DNA of 64,000 bases from positions 62,001 through 126,000 of the forward strand of contig NZ_JAHRCU010000006.1 of assembly GCF_019083995.1 (NCBI RefSeq). The letters are read 5' to 3'. Below, piece after piece: positions 1 to 64,000 of the stretch. Both the position numbers and the translations under genes were made by a program. How positions within the stretch are numbered: the stretch's first letter is position 1; the number at the start of each line of letters is the position of its first letter. This DNA comes from Roseococcus sp. SDR (GTDB taxonomy: Bacteria > Pseudomonadota > Alphaproteobacteria > Acetobacterales > Acetobacteraceae). The notes under the pieces are model-generated. The model did no database searches. It had not been told where the DNA came from and was given only the letters and a program-made list of their open reading frames with translations.

Positions 1-4
1 GGGT

Positions 5-979
5 TCAACGATTGCTCCGCAGCACTTCCTTGTTGATCACCATGTCCACATCGATCTCGCCCTTGAAGTGGCGGATGATGGAATCGACGCAGGAAAGCCC
101 CATGCGCCGCATCCCCTGCACGGTGGCCGCCGCCGTGTGCGGCGTCATCACCACATTGGGCACGCCGAGCAGCGGGTTGTCCTTCACCACGGGCTCATCC
201 CAGAACACATCCAGGCCCGCCGCCGCCACATGCCCGCTGCGGAGTGCCGCGGCCAGCGCCTGCTCCTGCACCAGCGTGCCGCGGGCGGTGTTCACGAAGC
301 GCGCGCCGGGCTTCATGGCGGCGAGGAATTCCGCATTCACCATGCCGCGATTCTCGGCATTGGAGGGGCAATGCATCGTCACCCAATCCGCCTGCGCCAG
401 GCCTTCCTGCATGGTCTTGGCGTAGCGGAAGCCGGCGCCCTTCACCGTGTTCATGGCGACGTACGGATCGTGCACCACCACATCCATGCCGAAGGCCGCG
501 GCCAAGCGCGCGACGCGCCCGCCGATGCGGCCGAAGCCCACCACCAGCAGCGTCATCCCGGCCAGATCAAACGTCACCGGCGCATCCACGCTGCTCCATT
601 TGAAGGCGCGGGTGTTCGCGTCATAGGTCTGCACCTGGCGTGCGATGGTCAGCATCAGCATCATCGCGTGCTCGGCGACGCTCAGCGCATTCGCATCGGC
701 CGTGACGGTCAGCGGAATGCCGCGCTTGGTCAGCTCCGGCACGTCCACCTGATCATAGCCCACGCCATGCCGCGCCACGATGGCGAGCTTGGGCGAGAAG
801 CTGAGGAAATCCGCGTTGATCGGCGTGGCGCGGACGATGATCGCCTCGCCGCGCTCCATCGCCTTCACCAGATTCTCGCGGCTGGTGTCATGCACCGTCT
901 CGACGGTGAAGCCGGGCTCGGCCCTCAACGCCGCTTCGGCGTCGGGATGGAGGGAGCGCAGCAGGACGACGTGTGGCAT
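5..979 (-). CDS. D-isomer-specific 2-hydroxyacid dehydrogenase
   Basis: NAD-dependent dehydrogenase of the SerA/2-hydroxyacid family (324 aa, usual length). The Rossmann glycine motif GFGRIGG lies near residues 149-155. The family catalytic elements follow: NTARG (substrate Arg region), DVFWDEP (Glu) and TPHTAA (His). The start has a good ribosome site (AAAGGAAA) about 7 nt upstream. It is transcribed in the same direction as the ThDP decarboxylase pair further right, separated from it by a run of hairpins. The substrate cannot be told from sequence: 3-phosphoglycerate, sulfolactate and related 2-hydroxyacids are all possible. The neighbouring sulfopyruvate-decarboxylase-like pair makes a sulfolactate-type substrate a reasonable guess, but only a guess. 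Confidence 0.85.
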   Translation of the reverse strand: MPHVVLLRSLHPDAEAALRAEPGFTVETVHDTSRENLVKAMERGEAIIVRATPINADFLSFSPKLAIVARHGVGYDQVDVPELTKRGIPLTVTADANALSVAEHAMMLMLTIARQVQTYDANTRAFKWSSVDAPVTFDLAGMTLLVVGFGRIGGRVARLAAAFGMDVVVHDPYVAMNTVKGAGFRYAKTMQEGLAQADWVTMHCPSNAENRGMVNAEFLAAMKPGARFVNTARGTLVQEQALAAALRSGHVAAAGLDVFWDEPVVKDNPLLGVPNVVMTPHTAAATVQGMRRMGLSCVDSIIRHFKGEIDVDMVINKEVLRSNR

Positions 980-995
980 TTTGTTTTCCTTTCTC

Positions 996-1110
996 GAAGG
1001 GGCTCCGCCCCTTCACCCCGGCAGGAAACTCAGTTTCCTGCACCTTCGATCAAATAGGGGTGCAGGGAACCTGTTCCCTGCTGGGGAGCGCGAGGGGCAA
1101 AGCCCCTCGC
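996..1110. repeat. Cluster of four consecutive hairpins
   Basis: Four perfect or near-perfect inverted repeats follow each other in the gap between two minus-strand genes: 996-1014 (GAAGGGGC stem), 1021-1041 (GCAGGAAACT stem), 1062-1081 (GCAGGGAAC stem) and 1090-1110 (GCGAGGGGC stem). The nearest upstream gene stops at 1114, so at least one could act as its terminator. There is no clear U-tract, and the serial arrangement looks more like a REP-type intergenic palindromic repeat. Confidence 0.75.
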
Positions 1111-1113
1111 CAC

Positions 1114-1719
1114 TCAAGCGAGATGCGCCGCCGGCCCCATCAGATGCTCGCGCATCCGCGCCTGCAGGATCGCGCCCTCGCGCGGCGGCAGCACCAGCGG
1201 CTTGCTGGCCGGGTCGATCTTCACCACCGCGAAGAAGGGCCCCTCGCCCTTGTGGATCGCGGCCTTCAGCGCCGCCACCTGACCCGGCTCCGTCACCAGC
1301 ATGGTGCGCCTGATGCCGGCGCCCTCGGCCATCTTCACGAGATCCGTGCCGTGCCGCGTCGCCGTCTCCTGCATGCCGGTCTCGCCGTAATGCTCATTGT
1401 CCTGCACGACGATGGCGAGGTTCTTCGGCGCCTGGTGCGCCACGGTGGCGAGGCTGCCCACGCCCATCAGCATCTCGCCATCGCCGGTCAGCACCAGCAC
1501 CTGCCGCTCCGGCTGCGCGATGGCGAGGCCGAGGCCGATCATGGCCGCACCCCCCATGCCGCCCCAGAGCGGGAAATTCTGCGGCCCGTCGCCCACCGCC
1601 GTGATGTCCCAGGCGGGGGCACCCAGCCCCGCCACCACCAGCATGCCGCCGCGATCCTCCAGCAGCACGCGCGCCAGATCCCGGCGATCAATCTTCCCGG
1701 AAGCGCCCACACCCACCAT
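1114..1719 (-). CDS. ThDP-dependent decarboxylase, PP-domain subunit (sulfopyruvate/phosphonopyruvate decarboxylase beta-like)
   Basis: 201 aa, the size of a free-standing pyrophosphate-binding half of a ThDP enzyme, as in ComE of sulfopyruvate decarboxylase. The ThDP/Mg motif runs from TGDGEMLMG to QDNEHYG, the classical GDG-x(about 25)-N spacing. It starts 5 nt after the stop of the PYR-domain subunit, so the two must form one enzyme. The start at 1719 was chosen because residues further upstream are low-complexity read-through with no family similarity. The substrate is uncertain: sulfopyruvate, phosphonopyruvate or a related 2-oxoacid. A carboligase role on acetaldehyde made by the neighbouring EutBC is an alternative. 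Confidence 0.8.
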   Translation of the reverse strand: MVGVGASGKIDRRDLARVLLEDRGGMLVVAGLGAPAWDITAVGDGPQNFPLWGGMGGAAMIGLGLAIAQPERQVLVLTGDGEMLMGVGSLATVAHQAPKNLAIVVQDNEHYGETGMQETATRHGTDLVKMAEGAGIRRTMLVTEPGQVAALKAAIHKGEGPFFAVVKIDPASKPLVLPPREGAILQARMREHLMGPAAHLA

Positions 1720-1724
1720 GGCGA

Positions 1725-2276
1725 TCAATCCTTCCCGAAGGTCTTGGCGCCGAGCAGGCGCTGGCCGAGCAGCGTCGCAGTCGGCCGGAACGTGTTGAAG
1801 GCGAGCTTGAGCGTGGCTTCCACGGTGGAAGCCACGTCTTCCGCCGCGTCGGCGCGATGGACGATGGTGCCCATCGCCTCCAGCACCGCCTGGGTCGCCT
1901 GGCCCATCGGGATCTGCGCCGGATTGAACTCGCCATAATCGCCGCGCATCGTGATGATCATCGGCATCGGCGTGCGATGAATGCCCGAGAGCGAGAGCAT
2001 GTTGATGCAATTGCCCACGCCCGAGGACTGCATGAGCAGGATGGAGCGGTCGCCGCCCAGCCAGGCGCCCTGCATGAGGGCGATGCCCTCCTCCTCCGTC
2101 GTCAGCGTCACCACGCGCAGCGTGTTGTCGGCGAGGCAGCGCTTGATGAGGCGCGAATGCCCCGCATCGGGGACGAGTGCGACCTGACGAACATTGTACT
2201 GCTTCAACAGGTCATAGATGCGATCCGGCCAATCGGCCGCCGCATCCGGCGCGCTTTCCACTTGGTGCTGAGCCAT
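1725..2276 (-). CDS. ThDP-dependent decarboxylase, PYR-domain subunit (sulfopyruvate/phosphonopyruvate decarboxylase alpha-like)
   Basis: 183 aa, matching the stand-alone PYR half (ComD-like) of a split ThDP decarboxylase. Visible elements are LVPDAGHS, the catalytic-Glu region TTEEEGIALMQGAWLGG and LMQSSGVGNCIN. The start at 2276 (MAQHQ) is set by a GGAGG site 6 nt upstream; the in-frame ATG two codons earlier overlaps that site and is unlikely. It is first in a two-gene operon with the PP subunit, and divergent from eutB across about 80 nt, so the two operons probably share a regulatory region. Confidence 0.8.
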   Translation of the reverse strand: MAQHQVESAPDAAADWPDRIYDLLKQYNVRQVALVPDAGHSRLIKRCLADNTLRVVTLTTEEEGIALMQGAWLGGDRSILLMQSSGVGNCINMLSLSGIHRTPMPMIITMRGDYGEFNPAQIPMGQATQAVLEAMGTIVHRADAAEDVASTVEATLKLAFNTFRPTATLLGQRLLGAKTFGKD

Positions 2277-2359
2277 GAACATCCTCCGTTGCGGGAAGTT
2301 TCCGCCGCGATCCCGCGTCTGACAAGAGATGCACCCTTGATTTCCGCGCATCCCCCGTG
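2277..2359. promoter_or_regulatory. Divergent intergenic region between decarboxylase operon and eutBC
   Basis: The 83-nt gap separates two divergent operons and must hold both promoters. The only clear signal is the GGAGG ribosome site of the minus-strand gene at about 2283-2287. I could not assign -35/-10 boxes or an operator with confidence. Confidence 0.4.
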
Positions 2360-3733
2360 ATGGAAAGGCGCATGCCCTTCCGCCACGCCATCGCCGGCAC
2401 CACCCACGTCTTCGCGGATCTCAGGACGCTGCTGGCCCGCGCCACCCCCTTCCGCTCGGGCGATGCCCTGGCCGGCGTCGCCGCCACCAGCGCGGCCGAG
2501 CGCGTGGCTGCCCAACGGGCCCTCGCCGACCTGCCGCTCAAGCACTTCCTGAACGAGACGGTCATCCCCTACGAGGCGGATGACGTGACGCGCCTGATCC
2601 AGGACAGCCACGACGCCGCCGCCTTCGCGCCCGTCTCGCACCTCACCGTCGGCGGCTTCCGCGACTGGCTGCTGGCCGCCGAGCCCGAGGCTCTGGCCCC
2701 GCTGCGCCGCGGCCTGACGCCCGAGATGGTGGCCGCCGTCTCCAAGATCATGCGCATCAGCGACCTGATCGCGGTGGCGCAGAAATGCCGCGTGGTGACG
2801 CGCTTCCGCAACACGATCGGGCTTCCAGGGACGCTGTCCATCCGCCTGCAGCCCAACCACCCGACGGATGATTTGCGCGGCGTGGCCGCCAGCACGCTGG
2901 ATGGGCTGCTGATGGGCGCGGGCGATGCCGTGATCGGCGTGAATCCGGCCACCGACAATATCGAGCAGGTGCTGGGCCTGCTCACCATGCTGGACGAGGT
3001 CCGCACGCGCTTCGACATCCCGACGCAAAGCTGCGTCCTGTGCCACGTCACCACCGCGCTGCTGGCGATGGAGCGCGGCGCGCCGGTGGACCTGGTGTTC
3101 CAGTCCATCGGCGGCACCCAGGGCGTGAATGAAAGCTTCGGCGTGACGCAAGCCTTGCTGCGCGAGGCGGAGGATGCGGCGCTGTCGCTGAAGCGCGGCA
3201 CGCTCGGCGAGGACGTGATGTATTTCGAAACCGGCCAAGGCAGCGCGCTGAGTGCCGAGGCGCATCACGGCGTGGACCAGCAAACCATCGAGGCGCGGGC
3301 CTATGGCGTGGCGCGCGCCTTCGCGCCGCTTTTGGTGAATTCCGTGGTCGGCTTCATCGGCCCGGAATATCTCTTCGACGGCAAGCAGATCATCCGCGCC
3401 GGGCTCGAGGACCATTTCTGCGGCAAGCTGCTCGGCCTGCCGATGGGGGTGGACATTTGCTACACCAACCACGCCGAAGCCGACCAGGACGACATGGACA
3501 CGCTGCTCACCAGCCTGGGCGTGGCGGGCGTCACCTACATCATGGGCGTGCCGGGTGCCGATGATGTGATGCTGGCCTATCAATCCACCTCCTTCCATGA
3601 CGGGCTCTATGCCCGCGCGGCCCTCGGCAAGACGCCCGCGCCCGAATTCGCCGCCTGGCTGGAGCGCATGGGCATCGGCCCTGGCGAGGCGATTCCGGCC
3701 AGCATGGCGCCCGCGCTGATCGGCCTGACATGA
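2360..3733 (+). CDS. eutB: Ethanolamine ammonia-lyase large subunit
   Basis: Adenosylcobalamin-dependent lyase that converts ethanolamine to acetaldehyde and ammonia, active as a complex with EutC. At 457 aa it is full length (E. coli EutB is 453). Family segments read clearly: FLNETVIPYEADDVTRLI, FRNTIGLPGTLSIRLQPNHP, FQSIGGTQGVNESFG and GVDICYTNHAEADQDDMD. ATG 2360 follows an immediate GTG; an alternative ATG at 2372 has a GGAAAGG site before it and may be the true start. EutC follows with an ATGA overlap. No aldehyde dehydrogenase, reactivase or microcompartment shell gene is near, so this is a minimal cytosolic-type lyase. Confidence 0.93.
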   Translation: MERRMPFRHAIAGTTHVFADLRTLLARATPFRSGDALAGVAATSAAERVAAQRALADLPLKHFLNETVIPYEADDVTRLIQDSHDAAAFAPVSHLTVGGFRDWLLAAEPEALAPLRRGLTPEMVAAVSKIMRISDLIAVAQKCRVVTRFRNTIGLPGTLSIRLQPNHPTDDLRGVAASTLDGLLMGAGDAVIGVNPATDNIEQVLGLLTMLDEVRTRFDIPTQSCVLCHVTTALLAMERGAPVDLVFQSIGGTQGVNESFGVTQALLREAEDAALSLKRGTLGEDVMYFETGQGSALSAEAHHGVDQQTIEARAYGVARAFAPLLVNSVVGFIGPEYLFDGKQIIRAGLEDHFCGKLLGLPMGVDICYTNHAEADQDDMDTLLTSLGVAGVTYIMGVPGADDVMLAYQSTSFHDGLYARAALGKTPAPEFAAWLERMGIGPGEAIPASMAPALIGLT

Positions 3734-4428
3734 GCATCACCAAGTGGTCCGATCTCCGCCGCTTCACCCAGGCCCGCGTCGGCCTCGGCCGCTCCGGCAA
3801 TGCGGTGCCGACCGGCGCGCATCTCGACTTCCAGGAGGCGCACGCGGCGGCGCGCGACGCCGTCTGGTCCGCGCTCGACGTCGAGGCGCTGCGCGCCGAA
3901 CTCGGCCCCGTGCCCGTGCTGCACAGCGAGGCCGCGGACCGCAAGACCTACCTGCTGCGCCCCGATCTCGGCCGCCGCCTCCGCGCCACCGACCGGGATT
4001 CGCTGCCCAGGACCGGCGGCACGGTGATCGTGGTGGCGGACGGCCTCTGTGCTTCCGGCGTGCAGCGCCAGGCCGCGGCCATGGTGCGCGCGCTCAACGC
4101 GGGCTGGCCCGTGGTGATCGTGGAACAGGCCCGCGTGGCCATCGGCGACGATATCGGCGAGGCGATGGGCGCGGAGGCCGTGGTGGTGCTGATCGGCGAG
4201 CGGCCGGGGCTTTCCGCGCAGGACAGCATGGGCATCTACCTCACCTGGCAGCCCCGCCGCGGCCGCACTGATGCCGAGCGGAATTGCATCAGCAATGTCC
4301 GCCCCGAGGGCATCAGCCTGCAGGACGCGGCGGCCAAGGTGCATTGGCTGCTGCGCGGCGCCCGCGCGCTGGGCGCCACCGGCGTCGCACTGAAGGACGA
4401 CATGACGAGCGCGCCGCTTCTGCGCTAG
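3730..4428 (+). CDS. eutC: Ethanolamine ammonia-lyase small subunit
   Basis: 232 aa, partner of EutB; together they bind cobalamin. It is shorter than E. coli EutC (295), which carries a longer N-terminal extension, but has the recognisable core: LRPDLGRRL, VVADGLCASGVQRQA, LIGERPGLSAQDSMGIYLTW and the C-terminal CISNVRPEGIS. ATG 3730 overlaps the eutB stop (ATGA), so translation is coupled and a fixed subunit ratio is expected. The next gene starts 32 nt downstream with its own ribosome site. Confidence 0.92.
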   Translation: MSITKWSDLRRFTQARVGLGRSGNAVPTGAHLDFQEAHAAARDAVWSALDVEALRAELGPVPVLHSEAADRKTYLLRPDLGRRLRATDRDSLPRTGGTVIVVADGLCASGVQRQAAAMVRALNAGWPVVIVEQARVAIGDDIGEAMGAEAVVVLIGERPGLSAQDSMGIYLTWQPRRGRTDAERNCISNVRPEGISLQDAAAKVHWLLRGARALGATGVALKDDMTSAPLLR

Positions 4429-4460
4429 CCTCTCCGCAAAGAACCATACGGGAGGCACGA

Positions 4461-5396
4461 ATGCGCTGGATCACCCTCATGCTGGCGGCCTTGCTGGCGC
4501 TGCCGGCCACCGCGCAAGACTACCCGAACCGCGCCATCCAGCTCATCATCCCCTTCCCGCCCGGCGGCAACACGGACCTCATGGCTCGCGCCCTCCAGGC
4601 CGAGCTTTCCAAGGCGCTGGGCCAGCAGGTGGTGGCCGTCAATCGCGGCGGCGCGGCCGGCGCCATCGGCAATGCGGAGCTCGCCCGCGCACGGCCGGAT
4701 GGCTACACCATCGGCATCTCGCCCAACAACGCCATCACCACGCAGCCCTTCCTGCAGAGCGTGACCTATACGCCCGAGAGCTTCCGCTATCTCTGCCTGG
4801 TCTATGACAACCCGCAGGTGCTCATCCTCGGCCGGAACGCGCCCTTCCGCGACTTCGCCGGCATGATCGCCCATGCGCGCACGGGGCGGGAGGCGCTGGT
4901 CTTCGGCTCGCCCGGCGTGGGCAGCACGCAGCACATCCTGATCGCGCAACTGCTGCGCGCCGCTGGCGTGGATGGCCTCAACGTGCCCTTCACCGGCGCC
5001 GGCCCCATGTCTCAGGCGGCACTCGCCGGCCAGATCATGGCCTTTGTCGAGGCCGCCTCCATCCCCGCCTCCACCGGCCTTCCCGTGCTGGCCGTCCTCG
5101 GCAGCCAGCGCATGGCCGCGCTCCCCGACGTGCCCAGCACCGGCGAGCTCGGCTACCCCATGGCCGGCACCACCTATGGCGGGCTGCTCGCGCCGCGCGA
5201 CCTGCCCGACGCCATTGCCGAGACCATCGAGCGCGCCTGCCGCACCGCCGTCACCAGCGAGGGCTTCCGCACCATCGCCGAACGCCTGAACGCCGTGCCC
5301 AGCTTCCAGACAGGCGCCGAATTCCGCGCCCGCTTCCTCGCCGAAGCCCAGGTGAACCGCGCCCTCCTCGCCGATCTCGGCATCCAACGGCAATGA
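4461..5396 (+). CDS. Bug/TctC-family extracytoplasmic solute-binding protein
   Basis: 311 aa periplasmic binding protein of the tripartite tricarboxylate transporter class. A cleavable signal peptide (MRWITLMLAALLALPATAQ) is followed by the family opening DYPNRAIQLIIPFPPGG, whose glycine-rich loop binds carboxylates. The start is fixed by GGGAGG at 4450-4455. No TctA/TctB membrane genes are in the window, so it is one of the orphan Bug proteins typical of Acetobacteraceae and Burkholderiales. The ligand is unknown. Being downstream of eutC suggests uptake of a compound used by this cluster, but that is only positional evidence. Confidence 0.9.
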   Translation: MRWITLMLAALLALPATAQDYPNRAIQLIIPFPPGGNTDLMARALQAELSKALGQQVVAVNRGGAAGAIGNAELARARPDGYTIGISPNNAITTQPFLQSVTYTPESFRYLCLVYDNPQVLILGRNAPFRDFAGMIAHARTGREALVFGSPGVGSTQHILIAQLLRAAGVDGLNVPFTGAGPMSQAALAGQIMAFVEAASIPASTGLPVLAVLGSQRMAALPDVPSTGELGYPMAGTTYGGLLAPRDLPDAIAETIERACRTAVTSEGFRTIAERLNAVPSFQTGAEFRARFLAEAQVNRALLADLGIQRQ

Positions 5397-5800
5397 GCGG
5401 CGACCCGCTCGACCCCGCGCTGCTGGAGGAGGATTTCCTCCGCGCCTCGGGCCCGGGCGGGCAGAACGTCAACAAGCTGGAGACGGCCGTGCAGCTCCGC
5501 TGGCGCGCCGCGGAAGCGGGCCTGGATGAGCGCGTCTTCGCCCGGCTGAAAGCGCTGGCCGGGCGGCGCATGACGAAGGAGGGCGTGGTCATCATCGCGG
5601 CCCAGGCCCACCGCACGCGCGAACGCAACCGCGAGGACGCGCTGGCCCGCATGCGCGAACTCCTGGCCGAGGCCGCCAAGCCGCCACCGCCCAAGCGCCG
5701 CAAGACCAAGCCCACGCGCGGCTCGCAGATCCGCCGCATGGACAGCAAGACCAAGCGCGGCGCCACCAAGAAACTGCGCTCCGGCCCTATTTCCGATTAG
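5393..5800 (+). CDS. arfB: Alternative ribosome-rescue factor ArfB (RF-1 domain peptidyl-tRNA hydrolase)
   Basis: 135 aa single-domain release factor that rescues ribosomes stalled on non-stop mRNA. The catalytic GGQ motif is in SGPGGQNVNKLETAVQLRW near residues 20-38. The basic C-terminal tail (KRRKTKPTRGSQIRRMDSK) is the segment that in ArfB inserts into the empty mRNA channel. The ATG overlaps the preceding stop (ATGA), so it is translationally coupled to the transporter gene, though no functional link is evident. The length fits the family (about 140 aa). Confidence 0.93.
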   Translation: MSGDPLDPALLEEDFLRASGPGGQNVNKLETAVQLRWRAAEAGLDERVFARLKALAGRRMTKEGVVIIAAQAHRTRERNREDALARMRELLAEAAKPPPPKRRKTKPTRGSQIRRMDSKTKRGATKKLRSGPISD

Positions 5801-5846
5801 GGCCGCTTCGCCCAAACTCGACCGACATCCAAAGGGGAAACGCATC

Positions 5847-6776
5847 ATGGCCAAGCCGCGCCGCGTCATCATCACCTGCGCCGTCACGGGCGCCATCCAC
5901 ACGCCCAGCATGTCGCCGCATCTGCCGATCACCGCGGCCGAGATCGCGGAGGCCGCCATCGGCGCGGCCGAGGCCGGGGCCGCCATCGTCCACCTGCACG
6001 CCCGCAACCCCGAGGATGGTCGCCCCGACCAGTCGCCCGAGGCCTTCGCGCCCTTCCTCGGCATCATCAAGCAGGCGAGCAATTGCGTGGTGAACATCAC
6101 CACCGGCGGCGCGCCGACCATGACCATCGAGGAGCGCGTGCGCCCCGCCGCCCTGCACAAGCCGGAAGTGGCCTCGCTCAACCTGGGTTCGATGAATTTC
6201 GGCCTCTTCGGCATGCTCAACCGCTTCAAGAGCTTCAAGCATGACTGGGAGCCCGCCTATCTGGCGAACAAGGACATCATCTTCCGCAATTCCTTCCAGG
6301 ACATCGAGTACATCCTGACCACCTGCGCCGGGAACAACACGCGCTTCGAGTTCGAGTGCTACGACACCTCGCACCTCTACAACCTGAAGTATTTCTTCGA
6401 TCAGGGCCTCGTGCGCGCGCCGCTCTTCATCCAGACGGTGTTCGGCCTGCAGGGCGGCATCGGCGCGCATCCGGACGACGTGATGCACATGAAGCGCACG
6501 GCGGATCGCCTCTTCGGCGACAACTACCAGTGGTCGGTGCTGGGCGCGGGTGCCAACCAGCTCAAGATCGCGGCCATGGCGGCGGCGATGGGCGGCAATG
6601 TCCGCGTGGGGTTGGAGGACAGCCTCTGGGCCGGGCCGGGGCGGCTCGCCACCAGCAATGCCGAGCAGGTGCGCCTGGTGCGCCAGATCATCGAGGGCCT
6701 GGGCCTGGAAATCGCGAGCCCGGACGAGGCGCGCGAGATGCTCCAGCTCAAGGGCGGCGACCAGGTCGCCTTCTGA
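5847..6776 (+). CDS. 3-keto-5-aminohexanoate cleavage (BKACE/DUF849) family protein
   Basis: 309 aa Zn-dependent beta-keto acid cleavage enzyme, which condenses a beta-keto acid with acetyl-CoA to give acetoacetate and a new CoA ester. The metal-binding HLHAR sits near residues 48-52, followed by INITTGGAPTMT, NLGSMNFG and the C-terminal VGLEDSLW, all characteristic. RBS GGGGAAA lies just before ATG 5847. BKACE enzymes differ widely in substrate, so the beta-keto acid is not predicted. The crotonase and type III CoA-transferase nearby are compatible with a CoA-dependent degradation pathway. Confidence 0.9.
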   Translation: MAKPRRVIITCAVTGAIHTPSMSPHLPITAAEIAEAAIGAAEAGAAIVHLHARNPEDGRPDQSPEAFAPFLGIIKQASNCVVNITTGGAPTMTIEERVRPAALHKPEVASLNLGSMNFGLFGMLNRFKSFKHDWEPAYLANKDIIFRNSFQDIEYILTTCAGNNTRFEFECYDTSHLYNLKYFFDQGLVRAPLFIQTVFGLQGGIGAHPDDVMHMKRTADRLFGDNYQWSVLGAGANQLKIAAMAAAMGGNVRVGLEDSLWAGPGRLATSNAEQVRLVRQIIEGLGLEIASPDEAREMLQLKGGDQVAF

Positions 6777-6783
6777 CCATCAA

Positions 6784-6882
6784 GGGGGCGCTCGGAGCGC
6801 CCCCCCAGCGGCCCGCAGGGCCGAGCGGCCAAATGGCCGCCGCGGCTTATGCCGCGAAGCCAAGGGCCGCGGACGCGGCCCG
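6784..6882. terminator. Hairpin cluster between convergent genes
   Basis: A strong GC stem-loop (GGGGGCGCT / AGCGCCCCC, 6784-6804) is followed by shorter palindromes at about 6809-6823, 6826-6841 (GCGGCCAAATGGCCGC), 6843-6856 (GCGGCTTATGCCGC) and 6865-6882. It lies between convergent genes and is a plausible bidirectional terminator. The serial layout resembles the cluster at 996-1110. Confidence 0.65.
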
Positions 6883-6905
6883 CCCGGCGTCTGAGGGCGG
6901 CAAAA

Positions 6906-7685
6906 TCACTTGCCGGCCCATTGGGCCGGCCGCTTCGCCAGAAAGCTCGACACGCCCTCCGCGAAATCGGCGCTGGTGAAGCACATCTCCACCAGGTCAT
7001 CGCCATGGATCTCGCGCAGCGGCGCGCGCAGGCGGCGCATCGCCTCCTTCGTCGCGCGCATGGTCAGCGGCGCGTGGCGCGTCAGCGTCTCGGCCAGCTC
7101 CGCCGCGCGCGCCTGCAGCGCCGCGTGGTCCGGCAGGATTTCGCTGAGCAGGCCCACCGCCTTCATCTCCTGCGCGTCCAGCAGCCGCGCGGTGTAGACC
7201 AGGTCCATCACCCGCGTCGGCCCCATCATCGTCGCCAGCCGCGCGTAATTCGCCATGGAGAGGCAGTTCCCCAGCGTCTTCGCGATGGGGAAGCCGAAGC
7301 GCGCATTGGCCGCGCCGATGCGCAGGTCACAGACCGAGGCGATGCCCGCGCCCCCGCCCGTGCAGGCGCCCGCGATGGCCGCGATGGTCGGCTTCACGCA
7401 GGTCTCGAGCGCGGTCATGATCCGGTCGATCTTTTCCTCATAGGCCAGCGCATCCGCGGCCGTGCGGAAATTGGTGAACTGGCTGATGTCGGTGCCCGCC
7501 GCGAAGGCTTTCTCGCCGGCGCCAGTGATGACGATGACCTTCACGCTGTCATCCGTGTTCGCCTCGGTGGCGAGCTTCGCCAGCCCCTCATACATCGGGA
7601 AGGTCAGCGCATTGCGCGCCTGCGGGCGGTTGAGCGTGACGAAGACGATGCCGTCCCGGCGCTCGATCAGAAGTTCATCGGACAT
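6906..7685 (-). CDS. Enoyl-CoA hydratase/isomerase (crotonase) family protein
   Basis: 259 aa crotonase-fold enzyme acting on CoA thioesters. The N-terminal LNRPQARNALT, the oxyanion-hole segments AFAAGTDIS and ACTGGGAGIASVCDLRIG, and the C-terminal DFAEGVSSFLAKRPAQW are typical. The start at 7685 is supported by a GGGGGGA site about 5 nt upstream. An open reading frame continues far upstream on this strand over the CoA-transferase and tarD genes, but that stretch is an antisense artefact of high GC. Its position next to a type III CoA-transferase suggests a shared CoA-dependent pathway; the exact substrate is unknown. Confidence 0.88.
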   Translation of the reverse strand: MSDELLIERRDGIVFVTLNRPQARNALTFPMYEGLAKLATEANTDDSVKVIVITGAGEKAFAAGTDISQFTNFRTAADALAYEEKIDRIMTALETCVKPTIAAIAGACTGGGAGIASVCDLRIGAANARFGFPIAKTLGNCLSMANYARLATMMGPTRVMDLVYTARLLDAQEMKAVGLLSEILPDHAALQARAAELAETLTRHAPLTMRATKEAMRRLRAPLREIHGDDLVEMCFTSADFAEGVSSFLAKRPAQWAGK

Positions 7686-7778
7686 GGCGGTTCCCCCCCT
7701 CAAGTTCCTGTCCCGGGGAGGGTTGCAGCGAAACCGCTCCGGTGGAAGATGCCCTCCAAAATTCGGAGACCTCCCGCC

Positions 7779-8951
7779 ATGATGCCGCTCAGCCGCTTCA
7801 CCGTCCTCGACCTCACCCGCGTGCGCTCCGGCCCCACCTGCGTGCGGCAGCTGGCCGATTGGGGGGCGAACGTCATCAAGATCGAGGCGACGGACGAGGT
7901 GGACACCAGCAAGGGCATGGGCGGCGAGCGCCATGGCCCCGATTTCCAGCTGGTCCATCGCAACAAGCGCGGCATGACGCTGAACCTGAAATCCGCCGAG
8001 GGCCGCGCCACCTTCCACCGCATGGTCGAGAAGGCGGATGTGGTGGTGGAAAACTATCGCCCCGACGTGAAGAACCGCCTCGGCCTCGACTACGAGACGC
8101 TGTCGAAGATCAACCCGCGCATCGTGCTGGGCTCCATCTCCGGCTTCGGTCAGACAGGCCCCTATGCCAAGCGCCCCGGCTTCGACCAGATCGCCCAGGG
8201 CATGGGCGGGCTGATGTCCGTCACCGGCCTGCCCGGCCAGGGCCCGGTGCGCGTCGGCATCCCGGTGGCGGACCTCACCTCCGGCCTTTATTGCGCGCTC
8301 GGCATCATGGTCGCGCTGCTGGAGCGCGAGGTGACGGGCAAGGGCCGCTGGGTCCATGTCAGCCTGCTGGAAGCCATGATCGGCATGATGGATTTCCAGG
8401 CCACCCGCTGGACCATGAAGGGCGAGGTGCCGAAGCAGGCCGGCAATGACCACCCCACCACCACCCCGACCGGCCTGTTCACCACCACGGATGGCGTGGT
8501 GAATCTCGCCGGCGGCGGCCAGAACATGTGGGAGCGCATCGTCGCCGTCCTCGGCATCGAGGAGCAGGCGAAGGACCCGGACGTGGCGAATGACAAGCTG
8601 CGCACCAAGAACCGCGCCAAGACCAACGCCATGCTCCAGGCCGTGATCGGCACCAACACCAGCGAATACTGGGTGACGCGCTTCAACGAGGCCGGCGTGC
8701 CCTGCGGCCCCGTCTATTCGATGGACCAGGTCTTCGCCGACCGCCAGGTGCAGCATCTCGGCATGGAGATGGCCGTCGAGCATCCGGTCCTCGGCACCAT
8801 CAACACGGTGCGCGCGCCCATGCAGATCGAGGGCGTGCAATGCGCCCGCCGCCCGACGCCGGAGCAGGGCCAGCACACGGATGAGGTGCTGGCGGAATTC
8901 GGCTTCTCCGCCGAGGAGATCGCGACGCTGCGCGCGCAGAAGGCGATCTGA
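7779..8951 (+). CDS. Type III CoA-transferase (CaiB/BaiF family)
   Basis: 390 aa enzyme that transfers CoA between carboxylic acids. The N-terminal LDLTRVRSGPTCVRQLADWGANVIKIE, the NKRGMTLNLK segment and the catalytic-Asp region VGIPVADLTSGLYCALGI are hallmarks. The C-terminal YWVTRFNEAGVPCGPVYSMDQ is also conserved. Start ATG 7779 has GGAG at about 7765; a second ATG follows at once. The tarD gene begins 3 nt after its stop, so the two form an operon. Donor and acceptor are not predictable, but pairing with a tartrate dehydratase hints at a dicarboxylate or hydroxyacid substrate. Confidence 0.92.
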   Translation: MMPLSRFTVLDLTRVRSGPTCVRQLADWGANVIKIEATDEVDTSKGMGGERHGPDFQLVHRNKRGMTLNLKSAEGRATFHRMVEKADVVVENYRPDVKNRLGLDYETLSKINPRIVLGSISGFGQTGPYAKRPGFDQIAQGMGGLMSVTGLPGQGPVRVGIPVADLTSGLYCALGIMVALLEREVTGKGRWVHVSLLEAMIGMMDFQATRWTMKGEVPKQAGNDHPTTTPTGLFTTTDGVVNLAGGGQNMWERIVAVLGIEEQAKDPDVANDKLRTKNRAKTNAMLQAVIGTNTSEYWVTRFNEAGVPCGPVYSMDQVFADRQVQHLGMEMAVEHPVLGTINTVRAPMQIEGVQCARRPTPEQGQHTDEVLAEFGFSAEEIATLRAQKAI

Positions 8952-8954
8952 CCC

Positions 8955-10130
8955 GTGAAGATCACCTCCATCCGCCAGGGCGTGGTGCCCATCATGAGCG
9001 CCATCGCCAATGCCTATATCGACTTCTCGAAGATGACGGCGAGCGTCGTCGCCGTCACCGTCGAATCCGGCGATGGCCGCAAGGCCACCGGCTATGGCTT
9101 CAACAGCAATGGCCGCTACGCCCAGCCCGGCCTGCTGACCGAGCGCTTCATCCCCCGCCTGGAAGAGGCCGGCGAACTCCCCGCCCATGAGGATGGCGGC
9201 TTCGACCCCACGCCGGCCTGGACGGCGATGATGAAGAACGAGAAGCCGGGCGGCCATGGCGACCGCTCGGTGGCCGTCGGCGTGCTCGACATGGCGCTCT
9301 GGGATGCGGCGGCCAAGCTCGCGGGCCTGCCGCTGTGGAAGCTGCTCTCCAACCGCTTCAATGGCGGCCGGCATGACGCCACCGCCTGGGTCTATGCGGC
9401 GGGCGGCTACTACCATCCCGGCAAGGATGTGGATGGCCTGGTCGAGGAGATGAAGCGCTACCTGGGCCAGGGCTATTCGGTCGTGAAGATGAAGATCGGC
9501 GGCTCGCCCGGCATGCCGCTGCGCGAGGCCCTGCTGCTCGATCTCAGCCGCATCGAGGCGGTGCTGAAGCTGCTGGATGGCGACGGCTCGCGCCTCTGCG
9601 TGGATGTGAATGGCCGCTTCGGGCTGCATGCGGCGCTGAGCTACGGCGCCGCCATCCAGAATTTCGGCCTGCGCTGGTATGAGGAGCCGCTGGACCCGCT
9701 GGATTACGCCACCCACGCGACGCTGGCCGAGCATTACCAGCCGCCGCTCGCCACCGGCGAGAACCTGTTCAGCATGCTGGATGCGCGCAACCTGATCCGC
9801 CATGGCGGCCTGCGCCCGGACCGCGACATCCTGCAATTCGACCCGGCCCTCTCCTACGGCCTGGTCGAATATCTCCGCACGCTGACCATGCTGCGCGAAC
9901 ACGGCTGGTCCCCCCGCCGCTGCGTGCCGCATGGCGGCCACCAATTCGCGCTGAATATCGCGACCGGCCTCGGCCTCGGCGGCAATGAAAGCTACCCGGA
10001 GGTCTTCGCGCCCTTCGGCGGCTTCGCCAGCGGCGTGCCGGTGGTGGACAGCCGGGTCGCCATGCCGGACGTGCCGGGGATCGGCTTCGAGGTGAAGAAC
10101 GACCTCTGGGCCGTGCTGAAGGACCTCTGA
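8955..10130 (+). CDS. tarD: D(-)-tartrate dehydratase (enolase superfamily, mandelate-racemase type)
   Basis: 391 aa enolase-superfamily dehydratase. It closely resembles the Bradyrhizobium D-tartrate dehydratase as I recall it: NAYIDF(T/S)KMT, GYGFNSNGRY, NEKPGGHG(E/D)RSVAVG, VYAAGGYY(Y/H)PGK and CIPHGGHQ-type segments are all present. Catalytic elements are the KMK lysine pair, metal ligands in DVNGRF, WYEEPLDP and TGENL, and the C-terminal His of PHGGHQ. The expected reaction is D-tartrate to oxaloacetate. It begins at GTG 8955, 3 nt after the CoA-transferase stop. A small GC hairpin just after the stop (about 10131-10147) may terminate the operon. Confidence 0.87.
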   Translation: MKITSIRQGVVPIMSAIANAYIDFSKMTASVVAVTVESGDGRKATGYGFNSNGRYAQPGLLTERFIPRLEEAGELPAHEDGGFDPTPAWTAMMKNEKPGGHGDRSVAVGVLDMALWDAAAKLAGLPLWKLLSNRFNGGRHDATAWVYAAGGYYHPGKDVDGLVEEMKRYLGQGYSVVKMKIGGSPGMPLREALLLDLSRIEAVLKLLDGDGSRLCVDVNGRFGLHAALSYGAAIQNFGLRWYEEPLDPLDYATHATLAEHYQPPLATGENLFSMLDARNLIRHGGLRPDRDILQFDPALSYGLVEYLRTLTMLREHGWSPRRCVPHGGHQFALNIATGLGLGGNESYPEVFAPFGGFASGVPVVDSRVAMPDVPGIGFEVKNDLWAVLKDL

Positions 10131-10254
10131 GGCCCCGAAAGGCCGGGGGCATGCTTGCATCCGGCGCCGCTCTGGCCAGATGATGCGGCATGTCATCTTG
10201 CCGCCCGCCCCGATTCGCAGGCGGCCTCTGGCCAAGGAACCGCCGGACCCGCCG

Positions 10255-11334
<1,080 letters not shown>

Positions 11335-11367
11335 GGAAGCCCGGGCCAGAACGAAGGACAAGAACAG

Positions 11368-12051
11368 ATGATGCGCATCCTTCTGGTGGAAGACGATGTC
11401 GAGGTCGCCCGTTTCGTGAAGAAGGGCCTCCAGGAGGCCGGCCACACCGTCGAGCACGCGGCGAACGGGCGGGATGGCCTGTTCCTCGCCGCCTCGGAAT
11501 CCTTCGACATGCTGGTGCTGGACCGCATGCTCCCTGGCGGGGTGGACGGCGTCCGCCTTGTCGAAACCCTGCGCCAGCAGGGCAACCGCACGCCGGTGCT
11601 CTTCCTCTCCGCCCTCTCGGGCGTGGATGAGCGGGTGAAGGGCCTCAAGGCCGGTGGCGACGACTACCTGGTCAAGCCCTTCGCCTTCGCCGAGCTGCTG
11701 GCCCGCGTCGAGGCGCTGGGCCGCCGCCCCTCCTCCGAGGCGCCGGTCACCAAGCTGCGCGTGGCCGATCTCGAACTCGACCTGCTGAGCCGCACCGTGA
11801 TGCGCGGCAGCCGCAAGATCGACGTCCAGCCGCGCGAATTCCGCCTGCTGGAGCACCTGATGCGCCATGCCGGCCAGGTGGTGACGCGCACCATGCTGCT
11901 CGAGAAGGTCTGGGACTACCATTTCGACCCGCAGACCAACGTGATCGACGTGCATGTCAGCCGCCTGCGCCAGAAGCTCGACAAGGGCTTCGACAAGCCG
12001 CTGATCCACACGGTGCGCAACGCCGGCTACATGATCCGGGCCGAGGCCTGA
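11368..12051 (+). CDS. OmpR/PhoB-family response regulator
   Basis: 227 aa. N-terminal receiver domain with the acidic pair E9/D10, phospho-acceptor D52 in LVLDRMLPGG and K103 in DDYLVKPF. The C-terminal winged helix reads QPREFRLLEHLMRH to VSRLRQKLDKGF. It begins 34 nt after the protease gene with an AAGGA site, and the sensor kinase begins 24 nt later, so all three are likely cotranscribed. It probably controls transcription in response to the kinase; possible feedback on the protease gene is inferred from gene order only. Confidence 0.93.
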   Translation: MMRILLVEDDVEVARFVKKGLQEAGHTVEHAANGRDGLFLAASESFDMLVLDRMLPGGVDGVRLVETLRQQGNRTPVLFLSALSGVDERVKGLKAGGDDYLVKPFAFAELLARVEALGRRPSSEAPVTKLRVADLELDLLSRTVMRGSRKIDVQPREFRLLEHLMRHAGQVVTRTMLLEKVWDYHFDPQTNVIDVHVSRLRQKLDKGFDKPLIHTVRNAGYMIRAEA

Positions 12052-12074
12052 GCGTCCCGGCCAGGGACCGTCCA

Positions 12075-13481
12075 ATGCCGCGCACGGCACAAGCACCGCG
12101 CCTGCTGCAATCGGCCGGCTTCCGCTTCGCGCTGCTCTTCGTCGGCATCTTCTCCGTCGCCGCCGCCTTCCTGGTGGCGGTGCTCTGGTGGGCGACCGCC
12201 GGCGCGCTGGACCGGCAGACCATCGCCGCCATCCGCACCGATGCCTCCGCCCTGGTGGAACGCTACCGCGACGCCGGCGCCCAGGGCCTGATCGAGGCGA
12301 TCGAGGAGCGCCTCGCCCTCGATGCCGAGGCCGAGACCATCTACCTGCTGGTGAACGCCCAGGGTGTGAAGCTCGCCGGCAACCTGACCAGCTGGCCCAC
12401 CGCCATCGGCGAGGAAGGCGTCTGGTTCCGCACCCGCATCCTGCATGATGGCGCGACGGCCGAGGCGCGCGTGCACCGCCGCGACCTGCCGGGGCTGCGC
12501 CTGCTGGTGGGCCGTGACGAGAGCGAGCGCGTGCAGCTCCGCCTGCTGCTGACCGAGGGCGTCGCCTGGTCGCTCGGCGCCGTGCTGCTCTTTGCCGTCA
12601 TGGGCGCGGCGGTGATCCGCCGCGCGCTGCAGAACCGCATGCGCCCCGCCGTCGCCACCGCGCAGGGCATCGCGGCGGGGGATTTCTCCCAGCGCGTGCC
12701 GATCTCCCCGCAAGGCGATGAGTTCGACCGGCTGGGCGCGACGATGAACGCGATGCTGGACCGCATCGCGGCGCTGATGGCCGGCATGCGCGGCGTGGCG
12801 GATGCCATCGCGCATGACCTGCGCACCCCCATCGCCCGCGCCCGTGGCAAGCTGGAAGGAAGCCTCGCCACCGCCGCGACGGAGGAGGAGCTGCGCGCGG
12901 CGGTGGAGGAAGGCATCGCCGACCTCGACAACATCACCCGCATCTTCCAGGCCCTGCTGCGCATCGCCGAGGCCGAGGCCGGCGCCCGCCGCGCCGCCTT
13001 CGCGCCGCTCGACCTGCCCGAGGTGCTGCGCGACGCGGCCGAGTTCTACGAGGCGATGGCCGAGGCGCGCGAGCAGACGCTCGAGACCGAGATGCCCGAT
13101 CACCTGCCCCTGCTCGGCGACCGCGACCTGCTGCTGCAGGCGGTCGCGAACCTGCTGGACAATGCCATCAAGTTCACGCCCCAGGGCGGTGTCGTGCGCC
13201 TCACCGCCCGGCAGGATGAGCAGGGCATCGAGATCGCGGTGAGTGATTCCGGCCCCGGCCTCTCGCCCGAGGACCGGGCGCGCGCGATGGACCGCTTCTT
13301 CCGCGCCGATGCCTCCCGCAACCTGCCCGGCTCCGGCCTCGGCCTCGCGCTGGTGCGGGCGGTGGCGCAATTGCATGCGGGCGAGGTGATGCTGGGCGAT
13401 GCCATGCCCGGCGCCAGCCCGCCCGGCCTCAAGGTGGCGCTGCTTCTGCCCGGGGCCGGGCTGGAGGCCGCGGCCGAGTGA
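12075..13481 (+). CDS. Membrane sensor histidine kinase
   Basis: 468 aa. Transmembrane helix near residues 15-40, an extracytoplasmic sensor region of about 120 residues, a second helix at ALLFAVMGAAVI, HAMP, then HisKA with H-box DAIAHDLRTPIARARG. The HATPase domain has N-box NLLDNAIKF, G1 SDSGPGLSPED, F-box RFFRAD and G2 GSGLGLALVRA. Cognate of the response regulator just upstream. The sensed signal is unknown; linkage to a DegP-like protease suggests an envelope cue. Confidence 0.92.
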   Translation: MPRTAQAPRLLQSAGFRFALLFVGIFSVAAAFLVAVLWWATAGALDRQTIAAIRTDASALVERYRDAGAQGLIEAIEERLALDAEAETIYLLVNAQGVKLAGNLTSWPTAIGEEGVWFRTRILHDGATAEARVHRRDLPGLRLLVGRDESERVQLRLLLTEGVAWSLGAVLLFAVMGAAVIRRALQNRMRPAVATAQGIAAGDFSQRVPISPQGDEFDRLGATMNAMLDRIAALMAGMRGVADAIAHDLRTPIARARGKLEGSLATAATEEELRAAVEEGIADLDNITRIFQALLRIAEAEAGARRAAFAPLDLPEVLRDAAEFYEAMAEAREQTLETEMPDHLPLLGDRDLLLQAVANLLDNAIKFTPQGGVVRLTARQDEQGIEIAVSDSGPGLSPEDRARAMDRFFRADASRNLPGSGLGLALVRAVAQLHAGEVMLGDAMPGASPPGLKVALLLPGAGLEAAAE

Positions 13482-13552
13482 TGCGCAGGTCATGACCAAG
13501 GCTTCACGGCCGGCCCATCGCCCTGAGACGCAGCCCAGCGCATCTATGGCCC

Positions 13553-13834
13553 ATGCGCCGCCTCGCCGCCCTGGCCGTGATCCTGCCGCTGTTCAGCTCC
13601 GCGCCCGGCCCCGCCCGGGCCGATGAGGGGCCGTCGCGCACCACCACCGACAATGCCGAATATTGCGAGGCGCTGGCCGCCCGCCTCGCCGCCAGCCCCA
13701 CGCCCGTCAGCGCCGCCCCGCGCGAACTGGCCGAGGAGGGCCAGCGCCTCTGCGCCTCCGGCCATGTGCGGACCGGCATCGCCAAGCTGCGCCGCGCGCT
13801 GCGCGCCACGCGGGCCGAGGCGCGCACCGAATAG
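13553..13834 (+). CDS. Small exported protein, function unknown
   Basis: 93 aa. A hydrophobic N-terminus (MRRLAALAVILPLFSSAPGPARA) ending in an AxA-type site predicts Sec export, leaving a mature protein of about 70 residues. It has two cysteines (YCEALA and RLCASG) that could form a periplasmic disulfide. I recognise no family. It follows the histidine kinase by 71 nt and is 3 nt from the MFS gene, so cotranscription is likely. A periplasmic accessory of the two-component system is possible but unsupported. Confidence 0.6.
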   Translation: MRRLAALAVILPLFSSAPGPARADEGPSRTTTDNAEYCEALAARLAASPTPVSAAPRELAEEGQRLCASGHVRTGIAKLRRALRATRAEARTE

Positions 13835-13837
13835 GAG

Positions 13838-15001
13838 ATGCGGCCCCGCGGCGATCTCGCCGAGCCGCTGGCGAGGGGCCGCAGGGTGAACCGGGGCTTC
13901 CTGCCCCTCGCGCTGGCCGGCGCCGCGGCCACCTGCGTCGGCATCGGGCTGGCGCGCTTCGCCTTCGTGCCGCTTTTTCCCGCTCTGGTGAAGGCCGGCT
14001 GGGTGACGGGGGCGGAGGCCGGGCTGCTCGGCGCGGCGGCGCTGGCGGGCTATGTCGGCGGCGCCATGGGCGCGCAGGCGCTGGGCCGGCGCATCGGCAC
14101 GCGCCCGGCGCTCGCCCTCGGCATGGCGGGAGCGCTTGTCTCCCTGCTGGCCTCGGCCCTGCCCGGTGGGCTGGCCTGGCTGCTGCCCTGGCGGCTGCTC
14201 GCGGGCCTCGCCGGCGGGGTGCTGATGTCGCTGGCCGGCCCCGCCATCCAGCGCGCCGTCCCGCCCGAGCGGCGGGGTGCCGCCTCAGGCATCGTCGTCA
14301 GCGGGGTGGGCGGCGGCATCGCGCTGGGGGCGGCGCTGCTGCCGCCCTTGCTGGCCTGGGGGCCGAGTGCCGGCTGGCTCGGCCTGGCCGCCCTCACCGC
14401 GCTGCTCTGGGCCTTCGCGCAGCCGCGCTTCCCGGCCGATCCGGGCGGGCAGGCGGCGCCAGGACCGGTGCCGCGCGTGCCGGGGCTCATGCTCGCCTAT
14501 GCGCTCTCCGGCGCGGGGATGGTGCCGCACATGGTCTATCTGGCGGATCTCGCGGCGCGCGGCTTCGGCCTCGGCGTCTTCGCGGGCAGCGGGATGTGGC
14601 TGGTCTTCGGGCTCGGCGCGCTCTGCGGCACGCTGCTCGGCGGCCGCCTGGCCGACCGGCTGGGCGGCGCGCGGGCGGCGCGGCTCTGGCTCGCTGTGCA
14701 GGTGGCCGCGCTGGCCCTGGCGCTGCTCCCCTGGTGGCCCGTGCTGATCCTCGCCGCCGCGCTGGGCGGCTTCGCAGGCGTCGGCGTTTCGGCCGTGACA
14801 CTGGCCTGGGCGCGGGAGGCGGCGGGCAGCGCGGCCGGCGGCCTCTGGGTCAAGGCCACCATCGCCTATGCCCTGGCCCAGGCGGGCGCCGCCTTCGCCC
14901 TGGCGGCGGTCTTCGGCTGGAGCGGTGAGAGCCACGCCCTGGTCTTCGCCCTCGGCCTGCTGCTGTCCGGGCTGGCCATCCTGGCGGCCCGGCGGCCCTG
15001 A
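13838..15001 (+). CDS. YbfB/YjiJ-family MFS transporter
   Basis: 387 aa, about 12 hydrophobic segments, with the family opening CVGIGLARFAFVPLFPAL. The MFS loop motif appears as LGRRIGTRPAL between TM2 and TM3 and again as GGRLADRLGG in the second half. The start is uncertain: ATG 13838 has AGGAG abutting it, while GTG 13886 lies after a GGGG-rich stretch and begins just before TM1. Probable exporter; substrate unknown. It ends just before the convergent type I secretion operon. Confidence 0.85.
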   Translation: MRPRGDLAEPLARGRRVNRGFLPLALAGAAATCVGIGLARFAFVPLFPALVKAGWVTGAEAGLLGAAALAGYVGGAMGAQALGRRIGTRPALALGMAGALVSLLASALPGGLAWLLPWRLLAGLAGGVLMSLAGPAIQRAVPPERRGAASGIVVSGVGGGIALGAALLPPLLAWGPSAGWLGLAALTALLWAFAQPRFPADPGGQAAPGPVPRVPGLMLAYALSGAGMVPHMVYLADLAARGFGLGVFAGSGMWLVFGLGALCGTLLGGRLADRLGGARAARLWLAVQVAALALALLPWWPVLILAAALGGFAGVGVSAVTLAWAREAAGSAAGGLWVKATIAYALAQAGAAFALAAVFGWSGESHALVFALGLLLSGLAILAARRP

Positions 15002-15022
15002 ACCGCGCCCCCGGGGGCGGCG

Positions 15023-16387
15023 TTACGGCTCCTGGAAGGCGCGGTGGAAGCTGTCCACCACGGGCTGCGTGATGTAGCGCCAGAAGGTCCGGCTGCCGAG
15101 CTGGATATGCGCCTCCACCGGCATGCCGGGCGTGAGGAACACGGCCGGCAGCCGCGCCAGCTGCTCGGCATCGATGCGGATATGCGCGCGGTAATGGCTG
15201 GCGCGCGTCTGCGGATCGATGGTGATGTCGGGTGCCACGAAGCTCACCTCGCCATGCAGGAAGGGCACGAGGCGCTGCTTGAAGGCCGGCAGACGGATCT
15301 CCGCCGGCAGCCCGGTGAAGACCACGTCGATGTCCATGGGCTGCACCTGCACCTCGGCGATCAGCCGGTCCCGCACGGGGACCAGCTCCATCGCCGGGTC
15401 GCCGGGGCGGAGCACGGCGCCCAGGTTGAAGACGCGGAGATTCACGATGGTGCCGTCCTCGGGGGCGACGATGTCGCGCCGCGTCGAGATGTCGGCCGCG
15501 GCGCGCAGCCGCTCCTCCACCTCGGCGAGGCGGCCCACCACCTCGCGCATCTCGGTGCCGACCTCCTGCAGGCGCTGGTCCACCGTCTGGCGCGTCTGGC
15601 TCTCGGCCTCCTCCACCGCGGCATTGGCGCGGCGGATCTGGCCGGTCAGGTCGGCGATCAGACCCTCGGTCGCGGCGAGCTGACGCTGCAGCGCGAGCAG
15701 TTCGGGCAGGCGGGCCAGGCCCTGCTGCACCAGGCCCCGGCGCATCGCCTCCTCCTGCACCAGCAGCGTGAGCTGGCGGCGCGCCGCCTCGATCTGCCCC
15801 TCGGCCGAGGCGATGGTGCCCCGCGCCTGGTCGCGCCGGTTCGTCAGCACGCTGAGCTGGCTCGACAGGCTCGCCTGCCGCGCCTGGAACAGGGCGCGCT
15901 GGCCCGCCACCGCCTCGGCCGCGCGCGGATCGCGCGAGGCGAGCAGCGCCGGCGGGAAATTGATGTTCTCCGCGCGCTCCAGCTCGGCCGTCAGCCGCGC
16001 CTGCTGCGCCATGAGCGCATCCCGCTGCGCGACGAGCCCGGCCACGGCCGAGCCCGACTGCACGTCATCGAGGCGCATCAGCACCTGGCCCTCGCGCACC
16101 TGGTCGCCATCGCGCACCATGATCTCGCGCACCATGCCGCCTTCGAGGTGCTGCAAGGTGCGGCGCGTTCCCTCCACCTTGATCATGCCCGGCGCGATCG
16201 CCGCCTCGGAGAGGGGGGCGAAGACGGCCCAGGCCATGAAGCCGCCGAAGAAGCCGAACATCACCAGCAGGCCGAAGAGCATGACGCCCCGCGTGCGCGG
16301 CGCCTCGGCCTCGATCACCGGCGGCGGCCGCTCGGGCAGGACGGCGGGGCGCGGCGCGGGGACGCTGCGGTCGGTCGTGTCCAGCAT
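15023..16387 (-). CDS. HlyD-family type I secretion adaptor (membrane fusion protein)
   Basis: 454 aa. Short cytoplasmic N-terminus, one TM helix (VMLFGLLVMFGFFGGFMAW), then the lipoyl-type half-motif VEGTRRTLQHLEGGMVREI. A long alpha-helical coiled-coil hairpin occupies about residues 110-270, and the second barrel half includes APEDGTIVNLRVF and a C-terminal TPGMPVEAHI. It bridges the ABC protein to an outer-membrane TolC-type channel, which is not in this window. Start ATG 16387 overlaps the ABC gene stop. Confidence 0.9.
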   Translation of the reverse strand: MLDTTDRSVPAPRPAVLPERPPPVIEAEAPRTRGVMLFGLLVMFGFFGGFMAWAVFAPLSEAAIAPGMIKVEGTRRTLQHLEGGMVREIMVRDGDQVREGQVLMRLDDVQSGSAVAGLVAQRDALMAQQARLTAELERAENINFPPALLASRDPRAAEAVAGQRALFQARQASLSSQLSVLTNRRDQARGTIASAEGQIEAARRQLTLLVQEEAMRRGLVQQGLARLPELLALQRQLAATEGLIADLTGQIRRANAAVEEAESQTRQTVDQRLQEVGTEMREVVGRLAEVEERLRAAADISTRRDIVAPEDGTIVNLRVFNLGAVLRPGDPAMELVPVRDRLIAEVQVQPMDIDVVFTGLPAEIRLPAFKQRLVPFLHGEVSFVAPDITIDPQTRASHYRAHIRIDAEQLARLPAVFLTPGMPVEAHIQLGSRTFWRYITQPVVDSFHRAFQEP

Positions 16388-18129
16388 CAGGTGGCACCCC
16401 CGGCGGCGGAGGCGAGCTGCACCGGGCGCGGCGGGCCGGCGAGGCGCTTCAGCACCTCGGCACGCGGCCCGAAGAGCTCCGCCGCGCCATCCTTCATCAC
16501 CAGCACCTTGTCCACCTCCTGCACCAAGGCGGGCCGGTGCGAGACGAGGACGACGGTGACGCCGCGGGCCTTCAGCTGCTGCAGGGCGCGGCCCAGCGCG
16601 GCCTCGCTGTCGCCATCGAGGTTGCTGTTGGGCTCATCCAGCACGACGAGGCGCGGCCCGCCGAACAGCGCGCGCGCAAGGCCCACGAGCTGCCGCTGCC
16701 CGCCCGAGAGATGCTGGCCAGCCTCACCGATCTCGGTCTCATAGCCGCCCGGCAGGCGCAGGATCATCTCGTGGCAGCCGGCGAGCTTCGCGGCCTCGAA
16801 CACCGCCTCGGGCTCGGCCTCGGAAAGGCGGGCGATATTGTCGAAGACCGTGCCCTCGAACAGCTCCACATCCTGCGGCAGGTAGCCGAGGTAGCGGCCG
16901 AAATCCTCGCGCTGCCAGAGGAAGACATCGGCGCCGTCCAGCCGCACCGCGCCCGCGGTCGGCGGCAGCGTGCCGATCAGCATGCGCACCAGTGTGGTCT
17001 TGCCCGCCGCCGAGGGGCCGATGATGGCGAGGCTCTCGCCCGCCGCCAGCCCGAAGGTCACGCCCTTGATCATCGAGACGGCCTGGCCGGGGAAATTGTA
17101 GCTGACGCGCTCCACCGCGAGGTTGCCGCGCGGCGCGGGCAGCGGCATGCCGGCCGGGCGCAGGCGGGGCATGGTGAGGAAGAGCTTGAGGCGCCGCAGC
17201 GCCGCGCGCGCCTGCACCAGCTGCTTCCAGGAGCCGACCACCTGCTCGACCGGCGCCAGCGCGCGGCCCATCACGATGGAGGCGGCGATGGAAGCGCCCG
17301 AGGTCAGCTCCTGCTGCAGCACCAGCCAGGCGCCGAGGCCCAGAACGGCGAGCTGCACGGCCAGGCGGAAAAACTTGATGAGCGCCAGGATGATGGCCGC
17401 GCGATCCGCCGCCGTTTCCTGCGGCGCCTGGGCATTGGCCAGCACGCCGCGCCAGCGCCGCAGCACGGCGGGCATCATGCCCATGCTGTCGATCACCTCG
17501 GCGTTGCGCGCGATGGCCTCGGCCCGGCGATGGCCCTGCATCGCGGCGACGCCGGCCGTCTGCAGCGCCTTGGCCGTGATCGCCTCATTCGTCAGCGTGA
17601 GGATGAAGAGGATGATGGCGCCACCCAGCGCCAGCCAGCCCAGCATCGGGTGCAGCAGGAAAACGAGGCCGATATAGACCGGCACCCAGGGCAGGTCGAA
17701 GAGCGCCAGCATGCCGGGCGAGCCCAGGAAGGCCCGGCAGACGCCGAGGTCGCGCAGCGCCTCCATGCGGTAATTGCCGCCACGCAGCTGGCCTTCCACC
17801 GCGCGCATGAAGCCCTCGGGCGCCACGCGGTGCTCCACCCAGGCGGCCACGCGCTGCATGATGACGCTGCGCACCGCCTCCAGCATGGCGAGGATCATCA
17901 GCGCGAAGATCGCGACCAGCGTCAGGTAGAGCAGCGTGTCGGTGTTGCGCGTGGCCAGCACGCGGTCAAACACCTGCATCATGTAGATCGAGACGGTGAG
18001 CTGGAGCAGGTTCACCACGCCCGAGAAGGCGGCGACCAGCCAGAACTGCTTGCGGCAGACGGCGAGCGCCTTGCCGAGGGGCGTCTCGGCCAGCGGCACC
18101 GCGCCGCGGGCGGCCTGGGTGCCGCTCAT
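16387..18129 (-). CDS. Type I secretion ABC transporter (permease-ATPase)
   Basis: 580 aa PrtD/AprD-type fused exporter. Six-helix transmembrane domain (about residues 25-310) with LFDLPWVPVYIGLVFLLHP, then the nucleotide-binding domain: Walker A GPSAAGKTT, signature LSGGQRQ, Walker B LVVLDEPNSNLD and H-loop VSHRP. It lacks the N-terminal C39-like domain of bacteriocin or RTX-leader exporters, so substrates are expected to carry an uncleaved C-terminal signal. It overlaps the HlyD gene and is preceded by a 15-codon coupled reading frame (18126-18173). Confidence 0.92.
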   Translation of the reverse strand: MSGTQAARGAVPLAETPLGKALAVCRKQFWLVAAFSGVVNLLQLTVSIYMMQVFDRVLATRNTDTLLYLTLVAIFALMILAMLEAVRSVIMQRVAAWVEHRVAPEGFMRAVEGQLRGGNYRMEALRDLGVCRAFLGSPGMLALFDLPWVPVYIGLVFLLHPMLGWLALGGAIILFILTLTNEAITAKALQTAGVAAMQGHRRAEAIARNAEVIDSMGMMPAVLRRWRGVLANAQAPQETAADRAAIILALIKFFRLAVQLAVLGLGAWLVLQQELTSGASIAASIVMGRALAPVEQVVGSWKQLVQARAALRRLKLFLTMPRLRPAGMPLPAPRGNLAVERVSYNFPGQAVSMIKGVTFGLAAGESLAIIGPSAAGKTTLVRMLIGTLPPTAGAVRLDGADVFLWQREDFGRYLGYLPQDVELFEGTVFDNIARLSEAEPEAVFEAAKLAGCHEMILRLPGGYETEIGEAGQHLSGGQRQLVGLARALFGGPRLVVLDEPNSNLDGDSEAALGRALQQLKARGVTVVLVSHRPALVQEVDKVLVMKDGAAELFGPRAEVLKRLAGPPRPVQLASAAGGAT

Positions 18130-18173
18130 GCCGACAGGCCCGGCATCTTGGCCTTCGGTTCCAGACGAGACAT
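18126..18173 (-). CDS. Possible 15-residue leader peptide
   Basis: A 15-codon frame (MSRLEPKAKMPGLSA) ends in TGA overlapping the ABC gene ATG as ATGA, so translation of the ABC gene could be coupled to it. A weak purine stretch (GGAAGTG) lies just upstream. It may be a translational leader or simply chance; no family is recognised. Confidence 0.3.
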   Translation of the reverse strand: MSRLEPKAKMPGLSA

Positions 18174-18453
18174 CACTTCCGCACCTTCTTCCACCAGCCG
18201 TGGAACCGAAAGCCCTTGGGCCATGACAATTCAGCGACCTGCAACGCCGCCCGCCCTCGAGGGTCCGCCGGCCGCGCCGCCCGGCCCCACGGGAACACGC
18301 CAGAGCTCCCGGAGGGCGCGATCACGCCCCGCCATCGCGCGGGGAATGTCCCTTGGGACAGCCTTGAGGTGATGCAGAACACGTCATGAATTAAGCTATT
18401 TACAGGCCGCTTGTCCAGGAAATCCCCCTGAACTCCCGGCATGGGACGCCGTG
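18174..18453. other. Gene-free upstream region of the secretion operon
   Basis: About 280 nt with no convincing gene. It should contain the promoter of the type I secretion operon. The AT-richer stretch around 18,385-18,405 (TGAATTAAGCTATTTACAGG) is the most promoter-like patch, but no boxes can be assigned firmly. Confidence 0.35.
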
Positions 18454-18834
18454 TCAGAACATCAGCCACTCAGGTGGCGGCAGGCGGGCGGGCATGGGTG
18501 CCAGCCACCCCTCCCGCTCGGGATCGGGCATCGGCGGCGCGGCCGGCAGATCCTCGAGGGGGGGCGGCGCGATCACATCCAGCAGGGGGAGAAAGCCGCT
18601 TTCGACCGGCTGCAGGCTGACGAGCACCGCCGCGAGCTCAGCCCCATGGCGTGCGCTGTCCCGCGGCTCGCTCGTCCAGGACCAGGCGCCGAAGGGGGCA
18701 CCGAGGGGTTCGCGAGGGGGCTCCATGGGGGGCTCCAGCGCGAAGCCCAGCTGCAACGAGAGATCCGCACCGGGCATCAGCGGGCCGGCCCCGATCCAGG
18801 GCACACGGCCGGCGGCCATATTGGCCAGGTTCAT
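18454..18834 (-). CDS. Proline-rich protein of unknown function, possible type I secretion substrate
   Basis: 126 aa from ATG 18834, which has a good AGGAAAGGA site 8 nt upstream. It is rich in Pro and acidic residues (EPPMEPPREPLGAPFG, IAPPPLEDLPAAPPMPDPERE) and ends in hydrophobic PPEWLMF. It has no signal peptide or TM segment and matches no family I know. It is encoded directly upstream of the type I secretion genes in the same direction, and a hydrophobic uncleaved C-terminus is compatible with a type I substrate. That role is inference; no RTX repeats are present. Confidence 0.5.
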   Translation of the reverse strand: MNLANMAAGRVPWIGAGPLMPGADLSLQLGFALEPPMEPPREPLGAPFGAWSWTSEPRDSARHGAELAAVLVSLQPVESGFLPLLDVIAPPPLEDLPAAPPMPDPEREGWLAPMPARLPPPEWLMF

Positions 18835-18963
18835 GCCGGAAATCCTTTCCTGACACACCGCGAAGCCGGCCAGGAACACCCTGCGCCAGCACGAGGGGAC
18901 GGACCCCCGCACAGCCAGGATGCGATGGTGCTGGTTGCGAAACCGTGAACGGAAGAGCGGCGA

Positions 18964-20028
18964 TCAGCCGCGGATGAAGCCGCCCGCCAGCACGCGCGCG
19001 CCGTCATACAGCACCGCCGCCTGGCCGGGTGCGGCGATGGCCGGCTCATCGGGCATCAGGGTCAGCGTTCCGCCATCCCATGCGGCGCGCATCGCCGCCG
19101 GCTGCTCGCGCCCGCGCAGCTTCGCCTCGCAGCGGAATTCGCCCTCGGGCGGCGCGATCAGCCAGTTCACCTCGCCCACGGAAATCCGCGCGCGGGCCAG
19201 CGCGGGCCGGTGCGCCACCACCACCCGGCGGCGCGGCGCATCGAGTTGCGCCACATAGAGCGCCTCCTCATCCTCGCGCCGCGAAAGCCCAAGCCCCCGC
19301 CCCTGCCCCACCGTGTAGCGCGCGAGGCCGCGATGCTGGCCCAGCACGCGGCCTTCCGTGTCCACGATCTCGCCCGGCTCCAGCGCCTCGGGGCGGAATT
19401 TCTGCACCACATCGGCATAGCTGCCGGTCGGCACGAAGCAGATGTCCTGGCTGTCCGGCTTCTCGGCCACCGCGACGCCGAGCCGCGCCGCATGTGCCCG
19501 CACCTCCGCCTTGCTGGCGAAGCCGCCGAGCGGAAACAGCGTGCGTTCCAACTGCGCGCGGGTGGTGTGGGCGAGGAAGTAGCTCTGGTCCCGCACCGGA
19601 TCCACCGCCTGGTGCAGTTCGGCGCCCTCCGGCCCATCCAGCCGCCGCGCGTAATGGCCCGTCGCCAGCATCTCGCAGCCGAGATCGGCGGCGAGTTCCG
19701 TGAGGTCGTGGAACTTCACCGTCTGGTTGCAGCGGATGCAGGGGATGGGCGTCTCGCCGCGCGCGTAGCTGTCGGCGAAATCCTGGATCACCGCGTCGCG
19801 GAAGCGCTGCTCGCGGTCCAGCACGTAATGCGGGATGCCAAGGTGCTCGGCCACATTGCGCGCGTCATGAATGTCCTGCCCCGCGCAGCAGGCGCCCTTC
19901 TTCTGCACGGCGGCGCCATGGTCATAGAGCTGCAGCGTGGCGCCGACGACCTCGTGCCCCTGTTCGTGCAGCAAGGCCGCGACGACCGAGGAGTCCACGC
20001 CGCCCGACATGGCGACGAGGATTTTCAT
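18964..20028 (-). CDS. mnmA: tRNA-specific 2-thiouridylase
   Basis: 354 aa. Adds sulfur at U34 of tRNA-Lys, -Glu and -Gln using persulfide sulfur from a cysteine desulfurase. PP-loop ATP-binding motif SGGVDSSVVAALL near residues 8-20; the catalytic cysteines lie in TPIPCIRCNQ and DSQDICFVP. Full length for the family. It is last in an operon with tenA (ATGA overlap), ferredoxin and cysteine desulfurase, which neatly supplies the sulfur donor. Confidence 0.95.
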   Translation of the reverse strand: MKILVAMSGGVDSSVVAALLHEQGHEVVGATLQLYDHGAAVQKKGACCAGQDIHDARNVAEHLGIPHYVLDREQRFRDAVIQDFADSYARGETPIPCIRCNQTVKFHDLTELAADLGCEMLATGHYARRLDGPEGAELHQAVDPVRDQSYFLAHTTRAQLERTLFPLGGFASKAEVRAHAARLGVAVAEKPDSQDICFVPTGSYADVVQKFRPEALEPGEIVDTEGRVLGQHRGLARYTVGQGRGLGLSRREDEEALYVAQLDAPRRRVVVAHRPALARARISVGEVNWLIAPPEGEFRCEAKLRGREQPAAMRAAWDGGTLTLMPDEPAIAAPGQAAVLYDGARVLAGGFIRG

Positions 20029-20750
20029 GGGGCCTTGGGAAGCCCTGCGGCATCCAGCCCCTGCTGCCAGAATCCCTGCTCCAGCCGCGCCGCCATCGAG
20101 AAGTCGCGCAGCAGGGTCGCGAAGCGCGCCTCGCCGCCATGGCTTTCGCCCAGCGCGTCAATCCGCCGCGCCGCCGCCTCGGCCATGCTCTGGTAGCCCG
20201 CACCCGCATAGCTCTCGATCCAGGACTGGTAGGGGTTGCCCGCGGCCATCCGCTGCGGATCGGCCATGATGCGCCGCGCCACCTCGGCATAGCCCACGGT
20301 GCAGGGCACCAGCGCGATCTCGAGGTCCAGGATGTCGCCCGCAAGCCCACGGTCCAGCACCCAGCGGGTGTAGGACACGGTCTCCAGCGTCTCCGGAATC
20401 TGCGTGACCTGCGCCTCGGAGAGGCCCCATTCGGCGCAATATTTCAGGTGCAGCAGCGTCTCATCCAGGATGGCGAGCACGGCCGCCGCCTTGTCGCGCA
20501 TGGCGGCAAGGCTCTCGCCCTTCACCACCGCCAGCGCCTTGGCGCGCGCGAAATGGATGAGGAAGAGGTAGTCCTGGATCAGGTAATGCTGGAACGCCTT
20601 CAGCGGCAGCGTGCCGGCCGAGAGCTGCCGCACGAAGGGATGCCAGGTGTAGCCCGTCCAATCCGCGCCCGCGGCGTCGCGCAGCCGGCGGAACAACCCG
20701 CCCTCCGCGCCGAAGGCCAGGGGATCGGCCGTGGTCAGGTCAGCCGGCAT
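20025..20750 (-). CDS. tenA: TenA-family protein (aminopyrimidine aminohydrolase / thiaminase II)
   Basis: 241 aa all-helical protein of the thiamin salvage family, which hydrolyses aminomethyl-pyrimidine degradation products of thiamin. Visible motifs: [24 protein letters not shown], the catalytic Cys region [13 protein letters not shown], and [12 protein letters not shown]. Its start overlaps the ferredoxin gene by about 11 nt and its stop overlaps mnmA, so it sits inside a sulfur-related operon, an unusual partner for TenA. Confidence 0.92.
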
Positions 20751-21066
20751 TGCGGCTGCCGGCGGGCAGCTTGACCACCAGCCCGTCCAGCGCCTCGGTC
20801 ATGATGAGCTGGCAGCCGAGGCGCGAGGTCTCCTGCAGGTCGAAGGCGAGGTCGAGCATGTCTTCCTCATCCTCGGTCGGCTCCGCCAGCTTGCCGAACC
20901 ATTCCGCATCCACGATCACATGGCAGGTGGAGCAGGCGAGGCTGCCCTCGCAGGCGCCCTCGATGTCCACGCCATGGCGATGCGCGATCTCCAGCACGGA
21001 GAGGCCGAGCGCCGCTTCCACTTCGCGGCGCGTGCCGTCGCGCTCGATGAAGGTCATCTTCGGCAT
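20740..21066 (-). CDS. fdx: 2Fe-2S ferredoxin, ISC/adrenodoxin type
   Basis: 108 aa electron carrier. Four cluster ligands are visible in [14 protein letters not shown] and the distal RLGCQ, the vertebrate-type C-x5-C-x2-C...C spacing. The family segment [10 protein letters not shown] is present. It lies 9 nt after the cysteine desulfurase stop. In ISC systems this ferredoxin supplies electrons for cluster assembly. The other isc genes (iscU, iscA, hscBA) are not adjacent. Confidence 0.93.
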
Positions 21067-21075
21067 GGTTCGATA

Positions 21076-22266
21076 CTACTCCGCGGCGTCCGGGGTTGAA
21101 GAACGAATGAGCGTTGAGGACAGGCGCTGCCAGGCGGCGCCGATCAGGGCGGCCGCCCGGTCCATCTCGGCGGGCGAGGTAAAACGCCCCAGCCCAATCC
21201 GCAAGGTGGCCCGAGCCTCGGAATCAGGAATTCCCATCGCCCCCAGCACATAGGAGGGGGTGATCTCGGCCGAGGAGCAGGCGGAACCGGTTGAAAGGCA
21301 TACATCCGGCAAGGCCGCCAGCAGCGCCTGGGCCTCCACCCCCGGGAAGGTCAGGTTGAGATTGCCGGCGACCCGGCTCTCCATCGTGCCGTTGATGCGC
21401 AGCCCCGGAATGGCGGCCATCAGCCCATCCAGCAGGCGTTGGCGCTGGCCGGTGATGCGGCCGGAGTCCAGCATGCCCTCGGCGGCCGCGATCCGCGCCG
21501 CCTCCCCCAGGCCGACCAGCAGCGGCGCCGGCAGCGTGCCGCTGCGCAAGCCTCGCTCCTGCCCGCCACCGCTGAAGAGGGGCGCGAGACGCACGCGCGG
21601 CCGGCGGCGGACATAGAGCGCGCCCACCCCTTTCGGCCCATACATCTTATGGCCGGAGAGCGAGAGCAGGTCGGCCCGGATCTCCTCCACGTCGAGGGGG
21701 ATGCGCCCGGCAGCCTGGGCGGCATCGGTGTGGAAGAGCGCGCCGGCCTCCTTCACCACGGCGCCGATGGCGGCCAGGTCCTGCACCACCCCCGTCTCAT
21801 TGTTCACCGCCATGACGGAGACGAGCAGCGTGGGCGTCTCCAGCGCCGCCCGCAGCACGTCGAGATCGAGCAGCCCATCCGGCCGCACCGGCAGGATCAC
21901 AGGCTCGAAGCCCTCGGGCGCCAGGTCGCGCACGGATTCGAGGACGCATTTATGCTCGGTGGCGAGGGTGATGATGCGGCGCGGGCCGTCCGTCCCCGCA
22001 AACCGGGCCGCGCCCTTGATGGCGATGTTGTTGGCTTCGGTGGCACCCGAGGTGAAGACGATCTCCCGCGCATCGGCGCCGATCAGCTCCGCCACATGCC
22101 CGCGCGCTTCCTCCACTGCCTCCTCCGCCGCGCGGCCGAGCGCGTGCTCGACGGAATGCGGGTTGGCGAAATTCTCCTCCCACCAGGGGCGCATGGCGGC
22201 CAGCACCCGCGGATCGAGCGGCGTGGTGGCGTGGTGGTCGAGATAGATGGGGCGGTTCGGGCGCAT
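21076..22266 (-). CDS. Cysteine desulfurase (NifS/IscS family)
   Basis: 396 aa PLP enzyme that forms a protein persulfide from cysteine. YLDHHATTPLDPRV at the N-terminus, HSVEHALGR, the ATEHKCVL histidine, the PLP lysine in SGHKMYGPKGVGALY and the active-site Cys loop STGSACSSAE are all present. The start at 22266 (MRPNRPIYLD) matches the family; the frame is open upstream but without similarity. It is the first gene of the fdx-tenA-mnmA operon and is divergent from cytochrome b561. Confidence 0.94.
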   Translation of the reverse strand: MRPNRPIYLDHHATTPLDPRVLAAMRPWWEENFANPHSVEHALGRAAEEAVEEARGHVAELIGADAREIVFTSGATEANNIAIKGAARFAGTDGPRRIITLATEHKCVLESVRDLAPEGFEPVILPVRPDGLLDLDVLRAALETPTLLVSVMAVNNETGVVQDLAAIGAVVKEAGALFHTDAAQAAGRIPLDVEEIRADLLSLSGHKMYGPKGVGALYVRRRPRVRLAPLFSGGGQERGLRSGTLPAPLLVGLGEAARIAAAEGMLDSGRITGQRQRLLDGLMAAIPGLRINGTMESRVAGNLNLTFPGVEAQALLAALPDVCLSTGSACSSAEITPSYVLGAMGIPDSEARATLRIGLGRFTSPAEMDRAAALIGAAWQRLSSTLIRSSTPDAAE

Positions 22267-22366
22267 GATGCCCGAGAAGTGGCCCGCCGCGCCCGCTTCG
22301 GCAAGCCATCCGCCTTGCGGCCGATCAAGGCATGAGGGCCGCAGCCGTGGCATGAGGTGAGGCACC

Positions 22367-22885
22367 ATGCCCAAGACCCGCCACGACCCGCTGACCCTTG
22401 GCCTGCATTGGCTGATCGCCCTGCTGATCCTGGGCGCCTATGCGACGAGCGAACTCGCCCAGGGGCGCGGGGGCCCGGGCACCAATCTGCACGGCTCGCT
22501 CGGCCTCGCCGTCTTCGGGCTGAGCCTGATCCGCATCCTCTGGCGTGGCTTCGCGCCGCACCCCACGCCGGTGCCGATGGGCGCCTGGATGGCGCGGGCC
22601 GCGCGCCTCGCCCATGTGGCGCTCTATGCGACGATGCTGCTGGCCCCGCTGCTGGGCCTCGCCGCCCTCTGGGCGCGGGGGACGGAGATGTCCTTCCTCG
22701 GCCTCGTCGCCCTGCCCTCGCCCATGACGCCGGATCGCGCCTTCTCCCGCACGCTGAAGGGCCTGCATGAACTGGCCTCCAACGCGCTGGTCCTCCTCGC
22801 GCTGCTGCACGCGGCGGCGGCGATCTTTCACCAATATGTGCTGCGGGACGGGCTGCTGGAGCGGATGATCCCGCGGCGGCGTTAG
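22367..22885 (+). CDS. Cytochrome b561
   Basis: 172 aa membrane di-heme b-type cytochrome of the CybB kind. Four TM helices carry candidate heme histidines in LTLGLHWLIALLI, NLHGSLGLAVFGL, RLAHVALYATMLL and LLALLHAAAAIFHQY. Start ATG 22367 has GAGG upstream. It probably passes electrons between quinol and periplasmic acceptors; the partner is unknown. It stands alone between divergent and convergent operons. Confidence 0.9.
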   Translation: MPKTRHDPLTLGLHWLIALLILGAYATSELAQGRGGPGTNLHGSLGLAVFGLSLIRILWRGFAPHPTPVPMGAWMARAARLAHVALYATMLLAPLLGLAALWARGTEMSFLGLVALPSPMTPDRAFSRTLKGLHELASNALVLLALLHAAAAIFHQYVLRDGLLERMIPRRR

Positions 22886-22895
22886 GCTTCGCTGA

Positions 22896-23030
22896 GGGGC
22901 CGATTCACGCCTTTGGCGATCGGACCCTAGAGTATTTTCAAGCCAGGCAGCTTTGCTTGGCGACTCGGAAAATGCGTGAAAACAATGTGCTGGAGCCGTT
23001 TCACCGTCTTTGCTTGCGGTGAAATGGCTC
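22896..23030. repeat. Palindromic intergenic sequence and dut terminator
   Basis: The gap after the cytochrome gene holds an imperfect palindrome at about 22,896-22,926 centred on GCCTTTGGC. A strong inverted repeat follows at 22,993-23,030 (GAGCCGTTTCACCG / CGGTGAAATGGCTC, one mismatch) that runs into the dut stop codon. The latter is a likely terminator for the minus-strand operon. Between them is an AT-richer GAGTATTTTCAAGCC stretch, resembling dispersed alphaproteobacterial repeats. Confidence 0.55.
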
Positions 23031-23467
23031 TAGCCGCGACCGGTGCTGCCGAAGCCGCCCGTGCCGCGCTGCGTCTCGGGCAGCACCACCACCTCTTCCC
23101 AGGTGGCGCGGGTCACCGGCGCGAAGACCGCCTGGGCGATGCGATCGCCCCGCGCGATGGAAAAGGGCTCGGCGCCCGTGTTCAGCAGGATCACGCCCAC
23201 CTCGCCGCGATAATCGCTGTCCACCGTGCCGGGCGCGTTCAGCACCGTCACGCCATGCTTCAGCGCGAGGCCCGAGCGCGGCCGCACCTGCATCTCGAAG
23301 CCATCCGGGATGGCGACGGCCAACCCCGTCGGCACCAAAGCACGCCCGCCGGGCGGGATCACCATCTCGCGCGCCGCCAGCAAATCCATCCCGGCCGCGC
23401 CCTCGGTGGCATAGGCCGGCAGCGGCAGCCCCTCGGCATGCGGCAGGCGTTGCACCAGCACCTTCAT
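23030..23467 (-). CDS. dut: dUTP diphosphatase
   Basis: 145 aa trimeric dUTPase converting dUTP to dUMP. All five family motifs are readable: [38 protein letters not shown] and the C-terminal [12 protein letters not shown]. The start at 23467 overlaps the coaBC stop as ATGA. This coaBC-dut pairing is common in proteobacteria. Confidence 0.95.
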
Positions 23468-24645
23468 GCGACATGCTCCGCGATACGGGCGGCGAGCCGC
23501 GCCGCGACCTCTTCCTTGGGCATTCTCGGCCAATCCTCCACACCGCTCCCGGTGACGAGATGCACGGCATTCTCCGCACCGCCCATCACGTCGCCCGAAA
23601 CGTCATTCGCGACGATCCAGTCGCAGCCCTTCCGCGCGAGCTTGTCTCGCGCGTGCTCGACGACCTTCTCGGTCTCGGCCGCGAAACCCACCACGAGGGC
23701 GGGCCGCGACGCATGGCGCGAGATCGTGGCCAGGATGTCCGGGTTCAGCGCCATGTCGAGCGTAGGCGCCTCGGCCCCCGGCTGCTTCTTCAGCTTCTGC
23801 CCGGCCTCCCGCGCCACGCGCCAATCGGCGACGGCGGCGGCGAAGATGGCGATATCCGCCGGCAGCGCGGCCTCGCAGGCGGCCAGCATCTCCCGCGCCG
23901 TCTCCACGCGCCGGACGGTGACACCCGGCGGATCAGGCAGGGCCACCGGGCCGCTGACCAGCGTGACGCGCGCGCCGAGTGCCGCCAGCGCCGCCGCGAT
24001 GGCATGCCCCTGCTTCCCGCTGCTGCGATTGGCGATGTAGCGCACCGGATCGATCGGCTCATGCGTCGGCCCGCTCGTCACCAGCGCATGCCGCCCCGAG
24101 AGCGGGCCGGAGGCGAGCAGGGTGCGGATGGCATAGGCGATGGCCTCGGGCTCGGAGAGGCGGCCGGGGCCGGATTCCGGCTCGGCCATCGGGCCATCCT
24201 CGGGGCCGATGAAATGCACGTCCCGCGCGGCCAGTGTCGCGATGTTCGCCCGCGTCGCGGGGTGCGCCCACATGGCCGGGTTCATGGCCGGCGCCACCAG
24301 CACCGGCGCGCGGGTGGCGAGCAGGATGCAGCCGGCCAGATCCTCCGCCAGGCCATGCGCCATCTGCGCCAGCCGGTTGGCGGAAGCGGGCGCGACGACC
24401 ACCGCATCCGCCCAGCGCGCCAGCCGGATATGGCCGATCTCGGCCTCGGCGGCCCAGAGGTCGTCCTGCACCGCCTCGCCCGTGATCGCGGCCAGCGATT
24501 CCTTCGTCACGAAGCGGGCGCCACCCGCCGTCAGCACCGCGCGCACCGTGGCGCCCTCGGCCCGCAGCAGGCGCACCAGCATGAGCGCCTTGAAGGCGGC
24601 GACGCTGCCCGAGACGATCAGAAGGATTTTTCGGCCTTGGAGCAT
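23464..24645 (-). CDS. coaBC: Bifunctional phosphopantothenoylcysteine decarboxylase/synthetase
   Basis: 393 aa fusion for two steps of coenzyme A synthesis. The N-terminal flavin decarboxylase half (about 1-185) shows [29 protein letters not shown] and [13 protein letters not shown]. The C-terminal synthetase half shows [22 protein letters not shown] and MALNPDILA. Start ATG 24645 (MLQGRK) fits the family better than the upstream in-frame start. It is translationally coupled to dut. Confidence 0.95.
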
Positions 24646-24690
24646 GGCGTGGAGGTTAAGCCGGGCGCGGCCGGAAGTCACCGCGCCCGA

Positions 24691-25518
24691 TCATCGGGCC
24701 CTGAACATGAGCAGGAGCCCGGTGAGCGTGATCGTCCCGCCCAGCAGGTCGCCCCAGGCCAGGCGCTCCCCCATGAAGGCCCAGCCCAGCATGGCCGCGA
24801 CCGGCGGCGCCATGAGCTGCAGCGCCGCCGCATTGGCCGCCCCGAAACGCCCGATCACCACGAAGAACAGCCCATAGCCCAGGATGCCGACCACCAGGCA
24901 GGAATAGATCATGCCGAGGATGAGTGTGGCGCTGGCGGTCTCCGGCGGCGGGCCGCCCAGCAGGCCGGCCAGCGCCACCAGCACCAGCCCCGCCACCGCC
25001 GTCTGGCCGAGATTGGCGGCCCAGGGGTCCACGCGCCCCCGCGCCGGCGCATAGGCCAGCACGCCCAGCGCCTGGGAGAAGGCGCCCAGCAGCGCGAGGC
25101 CAAGCCCCCAGGCCTCCGCCGCCGCCAGCCCATCTGCCGAGCGCAGCAGCCCGAGCGTGGCGACGCCCAGCCAGCCCAGGCCCAGCCCCGCCCAGCCCAG
25201 GCGGTTCAGCGCGCGGCCGCGCCAGGCCTCACCCAGCGCCACGAACAGCGGGGTGCAGGCGGAAAGCAGGGCCACCAGCCCCGAGGGCACATGCGCCGAG
25301 GCGACCCAGGCGCAGGCGAGGTAGCCGCCCATGCCGAAGGCGCCCATCAGCGCGAGCCGCCAGCGATCCTCGCCCGCCGGGAAGGGCGCACGCCGCCAGC
25401 GCCAGATCAGCCACAGCAGCGGGACCACCGCCACGAAGCGGATGGCCAAGGCCCAGAGCGGCGGCCATTCCAGCGCCACGAGCCGCGCCGCATTGAAGGC
25501 GGAGCCCCACATGAGCAC
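24691..25518 (-). CDS. EamA/DMT-family transporter
   Basis: At least 275 aa, ten hydrophobic segments in two EamA repeats, with YVLMWGSAFNAARL at the N-terminus and the second repeat around VVGILGYGLFFVVIGRFGAANAAAL. Probable metabolite exporter, substrate unknown. The GTG at 25518 cuts into the first TM helix. The frame continues upstream as INLLLATLY to a stop at 25552-25554 with no AUG/GUG/UUG, so an ATC start at 25545 or a frameshift is possible (see findings). Confidence 0.8.
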   Translation of the reverse strand: MLMWGSAFNAARLVALEWPPLWALAIRFVAVVPLLWLIWRWRRAPFPAGEDRWRLALMGAFGMGGYLACAWVASAHVPSGLVALLSACTPLFVALGEAWRGRALNRLGWAGLGLGWLGVATLGLLRSADGLAAAEAWGLGLALLGAFSQALGVLAYAPARGRVDPWAANLGQTAVAGLVLVALAGLLGGPPPETASATLILGMIYSCLVVGILGYGLFFVVIGRFGAANAAALQLMAPPVAAMLGWAFMGERLAWGDLLGGTITLTGLLLMFRAR

Positions 25519-25551
25519 GTAGAGCGTGGCGAGAAGGAGGTTGATGCGCGC

Positions 25552-25794
25552 CTAGCCCTGGCGCTCGCGCAGCAGCGCCTCGATCCGCGCCAGCGCCTGC
25601 TGCTGGCGCCGGAGCGCGATGCCGAGCCCGCCGATGGCGATCAGCGCCAGGGACGAAACGCCCCCCGCCCCCGCATAGAGCATCCGCGCGCGGGACCAGC
25701 CCTCACCCCCCCAGGGCGTGGCGCCCCAGGCGAGATGCAGGCAAGACAGCAGGGCGAGCCCGCCGAAGACCTGAAGCGCGCGGTGGAGAATCAT
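25552..25794 (-). CDS. Small membrane protein of unknown function
   Basis: 80 aa with two hydrophobic segments ([18 protein letters not shown] and [16 protein letters not shown]) and a charged C-terminal helix [22 protein letters not shown] 25794 overlaps the folD stop (ATGA), so it is translationally coupled to folD. No family recognised. Confidence 0.6.
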
Positions 25795-26630
25795 GCGCGG
25801 CGCGCCAGCGCGGCCTCGAGCGTGTTCTCCAGCAGGCAGGCGATGGTCATCGGCCCCACGCCGCCCGGCACCGGGGTGATGGCGGCCGCCCGCGGCAGCG
25901 CCTCGGCATAGGCCACGTCACCCACCAGCTTGCCATCCGGCAGGCGGTTGATCCCCACGTCGATCACGATGGCGCCCTCACGCACCCAGTCGCCGCGGAT
26001 CATCTCGGGCCGGCCGACGGCGGCGATCAGGATATCCGCGCGCCGGCATTCCTCCGGCAGGTCCCGCGTGCGGGAATGGGCGATGGTGACCGTGCAGTCG
26101 GCCGCCAGGAGAAGCTGCGCCATGGGCCGGCCGACGATCTGGCTGCGGCCCACCACCACGGCCCGCGCGCCGCGCAGCGTGGCCTTGGCCTCGGCCAGCA
26201 GGTGCATCGCGCCGCGCGGCGTGCAGGGCACGAGGCCGGGCAGCCCCGACGCCAGCCGCCCGGCATTGATCGGGTGGAAACCGTCCACATCCTTCGCCGG
26301 ATCCACCGCCGCGATCGCCGCCTCGGCGCGGATATGCGCGGGCAGGGGCAGCTGGACCAGGATGCCATCCACCGAAGGGTCGGCGTTGAGTGCCGCGATC
26401 TCGGCCAGCAGCTCGGCCTCGGTGGTGCTCTCCGGCAAGTGCCGCGTGCGGGAGGCGAAGCCCGCCGCCGTCGCCGCCTTGTCCTTGTTGCGGACATAGA
26501 CGCCGCTTGCCGGGTCCTCTCCCACACGGAGCACGACCAGGCCGGGCTTGAAGTCCAGCGCCGCGATGCGGGTGGCGAGCTGCCCGCGCAGCCGCTCAGC
26601 GACCGCCTTGCCGTCGAGGATCTGCGTCAT
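25791..26630 (-). CDS. folD: Methylenetetrahydrofolate dehydrogenase/cyclohydrolase
   Basis: 279 aa bifunctional NADP-dependent folate enzyme. Catalytic lysine segment [14 protein letters not shown], substrate motif [28 protein letters not shown] and the NADP loop [16 protein letters not shown] are all present, plus [10 protein letters not shown] near the C-terminus. It begins 3 nt after the yggT-like gene stop, in one operon. Confidence 0.96.
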
Positions 26631-26633
26631 GGC

Positions 26634-26945
26634 TCAGAAATACAGCCCGAATTCGATCATGTAGGACCGCACGGCGCCCACCAGCAGCATGGCGGCCTGG
26701 ACCAGCAGCATGACGATGAGGGGCGAGATGTCGATGCCGCCCAGATTCGGAAGCCTGTTCCGCACCGGGCGCATGGCGGGCTCGGTCACGCGGTAGAAGA
26801 AGTCCGAGATGGTCCAGACCAGGCGGTTGCGCGTGTCGAGCACGTTGAAGCCGATGAGCAGCGAAAGCACGGCCGCGATCAGGATGGCCCAGAAGAACAG
26901 GGTGAGCCCCGCCTGGATCAGGAAGAACAAGGCGTCGAGGATCAT
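26634..26945 (-). CDS. YggT-family integral membrane protein
   Basis: 103 aa with two hydrophobic segments (FFLIQAGLTLFFWAILIAAVLSLLIGF and PLIVMLLVQAAMLLVGAV) flanking the conserved loop TISDFFYRVTEPAMRPVRNRLPNLGGIDISP. The family is of unknown biochemical role, linked to cell division and turgor in some bacteria. The start at 26945 matches family length; the frame is open upstream. It leads the folD-coaBC-dut operon. Confidence 0.9.
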   Translation of the reverse strand: MILDALFFLIQAGLTLFFWAILIAAVLSLLIGFNVLDTRNRLVWTISDFFYRVTEPAMRPVRNRLPNLGGIDISPLIVMLLVQAAMLLVGAVRSYMIEFGLYF

Positions 26946-27108
26946 GTCGGCGGCGCTCCGAAAAGGTCGGCGTGAGGGCTTCCTTGTCGCGGAAGGTCGC
27001 TGAACCGGCAAGGGGGAAGGAGATCGGTCCGGGGGGCGCTTGACACCCTGGCGCCCATCCCGCATGACGCGCCCCGCAATCGGTGCGATGGCGCCGGTCA
27101 TGTGGTGC

Positions 27109-27184
<76 letters not shown>

Positions 27185-27243
27185 CCCCCCGAATTGCAAT
27201 CAATTGTTTTTATAAGATAACTTCTCCCGAGGCTGGGGGCCGA

Positions 27244-27261
27244 CCCAACGTTGTTCCCAAC
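27244..27261 (+). repeat. Candidate integrase arm site, left
   Basis: CCCAACGTTGTTCCCAAC, 17 of 18 bases identical to 48872-48889 and in the same orientation near the opposite end of the island. Each copy lies within about 150 nt of an att core (59 nt here), as arm-type integrase sites do. It could also be incidental similarity to the integrase 5' flank. Confidence 0.45.
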
Positions 27262-27426
27262 GGGTAGGTTGCCTTGAGTTCCCCGCTACGGCTCCTAGTG
27301 CCCCCAGGTCCTCTGTTTGGGCGCTGCCTTTTCTCGGAGAGCCCCTGTCTCGTAGTTCATGCACATCTTGAGCGGCTCAGGAACCTAATTCTCCGTAGGC
27401 GCCGCGATCCGAGTGTTGCGAGCAGG

Positions 27427-27588
27427 ACGCCTTGGCCCGCGGAGCATGTGCGGATCATCCGCCTGCTGGTCCGCCGGGTGAAGATAGGGGCCGAGGGTGC
27501 GGCGGTGCGGCTGCGTCTGGATGGGCTCGGCAGCCCGGTCCGAGACCTCGCCGCCCAGGCGCCCGAGGCTGGGAGGGCAGCAGCATGA
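27427..27588 (+). pseudogene. C-terminal remnant of a large serine recombinase
   Basis: About 53 codons reading WPAEHVRIIRLLVRRVKIGA then RLRLDGLGSPVRDLAA, the pattern of the extreme C-terminus of large serine recombinases found in alphaproteobacterial elements. The rest of the gene is absent; the open frame upstream (from about 27274) shows no similarity. It ends with an ATGA overlap to the next small gene, a linkage kept from the parent locus. Probably a scar of an earlier element. Confidence 0.5.
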
Positions 27589-27962
27589 GCGATACAGCGC
27601 AGACCCTGACCGTGGTCATTCCGCTCCGGGCGAAGCCCCGGGGTGGGCGGAAGGCGATGGTCACCTCCGGCGTTCTGGCGCTGGAGCGGCGGCAGGACGT
27701 CACCCCCATCAAGGCGGTCGCTCGGGCGTCCCGCTGGCGACGGATGATGGAGGCGGGCCGCTTCGCCACGATCGACGACATCGCGGCGGCCGAGAAGATC
27801 AACTCGTCCTACCTCTCGCGCGTGCTGCGGCTGACGCTGCTGGCGCTGGACGTGGTCGAGGCGATCCTGGACGGGCGTCAGCCGGAGGGCATGACGTTGC
27901 CGGCGCTGATGGGGAGCGTAAATGCAGAATGGGCGGCGCAGCGCCTAGCGTCGAGGCTCTGA
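27585..27962 (+). CDS. Small HTH protein, partner of the recombinase remnant, 3' end probably disrupted
   Basis: 125 aa. The central part AGRFATIDDIAAAEKINSSYLSRVLRLTLLALDVVEAILDGRQPEGMTLPALM is typical of a small HTH-containing protein encoded right after large serine recombinases in alphaproteobacterial elements. The usual ending (a short ...WxxQR tail) is replaced by a different sequence that runs into an IS fragment, so the C-terminus looks altered. Probably non-functional debris with its parent recombinase. Confidence 0.5.
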   Translation: MSDTAQTLTVVIPLRAKPRGGRKAMVTSGVLALERRQDVTPIKAVARASRWRRMMEAGRFATIDDIAAAEKINSSYLSRVLRLTLLALDVVEAILDGRQPEGMTLPALMGSVNAEWAAQRLASRL

Positions 27963-28126
27963 CGGAGCACTGGCGGCGGCACTACAAGACGATCAGGCCG
28001 CAAGGTGCGCTGGGCTACCCACCGCCCGCGCCGGAAGCGCTGTTGCGCTGGCCGTCTGGCCCAGCCTACGCTCAGCGCCGGCGGGGCCAGACGGCCAAGC
28101 TGAATCCCGGGCTAAGTCTCTCGTAG
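27950..28126 (+). pseudogene. IS3-family transposase C-terminal fragment
   Basis: About 58 codons reading EALTEHWRRHYKTIRPQGAL then GYPPPAPEALLRW, the conserved end of the DDE integrase core of IS3-type OrfB proteins. No N-terminal part, OrfA or inverted repeats are visible. It is fused onto the tail of the preceding HTH gene, marking an old insertion and deletion. Confidence 0.65.
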
Positions 28127-28208
28127 CCCGTGCATCCCTACTGAAGGGCGGCTCAGCAGTGCCCAAGCTCGCTTGGCGCATTTTTGGACGCCGTGGATAT
28201 TCGAGCTG

Positions 28209-28664
28209 ATGATGCAGGACATCACCCCACGAGAGGCGATCAAGCGGCTCGAGCAGCACTTTGGCTCCCGCGAGGGAATGCTAACCCACACGCTGACGAT
28301 GCTTTCGATATCCGGGCAGCCAGCAGACGTTACCTTCTACAAGCGAAGGCCACTTATAGACGTTAAAATCAGCACGAAGATCGGCGCTGCGAAGCTCTAT
28401 GGGCTCGAAAGCCACTTGCCACGCTTACTCAACCGTATTGAGTTTTCAAACGGCGTCGTCGCAAGCCTGGGGGAGATCTGGACGGTCAACCCGATGCCGA
28501 TGGACGGCTTTTCCCCGGAGGAGTTGGCTGCGGTAGACCTTGCCCAAGGCGAGGAGCGACAAGGGCCACAAGGGGAAACGCTTCGGAAGATGATCCGAAA
28601 GACCTATCATTGCAAAAGCCGGAAAGAGACCGACTACTTTTTGCGGCGATGGATCGCATCCTAG
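28209..28664 (+). CDS. Protein of unknown function
   Basis: About 151 aa from ATG 28209 (a TTG at 28173 would add 12). Soluble, no TM or signal. Segments such as LTHTLTMLSISGQPADVTFYKRRPLIDVKIS and KMIRKTYHCKSRKETDYFLRRW look like a genuine folded protein, and codon use is lower-GC than the core genome. No family recognised. It converges on the STAND gene with only 10 nt between stops. A role linked to that defence gene is possible but unsupported. Confidence 0.5.
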   Translation: MMQDITPREAIKRLEQHFGSREGMLTHTLTMLSISGQPADVTFYKRRPLIDVKISTKIGAAKLYGLESHLPRLLNRIEFSNGVVASLGEIWTVNPMPMDGFSPEELAAVDLAQGEERQGPQGETLRKMIRKTYHCKSRKETDYFLRRWIAS

Positions 28665-28674
28665 TGAACCTAAC

Positions 28675-31413
28675 CTATGTGGATGGCCCGCCGAGTTTGG
28701 GCGGCATCTGCCACTGCGGCGGCGGGGGATTATCCTTTAGATGGGCGACTAGCGCTCGTTGATTTCGTAATTCCCATTGGCCACGAGCGTCCAACCCGCT
28801 CTCATAGGGCACTAGCCGGGCCATCTCAGCATCGGCCGCATCGAACGCGCCGCAATAAGCGAGGACGACGGCGTATTGGCTGCGCAGAGGAATAACCCGG
28901 CCGGCGAGCTTCAAACCCATAATGGTCGGCATAAGGTTTCGCTCGATGACGTCGCGGGCACCGACGTAGTCGTTTCGACCGATGAAGTCGTCGACGAGCT
29001 CCTGGCCGACTCTCGCGAACGAATCTAGCGATTGAGCCATCGAGTAGAATTTCATCGCGTGGATTGGGGCTAGGCCCGGATTGTTTCCGGTCGCCTTCAC
29101 CGCCTTAGATTGGAGATCGAGCGAGTCAGCGAGATGTTTCAAGTCGTCGGTGTGGTTCTCGCCCTTGAGCAGCGGGAAAATCTTGTCGGGGTTTTTTCCC
29201 ATCACGTCGGCTAACCTGAGTCCAAGCAGATCATAGTATTCGGCGATCAGATCAAGGGTTGCAGAGACGCACTCGTCCATCATGCCGAGTTCGAAAAGGG
29301 CGTGTGCATAATTGTACTTTGCGACCCTGAGGTGTTGTGGTGTTTGCGGCAGCACGTGGCGCAGCTCGATCATAATTCTCTTCACGGTTGCGACGTCCTT
29401 GTCGCGCGCCGCAAAGACCATTCGTTTCATGGCGACGGCGAGGCGTTCGGACTGGCCGAGATTGTTGGCCTTGATCAGTTCATCCATGCGATCGAGCTTG
29501 CTACGGATTTCCGTATCGTCGCCGGCCTTGAAATGCGCGAAGACGAGCCCGTCGAGGGCCCAAAACCGATCTTCGGCCGCAATGTCGGGACACGCAGCCG
29601 CCTCGGTCAGAAAGGTGGAAATCTCATTCATGTAGCCGAGCTCGTGGAACAGCTCGTCTGTTGCCATTTCGACCAACGGCTTCACATTGCCCAATGCCAC
29701 AAACATGCGCAGCAATAGGAATACTCGCTGACGATCGTGCTCTTTGGGTAGCGCGACCATCAAGAGGTCACGGATGGCCTCCTGCGCTGTCTTGACCGCG
29801 GCAGACCCGCAAGCGTTGAGGAACGCGCGTCCAAGCGGCCGGATAGCGTCGTGGATCTTGAAGCGGTCGACACCGAAGATCTGGATCGAGCCGCTAGAGC
29901 GCAGCCGGCGATATGCTGCCGCCGCGTCGGCGGGCGCTGTACCGAACGTCCGCTGTAGTACGGTGGTGGCTTCGGCCTGGGCGAGTGGGACATCACTTAG
30001 GCTAAGCGCCGCAACAGCACGCCGCTCATTTTCATTGAAGGTGTCGAACACGTCCGCGAGGATGAGTTCCTGCGCCGTCTCGACAATGTGCGTCCGCTCT
30101 TCAAGCGCCGTGCACAAACGGTCGACGCTTCCGTCATAGGAAGCAGCGGCAATCTTCAGCGCATTCTGAACATAGAGTGGCAGACCCGCGGTGAGCTTCA
30201 ACAATCGCTCATAGTCTGCAAAGTTGCCGCGACATCCGAGCGATGCGCCTTCTGCCGCCGCAGTTTCGTTTGACCAACCGAGCAGTCGCTCTGCTGATAT
30301 GCCGAGCGTGGCTTCAAGTTGCGCGATCGAGGGGCTCGGTTGAGCGAGCAGGACGAAGCGCAGTTGCTGGGACGCTCCAACGAGGGATGCGATGTCGCCA
30401 GGGGCGACACGGTGGGCGTTGTCGAGGACGACGGTCGCGGTGAGACCGTCATCTGCGAGGTGGCGACCAATTGCGAATAGGACCTCCGTTCCGCTAGCTC
30501 CAGGCAGGAGAATTTCCCCGAGGGTGCCGCCGCGCGAACCGAACATTCGGGCGGCCAACTCGCGCGCGACAGCGCTCGCCAGCGCAGGACCTGATATGTC
30601 CGCAACGTCGTAATAGGCCAGCCTGTCGGTGGCATGCAGAGCCATTTGCGACACCCATGACGTCTTGCCAGCGCCAGAGAAGCCGACAACGAGTCGCACG
30701 TGGTGCACGCTGGCGAGCGCCGGCTCCTGCTCCTGGGGCCGGTATCGCAGAGGCGGCGCGGGGAAGTCGTGAAGTTGCACGACAAGCTGTTCGAAGAGGT
30801 CAGGAAGGGCGCCGACCACGAATGTGTGGTTTGGGTTTGGCTCGATTCCCGCAGAAGCCGCTAAGATCCGGCCCGCGAGCTTCCAAACGAGCGTCTCCGG
30901 AGCCAAGACCGAGAACGGGAGCGTCTCTGCCGCTGCTCGGCATGCTTCGAAGGCCTCGCCAATGGTTTCCCACGGTTCGGGAAGCGCGGCGTCTGGGGAG
31001 GCACACCCCGGATGCACGAGAGTAACGTCGGCGGGCCACGCGGAATTCTTGGCGCGCTTGGCCAGGTCGGGGCCCAGTGCCGTATTTGAGACGATAACGA
31101 ACTGGCAAGCGCCGCTTCGCCGGCCCGCGACGTGTTCTGCGCGAATTTCATTGAATCGCGTGAGCGCGCCCTCGACATCACTGAACATGAGGCGTGACCC
31201 GCGGGTTTTAACCTGAGCGTAGATGCGCCTGTCGGGCAGCACCACTTCAACGTCTTCGTCGTTCTCGACGACGATATGCGTGACGCCCGAACGTGCGGCG
31301 CGGAACAAGCAGGCCGCCGCATAGAGATGCTGGTAGAGGAAGCCACGATGAACAGCTTCAATCCGAGCGAGCTGGCGAGCGTCTAGGTTGAAGGTCTCCA
31401 TTCCGCCCCGCAT
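28675..31413 (-). CDS. STAND NTPase with N-terminal nuclease-like domain (candidate Avs-type anti-phage protein)
   Basis: 912 aa multidomain protein. The N-terminal ~120 residues (GFLYQHLYAAACLFRA, VVENDEDVEVVL, YAQVKTRG) look like the DUF4297/Cap4-type restriction-nuclease fold, with acidic residues and a QxK motif (residues about 50-70). A P-loop NTPase follows: Walker A VVGFSGAGKT (244-251) and Walker B TATVVLDNAH (about 327-334). Then come a winged-helix-like region and a long alpha-helical, TPR-like C-terminal half (about 560-890) suited to ligand sensing. This nuclease-STAND-helical repeat plan is that of antiviral Avs/NACHT-like proteins. It is divergent from the Hma-type operon. The start could also be ATG 31401. 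Confidence 0.75.
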   Translation of the reverse strand: MRGGMETFNLDARQLARIEAVHRGFLYQHLYAAACLFRAARSGVTHIVVENDEDVEVVLPDRRIYAQVKTRGSRLMFSDVEGALTRFNEIRAEHVAGRRSGACQFVIVSNTALGPDLAKRAKNSAWPADVTLVHPGCASPDAALPEPWETIGEAFEACRAAAETLPFSVLAPETLVWKLAGRILAASAGIEPNPNHTFVVGALPDLFEQLVVQLHDFPAPPLRYRPQEQEPALASVHHVRLVVGFSGAGKTSWVSQMALHATDRLAYYDVADISGPALASAVARELAARMFGSRGGTLGEILLPGASGTEVLFAIGRHLADDGLTATVVLDNAHRVAPGDIASLVGASQQLRFVLLAQPSPSIAQLEATLGISAERLLGWSNETAAAEGASLGCRGNFADYERLLKLTAGLPLYVQNALKIAAASYDGSVDRLCTALEERTHIVETAQELILADVFDTFNENERRAVAALSLSDVPLAQAEATTVLQRTFGTAPADAAAAYRRLRSSGSIQIFGVDRFKIHDAIRPLGRAFLNACGSAAVKTAQEAIRDLLMVALPKEHDRQRVFLLLRMFVALGNVKPLVEMATDELFHELGYMNEISTFLTEAAACPDIAAEDRFWALDGLVFAHFKAGDDTEIRSKLDRMDELIKANNLGQSERLAVAMKRMVFAARDKDVATVKRIMIELRHVLPQTPQHLRVAKYNYAHALFELGMMDECVSATLDLIAEYYDLLGLRLADVMGKNPDKIFPLLKGENHTDDLKHLADSLDLQSKAVKATGNNPGLAPIHAMKFYSMAQSLDSFARVGQELVDDFIGRNDYVGARDVIERNLMPTIMGLKLAGRVIPLRSQYAVVLAYCGAFDAADAEMARLVPYESGLDARGQWELRNQRALVAHLKDNPPPPQWQMPPKLGGPST

Positions 31414-31596
31414 TACACCTGGAGAGGCTGGAACCGGAATTCCGCTGCCCAGGCAAGGCCCTTGAACTCAGCTGACGTTATTCCACCGTGGAGACACTTC
31501 AACGAATCGCTATCCGCAGGGTAGCATACCGCCTGGAAAAGGGGTGACAATCCGAAGGCTGCGCTCCCTCCCGATGAGGATTGGTAAAGTAGGCTC
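31414..31596. promoter_or_regulatory. Divergent intergenic region between STAND gene and DUF499 operon
   Basis: 183 nt without a gene, separating two divergent defence transcription units, so it must hold both promoters. The AAAGTAGG stretch at 31586-31593 is the likely ribosome site of the plus-strand gene. I see no clear operator palindrome. Confidence 0.4.
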
Positions 31597-34500
31597 ATGG
31601 CAATCGGCACGATAAAGCAGCTCTGTACTGCCAATGCGGTGGTAACCAGCGAAAGCTTGGTTGAGCAGGTGGCCCAGGTCGAAGACCTAGCGAAGGGAAA
31701 GATTGACGGCCGTGAATTCTTTCGCCGCAATCATTTCACCGCCGGCTTAGAACTGCTTGTCAGGAGGGGCTTCGAGCGTCTCGCCGGCAAGTCCGAGGAC
31801 GGTGCTTTCTACTTGACCCAGGCAATGGGTGGCGGCAAGACGCACAGCCTGATAGCGTTCGGCCTGCTGGCCGCCGACCCCGCCCTGCGCCGTGAGATAG
31901 TGCCCAGGATCAGCAGCGGGAACGACTTCGGCGCCGCGAAGGTGGTGATCTTCAACGGTCACCAGAACCCTGAGACCCTCCTTTGGGGCTATATCGCCGA
32001 CCAGCTCGGCCGATCAGACGTTATGGCCCCATTCTGGCGGAACGGGGCGAAGACACCCGGGGTAAACGAGTGGGTGCAGATTCTGGGCAACGAGCCCGCC
32101 CTGGTCCTTCTCGACGAGCTGCCGAGCTACCTTCAGATGGCGCAGGGCGAGAAGGTCGGCAACAGCACCCTGGGCGACCTCACCATCGGTGCCCTGGAGC
32201 GGCTCTTCAACGCGCTCCCGCAGTGCCCAAGGGCATGCGTCGTCGTCACTAACCTGAAGGATGACGTCTATCTCGAAGGCTCGGGGCAGCTGCGCACCCT
32301 CATCGAGAGCCTGACCAAGCATTACGACCGCAATGCCCAGGCGATCACGCCGGTGCAGCAGAACACGGGCGAGGTCTTCGCCATCGTTCGCAAGCGCCTG
32401 TTCGACGGCCTCCCGAACGCGGACCGGATCGACGAGATCGCCCAGGCCTATGTGGCGGCGCTGCAGAAGGCGAAGCGAGTCGATACGATCCCCACGACGC
32501 CAGAGACCTTCATCGAGCGGATCAGGGAGACCTATCCGTTCCATCCGTCAATTCGCGACATCGTCGCGCGCTTCGCCGAGAACCGAGGATATCAGAAGAC
32601 TCGCGCCCTGATCCGACTTCTGCGCCTTGCCGTCCGCGGAGCGCTCAACAGCGACGGCAACGTCTTCCTCGTCGGCCTTCAGCACCTGAACTTCAACGAT
32701 CAGGCGACGATCGAGGAAATCCGGAAGATCAATCCCGCCTACGGCAATGCTATCTCCCGCGACATCTCGGACCGCGGCAACGCGCTGGCCGAGAAGATCG
32801 ACGCGGCTGACGGCAATGCCACGGCAACCGCCGTTGCGAAGCAGCTCCTCATGTCCTCGCTGTCGGCGGCGGAGTCCCCGCTGCGTGGTCTCACGGACGG
32901 CGAGCTGATCGAGACGTTGGTCGATCCCCTCCTCGAGGTCTCGGAGATCAAGACGGCGCTGAGCCGCCTTCAGGGGCAGGCCTGGTACCTCTTCCAGGGG
33001 ATCGACCAGCGCGTTTTCTTCGGGCAGACGGCGAACGTCACCGCCGAGATCACCGAGATCTCGGCGAACATCGCCGAAGAGCAGGTTGACCAGACGCTGC
33101 GGGAGAAGTTGCGGGAGGTCTTCAAGCCACGTTCGGGCCTTCTCTACTCCGAGAAGATGGCGATTCTACCGGCGCTGGACGAAATCCAGCTCGACGACGA
33201 TCGGCCAACGCTGATCATCCTCGAACGGCCCGCCGATCGCCTGCCACAGGATTTCGTGGACTGGTGGGACAAGCAGGATCTCCGGAACCGCGTCCTGGTC
33301 CTCACCGCTGATCCGAACGCGGTCACGACGCTGCGTCACAGTGCGCGGCGCATGCGCGCCATCGGCAAAGTCGAGGAGAGGATCAAGGCGCAGCACGGCC
33401 AAGGCTCACCACAGATGGCGGAACTCGATGGCGTCCGCGATCGAGAGGCCGCCAACTTCACCAGCGCCCTGCGGGAGACGTTCAAGACCATCGTCTTCCC
33501 CGTCAGCAAGACGCTGCGCCGCGTTGACGACTTCCGGATGGAGTTCGACCGCAACGACTACTCAGGCGAACAGCAGATCATCGATACGCTGACCAAGCGC
33601 GGCAAGTTCATCCCGGGCGACCAGTTCGACGCGCAGTTCGAGAACATCCGACTGGAAGCCGAGGACCTGCTGTTCGACGCCGACGCCGTCCAGGCCTCCT
33701 CGCTTCGCCGTAATGCCGCTGTCCGATCCGGATGGTTCTGGCTGCCCAAGGCCGGCCTGGATCACCTCATCCGCACGGCATGCCAGCGAGGCTTCTGGCG
33801 CGAGAAGGAAGGCCTGGTCGCCAAGAAATGGGAGCGCGTCACCCGCGTCTCAGCCCGGCAGGACGACTTCGCCCAGGACCCGATTGCCACAGGGCGCTTC
33901 CAGCTGAATGTCACGCCGGAGGACGCGGACATCGTCTACGTCTCCGAGAGCGGTCCGCCTGATCCGGCCAAGGCGACGAAACTCGACGGACGCGTTTATG
34001 AGACCGCGGCCCCAGCGGTGTGGTTCGTTGCCGTCGACTCGAAAGGCGTCGCGAAGACGGGCGAGCCGTTCGAGTGGCGTGCACCGCTACGCGTGAAGCC
34101 CGACGTCCGTCGCGTGTCCGGCGGGTACCGCGTCGCGCTGCTGGCCATTCCGCGCGCGGCGACCATTCGCGCGACCTTCGACGACACCGATCCGCGGCAG
34201 GGTCCCGAGGTCCCGCATGCCGAGATCGACGTCCCGGCCAAGGCGAAGAAGCTGCGCGTCATCGCCGAACTGGCCGGGCGCTTCAGCGAGGAGCAGTCGG
34301 CGCCGCTCGCCACCGGCATGGACGACGCGGGCGGTTGGAACGGCGGAGCGCAGAAGGCACAGCTCAAGCCCGATGCGCCGGTGACCATGACCTCCCGCTT
34401 CGAGCCGAAGGACACGGCTGCGGCCTTCTCGGCTCTGGAACGACTGGCAAAGATGCCGGACGCCAAGGTGCTCGGCGGTGCCGTGGACCTGAACGGGACC

Positions 34501-34734
34501 AGGTCCGAGAACGACTTCCTGACGCTGCGCCTCGGCCGAGACGTGCCGATCCCCGCGGCCGCGCTGGATCAGAAGGTGAAGGAGCTCCTGGCCCTGCTCG
34601 CGGCGGATGCGCCCACGGTGAAGCTCCGCCTCGACGGCATTGCCTTTCCGTCCGGAAGGGACCTCATGGCCTTCTGCGACGCGGCGGGCGAGGATTTCGA
34701 TCGCGTCGCCTGGAAACAGGATGGATCGCCATGA
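31597..34734 (+). CDS. DUF499-family ATPase (Hma-type defence operon)
   Basis: 1045 aa AAA-like ATPase. Walker A QAMGGGKTHSL at about 75-85 (the DUF499 hallmark GGGKTH), preceded by RNHFTAGLELLVRRGFERL. Walker B is PALVLLDELPSYLQ at about 167-180; NLKDDVYLEGSGQLRTLIES and TYPFHPSIRDIVARFAENR are family segments. The C-terminal ~250 residues add beta-rich domains. It leads a four-gene operon with DUF3780, DUF1156 methylase and helicase; the next ATG overlaps its stop. The energy-consuming role in the complex is unknown. As recalled, this gene set was proposed as a putative defence system (helicase-methylase-ATPase). Confidence 0.85.
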   Translation: MAIGTIKQLCTANAVVTSESLVEQVAQVEDLAKGKIDGREFFRRNHFTAGLELLVRRGFERLAGKSEDGAFYLTQAMGGGKTHSLIAFGLLAADPALRREIVPRISSGNDFGAAKVVIFNGHQNPETLLWGYIADQLGRSDVMAPFWRNGAKTPGVNEWVQILGNEPALVLLDELPSYLQMAQGEKVGNSTLGDLTIGALERLFNALPQCPRACVVVTNLKDDVYLEGSGQLRTLIESLTKHYDRNAQAITPVQQNTGEVFAIVRKRLFDGLPNADRIDEIAQAYVAALQKAKRVDTIPTTPETFIERIRETYPFHPSIRDIVARFAENRGYQKTRALIRLLRLAVRGALNSDGNVFLVGLQHLNFNDQATIEEIRKINPAYGNAISRDISDRGNALAEKIDAADGNATATAVAKQLLMSSLSAAESPLRGLTDGELIETLVDPLLEVSEIKTALSRLQGQAWYLFQGIDQRVFFGQTANVTAEITEISANIAEEQVDQTLREKLREVFKPRSGLLYSEKMAILPALDEIQLDDDRPTLIILERPADRLPQDFVDWWDKQDLRNRVLVLTADPNAVTTLRHSARRMRAIGKVEERIKAQHGQGSPQMAELDGVRDREAANFTSALRETFKTIVFPVSKTLRRVDDFRMEFDRNDYSGEQQIIDTLTKRGKFIPGDQFDAQFENIRLEAEDLLFDADAVQASSLRRNAAVRSGWFWLPKAGLDHLIRTACQRGFWREKEGLVAKKWERVTRVSARQDDFAQDPIATGRFQLNVTPEDADIVYVSESGPPDPAKATKLDGRVYETAAPAVWFVAVDSKGVAKTGEPFEWRAPLRVKPDVRRVSGGYRVALLAIPRAATIRATFDDTDPRQGPEVPHAEIDVPAKAKKLRVIAELAGRFSEEQSAPLATGMDDAGGWNGGAQKAQLKPDAPVTMTSRFEPKDTAAAFSALERLAKMPDAKVLGGAVDLNGTRSENDFLTLRLGRDVPIPAAALDQKVKELLALLAADAPTVKLRLDGIAFPSGRDLMAFCDAAGEDFDRVAWKQDGSP

Positions 34735-35387
34735 GCACGGCCGCTGCGAACTTCGACTGCGCCGACATCTACCAGGAGCATGCCTATCTGGTGCGCCTGA
34801 CCAAGGGGCGAGAGGCCAAGGTCCAGGTGTTCGAGGTCTTTGGCCGACCGCCCACGGAGCGGGAGCCGCAATGGGCGCCTGAGACCATTCTGCGCTGCGA
34901 GGCCGCGCGCGACGTGTGGGACGTGGCCGCGCCCGAAGCCCGTGCCGAGTTCAACCGGCGGCTAAAGGCTGAGCACAAGCTGGCTGGGCGCTGGGGGGCG
35001 GACGAAACGGCTGTGCAGAGGCTGTTCGGCAAGGAGCTTCTGGTCCTGCTCTGGGCGATCGAACTGCCTGACGTGAAGCCGGAGGAGATCGGCGTTGCCA
35101 TCCGCAACTGGCTTGGCCTGAAGCCGGAGGAGCGCTGGTGGCTCTACACCATGACGGCGGCGGGCACTGGTCTCGCTCACCAGGCAGGGATGGGCTGGCG
35201 TGGCGCGCTGCGCCAGGCGCTGTGCTTCGGTACGCGCCATGATGCCTTTCACCTGGGGGCCGTGACCGGGCGCGGCACGCTCGAGCCGCGGGTGAACGAG
35301 CGGTTCGTGCAGCCGAAGCGAAAGGCCAGCCGAAAGAAGGCGGACGACACGGGGCTATTCTTCGCCCCGCCGCTGCCGGCGGAGTGA
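34731..35387 (+). CDS. DUF3780-family protein (Hma-type defence operon)
   Basis: 218 aa small accessory protein regularly found between DUF499 and DUF1156 genes. Recognisable segments: CADIYQEHAYLVRLTKGR, WDVAAPEARAEFNRRLKAEH, ELLVLLWAIEL and GLKPEERWWLYTMTAAGTG. It ends in a basic PKRKASRKKADD tail that could contact nucleic acid. ATG 34731 overlaps the DUF499 stop (ATGA). No catalytic motif is visible; biochemical role unknown. Confidence 0.8.
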   Translation: MSTAAANFDCADIYQEHAYLVRLTKGREAKVQVFEVFGRPPTEREPQWAPETILRCEAARDVWDVAAPEARAEFNRRLKAEHKLAGRWGADETAVQRLFGKELLVLLWAIELPDVKPEEIGVAIRNWLGLKPEERWWLYTMTAAGTGLAHQAGMGWRGALRQALCFGTRHDAFHLGAVTGRGTLEPRVNERFVQPKRKASRKKADDTGLFFAPPLPAE

Positions 35388-35397
35388 TAGGACGAGC

Positions 35398-38352
35398 ATG
35401 ACAGGCGTAGTGGAAAGCTCTGCCAAGGTTGGCCTAGCGCCCTTCTCGCTGAAGGACGCGCCTGCGTTCATTGAGCGTCAGTTCCCGGTTGGGCGACTGT
35501 CGGCGGAGGCTTATGAGGAGCGCACGGCGGCCCAAAGCCAGACACTGACGCCGCTCAGCTCGTATTGGAAGGGACGTAAGCCCTTGATCATGGTCCGAGC
35601 TACGGTGCTCGGATGTCTGCTACCTGCGACCGAGGATCCCGCGTCCGATCTCGATATCTTCCTCAAGCTGATGGGGATGGATGACGGGGCTTTCGGCAGG
35701 CGTTTCGGCGGAAGCGCCGCGGAATTCAGCCGGCTGTTCCCGAGCTTCTCGGGCTTACTCACCGAGGTGCATGGCCGGCGTATTGTGTGGCGCGATGATT
35801 TGTCGCCAGCCGATCGAGCGGCTCGTATCGCTGAAGCGTTCGCAACGATGCCCTACGCGGAGCGGTTACGCCATGTGCGCCGACCCGAAGAGTGCGATGA
35901 GGTAGAGCTGCTTGCTTCAATATGGCCTGCCGTGAACGGGCATCTCGGCTCGCGCGCTTTCAGCGTAGCGCAGTTGGTTGAACAACTTGGTACCGCTCGC
36001 TTCGGCGACCGTCCGCGCCTCGCAGACACCTTCTGCGGCGGGGGTTCCATTCCGTTCGAGGCGGCGCGGATGGGCTGCGACGTTCATGCTTCGGACCTGA
36101 ACCCGATCGCAGCAATGCTGACCTGGGGCGCCTTTAACATTATCGGTGCGAGCAAGGAGAGGCGGGCCGAGATCGAGGCGGCGCAGAAGCGCGTGGCCGC
36201 GGCGGTGGATGCCGAGATCACGCGGCTCGGTATCGAGCACGACAAAGAGGGGAACCGCGCCAAGGCGTTCCTCTACTGCCTCGAAACCCGCTGCCCACGC
36301 ACCGGCTGGATGGTGCCGATGGCGCCCTCTTGGGTCATATCCAAGACGCGGAATGTGGTCGCAAAGCTCGTGCCCGAACAGGCGGCGAAGCGCTACCGCA
36401 TCGAAGTCGTTAGCGGCGTTGACGCCGACACGATGGCCTTGGCCGAACAGGGCACGGTGCAGGGCGGCCGTCTGGTGCATCCGATGAACCCGGAGCGGTC
36501 GGGTGTAGAAATCCGGACGATCCGCGGCGACTATCGTGACGCCGACGGCGTGTCGCGCAATCGGCTGCGACTGTGGGAAAAGGGTGATTTTGTTCCCCAC
36601 CGGGACGACATCTTCCAGGAGCGCCTCTACTGTATCCAATGGATCACGAAGGAGAGCCTGAACAAGGGGCGCCAAGAAACCTTCTTTCGGGAGGTGCTCC
36701 CAGAGGATGAGGCGCGGGAGCGACAGGTTGAGGCCATCGTTCGGGACAACCTGGCCGACTGGCAGGACACCGGCTTGGTGCCGGACATGGCGATCGCACC
36801 AGGAGACAAGACGGACGAGCCGATCCGCACGCGTGGCTGGACGCATTGGCATCATCTATTTGGAAAAAGGGAGCTTCTTCAATTTGCGCTCTTTAATGCA
36901 GAGGCGCACAAGACCGAGTTCGCAAATGTACTCGACTTGACGTTGTGCCGTGCTCTTGACTGGAATTCCCGGCTTTGTGGATGGCGCGGCCCGGCGGGAA
37001 AAGAAAACAACGCACATGTATTTCTTAATCAGGCACTCAACACGCTTTGGAACTATACATCCCGTTCATTCGAGACCATCGATACACTATTAATTAGCGT
37101 CAAAAAGACATACAAGATTCCGGCAAGTGTCAGCGTAGAGCCTCGTGCCGCGGTTGATTGCAAGTTTATTTCTGATATTTACGTGACAGATCCGCCCTAT
37201 GCTGACGCCGTAAACTATCACGAGATTACCGAATTCTTCATCGCATGGCTCAGGAAGTATCCGCCTGTGCCCTTCGACGGGTGGACCTGGGATTCCCAGC
37301 GGACCAAGGCCATTAAGGGCACGGGCGAAGATTTCCGCCGCGACATGGTCGCTGCCTACGCTGCCATGACTCGACACATGCCCGACAACGGCATGCAGGT
37401 GGTGATGTTCACCCACCAGGATGCCGGCGTCTGGGCCGATCTCGCCAGTATCCTTTGGGCCGCTGGTCTGCGTGTCACCGCAGCGTGGAACATCGTCACC
37501 GAGACGGAAAGCGCGCTCAAGGAAGGCAATTACGTCCAGGGCACAGTCTGCCTCGTGCTGCGCAAACGCCTCGGCGCCACCAATGCCCGTCGCATGGAGA
37601 TCGAAGCCGAGATCGAGGAGGCCGTGGCGGCGCAGCTCGCGCGCCTGAATGCCCTCGACGATGCCTGGCATGAGCGCGCCAACGCCGAGACCCTGTACAC
37701 CGACGGCGATCTCACCCTGGCGGCCTATGCCGCCGCGCTGCAGGTCGTCACGGCCTATTCCAGCATCGACCGCCAACCCCTCGACCGCGACCTCTACCGC
37801 AAGCTCGGCAAGGGCGAGCGCACGATGCTGCGGGACTTGGTGGACTACGCCGCCCAGGTGGCGAACAGTCTGCTCGTCCCCGAAGGCTTCCCCCGCGAGA
37901 TGTGGCGCGACCTGACCGCACCGGAGCGCTTCTATGTCCGCATGCTGGACATGGAAGCGAAAGGCTCCGCCAAGGTCGCCGACTTCCAGAACTTCGCGAA
38001 GAGCTTTGCCTTCGCTGATTACGCGGAGCTCATGGCCTCCACCACGGCCAATGCCGCCTCGCTCGCCGGCGCCTCGGACCTCAAGGGCCGCATGCTGGAC
38101 GGCGACGGCTTCGCCGCGACGCCGCTCCGCCAGGTCCTCTTCGCGATCTGGAAAACCATGGAGGGGAAGGAGCGCGACCCGAAGCGCGGCGTGACCCTGC
38201 TGAAGGCGGAGTACACCGCCGACTACTGGCAGCGCCGGCAGAAGCTCATCGCGCTCGCCGAGTATGTCGAGAAGAAGACGGCGCGAACCCGTCCGGACGA
38301 GAGCGCGGCCGCGCAGGAGCTCGCGGAAGCGCTGAAGCTCGACAGGGTGTAG
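35398..38352 (+). CDS. DUF1156 DNA adenine methylase (Hma-type defence operon)
   Basis: 984 aa DNA methyltransferase. The N-terminal DUF1156 region (about 20-70) contains FPVGRLSAEAYEERTA and a WKGRKPL segment. The SAM-binding motif is ADTFCGGGSIPFEAARMGC (about 209-227), followed by ASDLNPIAAMLTWGAFN. The catalytic motif IV is TDPPYADAVNYHE (DPPY at about 599-602), expected for N6-adenine or N4-cytosine methylation. Base composition is uneven: about 36,840-37,230, just before DPPY, is clearly more AT-rich. It presumably marks self DNA for this defence operon. Confidence 0.87.
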   Translation: MTGVVESSAKVGLAPFSLKDAPAFIERQFPVGRLSAEAYEERTAAQSQTLTPLSSYWKGRKPLIMVRATVLGCLLPATEDPASDLDIFLKLMGMDDGAFGRRFGGSAAEFSRLFPSFSGLLTEVHGRRIVWRDDLSPADRAARIAEAFATMPYAERLRHVRRPEECDEVELLASIWPAVNGHLGSRAFSVAQLVEQLGTARFGDRPRLADTFCGGGSIPFEAARMGCDVHASDLNPIAAMLTWGAFNIIGASKERRAEIEAAQKRVAAAVDAEITRLGIEHDKEGNRAKAFLYCLETRCPRTGWMVPMAPSWVISKTRNVVAKLVPEQAAKRYRIEVVSGVDADTMALAEQGTVQGGRLVHPMNPERSGVEIRTIRGDYRDADGVSRNRLRLWEKGDFVPHRDDIFQERLYCIQWITKESLNKGRQETFFREVLPEDEARERQVEAIVRDNLADWQDTGLVPDMAIAPGDKTDEPIRTRGWTHWHHLFGKRELLQFALFNAEAHKTEFANVLDLTLCRALDWNSRLCGWRGPAGKENNAHVFLNQALNTLWNYTSRSFETIDTLLISVKKTYKIPASVSVEPRAAVDCKFISDIYVTDPPYADAVNYHEITEFFIAWLRKYPPVPFDGWTWDSQRTKAIKGTGEDFRRDMVAAYAAMTRHMPDNGMQVVMFTHQDAGVWADLASILWAAGLRVTAAWNIVTETESALKEGNYVQGTVCLVLRKRLGATNARRMEIEAEIEEAVAAQLARLNALDDAWHERANAETLYTDGDLTLAAYAAALQVVTAYSSIDRQPLDRDLYRKLGKGERTMLRDLVDYAAQVANSLLVPEGFPREMWRDLTAPERFYVRMLDMEAKGSAKVADFQNFAKSFAFADYAELMASTTANAASLAGASDLKGRMLDGDGFAATPLRQVLFAIWKTMEGKERDPKRGVTLLKAEYTADYWQRRQKLIALAEYVEKKTARTRPDESAAAQELAEALKLDRV

Positions 38353-38380
38353 GGCGCGGCCGGCGAAGGGGGCAGGCAGG

Positions 38381-41128
38381 ATGGCTGTAGAGCGCTTCTC
38401 GTCGCGCCGTGAAGCGCTCGGTCCCGTCCTGACGGCGAGGCTCACCGGGGCTTCACGCTATCTCCGCATCGCCGGCTACTTTCGATCGTCGCTGCTGGAA
38501 GTGGTTGGCGAGGCGCTGGAGACGGTCGGCGAGATCCGCGTCGTCTGCAACGGAGACCTGGACCCTCATGACGTGAAGGTCGCTCGCGCCGCGCGGGACG
38601 GCCAGGCCGCGCTGGCACGCACCCTCGTCTCCTCCTGGCAGGCGACCGAGGACGGGCTCGACCTGCTGCTGGCGCGGGAACGCTACCGTCGCCTGCACGA
38701 GTTCCTGGTCTCAGGGCGCCTCAAGGTCCGCGTGGTACCGCGCGACACGAACAACGTATTCGTGCACGGCAAGGCCGGCGTGATCGAGCATGCCGATGGC
38801 CGCGTCTATTCCTTCGTAGGCAGCGTGAACGACAGCGCATCCGGCTTCCGCCACGCCTACGAGATCCTGTGGGGCGATGAGGATCCGGGCGCCGCGACAT
38901 GGGTGCGCGACGAGTTCGAGCATTTCTGGCGGCAGGGCGTGGACCTGCCGGACGCGGTGGTGAAGCACGTCGCGGCCATGGCGCAGCGGATCGAGTATCG
39001 CTCGATCGAAGATGCGCGAGACGCGGAAGGGGGCGTCCCGACCGAATCCGTCCTGGCGGAGCGGCCCATCTACAAGGGCGGCCAGATCCTGCGCTCCTGG
39101 CAGAAGCGATTCGTGCAGACCTGCGTCGAGGACCGCCGTCTGCATGGATCGGCGCGGTTCCTGATCGCGGACGATGTCGGCCTCGGCAAGACGCTGTCCA
39201 TGGCCGCCGCCGCCCTCGTCCTGTCGCTGCTGGACGACAAGCCGGTGCTGATCCTGGCGCCGGCAACCCTCATCTGGCAGTGGCAGGAGGAGCTGGAGGA
39301 CAAGCTTGGCGTCCCCGCGGCCGTCTGGTCCACGCAGAAGAAGTGCTGGCTGGATGGCGAGCGGCGGCCCCTGACGCAGAAGGGCGACCCGACGCTGGTG
39401 GCGAAGTGCCCGTGGCGCATCGGCATCATGTCCACCGGCCTGATCGTCAATGGTGATGATGCTGCCGAGCGTGGGGCGCTGGCGAAGAAGTCCTTCGGGG
39501 TGATCGTCCTCGACGAGGCGCATAAGGCGCGCGCTTCACGCGGGCAGAGTGGCCGGCAGATGCCGGAACCTAATCAGCTTCTGCGCTTCCTACGCGGTGC
39601 GGCGAGCAAGGCCACCAACGTGATCCTCGGGACGGCGACGCCGATCCAGCTCGACGCCGTGGAGCTCTGGGACCTTCTGCACGCTCTTGGTCAGGGAGCC
39701 GACCAGGTGCTTGGGCGACCGTTCGACGGCGGCGAATGGATGCGCGAAGAGTCGATCCAGTATCTGACCGGCGAGAAGGCCTGGCCGCGGAACGAGACCA
39801 ACCGATGGGGCCTGTTTCGGAACCCCTTGCCCCCCGCCGCAGAGCATCCGGTGTTCCGAGATATCCGAAACGACGCGGGGCTCGCCTCACGTATCGTCTT
39901 GGGCCCACGGTATGACGACCTGAGCTCCGACATCCGCAACGACTTCCTCGGCGATTTCGAGGTGCTGGCCGAACGCCACAACCCGATCGTACGCCGGGTC
40001 ATTCGCCGGACCAGGCCGATGCTGGAAGAGCGCGGGCTCCTGAAGCGGATCGGCGTGGTGACGCATGCGCGTCCCGATGACGGGCTCCCTGGGTCGCTGT
40101 TTAGTGGTGAAGGCTTGGAGATGAGCCTCGCCTTCAAGGCGGCGTATGAGGCAGCGGAGGCCTTCAGTCGGCTCTATGCGCAGCGCTTCCCGGCAGCCGG
40201 CTTCTTGAAGACGATCCTGCTACGGCGGATCGGCTCGTCTGCCAGGGCCGGCCTTGAGACAGCCCGACATCTCCTGGGGCGTTTGGACACGCCGTTGGTG
40301 CCCGAGGATGAGGCGGGGGACGAGAACATCCCCAGCGCCGTCCTCCCTCCCGACCCGCAGGAGATCCAGTTCCTCCGCGAGGTGGAGCGAAACCTGGCGG
40401 CCGTGGTGGCGGGCTCGGATGTGGATCCGAAGGTGCAGGTCGTCCTTCACTTTCTGCGCGAGCGGCGGTGGCTGGAAGACAATGGCGCCATCATCTTCAG
40501 CCAGTACCGCACCACCGCGGAGTGGGTCCTCGAGGCGCTTTGCGAGGCGTTCCCAGACGAGCCCGTGGCGCTCTACGCAGGCGGGGCGGCGTCCTTCGTG
40601 CAGCGCGGGCAGGAGCGACGGACCGCCGCCCGCGAACAGATCAAGAAGCGGATCCAGGACGGTGAGATACGCCTCGTCTGCGCGACCGACGCCGCCTGCG
40701 AGGGGCTGAACCTGCAGCGATTAGGCGCTCAGGTGAACGTCGACATGCCCTGGAATCCGTCACGGCTTGAGCAGCGGAAGGGGCGCGTCCAGCGCATCGG
40801 GCAGATCCGCGACAACGTCCACGTCCTCAATCTCCGATACGCTGGGACCGTGGAGGACCAGGTGTATGCGGCGCTGTCGCAGCGTTTCGGCGACATCTTC
40901 TCTGTCCTCGGCCAGCTGCCTGATGCCTTCGAGGACGATTGGATCGCGGCGGTGCTCCGCGACAGATCTGCGCTGCAGAACTTCTCGCAGCGAATCGAGA
41001 CGACGAAGCCCCCGATGGAACTGAGATACCTTCGGGACGTGGCTGACGATCAGGGGTTGGACTGGGAGTACACGGAAAAAGTCCTATCCTCGCGAGACAT
41101 CGACGAGTGGATGAGACAGGGCTGGTGA
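38381..41128 (+). CDS. PLD-nuclease/SNF2-type helicase (Hma-type defence operon)
   Basis: 915 aa. An N-terminal phospholipase-D-like domain has a single HKD-like motif VHGKAGVIEHADGRVYSFVG (about 127-146) followed by GSVND. The superfamily 2 helicase core follows: motif I ADDVGLGKTLSMA (about 263-275), Ia ILAPATLIWQWQEEL, DEAH box GVIVLDEAHKAR (about 370-381), III ILGTATPIQLDA, and C-terminal IFSQYRTTAEW, ATDAACEGLNLQ and RKGRVQRIGQ. Probably the effector that translocates on and cuts unmodified DNA. Last gene of the operon. Confidence 0.87.
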   Translation: MAVERFSSRREALGPVLTARLTGASRYLRIAGYFRSSLLEVVGEALETVGEIRVVCNGDLDPHDVKVARAARDGQAALARTLVSSWQATEDGLDLLLARERYRRLHEFLVSGRLKVRVVPRDTNNVFVHGKAGVIEHADGRVYSFVGSVNDSASGFRHAYEILWGDEDPGAATWVRDEFEHFWRQGVDLPDAVVKHVAAMAQRIEYRSIEDARDAEGGVPTESVLAERPIYKGGQILRSWQKRFVQTCVEDRRLHGSARFLIADDVGLGKTLSMAAAALVLSLLDDKPVLILAPATLIWQWQEELEDKLGVPAAVWSTQKKCWLDGERRPLTQKGDPTLVAKCPWRIGIMSTGLIVNGDDAAERGALAKKSFGVIVLDEAHKARASRGQSGRQMPEPNQLLRFLRGAASKATNVILGTATPIQLDAVELWDLLHALGQGADQVLGRPFDGGEWMREESIQYLTGEKAWPRNETNRWGLFRNPLPPAAEHPVFRDIRNDAGLASRIVLGPRYDDLSSDIRNDFLGDFEVLAERHNPIVRRVIRRTRPMLEERGLLKRIGVVTHARPDDGLPGSLFSGEGLEMSLAFKAAYEAAEAFSRLYAQRFPAAGFLKTILLRRIGSSARAGLETARHLLGRLDTPLVPEDEAGDENIPSAVLPPDPQEIQFLREVERNLAAVVAGSDVDPKVQVVLHFLRERRWLEDNGAIIFSQYRTTAEWVLEALCEAFPDEPVALYAGGAASFVQRGQERRTAAREQIKKRIQDGEIRLVCATDAACEGLNLQRLGAQVNVDMPWNPSRLEQRKGRVQRIGQIRDNVHVLNLRYAGTVEDQVYAALSQRFGDIFSVLGQLPDAFEDDWIAAVLRDRSALQNFSQRIETTKPPMELRYLRDVADDQGLDWEYTEKVLSSRDIDEWMRQGW

Positions 41129-41516
41129 TGGCCAGATGGCAAATGTCCTCGGTTATTGAGGCGATCCGCACTTACGAGATTGATCATTTCGCCCAAAAGG
41201 TACGGATTTCGGGCGAGTGATATGCGAACCAGAGGAAGTCCCGCTCGCGCAGAAGCCGGCCTTTTAGCCGGACTTCCGAGATCCGTACTAAATCGGCCAA
41301 GTCAGGAGGTCCGGAGAGAATTGGCCTCCGGAGAGCGAAATTCGGGCATCCCCAGGCCAGGTCAGTCAACAGGTCCGCCTCGAAAACCCCAGGAAACCTG
41401 CCACTCAGCGCGGCGCGCCGTGGGGCGGAGAGCACGTCTCGTATTGAAACTGGCGGGGGAAAAGGGATTCGAATCAAGGCTACGGAAGACCGAAGACGAG
41501 GCGCTCCCGCAGATCT
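41129..41516. other. Gene-free, structured region between defence operon and small terminase
   Basis: About 390 nt between converging units with no convincing gene. It contains a long imperfect palindrome: GTACGGATTTCGG at 41200-41212 against CCGAGATCCGTAC at 41276-41288, with an inner pair GGAAGTCC (41234-41241) and GGACTTCC (41270-41277). It could be a terminator region, a folded RNA or a recombination scar. The minus-strand open frame over it (97 codons) looks spurious. Confidence 0.45.
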
Positions 41517-42032
41517 CTATCGCGCTTCCTCCGCCTCCCCGTCCACGATCTGCACGGGCTTCAGGGCGCGACCCTGCACTTCTTGGATGAGCAAGGTCAG
41601 CGGGTTCTCGGCGCTGCCTCCGACCTCGACCTTCTCCCCATAGACCCTCGGCGCCAGCTTTGCCGCTCGCCATTGCCGCGCCCAAATGCGCAGCTTCACC
41701 ACCTGCCAGTTCTCCGGCGTGGCGGCGTCGGCCATCTCGATGGTCTCATCAATCATCGCGTGCTGCTGGGCTTCGCGCGCGCGCGCGATAGTCGCTCGGA
41801 ACCCCTCGTCCGCGGCCATCTTTGCATAGACCGCTGTGCGGGCGGGGCAGTCATCCTGCGCGCACGCCTCGGTCATGCTCATCCCGCCAATGAGAAGCTG
41901 GCACAGCCGATCGACGGCCTGGGGATCATCGGGTGAAGGCTTGACGGGCGGGCGCCCTATCGGGCGGCGCTCGCGCGCTGCCTGCTGCTTGGTGCGGTCC
42001 TTGATCGGCTTCGTTGTCTTGCGCTGCGCCAT
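41517..42032 (-). CDS. terS: Phage small terminase subunit, Sf6-like
   Basis: 171 aa. After a basic N-terminus comes an HTH-like GGMSMTEACAQDDCPARTAVYAKMAADEGFR, then IARAREAQQHAMIDETIEMAD and VKLRIWARQWRAAKLAPRVYGEKVEV. This is the layout of the Sf6 small terminase family that recognises packaging sites on DNA. No large terminase, portal or capsid gene is present. In satellites a lone terS redirects the helper phage packaging motor to satellite DNA, which is the likely role here. Confidence 0.82.
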   Translation of the reverse strand: MAQRKTTKPIKDRTKQQAARERRPIGRPPVKPSPDDPQAVDRLCQLLIGGMSMTEACAQDDCPARTAVYAKMAADEGFRATIARAREAQQHAMIDETIEMADAATPENWQVVKLRIWARQWRAAKLAPRVYGEKVEVGGSAENPLTLLIQEVQGRALKPVQIVDGEAEEAR

Positions 42033-42480
42033 CGTGGGGTCCCTCCGGATCGATCGGACTGGACCGCACTCATGCGCGGCGGGTGAGTGCCTATACAGAA
42101 CGGCCGCAGAAGCCTGTTCCGGATAGCAGTAGGAAAGGGCGGGGTGCCACCTCCAACGGTCCTGCTTGGAAGGCAGGTGAAGGAGATGGCGCCCGGCCTG
42201 CTGGAGGCGGGAGCGATCCAGCGTGGAAGGCTGGGGCTGTGTCCTCCGGCATCAGTTGGCTCCGATGCTCGCCTCGATCCTCCCCGCTTGGAAGGCGGGC
42301 GATGGAGACGGGCGCCGGGAGCGCCGCCCGATAGAAACGCGCCTCGGCGCGCGAAGCAAGCGGAAAGGGGGCGTCGCTATCAAACGTCCACCGCCTTCGG
42401 CAGCAGCCGCGCCGCGCGGAGCTGGGCGGCCGGTGGATGGAGGCCGCTCCGGGAAGCGATGGGCGGGGGCGGGCCGACTT
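42033..42480. other. Gene-free region upstream of small terminase
   Basis: About 450 nt with no convincing gene on either strand; it must contain the terS promoter. Three degenerate copies of TGGAAGGC(A/T/G)GG occur near 42167, 42224 and 42291, roughly 60 nt apart. I could not assign a function to them. Confidence 0.35.
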
Positions 42481-42594
42481 TGTCACCATTGTCGCTACAC
42501 GCGCGCGCGCGCGAAGAAGCCTTGCTCGGGATATATGAAAAATCATCTGAGAATGGCTTCGATGTCTCACGCGCGCGTAGCGACATTGGTGACA
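42481..42594. other. Candidate satellite replication origin (large inverted repeat)
   Basis: Two arms, TGTCACCATTGTCGCTACAC plus GCGCGCG (42481-42507) and CGCGCGCG plus TAGCGACATTGGTGACA (42570-42594), are inverted copies differing by one base and a 2-nt gap. They flank a 62-nt centre containing AT-rich GGGATATATGAAAAATCATC. The site is immediately downstream of the replication gene, where SaPI-type origins sit as recalled (repeats flanking an AT-rich region). A regulatory operator or attenuator is the alternative. Confidence 0.5.
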
Positions 42595-42603
42595 TGTGCG
42601 CCC

Positions 42604-45273
42604 TCACTGCCCGCGCTCGGCGCGGTAGCGGAGGATCGCTTCGCGCATTTCTTCCTGCGCGCGCTGCCGCCGTTCCCGTTCGGCCTGTGCTGCCATCGCA
42701 AAGGTGGTGTGCAGCTTCGGGTTCACGTGCCAGCCGGACGGATGCTTGGCGGCATTCTTCACCGGCTCCGCGCGAAGCCAGCCCATCAGTTCAAGCGTTG
42801 TCAGCACTTCAACCAGTTCTCGCCGATGCTCGGTCGCCCGCAAGGGTTGATATGCACGCATGATATCCCGGAGCGTGACCCGGCCCTTTTCGCGGGCTTC
42901 GTCGCTCGCGAGGATGAATCCCGCGATCCATCGCGCGTGCCCCGTCTGCCGCGTCAGGAACAGCAGGGCATCGGCCCGCAGCAGATGGGGCAGCAGCACC
43001 TCACGCATGTAGGCGGCGGCGCGGCGCGCGGTGTCCTCGCTCAGCACCGCCGCGACGGGCGGGTGCTCGCCTCGCGCATTGGCATCCGCGATGTTGATCA
43101 GGTGGAAGGTCAATGCCAGTCGGGCGAAGGTGCCGGGCCACTTCGCCAGCGCAGCCTTGAGTCGGGCCGAGCTATCCGGCATGGCGCCTTGCGCTTTGAG
43201 CAAGGCGTTGATGTCTTCCCGATGCCGATGCGCTTCGGCGTGGAAGACCACCGGTCGATGCTTCACCTCGGGCGCGAGTTCGACGAAGCCTGTGGAGGGC
43301 CTCAGGGTGGCCAGCGCAGGGAACAGGTCGCGATACCGCGCGAGGGCCGCCGCGTCGGGGCGTCGGTCCTCCCCGTCGCCTTGTCCGCACGGCAGGCAGT
43401 AGAGGAAGCGTTGCAGCAGCCCGTCATCCGCCGCATCCTTCGCGATGCGCTGGATGGGCTCAGGCTGGATGCCGCCGAGAACGCAGGCGGACCAGTTCGG
43501 GATGGCGAAGGTTCCACGCCCGATGCGATCCACCACGTAGCGGCCACCGTTGAAGAGCGTGAGATAGTGCGCTCGATCCGCGCCGCCTTTGCCCCCGGCC
43601 TTGTATTGATCCATGCCGGCCAGCCAACCGCTCATCTCATCCTGGCGGCACAGCACCTTGCCCGAGGGGGCGCGCTGCTTCGCGTCGTCGTCTCGGCGGA
43701 GCACTTCCGTCAGCGCTTCAACGGTCGTGCCCTCGATCAGGTACCGGTCCAGCTTCGGCGGCAGCGGCCCGATACCTGGCGGGGCCCTGTCCGCCTTGAT
43801 TGCGGCCATTTCCTCCCGCCACTTCCGCATAGCTTCGGCGTGCCGATCCCGCGCCTCGGCGTCCAGGCGCTCAATGGGCGAGGTGGCGGTCTTGAGAACG
43901 GGGGTCTTCATGATGGACGGATCACCCACCACCGCGCCCCACAGCCGGGGGCTTTCCATCCAGGTGTCGTCATGCACGCGGGGCTGAATGCGCCAGTCAT
44001 CGGGGATGACGGAGGCGGCGGCCACCACGGCGCAGAGAGCCACCGCTGCCGGGTCAACGCCCATGCGCGCAGCGGTGTCGAAGACGAAAGGCGCGAGGGC
44101 GTCGGGCAAATGATGCGGCCGCAGCACGGGCGCGCCGGTTAACTCGGTATCGCCGAGGAAGTCGACCGGGTCAGGCCAATCCCCGCCGGGAGCAGCGGCG
44201 CTTGCCTCAGTGCGCTCCCCAAGCTTTGCTCGAGCACTGGAGACAGCGCGCGGGATATCATCATAGCGGGCCTGCCAGCGGCCCGCCTGGAAACTGCCGT
44301 CCTTCAGGTCGCGGCTTTCGGGCGGGACGGCATTCATGAGTCCACGCAGGGTCAGGACTGCCTGGGCATCGGCCATGCCGCCCTTCAGATACCGCATAGC
44401 CAGCGCAGCCAGCGGCGCGTGATAGTCCTCCGCCGTCAGCACGACCCGGATCAGCTCGTCGGTTTCCCGCTCCTCTCCCGCGCCCATAGAGGCCCCTTCA
44501 CCGCTCTTGGGGTGATCGTGCAGCCCAGCGGCAGCAGCGGCCTCCTGGAGCCTGTCCAGCGCGTCCTGAAGCTCGATCTCCCGGGCGTCGTCCATGGCAA
44601 CGATGCGCGCAAGGCGGGGCGAGCCTTTTCGGTGCCAGCTACCAGGCCACCGGAGCGGATGAACAATCGGCGTGTTCGAGGCATCCGCGCCCACCAGCCG
44701 TTGCGCCACCTGCCTCGCCTGCTTCAGCCGCCCGTGATCCGCCGCTTCGCGCGTCGGTTCTGTCAGCCGCCAGTGGAGGTGCAGCTTGGGCTGCATCTCG
44801 CCCTTCTCGGGATCGAGCCACTCGCCTCCACTCGCCACCACCAACGTTGCCGGACCCAGCAGGCCTTCCAGCCGGGTGCGCGCTACCCGCGGGTTGGAAT
44901 CGCATTCGACGGAGAGCACGAGGCCGTTGGCGAGGCTGGCCTCATCCGCCTTGTCAGGGTTGTTGAAGGTGGCCGGGGGCGGGCAGAAGGTCACCGGAAA
45001 AGGCGCATTCGCCGCTCGGTGAGCGGCCTGGGTTGCGGCCTGGATCAGGGTGTTGAGATGCGGGTTGATCGAGTGAGCGCTGATCTCGAACACCCCGCCG
45101 ACATCGTCACGGAATGCCCGCAGGGAGACGAAGGTCCCAGAGTCGGCATAGCGAAACAGCGCGTCCACAAAGTGCGCAATCTCAGCGCTATCAACGGCAA
45201 GGGGCGCCACGGCATTCATCGTGCTCGCGACGTCCGGATGCTCGGAGGGCGAGGCGCCACCCTGCATGTCCAT
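42604..45273 (-). CDS. Primase/helicase-type replication protein (DUF3987)
   Basis: 889 aa. The N-terminal ~250 residues carry a RepB/primase-like region (FCPPPATFNN, LVLSVECDSNPRVARTRLE, KLHLHWRLTEP, NTPIVHPLRWPGSWHRKG) resembling the Prim-Pol domains of phage and plasmid proteins. The C-terminal half is DUF3987: LWGAVVGDPSIMKTPVLKTA (degenerate P-loop), VLCRQDEMSGWLAGMDQYK and CVLGGIQPEPIQRI. It should initiate and help drive replication of the excised island. Start ATG 45273 has GAGG about 10 nt upstream. It follows the upstream gene with no gap. Confidence 0.8.
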   Translation of the reverse strand: MDMQGGASPSEHPDVASTMNAVAPLAVDSAEIAHFVDALFRYADSGTFVSLRAFRDDVGGVFEISAHSINPHLNTLIQAATQAAHRAANAPFPVTFCPPPATFNNPDKADEASLANGLVLSVECDSNPRVARTRLEGLLGPATLVVASGGEWLDPEKGEMQPKLHLHWRLTEPTREAADHGRLKQARQVAQRLVGADASNTPIVHPLRWPGSWHRKGSPRLARIVAMDDAREIELQDALDRLQEAAAAAGLHDHPKSGEGASMGAGEERETDELIRVVLTAEDYHAPLAALAMRYLKGGMADAQAVLTLRGLMNAVPPESRDLKDGSFQAGRWQARYDDIPRAVSSARAKLGERTEASAAAPGGDWPDPVDFLGDTELTGAPVLRPHHLPDALAPFVFDTAARMGVDPAAVALCAVVAAASVIPDDWRIQPRVHDDTWMESPRLWGAVVGDPSIMKTPVLKTATSPIERLDAEARDRHAEAMRKWREEMAAIKADRAPPGIGPLPPKLDRYLIEGTTVEALTEVLRRDDDAKQRAPSGKVLCRQDEMSGWLAGMDQYKAGGKGGADRAHYLTLFNGGRYVVDRIGRGTFAIPNWSACVLGGIQPEPIQRIAKDAADDGLLQRFLYCLPCGQGDGEDRRPDAAALARYRDLFPALATLRPSTGFVELAPEVKHRPVVFHAEAHRHREDINALLKAQGAMPDSSARLKAALAKWPGTFARLALTFHLINIADANARGEHPPVAAVLSEDTARRAAAYMREVLLPHLLRADALLFLTRQTGHARWIAGFILASDEAREKGRVTLRDIMRAYQPLRATEHRRELVEVLTTLELMGWLRAEPVKNAAKHPSGWHVNPKLHTTFAMAAQAERERRQRAQEEMREAILRYRAERGQ

Positions 45274-45278
45274 CACCG

Positions 45279-45851
45279 CTAATCCTCGCGGAAAGCGGGA
45301 GGCAGCGGGCCAAGCGGGAGCCCGCGGCGAAGGCTGTCGAACAGCCCTTGGGGCGAGGTCCGGCGCAACCCGCGCATAAGCGGGCGCAGGTCGCGCTGCG
45401 CGAGGTGGCCCTCGCGGAAAAGCCGCGCGGCGACGGCGGCGATGCGATCACTCTCCTTCGTCGTCAGGATCGTCACCTCGGCCAGCAAGCGGTCGTGCAT
45501 GGCCACTGCCGCCGTGGCATCGCCGGCTGCCGCCTGCGTCGCTTTGAGCACATCCGCCCGCGCATTCGCCAGGGCGTGCACATCGCGCTCGCGGAGCCAG
45601 AAGTGCCCCGCCGGCAGGGCAGGGCGAGCCATAAAGCCCGCCAGCACCGCCGCAGCATTCAGCACGCTGCGGGCCGGGCTGCGCTGGGCGGGCAAGCGCA
45701 GGCGCCCGACCCAGCCAGCGTCCTCATGGTCATAGTCAAAGGAGCACTCGGGCGCCATGCCAAGCCAGCAGGCCGCCACGGTGGCGCCCGCCAGATCACG
45801 CGCCTCGATGTCAAAATTCGACCCCGGCGTGGGGACAACAGTGTTATTCAT
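45279..45851 (-). CDS. Island protein of unknown function
   Basis: 190 aa, soluble, Ala/Arg-rich and mostly helical. It has ECSFDYDHEDAGWVGRLRLP at the N-terminus and a helical middle (HALANARADVLKATQAAAGD). It ends 5 nt before the replication gene start and is in the same direction, so it probably shares its transcript. No family recognised. A replication accessory or DNA-binding role is only a positional guess. Confidence 0.5.
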   Translation of the reverse strand: MNNTVVPTPGSNFDIEARDLAGATVAACWLGMAPECSFDYDHEDAGWVGRLRLPAQRSPARSVLNAAAVLAGFMARPALPAGHFWLRERDVHALANARADVLKATQAAAGDATAAVAMHDRLLAEVTILTTKESDRIAAVAARLFREGHLAQRDLRPLMRGLRRTSPQGLFDSLRRGLPLGPLPPAFRED

Positions 45852-45961
45852 TTTCCGACTCCAATGAGATGGAGCCGGAGCGATTGGCCGTAGCGTTCAG
45901 CGCGGCAGGTCTGGTAGAAGGCGGGTGTCAACAACACCAACTACTAGACCGCGATGCTTTC

Positions 45962-45993
45962 CGCCGGGGCCGCAAGGCTCCGGCGTTTTGTTT
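45962..45993 (+). terminator. Rho-independent terminator on the plus strand
   Basis: CGCCGGGGCC - GCAA - GGCTCCGGCG (one mismatched pair) followed by TTTTGTTT. The stable tetraloop stem and U-tract read only on the plus strand. All neighbouring genes are on the minus strand, so it would end an unannotated plus-strand transcript from the 45,852-45,961 gap or antisense from further left. Confidence 0.7.
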
Positions 45994-46252
45994 AGGCGCG
46001 GTCGCGCTTCCAGGGCGGAATGCGGCCCGGCACCTCGATGCGCGACTTCGGCTCGGTCTCGGCGCTAGTAACATCGGGCTTCGACGAGACGTGGCCGACA
46101 CCCGGCACGTAGCCGCACATCAAGCACTCGGTCGTGCGGCCCGACATGACCGGGTCGAGCGCGCCGCAGTCGTGGCAGACGGGGAACGGGAGATCGTCCG
46201 GGTAGTTGTCCACGGGACGGGGCGCGGGGCGCGGAGCGGTGATCTTGCTCAT
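45992..46252 (-). CDS. Small zinc-ribbon protein
   Basis: 86 aa. Two CxxC knuckles, FPVCHDCGALDP and TECLMCGYVPG, predict a zinc ribbon; both tails are Pro- and charge-rich and probably disordered. Start ATG 46252 overlaps the stop of the HTH gene (ATGA), so the two are made together. Its stop overlaps the U-tract of the plus-strand terminator. Possible regulator or replication accessory of the island. Confidence 0.6.
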   Translation of the reverse strand: MSKITAPRPAPRPVDNYPDDLPFPVCHDCGALDPVMSGRTTECLMCGYVPGVGHVSSKPDVTSAETEPKSRIEVPGRIPPWKRDRA

Positions 46253-46485
46253 TGCGCGGCCTCCGCGCCGACGAGGCGCTTAAGATCGGCGGCGGGGATC
46301 AGCGTACGGCCGGCGATACGGACCACCTTGAGTTTGCCCTCGTTCGCGCGGCGGCGAAGGGAGGAAACGCTCAGGCCGGTGATATGCGCACCTTGCGCCC
46401 AGGAGTAGGCCAAAGCGTTGGTGGGCGGCTCGGCCGGTCGCTTTTCCGGTTTATTGCCGCGATTCTTCGCGGGGTTGGCTTGCAT
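46249..46485 (-). CDS. AlpA/excisionase-like HTH protein
   Basis: 78 aa. The winged-helix core AYSWAQGAHITGLSVSSLRR is followed by RANEGKLKVVRIAGRTLIPAADLKRLVG, the MerR-like excisionase/AlpA pattern: HTH then an arm ending in a basic strand. In satellites such proteins switch on excision and replication. It resembles the protein at 51034-51261 (SVS(S/T)LRRRA(N/K)(E/D)G). A run of 12-nt repeats lies about 85-120 nt upstream. Confidence 0.75.
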   Translation of the reverse strand: MQANPAKNRGNKPEKRPAEPPTNALAYSWAQGAHITGLSVSSLRRRANEGKLKVVRIAGRTLIPAADLKRLVGAEAAQ

Positions 46486-46571
46486 GGCGGATGCTCCTGC
46501 CCCCTGCTGGGAGCGCTTGAAGGACCGCGACGCACCCTGCGCCGCGTACCCTCAAAAGGAGCCATCAGAAA

Positions 46572-46604
46572 TTCGCGGTCTATTTCGCGGTCTATTTCGC
46601 GGTC
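46572..46604. repeat. Three 12-nt tandem repeats upstream of the HTH gene
   Basis: TTCGCGGTC repeats at 46572, 46584 and 46596 with exact 12-nt period (spacer TAT). They overlap the last codons and stop of the upstream gene, where they encode DREIDREI, and lie upstream of the HTH gene start at 46485. They could be regulator-binding iterons. Confidence 0.5.
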
Positions 46605-47425
46605 GGCGCAATGCGCGGCTCTCGCTTTGCCCCGCGCCTGTGCCATTTTTTCGATGTGGCCTCTCGACGGATTTTGCGGAGCTTGTCTCGCGAGATTTCT
46701 CCTGCGAAATGTTCCCGCGCAGCTTTGAGGTCTACAGCCTCGCTCGGAGTCTTTGCGTCACCGGGCCATGTGCCCTCGCGTAGCTTGAACCAAGCCCGCA
46801 CGTTCCGCTCAGTCGGCTCGGGCCTAGGCTCCGCGCCGAGTTGTGCCCCAGGACGCGAAGGGAGGGTCGAAGCGCTGTGCTCGACAGGCGTTTCCTTTTG
46901 CTCAGATGCCTGTTGGGGAATGCCGGCGATATCGGATGGGGCGAGCGCAGGATTCGCGGTTGGGGTAGTTGGCCCGCCAGTGGCGACAGCTTCCTGTTGG
47001 GTTGTGCGCAAGTGCTCCGGGAGGCCGCGTATTGCTTTCTGTGCCCATCGTTCAACCTCGCCCCAACGAACCTCAATGGCGCTGCGATGGCCGCCAATAT
47101 TCATGACGGTTCCGTCCGTCCAATCGACCTTGGCTAGAACCCAATCGTGAACGGAGACGCGGCCGCCACGCTCTTCCATGCTCGCCGGAAATCGCCTTTT
47201 AGCAGGGTCAGCAGATGACGCGGGGATGCCCAGGAAGTCCCACCGGCTCCGCCTCATGTTCCAACCGGCAATGCGGTGTACCACCGCATGGCGTTCAACG
47301 GCGTATTGAAGCTGCCGGCAGATACTATCCAATCCCTCGCGGGGAAAATCGGGGCCTCCCAGGAGTTCGCGTAGCAGGTTCATAGCCTTTGGCAGAGACA
47401 CCCAACTCGGAATGGCTTCGTTCAT
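46592..47425 (-). CDS. Island protein of unknown function
   Basis: 277 aa from ATG 47425, with a GGGAGG site about 8 nt upstream. The N-terminal half (SWVSLPKAMNLLRELLGG, WDFLGIPASSADPAKRRFPA, VEVRWGEVERWAQK-like segment) looks folded. A Pro/Ala/Thr-rich linker (about 150-200) follows, then a C-terminal ERNVRAWFKLREGTW with helical basic KAAREHFAGEISRDKLRKIRREA. No family recognised. It sits between integrase and the HTH gene, where satellites often encode regulators. Confidence 0.55.
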   Translation of the reverse strand: MNEAIPSWVSLPKAMNLLRELLGGPDFPREGLDSICRQLQYAVERHAVVHRIAGWNMRRSRWDFLGIPASSADPAKRRFPASMEERGGRVSVHDWVLAKVDWTDGTVMNIGGHRSAIEVRWGEVERWAQKAIRGLPEHLRTTQQEAVATGGPTTPTANPALAPSDIAGIPQQASEQKETPVEHSASTLPSRPGAQLGAEPRPEPTERNVRAWFKLREGTWPGDAKTPSEAVDLKAAREHFAGEISRDKLRKIRREATSKKWHRRGAKREPRIAPTAK

Positions 47426-47523
47426 CTGATCGCGCCTCCCCCCAACGCATCGCAAAAAAGCGCGCGGGCCAGCAGTTTGCGGCCACCGTGACTCCTGGTA
47501 CGCCCTGCCCCACCGAAGATGCC

Positions 47524-48819
47524 TCAGCCTGCCTGCCGGGAGCGGGCTTGGTCCAGGCTCACAATGTCAGCGGCGGGCGCGGCGCAGAACGCTCCCCAAG
47601 CTTGCATCAACGGCCGGCGACGCTCCAGCAGGTCAGAGCGCGCGTAGGCGGCTTCGACGCCACGGACGACATGTGCCAATGCGCGCTCGGCCACCTCTCG
47701 CCCCTCCGGGCGGGTCTCGCCGCACCAGTCGCGGAACGCGCTACGAAAGCCATGGGGGACGATCACCCGCCCCGCCAGGTCGCGCCAGCGAGGCGGTTCG
47801 TCCTCATCCAGCCCATCCGTCGCCATGCCGCGCACCAGCATCGTCAGCGCCATGTCGGACAAGGGATTATTCTGGGTGTTCGGAAAGATCACGTCTTTCG
47901 CGCGCGGCTTCTCGACAGTCGCCCTGTTCAGCACATCCATGGCAGCGTCGGACAGCGGTACGCGGTGCATCTCCCCCGCCTTCATGCGCGCCGCTGGCAC
48001 CGTCCAGACGCGGGCCGCCATGTCGATTTCACCCCAGGTCGCACCCCGGACCTCCCCGGTGCGCGCTGCCGTGAGGATGGCAAACTCCAGCGCCAAGGCT
48101 GCCATGCCACGCCGCCCCCTCAACGCCACTAGGAACTCGGGGACCTGGGGCCAGGGGAGGGCGGGCTGACGCTGTACTGGGGCGAGCTTCGAGGGGTTGG
48201 GCAGCAACTCGGATAGATGCCCCCGCCAGCGGGCAGGATTCTCCCCCTGACGCCATTTCAGGGCATGAGCGTGGTCAAGGACAGTCTCGATCCTCCCTCG
48301 CAGCCTGGAGGCAGTCTCCGGTGTCTTGGCCCAGATGGGGCGCAGCACCCGCATCACGTCGTCACCTGCGACCTCGGACACGGGTAGCTCGCCCAGGATC
48401 GGCAAGGCGTGCTTCTCCAGCGTCGCCCGCCACTGCCACTTATGCTTTTCGTTCTTCCAGACACCCTCGCGCGAGGCGATAGCGGATTCCATGGCGGCCT
48501 TGAAGGTTCGATCTTTGCTGGCCGACTCGGTCGCCTGATGCACCTCGCGCTGCCGCTCACGGATTGGATCACGCCCCGCCTTGATGGACTGCCGGGCGGC
48601 GTCGGCAGCTTCTCGCGCGGCCTTGAGGGAAACGTCCGGGTAGCCACCCAATGACATGTCCCGCTGGCGCCCATGAAGGCGATAGCGCAGAACCCAGCCG
48701 GCCCGACCGTCAGCGCGGATATGCAAATGCAGCCCGCCCCCATCGGTGTGTCGCCCGACCGTATGGCGATCCTTTGCGGTGAGGGCTTCGACCGTCTTTG
48801 CTGTGAGCTTTCCGGCCAT
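47524..48819 (-). CDS. int: Tyrosine-type integrase
   Basis: 431 aa phage-type integrase of the P4-like family with an N-terminal DUF4102-like arm-binding part (LTAKTVEALTAKDRHTVGRH, MSLGGYPDVSLKAAREAADA). The catalytic residues are readable: Arg in AARTGEVRGATW, His/Arg in VPHGFRSAFRDW, His in RALAHVV and the nucleophile Tyr in AAYARSDL (about residue 390). Start ATG 48819 has GGAGG 10 nt upstream. It lies 203 nt from attR and catalyses integration into the tRNA-Ala 3' end. Confidence 0.94.
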   Translation of the reverse strand: MAGKLTAKTVEALTAKDRHTVGRHTDGGGLHLHIRADGRAGWVLRYRLHGRQRDMSLGGYPDVSLKAAREAADAARQSIKAGRDPIRERQREVHQATESASKDRTFKAAMESAIASREGVWKNEKHKWQWRATLEKHALPILGELPVSEVAGDDVMRVLRPIWAKTPETASRLRGRIETVLDHAHALKWRQGENPARWRGHLSELLPNPSKLAPVQRQPALPWPQVPEFLVALRGRRGMAALALEFAILTAARTGEVRGATWGEIDMAARVWTVPAARMKAGEMHRVPLSDAAMDVLNRATVEKPRAKDVIFPNTQNNPLSDMALTMLVRGMATDGLDEDEPPRWRDLAGRVIVPHGFRSAFRDWCGETRPEGREVAERALAHVVRGVEAAYARSDLLERRRPLMQAWGAFCAAPAADIVSLDQARSRQAG

Positions 48820-48871
48820 GTCCCAACAACCTCCACACGCTCCGCCGAAACGGTAGGGCGTTGGGTCCGTT

Positions 48872-48889
48872 CCCAACGTCGTTCCCAAC
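48872..48889 (+). repeat. Candidate integrase arm site, right
   Basis: CCCAACGTCGTTCCCAAC, one base different from 27244-27261. A further TTGGGTCCGTTCCC lies just before it. It is located between the integrase gene and attR. Confidence 0.45.
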
Positions 48890-49021
48890 ATGGGTGATGG
48901 ATTGGGGTGATGCAAGCTGAAACGGCGTGAAGCAGACTTTCTTTCAAGTAGCTGTTTAAAGGGATATTTATTGGCCTATCGTGACGTTCGGTGAGGCACC
49001 CTGAAGTATCGTTTCGGTGGA

Positions 49022-49036
49022 CCTCAGCTCCACCAC
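49022..49036 (+). repeat. attR: duplicated tRNA-Ala 3' end
   Basis: CCTCAGCTCCACCAC, identical to the tRNA-Ala 3' end at 27171-27185. Together with its left flank it forms a small palindrome (GGTGGA...TCCACC). It marks the right edge of the island. Confidence 0.9.
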
Positions 49037-49463
49037 TTTTCAAGGATTTCCGCGGGTTTGAAGGGGAGTCATCCTGGCTACCCCCAGCCCTACCCCCAAC
49101 CCCTTTCTGGCCGGCTGTTGCCCGCTCTACGTGGCGGCCTCGTGATGAAGACGGTCGCGATAGGGTCCGTCGCTGCGCGGGGTGCGCACGCGACGGGCGG
49201 CACACCTCCCCATCGCCCCCCAAGCTAAGCGGTGCCGCACCACTGCATGTCGCCATCGTCTCGGCTGGGCCCTCCACAGGTATGCCGCGGCTTCCCACAG
49301 CCCGGCACCGTTAGCTGACCCCTCGGGCGGCACGGAGACCATCGCGTACCCATGGCCGGTACTCCGCGGTGCCGTCTCATGCGCAGTGGGGGCCTTTAAG
49401 CCGGTGCAAACGGTCAAGGTACACCAGGGACAACGGCGACATCACGGGCGTGAAGGCAACGCA
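49037..49463. other. Gene-free region right of attR
   Basis: About 430 nt with no gene I can support on either strand, and no further copy of the att core. The open frames here have no recognisable protein features. If a second element is integrated in tandem, its own left end would lie here. Confidence 0.4.
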
Positions 49464-50177
49464 TCAGCTCGCCTCTTCCCGTGCCAAGCGGTTCAGGGTC
49501 TGCGCGCTCGCATTTGCATCAGCCAGGGTGCGTAGACCCGCGTTCTGTCGATGGGCGGCCAGCTGGTCCGGGGTGAGTTGTACCCGCCTACGACGCGCAG
49601 CCTTGTCCTCGCGCTCGCGCTGGTCCAGTTGCGCTCGCATAGCTTCGACCGCGCGGCGGTTGGCTTCCGCGTGGGACGCGCGTTCGGCCGACGTCTCTCT
49701 ACGTTCCTCGGGCGAGCCTCTGCTGGGCTCCACGAACATCATTCGCTGCAGGGCTGCGCGCTGGTGGCGCAGGGGCTGGGCCGCTGGCGTAACCAGCTCG
49801 GCGATTTCCGCGACGCTGGGCCAGAACCTGAAGGTCCGCGCAGCCTGGCGTTGCGTCTCCGGCGTCCAGCAGCAGCGCGGCAGATCGGTGAGGGCGTGGG
49901 CCATGGCCTGGACGCGCACCCTGAGGGCCCGACCCTCGGGTGCCTTGCTGACCATCGAGGCGAGGGGCGCGATCCACCGCACGATGGTCGCCGCATCGGT
50001 GGGGGCGAGGGCATCGCCCAGCTTGGCATGCGCCGCGCGGATCTCGGGCATCATCCAGCGGGGCGGTGCATCGGGCAGTGCATCTGGGTGCGGCGTCCCG
50101 AAGGTGACAATCGCCTCGGCCAGCGGCTGCGACAGCGTTAGCGGCTGGAGGGCGGGCAGGTTCGTTGCGTCAGCCAC
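49464..50177 (-). CDS. Phage/satellite protein of unknown function
   Basis: About 237 aa from a GTG at 50177 that overlaps the end of the replication gene. The middle (HAKLGDALAPTDAATIVRWIAPLASMV, CCWTPETQRQAARTFRFWPSVAEIAELV) resembles small proteins encoded beside phage replication initiators. The C-terminus is a charged coiled-coil-like helix (RERASHAEANRR-type to REREDKAARRRR). It is translationally coupled to the replication gene, so a helicase-loader-like accessory is conceivable, but I recognise no family. Confidence 0.5.
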   Translation of the reverse strand: MADATNLPALQPLTLSQPLAEAIVTFGTPHPDALPDAPPRWMMPEIRAAHAKLGDALAPTDAATIVRWIAPLASMVSKAPEGRALRVRVQAMAHALTDLPRCCWTPETQRQAARTFRFWPSVAEIAELVTPAAQPLRHQRAALQRMMFVEPSRGSPEERRETSAERASHAEANRRAVEAMRAQLDQREREDKAARRRRVQLTPDQLAAHRQNAGLRTLADANASAQTLNRLAREEAS

Positions 50178-50973
50178 GGTCGACGTCTCCCTCGAAATCG
50201 AAACTGGGTGGTAGCGTGGGGCTGCAGCCCAAGGGGTCGCGCATGATGTCCGCGATCGTGTCGTGCAGTTCCTCGCGCTCCGGCGCGCTTGGCGCTCCAT
50301 GGCGCGGGTCGTCCTGCCATCGGCCCTGGGCCAGCCATGTGCGCGGGTGCGGGATGAAGCGCATCTCGTCGGGCCAGCGCTGGCGCTTCAGCGCCTCGAC
50401 GAGCTGGTAGGGAGTGGCTCCTCGCCTCAGGGCCGCCGCATAGGCCGTACGGGCTGCATCCTTCCCAACCTTCCGGGGGTAGAGCGCCCACCAGGACGCG
50501 AAGCCGTCGGCAGGCGCGACCGACTGCGGAGAGAGCGTAAGCTCTCTTGCTTCAAATGGGGGTTCTGAGGGTTCCGGGTGAACGTGGTTCGGGGTTGAGC
50601 GAACGACGTTCGGGGTCGATGGTGAACGTGGTTCGGGGTTATCGAAACAGGGAGCTTGGAGTTCACCCCGAATGGGGTTCGGGGTCTGCGTCGGTTCAAC
50701 GGTGAACGACGTTCGGGGTTCGGCGAGCGTCAGAATGTATCGGTTGGACCTTCGGCCAGCCGATCTTTCGACCCTCAGGAGCCCTGCCTCGACCATCACG
50801 GGGATCGCCTTTTGGATGCCGCGGTCGCTGAGCCCGGTCGCATCAGCGAGCGCCGACATTGAGGGCCAGCACTGCGAGCGCTTATTTGCCATATCAGCCA
50901 ACGCCCAGAGGATCAGCTTGTGCGTCGGTGGTGCCTTCAGCGCGCGGACCCAGCGGAGCGCCTTGATACTCAT
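50170..50973 (-). CDS. Helix-turn-helix replication initiator-like protein with internal iterons
   Basis: 267 aa from ATG 50973. The N-terminal winged HTH (TGLSDRGIQKAIPVMVEAGL preceded by MANKRSQCWPSMSALADA) is typical of phage replication (O-like) and plasmid initiators. A Pro-rich, repeat-encoded linker (about 90-135) follows, then a C-terminal domain WALYPRKVGKDAARTAYAAAL to PHPRTWLAQGRWQDD, a motif common in phage replisome organisers. Five direct repeats lie inside the linker-coding DNA. The likely role is to bind those repeats and start replication of the surrounding element. Confidence 0.7.
   Translation of the reverse strand: MSIKALRWVRALKAPPTHKLILWALADMANKRSQCWPSMSALADATGLSDRGIQKAIPVMVEAGLLRVERSAGRRSNRYILTLAEPRTSFTVEPTQTPNPIRGELQAPCFDNPEPRSPSTPNVVRSTPNHVHPEPSEPPFEARELTLSPQSVAPADGFASWWALYPRKVGKDAARTAYAAALRRGATPYQLVEALKRQRWPDEMRFIPHPRTWLAQGRWQDDPRHGAPSAPEREELHDTIADIMRDPLGCSPTLPPSFDFEGDVDRG
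50580..50720. repeat. Five iterons within the replication gene
   Basis: Consensus GAACGWSGTTCGGGGTY at 50580-50596, 50601-50617, 50624-50640, 50670-50686 (GAATGGGG variant) and 50704-50720. Spacings are 21, 23, 46 and 34 nt. Iterons inside an initiator gene are the lambda ori arrangement, so this is a candidate origin. Confidence 0.7.
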
Positions 50974-51033
50974 TCGACGCCCCCAAAGAGAACCCGCCGC
51001 CGCGCCCGACAAGCGCGGTAAGGGCGCTGCACG

Positions 51034-51261
51034 CTAGACCTTGCCGCGAAGCAGAGCCTGGAGGCTCTCCATCACCACAAGCCGCCGACCGCCAACGCGG
51101 ACCGTCGCCAGAAGGCCGTCCTTGGCGCGGCGTCGGAGCGTCGAGACCGACAATCCGGACAACGCCGCCGCCCGAGGAAGGGTAGCGGTGATGGGCTGCC
51201 CGAGACGGAACTCGTCGCCCGCCTTCCAGGGCAACATCGGGTTCGTGGGGGGATGTGACAT
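51034..51261 (-). CDS. Excisionase/AlpA-like HTH protein
   Basis: 75 aa from ATG 51261 with GGAG about 7 nt upstream. The HTH core ALSGLSVSTLRRRAKDGLLATVRVGGRRLVV matches the pattern of the island protein at 46249-46485 and the MerR-like excisionase family. It probably regulates or assists excision of the second element, though no integrase is present nearby. It lies 60 nt upstream of the replication gene in the same direction. Confidence 0.7.
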   Translation of the reverse strand: MSHPPTNPMLPWKAGDEFRLGQPITATLPRAAALSGLSVSTLRRRAKDGLLATVRVGGRRLVVMESLQALLRGKV

Positions 51262-51410
51262 GGGCTGCTCCGGTTTGACGCACAGGCATGCGAAGCACTC
51301 CCGGGGCCTACCGGGTCGAATGAAAATCAACGACTTTCGTTTAACCCTGTGCCGCCGATTCAACGCTTTGGGCCTGAGGCATCGCCTCGCCAGGCACGAG
51401 AGGGAGAACG

Positions 51411-52442
51411 CTAGCTTTCAGTCTTTAGCTGTCGCAGCCCAAGCGACCTCAGCCGGTCCGCGGCCTCATGAAGCTCTCGCTCGATGTGCTTGAGCCGGGT
51501 ATCGGCGGACCGACGGTACTCAACAGCCCATTCTTGTCTCGCGATGGCGCCCCGCTCATCATTCTCCCGGCGCTTTGCGGGTGTGAGATCCCCAGTCTTC
51601 TGCCACAGGCGAAGGGTGGGTGTATCTATTCCGCATGCATCGAGGACCATGCCTTCGATGCGCTTGCGCCGCTCGCCCATGGTCACCCACATCTCAACGG
51701 ACCCGACGATAAACTGCTCTTCAGACAGACGCAGGTCTGACCTTGCCCCGCGTCTCCAAGTGAAGTCGTCCGACAGGATGCCATCGTCGAGTTTCCTGAG
51801 CCCGCGGCGAAGGCGCTCGGCCAAGCTGTCGGGCCATCCATGCGGTATCTCTCGCAACGCCATCATGACGGCACGGCGAAAGTCCGTCGGGCTTATCGAC
51901 ATCTCGTGCGGCAACGGGCGCTCTCCCGATAGCCACGAGAACCCTTGCAACAAGATGACTCGACCGGCCAAGTGCACCAGATACTCACCGATCCTCTCCG
52001 GCGTGGTGACGCCTCTCAGTCGCAAAGCGCACTCCAAGAGGATGTGGAGCTCAGCGCTGGAAAGGCTCTTCTGTCGCAACTGGGCCTCGGTCGGCACCGA
52101 GGCTTTCCGGCGTCTGGGCGTCTTGCCATCCACTTCGGCGGGATAGCGCGTCGAGAGCAACTCCAGGATGACATCAGCTGGTGTTCCCCCACGGACGGGA
52201 AGCGGAACATCGCTCATCCCGAGAGCTGCATAGACCGTGACGCGCTGTGGCAGCGGGAGTGTGTCGAGGTAGCGGCGCACCTCATCGGGCACAGGCTCGA
52301 CAGCAAGAAACGCGTCGCGCGAGGTGGGCAAGGCTGCGGTCGTCGAAGGCTCGTCCTTGCGTGCCCGCCTTCGGCTGTCCGCTGCCGGCGTGGCGGCGGC
52401 CTTTTGCTGCTTCCCAAGCATCGCTGGTCCCGCATGCTTCAC
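51411..52442 (-). CDS. Large protein of unknown function in second element
   Basis: About 343 aa from a GTG at 52442 (ATG at 52421 is an alternative). Soluble, with a basic disordered N-terminus and a predicted mostly helical body: PVPDEVRRYLDTLPLPQRVTVYAALG, ILLECALRLRGVTTPERIGEYL, and a C-terminal ERRKRIEGMVLDACGIDTPTLRLWQKTG that resembles an HTH. It ends in a charged helix. No family recognised. Its position upstream of the HTH and replication genes suggests a regulator or replication-linked role. Confidence 0.5.
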   Translation of the reverse strand: MKHAGPAMLGKQQKAAATPAADSRRRARKDEPSTTAALPTSRDAFLAVEPVPDEVRRYLDTLPLPQRVTVYAALGMSDVPLPVRGGTPADVILELLSTRYPAEVDGKTPRRRKASVPTEAQLRQKSLSSAELHILLECALRLRGVTTPERIGEYLVHLAGRVILLQGFSWLSGERPLPHEMSISPTDFRRAVMMALREIPHGWPDSLAERLRRGLRKLDDGILSDDFTWRRGARSDLRLSEEQFIVGSVEMWVTMGERRKRIEGMVLDACGIDTPTLRLWQKTGDLTPAKRRENDERGAIARQEWAVEYRRSADTRLKHIERELHEAADRLRSLGLRQLKTES

Positions 52443-53059
52443 GATGAAGCAGCGTGACGCGCCCGGGAAGGAGGATCAACCGACCTTGCGAGCCACCCAT
52501 CTATCAGCCGGCAGCGATACCCATACCGCGGCCGCCGGTCCGTCCATCGGACTTGTACCGTCGCGCAGCGCCGACGCCCCATGAGCAAAAGCGCGTTGAG
52601 CTACTGCCACACGAACGGCTATCGTTGCGACGGCGCCCGGTAAGCCCCCGCCGTTGATGGCGGTGTCCCCCGCGAGAGCGGAGGGTGGTGGTCCGGGTGC
52701 CACCCTAAATCGCCACGGGCTGGGGCAGGCCCCGCGATCGGGTAAGCCTCCCAGCCCCCATGAATCCCGCGCGATGCGGTACCCCCTGCGAAACTGCGGC
52801 TACCGCCTCCGCGAGCACTCGTTCGCAAGCGTCAAGGCTCTGACCCTCGGCAATAACGAGGGGGGTGAGAGCAACAGTTCCGTGCTGGGCGACGATTGCC
52901 TGGGGCACAAAGGTTGACCGGAAGCTGCCAGTGACGAGCCCAATTCGCAGCCCACTCGCAAGGGTATCCGCTGAAAGGACACCCCTGCCCTCTCGGTCTC
53001 GGCAGCGTCTAGACTTGTCTTAACTGGACGCTCGACCAACGCCTCCGCATACTATTCAC
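52443..53059. other. Gene-poor junction between second element and restriction operon
   Basis: About 615 nt with no gene I can support. A 20-codon frame at about 52,580-52,642 (MSKSALSYCHTNGYRCDGAR) is present but unsupported. The region must contain the promoter of the HD-protein/hsd unit at its right end. No att-core copy or long inverted repeat is visible. Confidence 0.4.
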
Positions 53060-53650
53060 ATGAACGACGCACCCTCCCTGACCGCCACCGGCCAATGGGA
53101 TGCCCTCGCCGAGGCCGCGGCGCTTGCCTTCCGCCTTCACGCAGACCAGCGGCGCAAAGGGACCTCGATCCCCTACCTCGCCCACCTCATGGCCGTGTCC
53201 GCCCTCGTGCTGGAGCATGGCGGGGACCAGGACCAGGCCGTGGCCGCCCTTCTTCACGATGCCATCGAGGATTGCGGCGCCGAGCATGAGGCGACCATCG
53301 CCGAGCGTTTCGGCCCCCGGGTCGCCGGCATCGTCCGCGCCTGTACCGACGCCGAGGTCATCCCCAAGCCGCCCTGGCGCGCCCGCAAGGAAGCTTACCT
53401 CGCGCATCTCGACCACACCGGCGCCGACGCGCTTCTGGTCTCGGCGTGCGACAAGCTGCACAACGCCCGCGCCATCGTCGAAGACCTCCGCGAGCATGGC
53501 CCGGCAATGATGTCCCGCTTCAACGCCGGCCGCGACGGCACCCTCTGGTACTACCGCTCCCTCGCCGATGCCTTCACCCGCCTCCTCCCCGGGCGGCTCG
53601 CGGGTGAGCTCTCCCGCGCGGTGGACGAGATGGAACGGCTGGCCGCGTAA
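53060..53650 (+). CDS. HD-domain hydrolase (RelA/SpoT-hydrolase-like, possible small alarmone hydrolase)
   Basis: 196 aa. Metal-binding HD motifs in the order seen in the (p)ppGpp hydrolase domain: AFRLHADQRRKGTSIPYLAHLMAV, AALLHDAIEDCG and SACDKLHNARAIVEDLREHG. No synthetase domain, so at most a hydrolase (MESH1-like/SAH). It lies 83 nt upstream of hsdM in the same direction and may be expressed with the restriction operon. A role in defence, for example nucleotide-signal turnover, is speculative. Confidence 0.75.
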   Translation: MNDAPSLTATGQWDALAEAAALAFRLHADQRRKGTSIPYLAHLMAVSALVLEHGGDQDQAVAALLHDAIEDCGAEHEATIAERFGPRVAGIVRACTDAEVIPKPPWRARKEAYLAHLDHTGADALLVSACDKLHNARAIVEDLREHGPAMMSRFNAGRDGTLWYYRSLADAFTRLLPGRLAGELSRAVDEMERLAA

Positions 53651-53733
53651 CGACCCGCGCGGCCGCGTCACCGGGCTTGAGGCCGCCCCAGGCCCGGCCC
53701 CATCATCGCGGCAACCAAGGATCACGCCCCATC

Positions 53734-55311
53734 ATGCCGGACACCGCCCAAGGCGAGTTGCTGCCCGCCGACGAGCCGAAGAAGCGCGGCCGCAAAGCCG
53801 CCGCCAAACCCGCCCCGCCGCCCGAGAAGCTCGAAGTCACCCTGTTCAAGTCCGCCGACAAGCTGCGCGGCGCGATGGACCCAGCCGAGTACAAGCACGT
53901 CGCCCTCGGGCTGGTCTTCCTTCGCTACATCGACGCCGCCTTCCAGCAGGCCCGCGCCCAGATCACCGCCACGCCCCACGCCGACCCCGAGGATGTGGAG
54001 GAGTACCGCGCGCTCAACGCCTTCTGGGTGCCGCCGGAAGCGCGCTGGTCCACCCTCCAGGCCGCGGCGCGCGAACCCCGCATCGGCGAGGTGGTGGACG
54101 CCGCCATGCGCGCGCTGGAGGATGCGAACCCCGGCACGCTGCGCGGCGCGCTGCCGAAGGACTATGCCCGCCCCGCCCTGCCCAAGGCCGCCCTCGGCCA
54201 GCTGGTGGACCTCTTCACCAACCTGCCGCTGACGGGCGGCAAGGGCGACTTCGACGTGCTGGGCCGCGTGTACGAGTACTTCCTCGGCGGCTTTGCCGGG
54301 AAGGAAGGCAAGCGCGGCGGCGACTTCTACACCCCGCCCAGCGTCGTCCGCCTGATGGTCGAGATCCTCCAGCCGCGCTCGGGCCGCGTGTACGACCCCT
54401 GTTGCGGCACCGGCGGCTTCTTCGTGCAGTCCGAGACCTTCCTCGAAGCCCATCAGGGCCGCGTGGGGGATATCGCCGTCTATGGGCAGGAGCGGAACCA
54501 CACCACCTGGCGCCTGGCGCGGATGAACCTCGCCATCCGCGGCATCAGCGCGGAGATCGCCTGGAACGAGGGCGGCACGCTGGCGCGCGACGCCCTGCCC
54601 GATTTGCGCGCCGACACGGTGCTGGCCAACCCGCCCTTCAACATCAGCGACTGGGACGGCGCGGCGCTCGCCACCGATCCGCGCTGGCGCTTCGGCACGC
54701 CGCCGGTGGGGAACGCCAATTACGCCTGGCTCCAGCATTGCTGGCACCACCTCGCCCCCAATGGCCGGGCCGGCGTGGTGCTGGCCAATGGCTCGCTCTC
54801 TTCGAGCCAGGGCGGGGAGGATGCGATCCGCCGCGCGATGGTGGAGGCCGGCGTGGTGGAGGGCATCGTCGCCCTGCCCGCCCAGATGTTCTATGGCACC
54901 GGCATCCCGGCCTGCCTCTGGTTCCTGCGCCGCGCGCCGGATGCGCGGCGGCAGGTGCTCTTCGTGGATGCCCGCAATCTTGGCTTCATGGAGACCAGCA
55001 CCTTTCGTACCTTCACCGCGGAAGAAATCGCTCGCGTGGCGGAAACCTTCACGGCGTGGCGGCAGGGTGAGGGATACACGGATGTCCCGGGCTTCTGCGC
55101 GTCTGTGGATGGCGAGACGATCCAGCAACACGGCTTCGTGCTGACTCCTGGGCGGTATGTCGGCTCGGCAACAACGACTGAGGAAGGGTTGCCCTTTTCG
55201 CAGCACTTTGCCGACCTTACCTCGCAACTCGACCGTCAGTTTGCGGATAGCAGGCGCCTAGAGGCGCTCATCCGCGCGAGCCTCTCCGCCATCGCCCATG
55301 ACCGCGGGTAA
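53734..55311 (+). CDS. hsdM: Type I restriction-modification methyltransferase subunit
   Basis: 525 aa N6-adenine methylase of a type I RM complex. N-terminal helical HsdM domain (LFKSADKLRGAMDPAEYKHVALGLVFLRYID), SAM motif YDPCCGTGGFF (D at about 221) and catalytic NPPFNISDW (about 299). GGDFYTPPSVVRLMVEIL is a family signature. Start ATG 53734; the frame upstream has no similarity. It overlaps hsdS by 14 nt. The KKRGRKAAAK near the N-terminus is a basic extension. Confidence 0.95.
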   Translation: MPDTAQGELLPADEPKKRGRKAAAKPAPPPEKLEVTLFKSADKLRGAMDPAEYKHVALGLVFLRYIDAAFQQARAQITATPHADPEDVEEYRALNAFWVPPEARWSTLQAAAREPRIGEVVDAAMRALEDANPGTLRGALPKDYARPALPKAALGQLVDLFTNLPLTGGKGDFDVLGRVYEYFLGGFAGKEGKRGGDFYTPPSVVRLMVEILQPRSGRVYDPCCGTGGFFVQSETFLEAHQGRVGDIAVYGQERNHTTWRLARMNLAIRGISAEIAWNEGGTLARDALPDLRADTVLANPPFNISDWDGAALATDPRWRFGTPPVGNANYAWLQHCWHHLAPNGRAGVVLANGSLSSSQGGEDAIRRAMVEAGVVEGIVALPAQMFYGTGIPACLWFLRRAPDARRQVLFVDARNLGFMETSTFRTFTAEEIARVAETFTAWRQGEGYTDVPGFCASVDGETIQQHGFVLTPGRYVGSATTTEEGLPFSQHFADLTSQLDRQFADSRRLEALIRASLSAIAHDRG

Positions 55312-56545
55312 GTGGCGCCGAACGACGCTGGGGGACTTTGTTCGGCTCCAGCGAGGACACGATCTGCCGGCCGATGCGCGTCGGCCAGGCACTATCCCTG
55401 TATTTGGTTCCGCCGGCCCGAATGGATGTCATGATACAGCTCTCGCCAAGGGGCCGGGCGTTGCGATCGGCCGCAGCGGAGTAGGGTCGGCGGGAGTCGT
55501 ATCCTTTTCGCCGACTGACTTCTGGCCTCACAACACGGTTCTCTATGTGACCGATTTCCTCGGGAACAATGAGAGGTTCGCTTACTACTTGTTGAGGACC
55601 CTTGATCTCCGTCGTTTCGACTCTGGCAGCGCCCAGGCATCCATCAATCGAAACTTCCTCTATCCCATCCCCATAGAGGTCCCCGGCAGAGAGGAGCAGG
55701 ATCGCATCGCGACCCTCCTCGGCGCTCTGGACGACAAGATCGCCCTCCATGCGAAGATGAACGCGACGCTGGAGGCGATGGCGCGGGCGGTGTTCGAGGA
55801 CTGGTTCATCCGCTTCGGCCCGGTGCGCACCAAGGCCGAAGGCCGCGCCCCGCCCGGCCTCGCCCCCGACCTCGCCGCCCTCTTCCCCGACCGCCTCACC
55901 GAAACGGCGGATGGCGAGGTGCCGGGAGGGTGGCGCTGTTCCACGGTTGGGGAGGAGGTCGAATGCGTGGGCGGGTCCACGCCTTCCACCGATGCCGCGC
56001 ATCTGTGGCACCCCGGGGAACACGCTTGGACCACACCGAAGGATCTCGCGCAGCGCCCCGAGCCCTTCCTTCTCACCACCAGCCGCAAGATCAGCGCGGC
56101 CGGCCTGGCGGGTATCTCCTCGGGCCTCCTCCCTGTCGGCAGCGTGCTGTTGTCTTCGCGCGCCCCCATCGGATACCGAGCCATCACCGCCATCCCCGTG
56201 GCCATCAACCAGGGCTACATCGGCTTGCGTTGCACCAGCGCGATTGGGCCAGAGTTCGTCTATCTCTGGCTCGGCGCCAACATGGATGGCATCCACGCCC
56301 GCGCGAACGGGTCCACATTCATGGAGATCAGCAAGGCGAGCTTCCGCCCCATCCCGATGCTCGTTCCTCCCCAAGGAATCATGGAAGGCTTCGTCTCTCT
56401 GGTGCGGCCCATGTTTGACCGCATCCGCACCAACCAGGAAGAAACCCGGACCCTCACCGAGCTCCGCGACCTGCTGCTCCCCCGCCTCATCTCCGGCCAA
56501 CTTCGCCTACGGGGGGCCGAACATGCCCTGGAGGCCGTGCTGTGA
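55298..56545 (+). CDS. hsdS: Type I restriction-modification specificity subunit
   Basis: 415 aa with two target-recognition domains. TRD1 (about 1-140), then the central conserved helix EEQDRIATLLGALDDKIALH to FEDWFIRFGP, TRD2 (about 205-375) and the distal conserved helix QEETRTLTELRDLLLPRLISGQL. This two-half structure defines a bipartite DNA target. TRD1 DNA is visibly less GC-rich than the flanking conserved parts, suggesting exchange. Overlaps hsdM upstream and rhuM downstream. Confidence 0.94.
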   Translation: MTAGKWRRTTLGDFVRLQRGHDLPADARRPGTIPVFGSAGPNGCHDTALAKGPGVAIGRSGVGSAGVVSFSPTDFWPHNTVLYVTDFLGNNERFAYYLLRTLDLRRFDSGSAQASINRNFLYPIPIEVPGREEQDRIATLLGALDDKIALHAKMNATLEAMARAVFEDWFIRFGPVRTKAEGRAPPGLAPDLAALFPDRLTETADGEVPGGWRCSTVGEEVECVGGSTPSTDAAHLWHPGEHAWTTPKDLAQRPEPFLLTTSRKISAAGLAGISSGLLPVGSVLLSSRAPIGYRAITAIPVAINQGYIGLRCTSAIGPEFVYLWLGANMDGIHARANGSTFMEISKASFRPIPMLVPPQGIMEGFVSLVRPMFDRIRTNQEETRTLTELRDLLLPRLISGQLRLRGAEHALEAVL

Positions 56546-57573
56546 CCGACGCCCAAGGCGAACTCATCCTGTACCGGACGGAAGATGGGGCAACGGCCAT
56601 CCATCTTCGCGCGGTGGATGGCACGGTCTGGCTCACCCAAGCCGAGATCGCCACGCTCTTCGACACCACCCCCCAGAACATCACCCTCCATATCCGCAAC
56701 ATCGGCCTGGAGGGGGAATTGGACCCGGCGGCAACTTGTAAGGAACTCTTACAAGTTCGCGTCGAGGGTGGGCGCGAGGTGCGCCGTGCCATGCGGCTCT
56801 ATGCCCTCCCGATGATCCTGGCCATTGGCTATCGCGTACGTAGCCCGCGCGGCACCGAATTCCGCCAATGGGCGACGACGACACTGGCCGAGTATCTCCG
56901 CAAGGGCTTCGTGATGGACGATGCCCGGCTGAAGGAACCCGGCGGCCTCGACTATTTCGATGAACTGCTTGCCCGCATCCGGGACATCCGCGCGTCGGAA
57001 AAGCGATTCTACCAGAAGGTACGCGACCTCTTCGCGGCCACCAGCGCCGACTACGATGGCAGTACGGCGACGGCAAAGACCTTCTTCGCGACCATCCAGA
57101 ACAAGCTGGTCTTCGCCGTCACCGGCCGCACCGCGGCCGAGTTGATCCTGGACCGCGCCGACCCCTCCAAGCCCAACATGGCCCTCACCAGCCATGCTGG
57201 CGCCAGGGTCCGAAAGGCGGACGTTACCGTCTCGAAGAACTACCTCGCGGCCGATGAGCTGACACAGCTGAACCGCCTCACGACGATGTTCCTGGACTTC
57301 GCCGAAGAGCGGGCCAGCCGCCGCCAGGTCACCCACATGGCGGACTGGATCAAACAGACGGACCGCTTTCTCACCTTCAATGAGCGGGAGGTGCTACAAG
57401 GCCCAGGGCGGGTCTCGCATGAGCGGATGGAAGCCATCGTTCACGAGCGCTTCGCCCAGTTCGATGAGGCTCGCCGCAAGGAAGAGGCCGCCCAGGCGGA
57501 AGCCGAAGCCATCGAGGAGATCGGCCGCATCGCCCAGCAGGGACGTGGCCGACGCCGCAAGGCCGACCCGTGA
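56542..57573 (+). CDS. rhuM: RhuM-family protein inserted in hsd operon
   Basis: 343 aa of the RhuM (virulence-associated) family. HTH-like VWLTQAEIATLFDTTPQNITLHIRNI, then YALPMILAIGYRVRSPRGTEFRQWAT, EYLRKGFVMDD and FYQKVRDLFAATSADYD. The function is unknown; it often occurs within or beside type I RM loci. GTG 56542 overlaps the hsdS stop and its own stop overlaps hsdR (GTGA both times), so it is an integral, translationally coupled part of the operon. Possible regulator or anti-restriction/toxin-like partner. Confidence 0.92.
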   Translation: MTDAQGELILYRTEDGATAIHLRAVDGTVWLTQAEIATLFDTTPQNITLHIRNIGLEGELDPAATCKELLQVRVEGGREVRRAMRLYALPMILAIGYRVRSPRGTEFRQWATTTLAEYLRKGFVMDDARLKEPGGLDYFDELLARIRDIRASEKRFYQKVRDLFAATSADYDGSTATAKTFFATIQNKLVFAVTGRTAAELILDRADPSKPNMALTSHAGARVRKADVTVSKNYLAADELTQLNRLTTMFLDFAEERASRRQVTHMADWIKQTDRFLTFNEREVLQGPGRVSHERMEAIVHERFAQFDEARRKEEAAQAEAEAIEEIGRIAQQGRGRRRKADP

Positions 57574-60500
57574 GCATCAGCGAGGCGGAACTGGAAGCCG
57601 GGCTGCTTGGCCTCCTCTGGGAGCAAGGCATCCCGCACCTCCCCGGTTCGGCCACCGCGCCGGATGCGCCCCTCGCCCTCCGGGCCGCCTGGCATGAGGC
57701 GGTGTTGCGCCCCCGCCTCCTCGCCGCCATCGCCCGCCTCAACCCGCATCTGCCGCCCCTCGCCCAGCGGGAAGCCGCCCAGCGCATCACCGATATCGTC
57801 TTCGCCGGGGACTTGCCGGCCGAGAACCGCCGCATTCATGAGGCCCTGGTCAATGGCCTGACCCTGGAATGGGAGGAAGGCGGCGAGGCTCGCGCCGGCC
57901 AGGTGCAGCTGGTGGATTGGGGCGATGCCGGGGCGGCGGTGAATGACTGGCTCGCCGTCAGCCAGTTCGAGATCGTGGGCCAGGAAGCCCGGCGCGCCGA
58001 TGTGGTCCTGTTCCTCAACGGCATGCCGGTGGTGCTGGTCGAGCTGAAGTCCCCCTCGGCCGCCAATGCCGGCCTCACCGAAGCCTTCCAGCAGATCGAG
58101 ACCTATCGCGCCCAGGTGCCGGAGCTGTTCCGCTGCCACGCCTTCTCGGTCATCTCGGATGGCTTCACGGCGCGCTATGGCAGCATGACGGCGGGGCTGG
58201 ACCGCTTCCAACGCTGGCCGACGCTGGACGGCTCCACCCTGCCCAAGGGCGCCGCGAAAGAGGGGCTAGAGACGCTGGCCCGCGGCCTGTTGCGCCCCGA
58301 GGTGATGCTGCCGCTCATCCGCCGCTTCACCGTCTATGAGGCGGCGCGGCATGGGCTCATCAAGAAGGTGGCGTCCTACCGGCAGTTCTACGCGGGGCTG
58401 AAGGGGCGCGAGCAGGTGGCGCGCGCCGCGGCGGGCGATGGCCGCGCCGGCGTGGTGTGGCACACCACCGGCAGCGGCAAGTCCCTGCTGATGGCCTTCC
58501 TCGCCGGGCTTTGCATCCATGACCCGAGGCTGGCCAACCCGACCGTGCTGGTGCTGACGGACCGCGCGGACCTCGACGAGCAGCTCTGGTCCACCTTCGC
58601 GCAATCCTCCGCGCTTCTCGGCGGGCAGGCGCCGGAACGTGCGGAAACCCGGGCCGAGTTGCGCCGCCTCCTCTCGCGCCAGGCGGGCGGCGTGGTCTTC
58701 AGCACCATGCAGAAATTCGCCCCCGAGCCGGGCGAGGACCGCTTCCCGCAGTTGAGCGACCGCCGGAACATCGTGGTGCTGGTGGATGAGGCGCACCGCA
58801 CCCAATACGGCTTCGCCGCCCGCGTCACCGCGAAGGGCGAGGTGGTGTACGGCTACGCCCACCATCTTCGGCAGGCCCTGCCCCACGCCGCCTTCGTCGG
58901 CTTCACCGGCACGCCGGTTTCCATGGGCGCGCGCGACACGGTGGAGGTCTTCGGCGAGGTCTTCGACAGCTACAACATCGCCGCCGCCATCGAGGATGGC
59001 GCCACGGTGCCGATCTACTACGAAGCCCGCGTCGCGCGGCTGGCGCTGGACGAGGCATCGCAAGAGAAGCTCGACGCCGGCTACGCGGAAATCACCGAAG
59101 ACACGGAGGAAAGCGAGGCCGAGGCCGCCAAGCGCCGCTGGTCCCGCATGGAGGCCCTGGTCGGTGCCGACCGGCGGCTGGACCGCCTCGCCGAGGACTT
59201 GCTGGCGCATCTGGACGAGCGGCTCGCCGGGCAGGACGGCAAGGCCATGATGGTGTGCATGAGCCGGCGCATCTGCGTGGACCTGCACGCGCGCATCGCC
59301 CGACTTCGGCCTGATTGGGTGACGGGGGATGACGCGACGGGCGCCGTGAAGGTGGTGATGACCGGCAGCGCGGCGGACCCGCTGGACTTCCAGCCCCATA
59401 TCCGCCCGCGCCGCCGCCTGGAGGAGTTGGCCGAGCGTGTCCGGAACCCGGCCGACCCGCTGAAGCTCGTCATCGTGCAGAGCATGTGGCTCACCGGCTT
59501 TGACGCGCCGCCGCTGCACACGCTGTACATCGACAAGCCGATGCGCGGGCACACCCTGATCCAGGCCATCGCGCGGGTGAACCGCGTCTTTGGCAGCAAG
59601 CCGGGCGGCCTGGTGGTGGACTATATCGGCCTCGCGGCCGACCTGAAGGCGGCCCTCTCCCATTATGCCGAGGGCGACCGCCAGCACGCCGGGCTGGACC
59701 GCAGCGAGGCGGTGGCGGCCTTCCTGGAGCGGCTCGACGTGCTGCGGGCCATGTTCCACGGCTTCGACATCAGCGCCTTCTTCACCGCGCCCAGCGGCAT
59801 GGCCCGGCTGGCGGTGCTGGCCTCGGCCGTGGACTTCGTGTTGCGGCTGGAGGGCGAAGGCGAGGACCGGCTGGCGGCCGGGCGGCGGCGCTTCCTGGAT
59901 GCGGTGGCGGGGCTGGTCGCGGCGTTCCGGCTTTCCGTCACCAGCGCGGAAGCCCAGGCCGCGAAGGAGGAAGTCGCCTTCTTCGTCTCCACGCGCACCG
60001 CGCTGTTGAAGATCATCGAGGCGCCCTCGCGCCAGGGGCGTGGCGCCGAGGATATGGACCTCGCGCTGCGCCAGCTCGTGAACGGGGCGGTGGCCTCGAC
60101 CGAGGTGATGGACATCCTGGCGGCTTCTGGCGTCGGCAAGACGGATATCTCCGTCCTGTCCGAGGAGTTCCTCTTGGGCCTTCGCGGCATCGAGCGCCAG
60201 GACCTCGCGGCCGAGGCATTGCGGAAGCTGTTGAACGACGAGATCGCGGCGCGGACGCGGACGAACATCGTCCAGCAGCGCAGCTTCAGCGCCCGCCTGG
60301 TGGAGGCGATGACGCGCTACCACAACCGGGCGGTGGATGCGGTGCAGGTCATCGAGGAGCTGATCGCCATCGCCCGCGCCCTTCGGGAACAGCCCGAGGA
60401 CGGCCTGAGCCGGCAGGAAGCGGCCTTCTATGACGCGCTCGCCGAGAACGAGAGCGCCGCCGAGGTCATGAAGAACGAGGACCTTCGGGTGCTGGCGGCC

Positions 60501-60689
60501 GAGCTGGTGCGGGCGGTGCGGGCGAATGCAAGGGTGGACTGGTGGAAGCGCGACGACGCCCGCGCGGCCATCCGCGTGCAGGTGAAGCGGCTTCTCCGCA
60601 AGTACGGCTACCCGCCCGACCTCCAGGACGCGGCGGTTCGGCAGGTGGTGAAACAGGCCGAGCTGCTGGCCGCTGAGATGGCGAGGTAG
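57570..60689 (+). CDS. hsdR: Type I restriction endonuclease/translocase subunit
   Basis: 1039 aa. N-terminal PD-(D/E)xK nuclease with DVVLFLNGMPVVLVELKSP (ExK at about 155), superfamily 2 motor with Walker A WHTTGSGKSLLM (about 299-306), DEAH VVLVDEAHRTQYG (about 405), FTGTPVSMG, and the C-terminal motor half MWLTGFDAPPLHTLYIDKPM plus AIARVNRVFGSK. The C-terminal helical domain contacts HsdM. Full length, GTG start coupled to rhuM. Cuts DNA not protected by HsdMS. Confidence 0.95.
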   Translation: MSISEAELEAGLLGLLWEQGIPHLPGSATAPDAPLALRAAWHEAVLRPRLLAAIARLNPHLPPLAQREAAQRITDIVFAGDLPAENRRIHEALVNGLTLEWEEGGEARAGQVQLVDWGDAGAAVNDWLAVSQFEIVGQEARRADVVLFLNGMPVVLVELKSPSAANAGLTEAFQQIETYRAQVPELFRCHAFSVISDGFTARYGSMTAGLDRFQRWPTLDGSTLPKGAAKEGLETLARGLLRPEVMLPLIRRFTVYEAARHGLIKKVASYRQFYAGLKGREQVARAAAGDGRAGVVWHTTGSGKSLLMAFLAGLCIHDPRLANPTVLVLTDRADLDEQLWSTFAQSSALLGGQAPERAETRAELRRLLSRQAGGVVFSTMQKFAPEPGEDRFPQLSDRRNIVVLVDEAHRTQYGFAARVTAKGEVVYGYAHHLRQALPHAAFVGFTGTPVSMGARDTVEVFGEVFDSYNIAAAIEDGATVPIYYEARVARLALDEASQEKLDAGYAEITEDTEESEAEAAKRRWSRMEALVGADRRLDRLAEDLLAHLDERLAGQDGKAMMVCMSRRICVDLHARIARLRPDWVTGDDATGAVKVVMTGSAADPLDFQPHIRPRRRLEELAERVRNPADPLKLVIVQSMWLTGFDAPPLHTLYIDKPMRGHTLIQAIARVNRVFGSKPGGLVVDYIGLAADLKAALSHYAEGDRQHAGLDRSEAVAAFLERLDVLRAMFHGFDISAFFTAPSGMARLAVLASAVDFVLRLEGEGEDRLAAGRRRFLDAVAGLVAAFRLSVTSAEAQAAKEEVAFFVSTRTALLKIIEAPSRQGRGAEDMDLALRQLVNGAVASTEVMDILAASGVGKTDISVLSEEFLLGLRGIERQDLAAEALRKLLNDEIAARTRTNIVQQRSFSARLVEAMTRYHNRAVDAVQVIEELIAIARALREQPEDGLSRQEAAFYDALAENESAAEVMKNEDLRVLAAELVRAVRANARVDWWKRDDARAAIRVQVKRLLRKYGYPPDLQDAAVRQVVKQAELLAAEMAR

Positions 60690-61117
60690 CGGGAAGGCGA
60701 ACGGGCCGCTCCGCCCGCCGGCGGTCGTATACCGGCTTCCGGCCCTGCGCACATGCTGCGCGCGAAGCGCGCGCGAAAGTCTGAGACTCGCCGTGATACT
60801 GTGAGACACCCGCCTATTTTCAGCGGCTTGGAACACGCGAGAGTCTCACCACAGGCCCCTCCAGTCTCACGCTGCCCCCTGCCAGGCGAGACCGCCCCGC
60901 CCCTCGAACTCGAACGACCGATGGGTCGCAACTAACCTCCTCCTCGCCCGACCTCGCTGGCCTATCGCGGCCTTTGATGAAGCTGGGCACACTGACCTCC
61001 CGCTGGAACTTTCGGGGCGGATGCTCCATCCAGCTGTTCGGCAATTTCCCCCGGACATTCGGCTTTGCGACCGTAACCGTTACCGGGCTTGTTCACAGCG
61101 TAGCCAGGAGACCAAAG
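60690..61117. other. Gene-free region after hsdR with repeated AGTCTCA motifs
   Basis: About 430 nt with no supported gene. It contains palindrome AGTCTGAGACT (60778-60788), GTGAGAC (60801-60807), GAGTCTCAC (60841-60849) and AGTCTCAC (60863-60870). These are four sites sharing GTCTCA/TGAGAC and could be operators for the downstream gene. GCGCGC-rich palindromes lie just before them. Confidence 0.4.
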
Positions 61118-61558
61118 GTGGCACGAGGACGACGAAGAGGAGCGAAGGGTGACTGGCTCTTTGGGCCGCCCCGCGTCCAGTTGTGGCGCCCGCGCCTGCC
61201 GGTAACCTTCCTCGATAAGAAGTGGCTGGCGAAGCCGGCAAACCCCCAGGGTGCCTCTCACAAGGGCATCCCCTGGGGTGGGTTTTGCCGTGACTGCCCC
61301 CACTACGGCCAGGTGCAGCACGATAACTGGATGCGGCGCGGCTACTGCCGCCTCCTGAACCTCGGCGAGTGGCACGGGCCAAGCATGGGGCTTCTATCGG
61401 ATGGCTTGAAGCGATGCTGGATTCGGGAGGCCGACGGTCCCGAGAAGGTGAGGCGACCGCGTTTTGCCGAACGCGAGCGGGCACACGTCCGGTATGGTGG
61501 CGAAGGGGTCTGGGCGCGGGGCTTACGGCAGGGAGCGCGCCACCTGCGCCTCCCATAG
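61118..61558 (+). CDS. Cys-rich protein of unknown function
   Basis: 146 aa from GTG 61118, chosen because AGGAG lies 8 nt upstream. Very basic N-terminus (VARGRRRGAKGDWLFG), then GIPWGGFCRDCPHYGQVQ, RRGYCRLLNLGEW and KRCWIRE: a C-x2-C...C...C pattern that could bind zinc or an Fe-S cluster. The C-terminal ~35 residues are Arg-rich and less convincing. No family recognised. It is the last gene before core-type genes resume and may be element cargo. Confidence 0.5.
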   Translation: MARGRRRGAKGDWLFGPPRVQLWRPRLPVTFLDKKWLAKPANPQGASHKGIPWGGFCRDCPHYGQVQHDNWMRRGYCRLLNLGEWHGPSMGLLSDGLKRCWIREADGPEKVRRPRFAERERAHVRYGGEGVWARGLRQGARHLRLP

Positions 61559-61797
61559 GAAAACAACACTCAGACCGGCAGCCTGGCCAACGCCTCGTTA
61601 CCATCGATGTTGGTTAGGCGGAGGTCCAGCAACACACATGCGGGGGGGCGCGCAGCGGGTAGGCGCTGGCTCTCGCGCGCGGTCTCGGCCCACAGCTGCG
61701 CATAGCCCAGCGTCTCCAGCGCAGGGCCGAAGAGGGCAGGCGACGGCGATCACCGCGGTGGCTGCTTCGCGGCACCATCACCAATCCGCCTCGTAGC
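61559..61797. other. Junction between accessory region and core genes
   Basis: About 240 nt without a supported gene, probably the right edge of the accessory region. No direct repeat of the tRNA-Ala core or other att signature was found here. Confidence 0.35.
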
Positions 61798-63528
61798 TCA
61801 GAATGTCCAGAACAACTGCGCCTGGAGCGTGGTCCAGTTGGTGGCTCCCCCGCCCGCGGCGCGTATCGCGTCGCCGGGCTGGGCGAGGCCGGCGACGCCG
61901 AGGAAGTAGAGCTTTTCGTTGAGCGGCATGCGCAGCACCGCCTGCCATTCCTGCCCGAGATCGCGTGAGCTGAGCTGCGCGAGGCGCGGATTTGCGCCGA
62001 GGTTGTTCAGCTCCATCGCGCGGTTCAGATACCAGTCGAGCGTGAGGTTTGTGCCCTCGCGCGGGCTGACATTGAGCCGGACCCGGTGCACCGCGCGGTT
62101 AGACTGAGTCAGCAGCTTGCCCATGGTGATGCCCTGGAGCCATTCGTCGAGGCCGCCGGAATAGAGCGTGTCGAAACGCTCGTAGCGCGTGGTGCCGGGA
62201 TTGTCGCCGCTGAAGGCGGCGTAGCGGTAGGACAGGCTCGGTTGCCAGGGCAGGTCGCGCGCCAGGAACCCCACCTGCCCATAGCCACCCCAGGCCGACA
62301 TCGGGAAATTCGTGTTGGACTGATGCGCCAGCGCGCCCTCGACCCAGAGTCCCGGCAGCACCGCCGGGTCCGCCCACCGGCCGCGCGCGGCGAGCGTCAC
62401 CAGCCCCTCGCGCCCGCCAGGGGAGAGGCCGTTCGGCACCGCATAGCCGGTGTTGGATTGCGGCACGTAGATGATGTTTGCCGCCGCATGGCTGTGCGCG
62501 TCGAAGTTCCAGCGCAGGCTGCCGCCCAGCATCTGCGTGCGGGAGAGGATGTCCTCCGTCCGGTTGGGCTCCAGCCAGAAGCCATGGAACACCCAGTTGC
62601 CGGCGCGGGCCGTCACCAGCCCTGCGAGGTCGGCCGCGGTGCGGGGCGAGAGATAGACGCCGGGCAGCCAGCCCGCATTCAGCCGCTGCGTGAAACGCGC
62701 GATGAGGAAGCCGTCCTCCAGCGTGAAGGGCTGCTTGCCGAAGGAGGCGTTCACGCGCAGGTCGTTCTCGGTGGGCGCGTAGATCACGCCGGCATAGGCG
62801 CGGTTGAGTTCGTTGGTGGACCGGGTGTCATCGCGGAAGATGTCGCGCCCGGCGGTAATGGCGCCAAGGCCGCTGACGGCGCCGTAGAGGTAGAAGGAGC
62901 TGTCCCGCAGCTGCGCCGCGCCGCCGATGCCGTATTCCGCATAAGCCTCGCCCCAGCCCGTCCGCGCGCCCGTGCCCGCGCCCAGGGGCGGGTTCAGCAC
63001 GAGCGGGCTGCCGCGCGTGAAGACCGCCGGCCGGCCGAACCAGGGGCTGCCATCGCTGAAGGCGCCCAGGCCGCCATTGGCGATGAAGGTGACGAGGCTG
63101 CGCTCATCCCGCCAGATGGTCGGGAAGGCGCGGATGCCTTGCGCGGCGAGGATGCCGGACGGCCCGGCCGCACCGGGGGCGAGGCGCAGGACGATGGTCA
63201 GGCTGCGTCCGCCGCCTTCGACGCGATAGGTGGCGCCGCCCTGGCCCGGCAGCGCGCGCACCCGGCCCAGCGCCGCCTCGGCCAGGATCGCCTCGAACCC
63301 GGCGCCGGGTGCCAAGCCGAAGGCGCGGCGCGCGGCGGCCTCGGTCGCGGCCGCCACGGGCGCACCATCGGCACCTTCGACCCGCACGGCCGCGATGGTC
63401 GAGCCCTCCGCCAGCGCCGGCAGGTCCGCCGTGCCGGGGCCGCCCAGGCCCGTGGCATTGCCCCCCATCTGCGCCCGCGCGGGCGTGGCCAGTGCCAGCA
63501 GCGCGAGGAGGAGAAGCGCCCGCCTCAA
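61798..63528 (-). CDS. Outer-membrane beta-barrel protein, function unknown
   Basis: 576 aa. Signal peptide MRRALLLLALLALATPARA, an N-terminal soluble region (about 30-130) resembling a small alpha/beta domain (TIAAVRVEGADGAPV, YRVEGGGRSLTIVLRLAPG), then many amphipathic strands with alternating aromatic residues. It ends with terminal Phe (LQAQLFWTF), the BAM recognition signature. The barrel part reminds me of alginate-export/OprD-like porins, but I cannot assign it. Its ATG overlaps the stop of the SDR gene, so the pair is cotranscribed. Confidence 0.75.
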   Translation of the reverse strand: MRRALLLLALLALATPARAQMGGNATGLGGPGTADLPALAEGSTIAAVRVEGADGAPVAAATEAAARRAFGLAPGAGFEAILAEAALGRVRALPGQGGATYRVEGGGRSLTIVLRLAPGAAGPSGILAAQGIRAFPTIWRDERSLVTFIANGGLGAFSDGSPWFGRPAVFTRGSPLVLNPPLGAGTGARTGWGEAYAEYGIGGAAQLRDSSFYLYGAVSGLGAITAGRDIFRDDTRSTNELNRAYAGVIYAPTENDLRVNASFGKQPFTLEDGFLIARFTQRLNAGWLPGVYLSPRTAADLAGLVTARAGNWVFHGFWLEPNRTEDILSRTQMLGGSLRWNFDAHSHAAANIIYVPQSNTGYAVPNGLSPGGREGLVTLAARGRWADPAVLPGLWVEGALAHQSNTNFPMSAWGGYGQVGFLARDLPWQPSLSYRYAAFSGDNPGTTRYERFDTLYSGGLDEWLQGITMGKLLTQSNRAVHRVRLNVSPREGTNLTLDWYLNRAMELNNLGANPRLAQLSSRDLGQEWQAVLRMPLNEKLYFLGVAGLAQPGDAIRAAGGGATNWTTLQAQLFWTF

Positions 63529-64000
63529 TGCCCGAAGAGGCGCACCACGCTGCCGCCGCCATGCACGTTGATGGTCTGCCCGCTGATCCAGCCGCCGGCG
63601 GGCGAGGCGAGCCAGAGCATGGCGTTCGCCACATCCTCGGGCGTGCCCGGGCGGCCGGTCAGCGTGTCGGGGTGCATCATGCGCTCCTGCGTCGCGGCAT
63701 CGATGCCGGCCGAGGCATAGCCCGCGGTGATGACGGTGCCGATCAACACGGAATTCACGCGCACCTTCTTGGCCAGCGCATGCGCCAGGCTCACCATCAT
63801 CTGGTTCAGCGCCGCCTTGGCCGTGGCATAGGCCAGGATGTCATAGGCCGGCACGGCGGAGGAGAAGCTGCCGGAATTGATCACCGCCGGGTTCTTCGCC
63901 TGCAACAAATGCGGCACGCAGGCGGCTGTCATCCGATAGGCGCTGATGGTGTTCAGCTTGTAGCTGTCCAGCATCTGCGCCTCGGTCACCGCCAGCGGGT
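63525..64000 (-). CDS. SDR-family oxidoreductase, truncated by window edge
   Basis: C-terminal ~158 residues of a short-chain dehydrogenase; the N-terminal Rossmann part lies beyond 64,000. Catalytic Ser in INSGSFSS and the YxxxK pair in AYATAKAALNQM are visible, followed by VNSVLIGTV and the C-terminal ASPAGGWISGQTINVHGGG. NAD(P)-dependent, substrate unknown. Its stop overlaps the beta-barrel gene start (ATGA). Confidence 0.9.
   Translation of the reverse strand, partial: PLAVTEAQMLDSYKLNTISAYRMTAACVPHLLQAKNPAVINSGSFSSAVPAYDILAYATAKAALNQMMVSLAHALAKKVRVNSVLIGTVITAGYASAGIDAATQERMMHPDTLTGRPGTPEDVANAMLWLASPAGGWISGQTINVHGGGSVVRLFGH

Follow-up and report, generated by a model that had tools for sequence, protein, structure and literature searches.

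An island integrated at tRNA-Ala in Roseococcus sp. SDR, a probable phage satellite with a chimeric small terminase, Bcep22-like candidate helpers and a Type-2 BREX-related operon

Gram-negative PICIs, as portrayed in the excerpted text of PMC6092414, are typically about 15 kb long, encode AlpA or a MerR-type regulator, occupy a specific att site and follow the order integrase, regulator, replication gene and terS, with cargo between terS and one end. The PICMIs (phage-inducible chromosomal minimalist islands) of the Vibrionaceae combine an integrase, an AlpA/HTH_17 regulator and a DUF3987-type primase with defence genes as cargo, and are packaged as concatemers in full-size heads (PMC10803314, in the excerpts consulted). 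In pac SaPIs the island's own TerS redirects the TerL of the helper to island DNA (PMC6739421), and in lambda and P22 the C-terminal region of TerS binds TerL, the C-terminal tail of P22 TerS being important for DNA binding too (PMC9611059). Our analysis of a 64,000-nucleotide window of the Roseococcus sp. SDR genome (contig NZ_JAHRCU010000006.1, positions 62,001 to 126,000; coordinates below refer to this window) placed an island of 21,851 bp, hereafter unit 1, among these systems. With the PICIs of that account it shares the gene order, a specific att site, replication (primase) genes, a terS, which is present in some PICIs, the position of its cargo and the fact that no structural genes were found; it differs in its TerS, which carries a Bcep22-type tail, and in its larger size, a weak criterion since 15 kb is given as typical only. 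The PICI plan proposed by the first-pass annotation thus holds as an integrase-HTH-primase-terS arrangement, while strict PICI membership, for which PICI-exclusive genes and a helper would also be expected, is unsupported, the regulator being of the HTH_17 type with no AlpA match. The gene set of the SatelliteFinder PICMI model (integrase PF00589, AlpA PF05930/PF12728, primase DUF3987/DUF5906) is present in unit 1, with PF12728 just below the Pfam cut-off, and as in PICMIs no capsid-remodelling genes were found. However, PICMIs insert at fis, measure about 6 kb and have no terS reported in the excerpts of PMC10803314, whereas unit 1 resides at tRNA-Ala in an alphaproteobacterial host, measures about 22 kb and has a terS. 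By its gene list unit 1 is closer to a PICMI extended by a terS. Redirection of a helper TerL, as in pac SaPIs, is also what we propose here; the presumed docking tail of unit 1 is similar to the TerS tail of a phage group from which its TerS body differs.

The integration target is a tRNA-Ala gene (CGC anticodon; 27109-27184, plus strand; ARAGORN; Rfam tRNA 70.1 bits), the 3' end of which is copied in a 15-bp direct repeat, CCTCAGCTCCACCAC. As the first-pass annotation had stated, this repeat is present at 27171-27185 (the tRNA-side att copy) and at 49022-49036 (the middle copy), both on the plus strand, and unit 1 extends between them from 27186 to 49036. By chance about 6e-5 copies would be expected in 64 kb; the whole 5.0-Mb genome contains three, on one contig and the same strand within 50 kb, and none of the pattern read in reverse. 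Since the third copy (C6:139074, window-equivalent 77074) lies 28 kb beyond the middle one, the single island originally described is the tRNA-proximal member of two tandem islands, each with its own integrase. Unit 2 (49037-64000 in the window, continuing to window-equivalent 77088; no strand assigned) carries a phage-type replication initiator, an HTH_17 protein, a type I restriction-modification system, a kdp operon and its integrase. Empty sites in sister strains, suggested earlier as a check, were found in two same-genus genomes (G005 and G019, each with 7% estimated contamination), in which the same tRNA abuts the site. Unit 1 is a precise insertion at tRNA-Ala, and its own integrase, att repeats and site-specific integration are features of phage satellites in general.

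The core genes of unit 1 are all encoded on the minus strand. The tyrosine integrase (47524-48915; PF00589 above cut-off), the DUF3987 primase/helicase-type replication protein (42604-45276; E 1.7e-51; PF13148 above cut-off) and the lone Sf6-like small terminase (41517-42032; PF20901 E 3.3e-32, PHROG 1482 E 9.8e-29) reported from the first reading were all recovered, and the AlpA-like HTH protein is best placed at 46249-46485. The support for it is weaker than first stated: HTH_17 (PF12728) scored 26.2 bits, just under the Pfam cut-off of 27, PHROG 66 'excisionase and transcriptional regulator' matched with E 4.8e-5, and the Phage_AlpA profile gave no match; it is described here as an HTH_17 excisionase/AlpA-like regulator. 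The replication protein also matched PHROG 2373 (DNA helicase; E 2.8e-15), and its closest relative (G010, 81% identity) has no TerS match; near the DUF3987 gene of unit 1 only two-copy iteron families and no clear array were seen. Further conserved island proteins are the 190-aa protein J (45279-45851), for which just three of 397 family genomes (G000, G015 and G383) gave strong relatives, besides two more marginal matches, and an 86-aa protein (45992-46252) with 67% identity to its Pseudoroseomonas cervicalis counterpart. A 287-aa ORF (46592-47455), absent from the gene caller's picks, gave the one weak phage-structural match (PHROG 16781 'tail assembly chaperone', E 9.6e-5). In agreement with the first-pass annotation, profile searches of the scanned island proteins revealed neither a large terminase nor a portal or capsid gene, nor did tblastn with 26 Bcep22-like phage proteins, and the lack of a complete phage structural set among the scanned proteins is as expected of a phage satellite.

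The TerS of unit 1 appears to be a new chimera with an Sf6-type body and a Bcep22-type C-terminal tail, the latter comprising the last 38 residues and the stop codon (41517-41633, minus strand). When 50,697 phage records were searched with a 39-aa tail query, ten records (six phages) matched, all annotated as terminase small subunit and all from Bcep22-like podophages, and the match was located at the TerS C-terminus in all five that were checked. None of 2000 tail shuffles was as good for BcepIL02, BcepMigl, DC1, CSP3, Itty13 or PEp14, and the reversed tail gave no match. When the body was compared with the TerS of BcepIL02, Itty13, POI1126 and PEp14, 140, 68, 111 and 231 of 500 shuffles, respectively, were as good; homology to Bcep22-like TerS was thus found for the tail and not for the body. 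Among Bcep22-like viral TerS the tail reached a z of at least 6 in only 8 of 79 (79 of 398 relatives were kept), and none of 58 Sf6-like and 14 PHROG-309-like viral TerS reached a z of 4. The tail is doubtful in Ochrobactrum phage POI1126, an alphaproteobacterial member of the Bcep22-like group (equalled by 96 of 2000 shuffles), and absent from a PBC5 ORF guessed to be terS (710 of 2000 shuffles as good). The Bcep22-like podophages (Lessievirus, Ittyvirus, Pavtokvirus, Lastavirus and others) are complete phages of 57-63 kb that encode terL, portal and capsid, and their TerS body belongs to another family (Terminase_2 in JC1). Within the host family the tail was found on five TerS in 3 of 397 genomes, and plasmids gave no match.

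Moreover, a sister island in a same-genus genome (G015) repeats the integrase-HTH-primase-terS plan over 20.8 kb at a tRNA-Ser, with Septu and type I restriction-modification genes as cargo. Its 16-bp repeat was accepted because one copy is the tRNA-Ser end, chance repeats in the same list measuring 15 and 14 bp. Gene calls in this and the other fetched loci were made with a simple script of our own rather than a standard caller. Two sister islands bear the same tail on TerS of a second type, the two G015 bodies belonging to another family, with one weak cross-match to PHROG 1482 (E 0.0064). In addition, a G015 island protein is 46-52% identical to virion proteins of the Bcep22 group, so that this protein and the TerS tail provide two separate clues that suggest a Bcep22-like candidate helper. 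A third relative of the same gene plan, the ends of which were not found, is located in P. cervicalis and has a terS together with a terL of another family. Recurrence of the plan at another tRNA and a tail pointing to a helper phage group strengthen the satellite reading, and we consider it probable that unit 1 is a phage satellite in integrated form, with a chimeric TerS that passes island DNA to the TerL of a Bcep22-like phage. Infection by or induction of the helper would switch on the HTH gene, the island would excise and replicate as concatemers, the Sf6-type body would recognise island DNA, the tail would dock on the helper TerL, and the helper motor would fill heads with island DNA. 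The two intact islands measure 20.8-21.9 kb, roughly a third of the 61-63 kb of a Bcep22-like genome; as a matter of arithmetic only, three copies would fit one headful, and headful packaging is probably used by Bcep22-like phages (PMC9144972, as excerpted). Several results speak against it. The own genome has no helper terL of the two families PF03237 and PF03354; with the queries described here no Bcep22-like phage infecting this host family came to light, and searches of virome contigs with the DUF3987 protein and protein J came back empty. The doubtful tail of POI1126 and the missing one of PBC5, the small share of Bcep22-like TerS with a strong tail match, the part of the P22 tail in DNA binding, the terL of another family in P. 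cervicalis, the G010 relative and the weak PHROG 1482 cross-match likewise weigh on this side.

The chances are about even that the tail acts as a portable tag of helper specificity, a Roseomonas-like satellite lineage keeping the Bcep22-type TerL-docking tail while swapping the DNA-recognition body. By such swaps, with two body types seen so far, different islands would each bring one shared phage motor onto their own DNA.

Unit 1 might instead be what is left of a prophage, or a genomic island of phage origin, that is kept for its defence cargo and not packaged, with integrase, replication gene and terS as left-overs, which we regard as unlikely. A lone terS can be debris, reduced copies (L080 and L083) lie beside the intact G015 island, the P. 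cervicalis relative combines terS with a terL of another family, and the left end of unit 1 contains plus-strand remnants of a serine-recombinase C-terminus (27433-27558), a 125-aa recombinase-associated protein (27585-27962; tblastn identities of 76% and 71%, respectively) and an rve_3-type transposase end (about 27947-28027; sub-cutoff, E 4.8e-4). However, terS is intact and, with dN/dS values of 0.165 and 0.123 by rough pairwise NG86 (that is, 0.12-0.17), is judged to be under purifying selection; the same plan at similar length recurs at a different tRNA; the att pair is precise, with empty sites elsewhere; and debris would hardly account for one tail on two kinds of TerS body. Less likely still, the chimeric TerS could serve mainly as an anti-phage weapon that competes for Bcep22-like TerL and blocks packaging, with island transfer being incidental. 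Unit 1 is a defence island, satellites do block phage packaging at TerS, for example by Ppi and Rpp (PMC6739421, as excerpted), and both body and tail are kept, yet a decoy needs no intact DNA-binding body, and the joint conservation of integrase and replication genes suits an element that is transferred.

Directly behind terS lies a minus-strand stretch (41199-41475) made up of a tRNA-Ser 3'-end copy (41451-41475) and an arm of about 250 conserved nucleotides. Because it is conserved behind terS it was initially taken for a packaging site, an idea dropped since matches occur in 84 of 397 family genomes (at most two candidates being scored per genome) and about half of the other fetched copies (15 of 29) abut a tRNA-Ser gene, two lying beside an integrase; RNA gene searches of the stretch gave merely sub-threshold chance matches. 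A tRNA-Ser-type att seam is common to P. cervicalis and unit 1, and since the terS-distal block meets terS at this seam, the picture of one clean 21.9-kb satellite was set aside: unit 1 is probably composite.

The defence cargo sits, as first described, between terS and the tRNA-side att, and includes a four-gene plus-strand operon of 9.5 kb (31597-41128). It encodes a DUF499 AAA+ ATPase (31597-34734; PADLOC DUF499 E 8.3e-207, Pfam E 5e-26), a stand-alone DUF3780 protein, the Type-2 BR marker (34734-35387; Pfam E 5.3e-44, PADLOC E 2.3e-39), a DUF1156 N6-methyltransferase (35398-38352; PADLOC DUF1156_MTase E 0, 1210 bits) and a PLD/HKD nuclease with SNF2 helicase (38381-41128; PADLOC PLD_Helicase E 4.8e-277; PLDc_2, SNF2 and Helicase_C). 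These are the components of the Type-2 BREX-related (BR) system (PMC12839542), from whose excerpted description the set shows no substantive difference except for its carrier. The operon had been called Hma-type, and Hma likewise comprises a helicase, methylase and ATPase triad, the HmaA, HmaB and HmaC profiles of PADLOC matching here. However, these matches are far weaker (E 9.5e-35, 2e-21 and 8.2e-48) than those of DUF499, DUF1156 and PLD_Helicase, and the DUF3780 gene is additional, and on these two grounds the Hma label was rejected; by its sequence the operon is an already described Type-2 BREX-related (DUF499) system. Beside it are a plus-strand gene for a 151-aa protein without family match (28209-28664) and a minus-strand gene for a large NTPase with an N-terminal Cap4/LmuA-like nuclease-type region (28675-31413). 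For this claimed STAND NTPase the matches to AAA_22 (E 8.1e-5) and Cap4_nuclease (E 2.8e-4) are sub-cutoff, leaving it a putative STAND defence protein; PADLOC LmuA gave E 4.1e-6, relatives with up to 75% identity occur on 54 plasmid records, no virome contig carries it and no solved structure matched in sequence. Both defence modules have plasmid relatives and the methyltransferase has relatives in no phage record, as would suit an integrative element that spreads without phage packaging, for example by conjugative help or natural uptake, but with no relaxase or oriT noticed among the annotated genes, and with terS and the sister island's virion protein pointing to phages, this is very improbable. 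In a satellite, operon and NTPase would protect the host between trips, probably against non-helper phages.

In the CC-licensed PMC literature, subscription papers being outside this scope, no paper was found to mention a phage satellite together with Acetobacteraceae, or phage satellites, Alphaproteobacteria and terminase small subunit jointly, and among the matches listed no title or count linked satellites with Bcep22-like phages or with Roseomonas. Few satellites have a known helper phage; in hosts that are less well studied the helper is usually guessed from prophages close by. Here, the Bcep22-like group is named as candidate helper from two sequence clues, without a prophage in the genome. 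If the tag reading is true, a tail of 30 residues would suffice to predict the helper of a satellite, also where none has yet been isolated, TerS tails would offer a way of matching satellites to helpers, and a change of satellite DNA specificity while the motor stays would be explained. Likewise, if the satellite reading is true, satellites of Alphaproteobacteria can transport defence operons as large as this BREX-related one.

Two copies of the 15-bp direct repeat CCTCAGCTCCACCAC, at 27171 and 49022, bear out the repeats that the first-pass annotation had reported at the tRNA-Ala(CGC) gene (27109-27184). Across the whole source genome (5.0 Mb in 62 contigs, the window being C6:62001-126000) this sequence occurs exactly three times, at C6 89171, 111022 and 139074, always in forward orientation; the same repeat read backwards, used as a control, gave no copy genome-wide. 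The three att copies therefore delimit two tandem units, unit 1 (27186-49036; 21,851 bp), with a GC content of 0.645 compared with 0.708 in the first 27 kb of the window, and unit 2 (49037 to window-equivalent 77088; 28,052 bp); both carry a tyrosine integrase at the right-hand end (45% identity between the two). Among 21 same-genus genomes, folD, located left of the tRNA, was present in 18, and the protein right of unit 2 had relatives of at least 96% identity in G005, G019 and G015 besides the own genome. The empty tRNA-Ala site in sister strains that the first-pass annotation had proposed to look for was found in G005 and G019 (estimated contamination 7% each), in which both flanks are adjacent and joined via the tRNA-Ala and one att copy; the G015 flanks are widely separated and thus uninformative on this point. 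The adjacent flanks in G005 and G019 show a precise insertion that is recent at the level of the genus.

Unit 2, which uses the same tRNA and spans 49037-64000 of the window plus L073:1-13088, its continuation, encodes a phage-type replication initiator (50170-51012), an HTH_17 protein (51034-51237) and a type I restriction-modification cluster of hsdM (53734-55311), hsdS (55298-56545), a RhuM-type gene (56542-57573) and hsdR (57570-60689), in addition to an alginate-export protein, kdp potassium transport and sensor genes, and its own integrase. The right part of unit 1 encodes, from its right end, the integrase, a 287-aa ORF with a weak match to tail-assembly chaperones (E 9.6e-5), an excisionase-like HTH_17 protein, two small, conserved proteins of 86 and 190 aa, a DUF3987 protein and the small terminase subunit TerS (41517-42032, minus strand). 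Beyond a seam follow a DUF499/DUF3780/DUF1156/PLD-helicase operon, a putative STAND protein and a 151-aa protein, and the left end holds serine recombinase and transposase remnants. The unit 1 proteins scanned included no terL, portal or capsid product.

The operon had been labeled as Hma-type, which does not hold, since in PADLOC the Hma profiles fit it far more weakly than the DUF499/DUF1156_MTase/PLD_Helicase set, whose matches, like that of DUF3780, were nearly full length (DUF499, E 8.3e-207; DUF3780, 2.3e-39; DUF1156_MTase, 0; PLD_Helicase, 4.8e-277). A DUF499/DUF3780/DUF1156/HKD-helicase set is described as Type-2 BREX-related, with DUF3780 in 98% and the HKD-helicase in 83% of the respective taxa (PMC12839542), and by its profile matches the cargo operon is thus this already known system. 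Relatives of its methyltransferase were found on 95 plasmid records and in none of the phage records searched; among the 12 plasmid matches listed, 10 were annotated as 'anti-phage-associated DUF1156', three of them also with an adjacent DUF3780, and one had no annotation. Relatives of the putative STAND protein likewise occur on plasmids, in 54 records, of which 24 reach at least 80% coverage. The seam between core and cargo (41199-41475), directly behind terS, is made up of 25 nt that repeat the 3' end of a tRNA-Ser and an adjoining stretch of about 250 nt, the latter matched in 84 of 397 family genomes. Other fetched copies abut a tRNA-Ser gene in 15 of 29 cases (L153-L182), with several anticodons, and two adjoin an integrase, and the seam thus resembles an attachment end from a widespread family of tRNA-Ser-targeting integrative elements. 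This resemblance suggests that the core (41.5-49.0 kb) and the cargo block (27.2-41.45 kb) probably have separate histories. The same joint, in an interrupted form, is found behind terS in Pseudoroseomonas cervicalis.

Among 60 related genomes, relatives of the DUF3987 protein were present in five and of TerS in three. The G015 island is located at tRNA-Ser(GGA) between 16-bp repeats 20,835 bp apart and carries, in this order, an integrase (50% identical), two ORFs, HTH_17, a protein related to the 190-aa one, a DUF3987/primase-type protein and TerS; next come an RtcB-type RNA ligase (L082:9902-11239), a virion protein, hsdS, PtuA, PtuB and hsdM. Two further G015 loci, L080 and L083, contain tail-bearing terS genes in smaller surroundings, L080 with two integrase genes. 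In P. cervicalis ATCC 49957 the identities were 46% for the integrase, 67% for the 86-aa protein, 71% for the 190-aa protein, 85% for TerS and 61% for the replication protein, compared over its N-terminal part. The region behind its Sf6-type terS (L114:11374-13923) contains a methyltransferase piece, another terS, of the P27 type, and a PF03354-family terL, with no portal or capsid among the proteins scanned at this locus. Strong relatives of the 190-aa protein were confined to the own genome, G015 and P. cervicalis among 397 genomes, and two more were marginal. In G010, an island between two tRNA-Thr copies (G010:C8, L075 11084 to L076 7232) encodes an 81% identical DUF3987 relative, and this genome gave no TerS match in the search of the 60 related genomes; one protein of this island reads like a tape-measure protein from its sequence, no family search being involved. 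A small replicon of Rhodovastum atsumiense RHOAph (L151, NZ_OW485609.1; 10.7 kb) carries a DUF3987 relative (62% identity over 55% of the query) adjoining a prohead protease/major capsid fusion, ParA and a toxin-antitoxin pair, and may represent a capsid-bearing satellite maintained in plasmid form.

Alignment of four TerS proteins from the window and G015 gave two pairs with different bodies and a near-identical C-terminal stretch, the island-type tail ENPLTLLIQEVQGRALKP. The window TerS body is of the PHROG 1482/Sf6 type, and that of L082, the G015 island, matches PHROG 309 (E 2e-48) and cross-matches PHROG 1482 only weakly (E 0.0064). The dN/dS values were 0.12-0.26 for the tail and 0.12-0.22 for whole terS, and by this measure the tail is maintained by selection at the protein level. 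Searching 397 family genomes with a 39-residue tail query located five places in three genomes, each belonging to one of these islands or to a reduced copy. In 50,697 phage records the query matched 10 with E<=1 (best 1e-3), from six phages, Burkholderia BcepMigl, BcepIL02, DC1, CSP3 and JC1 and Pseudomonas phage Itty13, all annotated as terminase small subunit, with a tail identity of 43-57% and a C-terminal position in all five phage TerS inspected; the reversed tail, as a control, had no match. None of 2000 shuffled tails scored as well for BcepIL02, BcepMigl, DC1, CSP3, Itty13 and PEp14, the match to POI1126 was doubtful (96/2000), and an ORF of PBC5 guessed to be terS was negative (710/2000). 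The island TerS bodies have no resemblance to Bcep22-like TerS. Among viral TerS with island-type bodies, a tail z of at least 4 was reached in 0 of 58 Sf6-like and 0 of 14 PHROG-309-like proteins; among the best 79 of 398 Bcep22-like TerS it was reached in 19, with at least 6 in eight, the clearest being the six nearest BcepIL02. The island TerS therefore look like chimeras of their own body and a Bcep22-clade tail.

A second clue is the virion protein of the G015 island (PHROG 8003, E 1.8e-130), which shares 46% identity over 307 residues with BcepIL02 gp66, a virion-associated protein, and matches 35 phage records, eight of them from Burkholderia in the tally. Among the 20 matches listed, 19 are 57.4-63.0 kb phages of the Bcep22-like group, including Klebsiella SopranoGao and LASTA, Erwinia PEp14 and Pavtok, Serratia Parlo, Pseudomonas Skulduggery, Ochrobactrum POI1126 and Sinorhizobium PBC5, and the remaining one is a 41-kb Microcystis phage. 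The annotations of PEp14 and POI1126, together with the JC1 paper (PMC9144972), link these phages to one another. A tblastn search with 26 Bcep22-like phage proteins against a total of 344 kb of DNA, fetched loci and window together, gave a single match place, in the G015 island.

In lambda and P22, TerL is bound by the C-terminal region of TerS, and in P22 DNA binding is lost as well when this region is missing (PMC9611059). JC1 and related phages have terS and terL at distant places in a circularly permuted genome, with headful packaging inferred (PMC9144972), and a lone terS is therefore less odd in the Bcep22-like group. Moreover, satellites are known to act at the TerS/packaging step, as with SaPI TerS and the Rpp/Ppi proteins (PMC6739421). 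The island TerS body may thus recognize island DNA, and the tail would recruit a Bcep22-like TerL; three island lengths (62.5-65.6 kb) would correspond to about one Bcep22-like phage head, an arithmetic match that is no evidence of the packaging form. The island described in the first-pass annotation is confirmed, and its designation as a phage-inducible chromosomal island is corrected. What is new is the chimeric TerS, of putative function, together with a candidate helper group named by its tail, and the reading of unit 1 as a putative phage satellite is strengthened.
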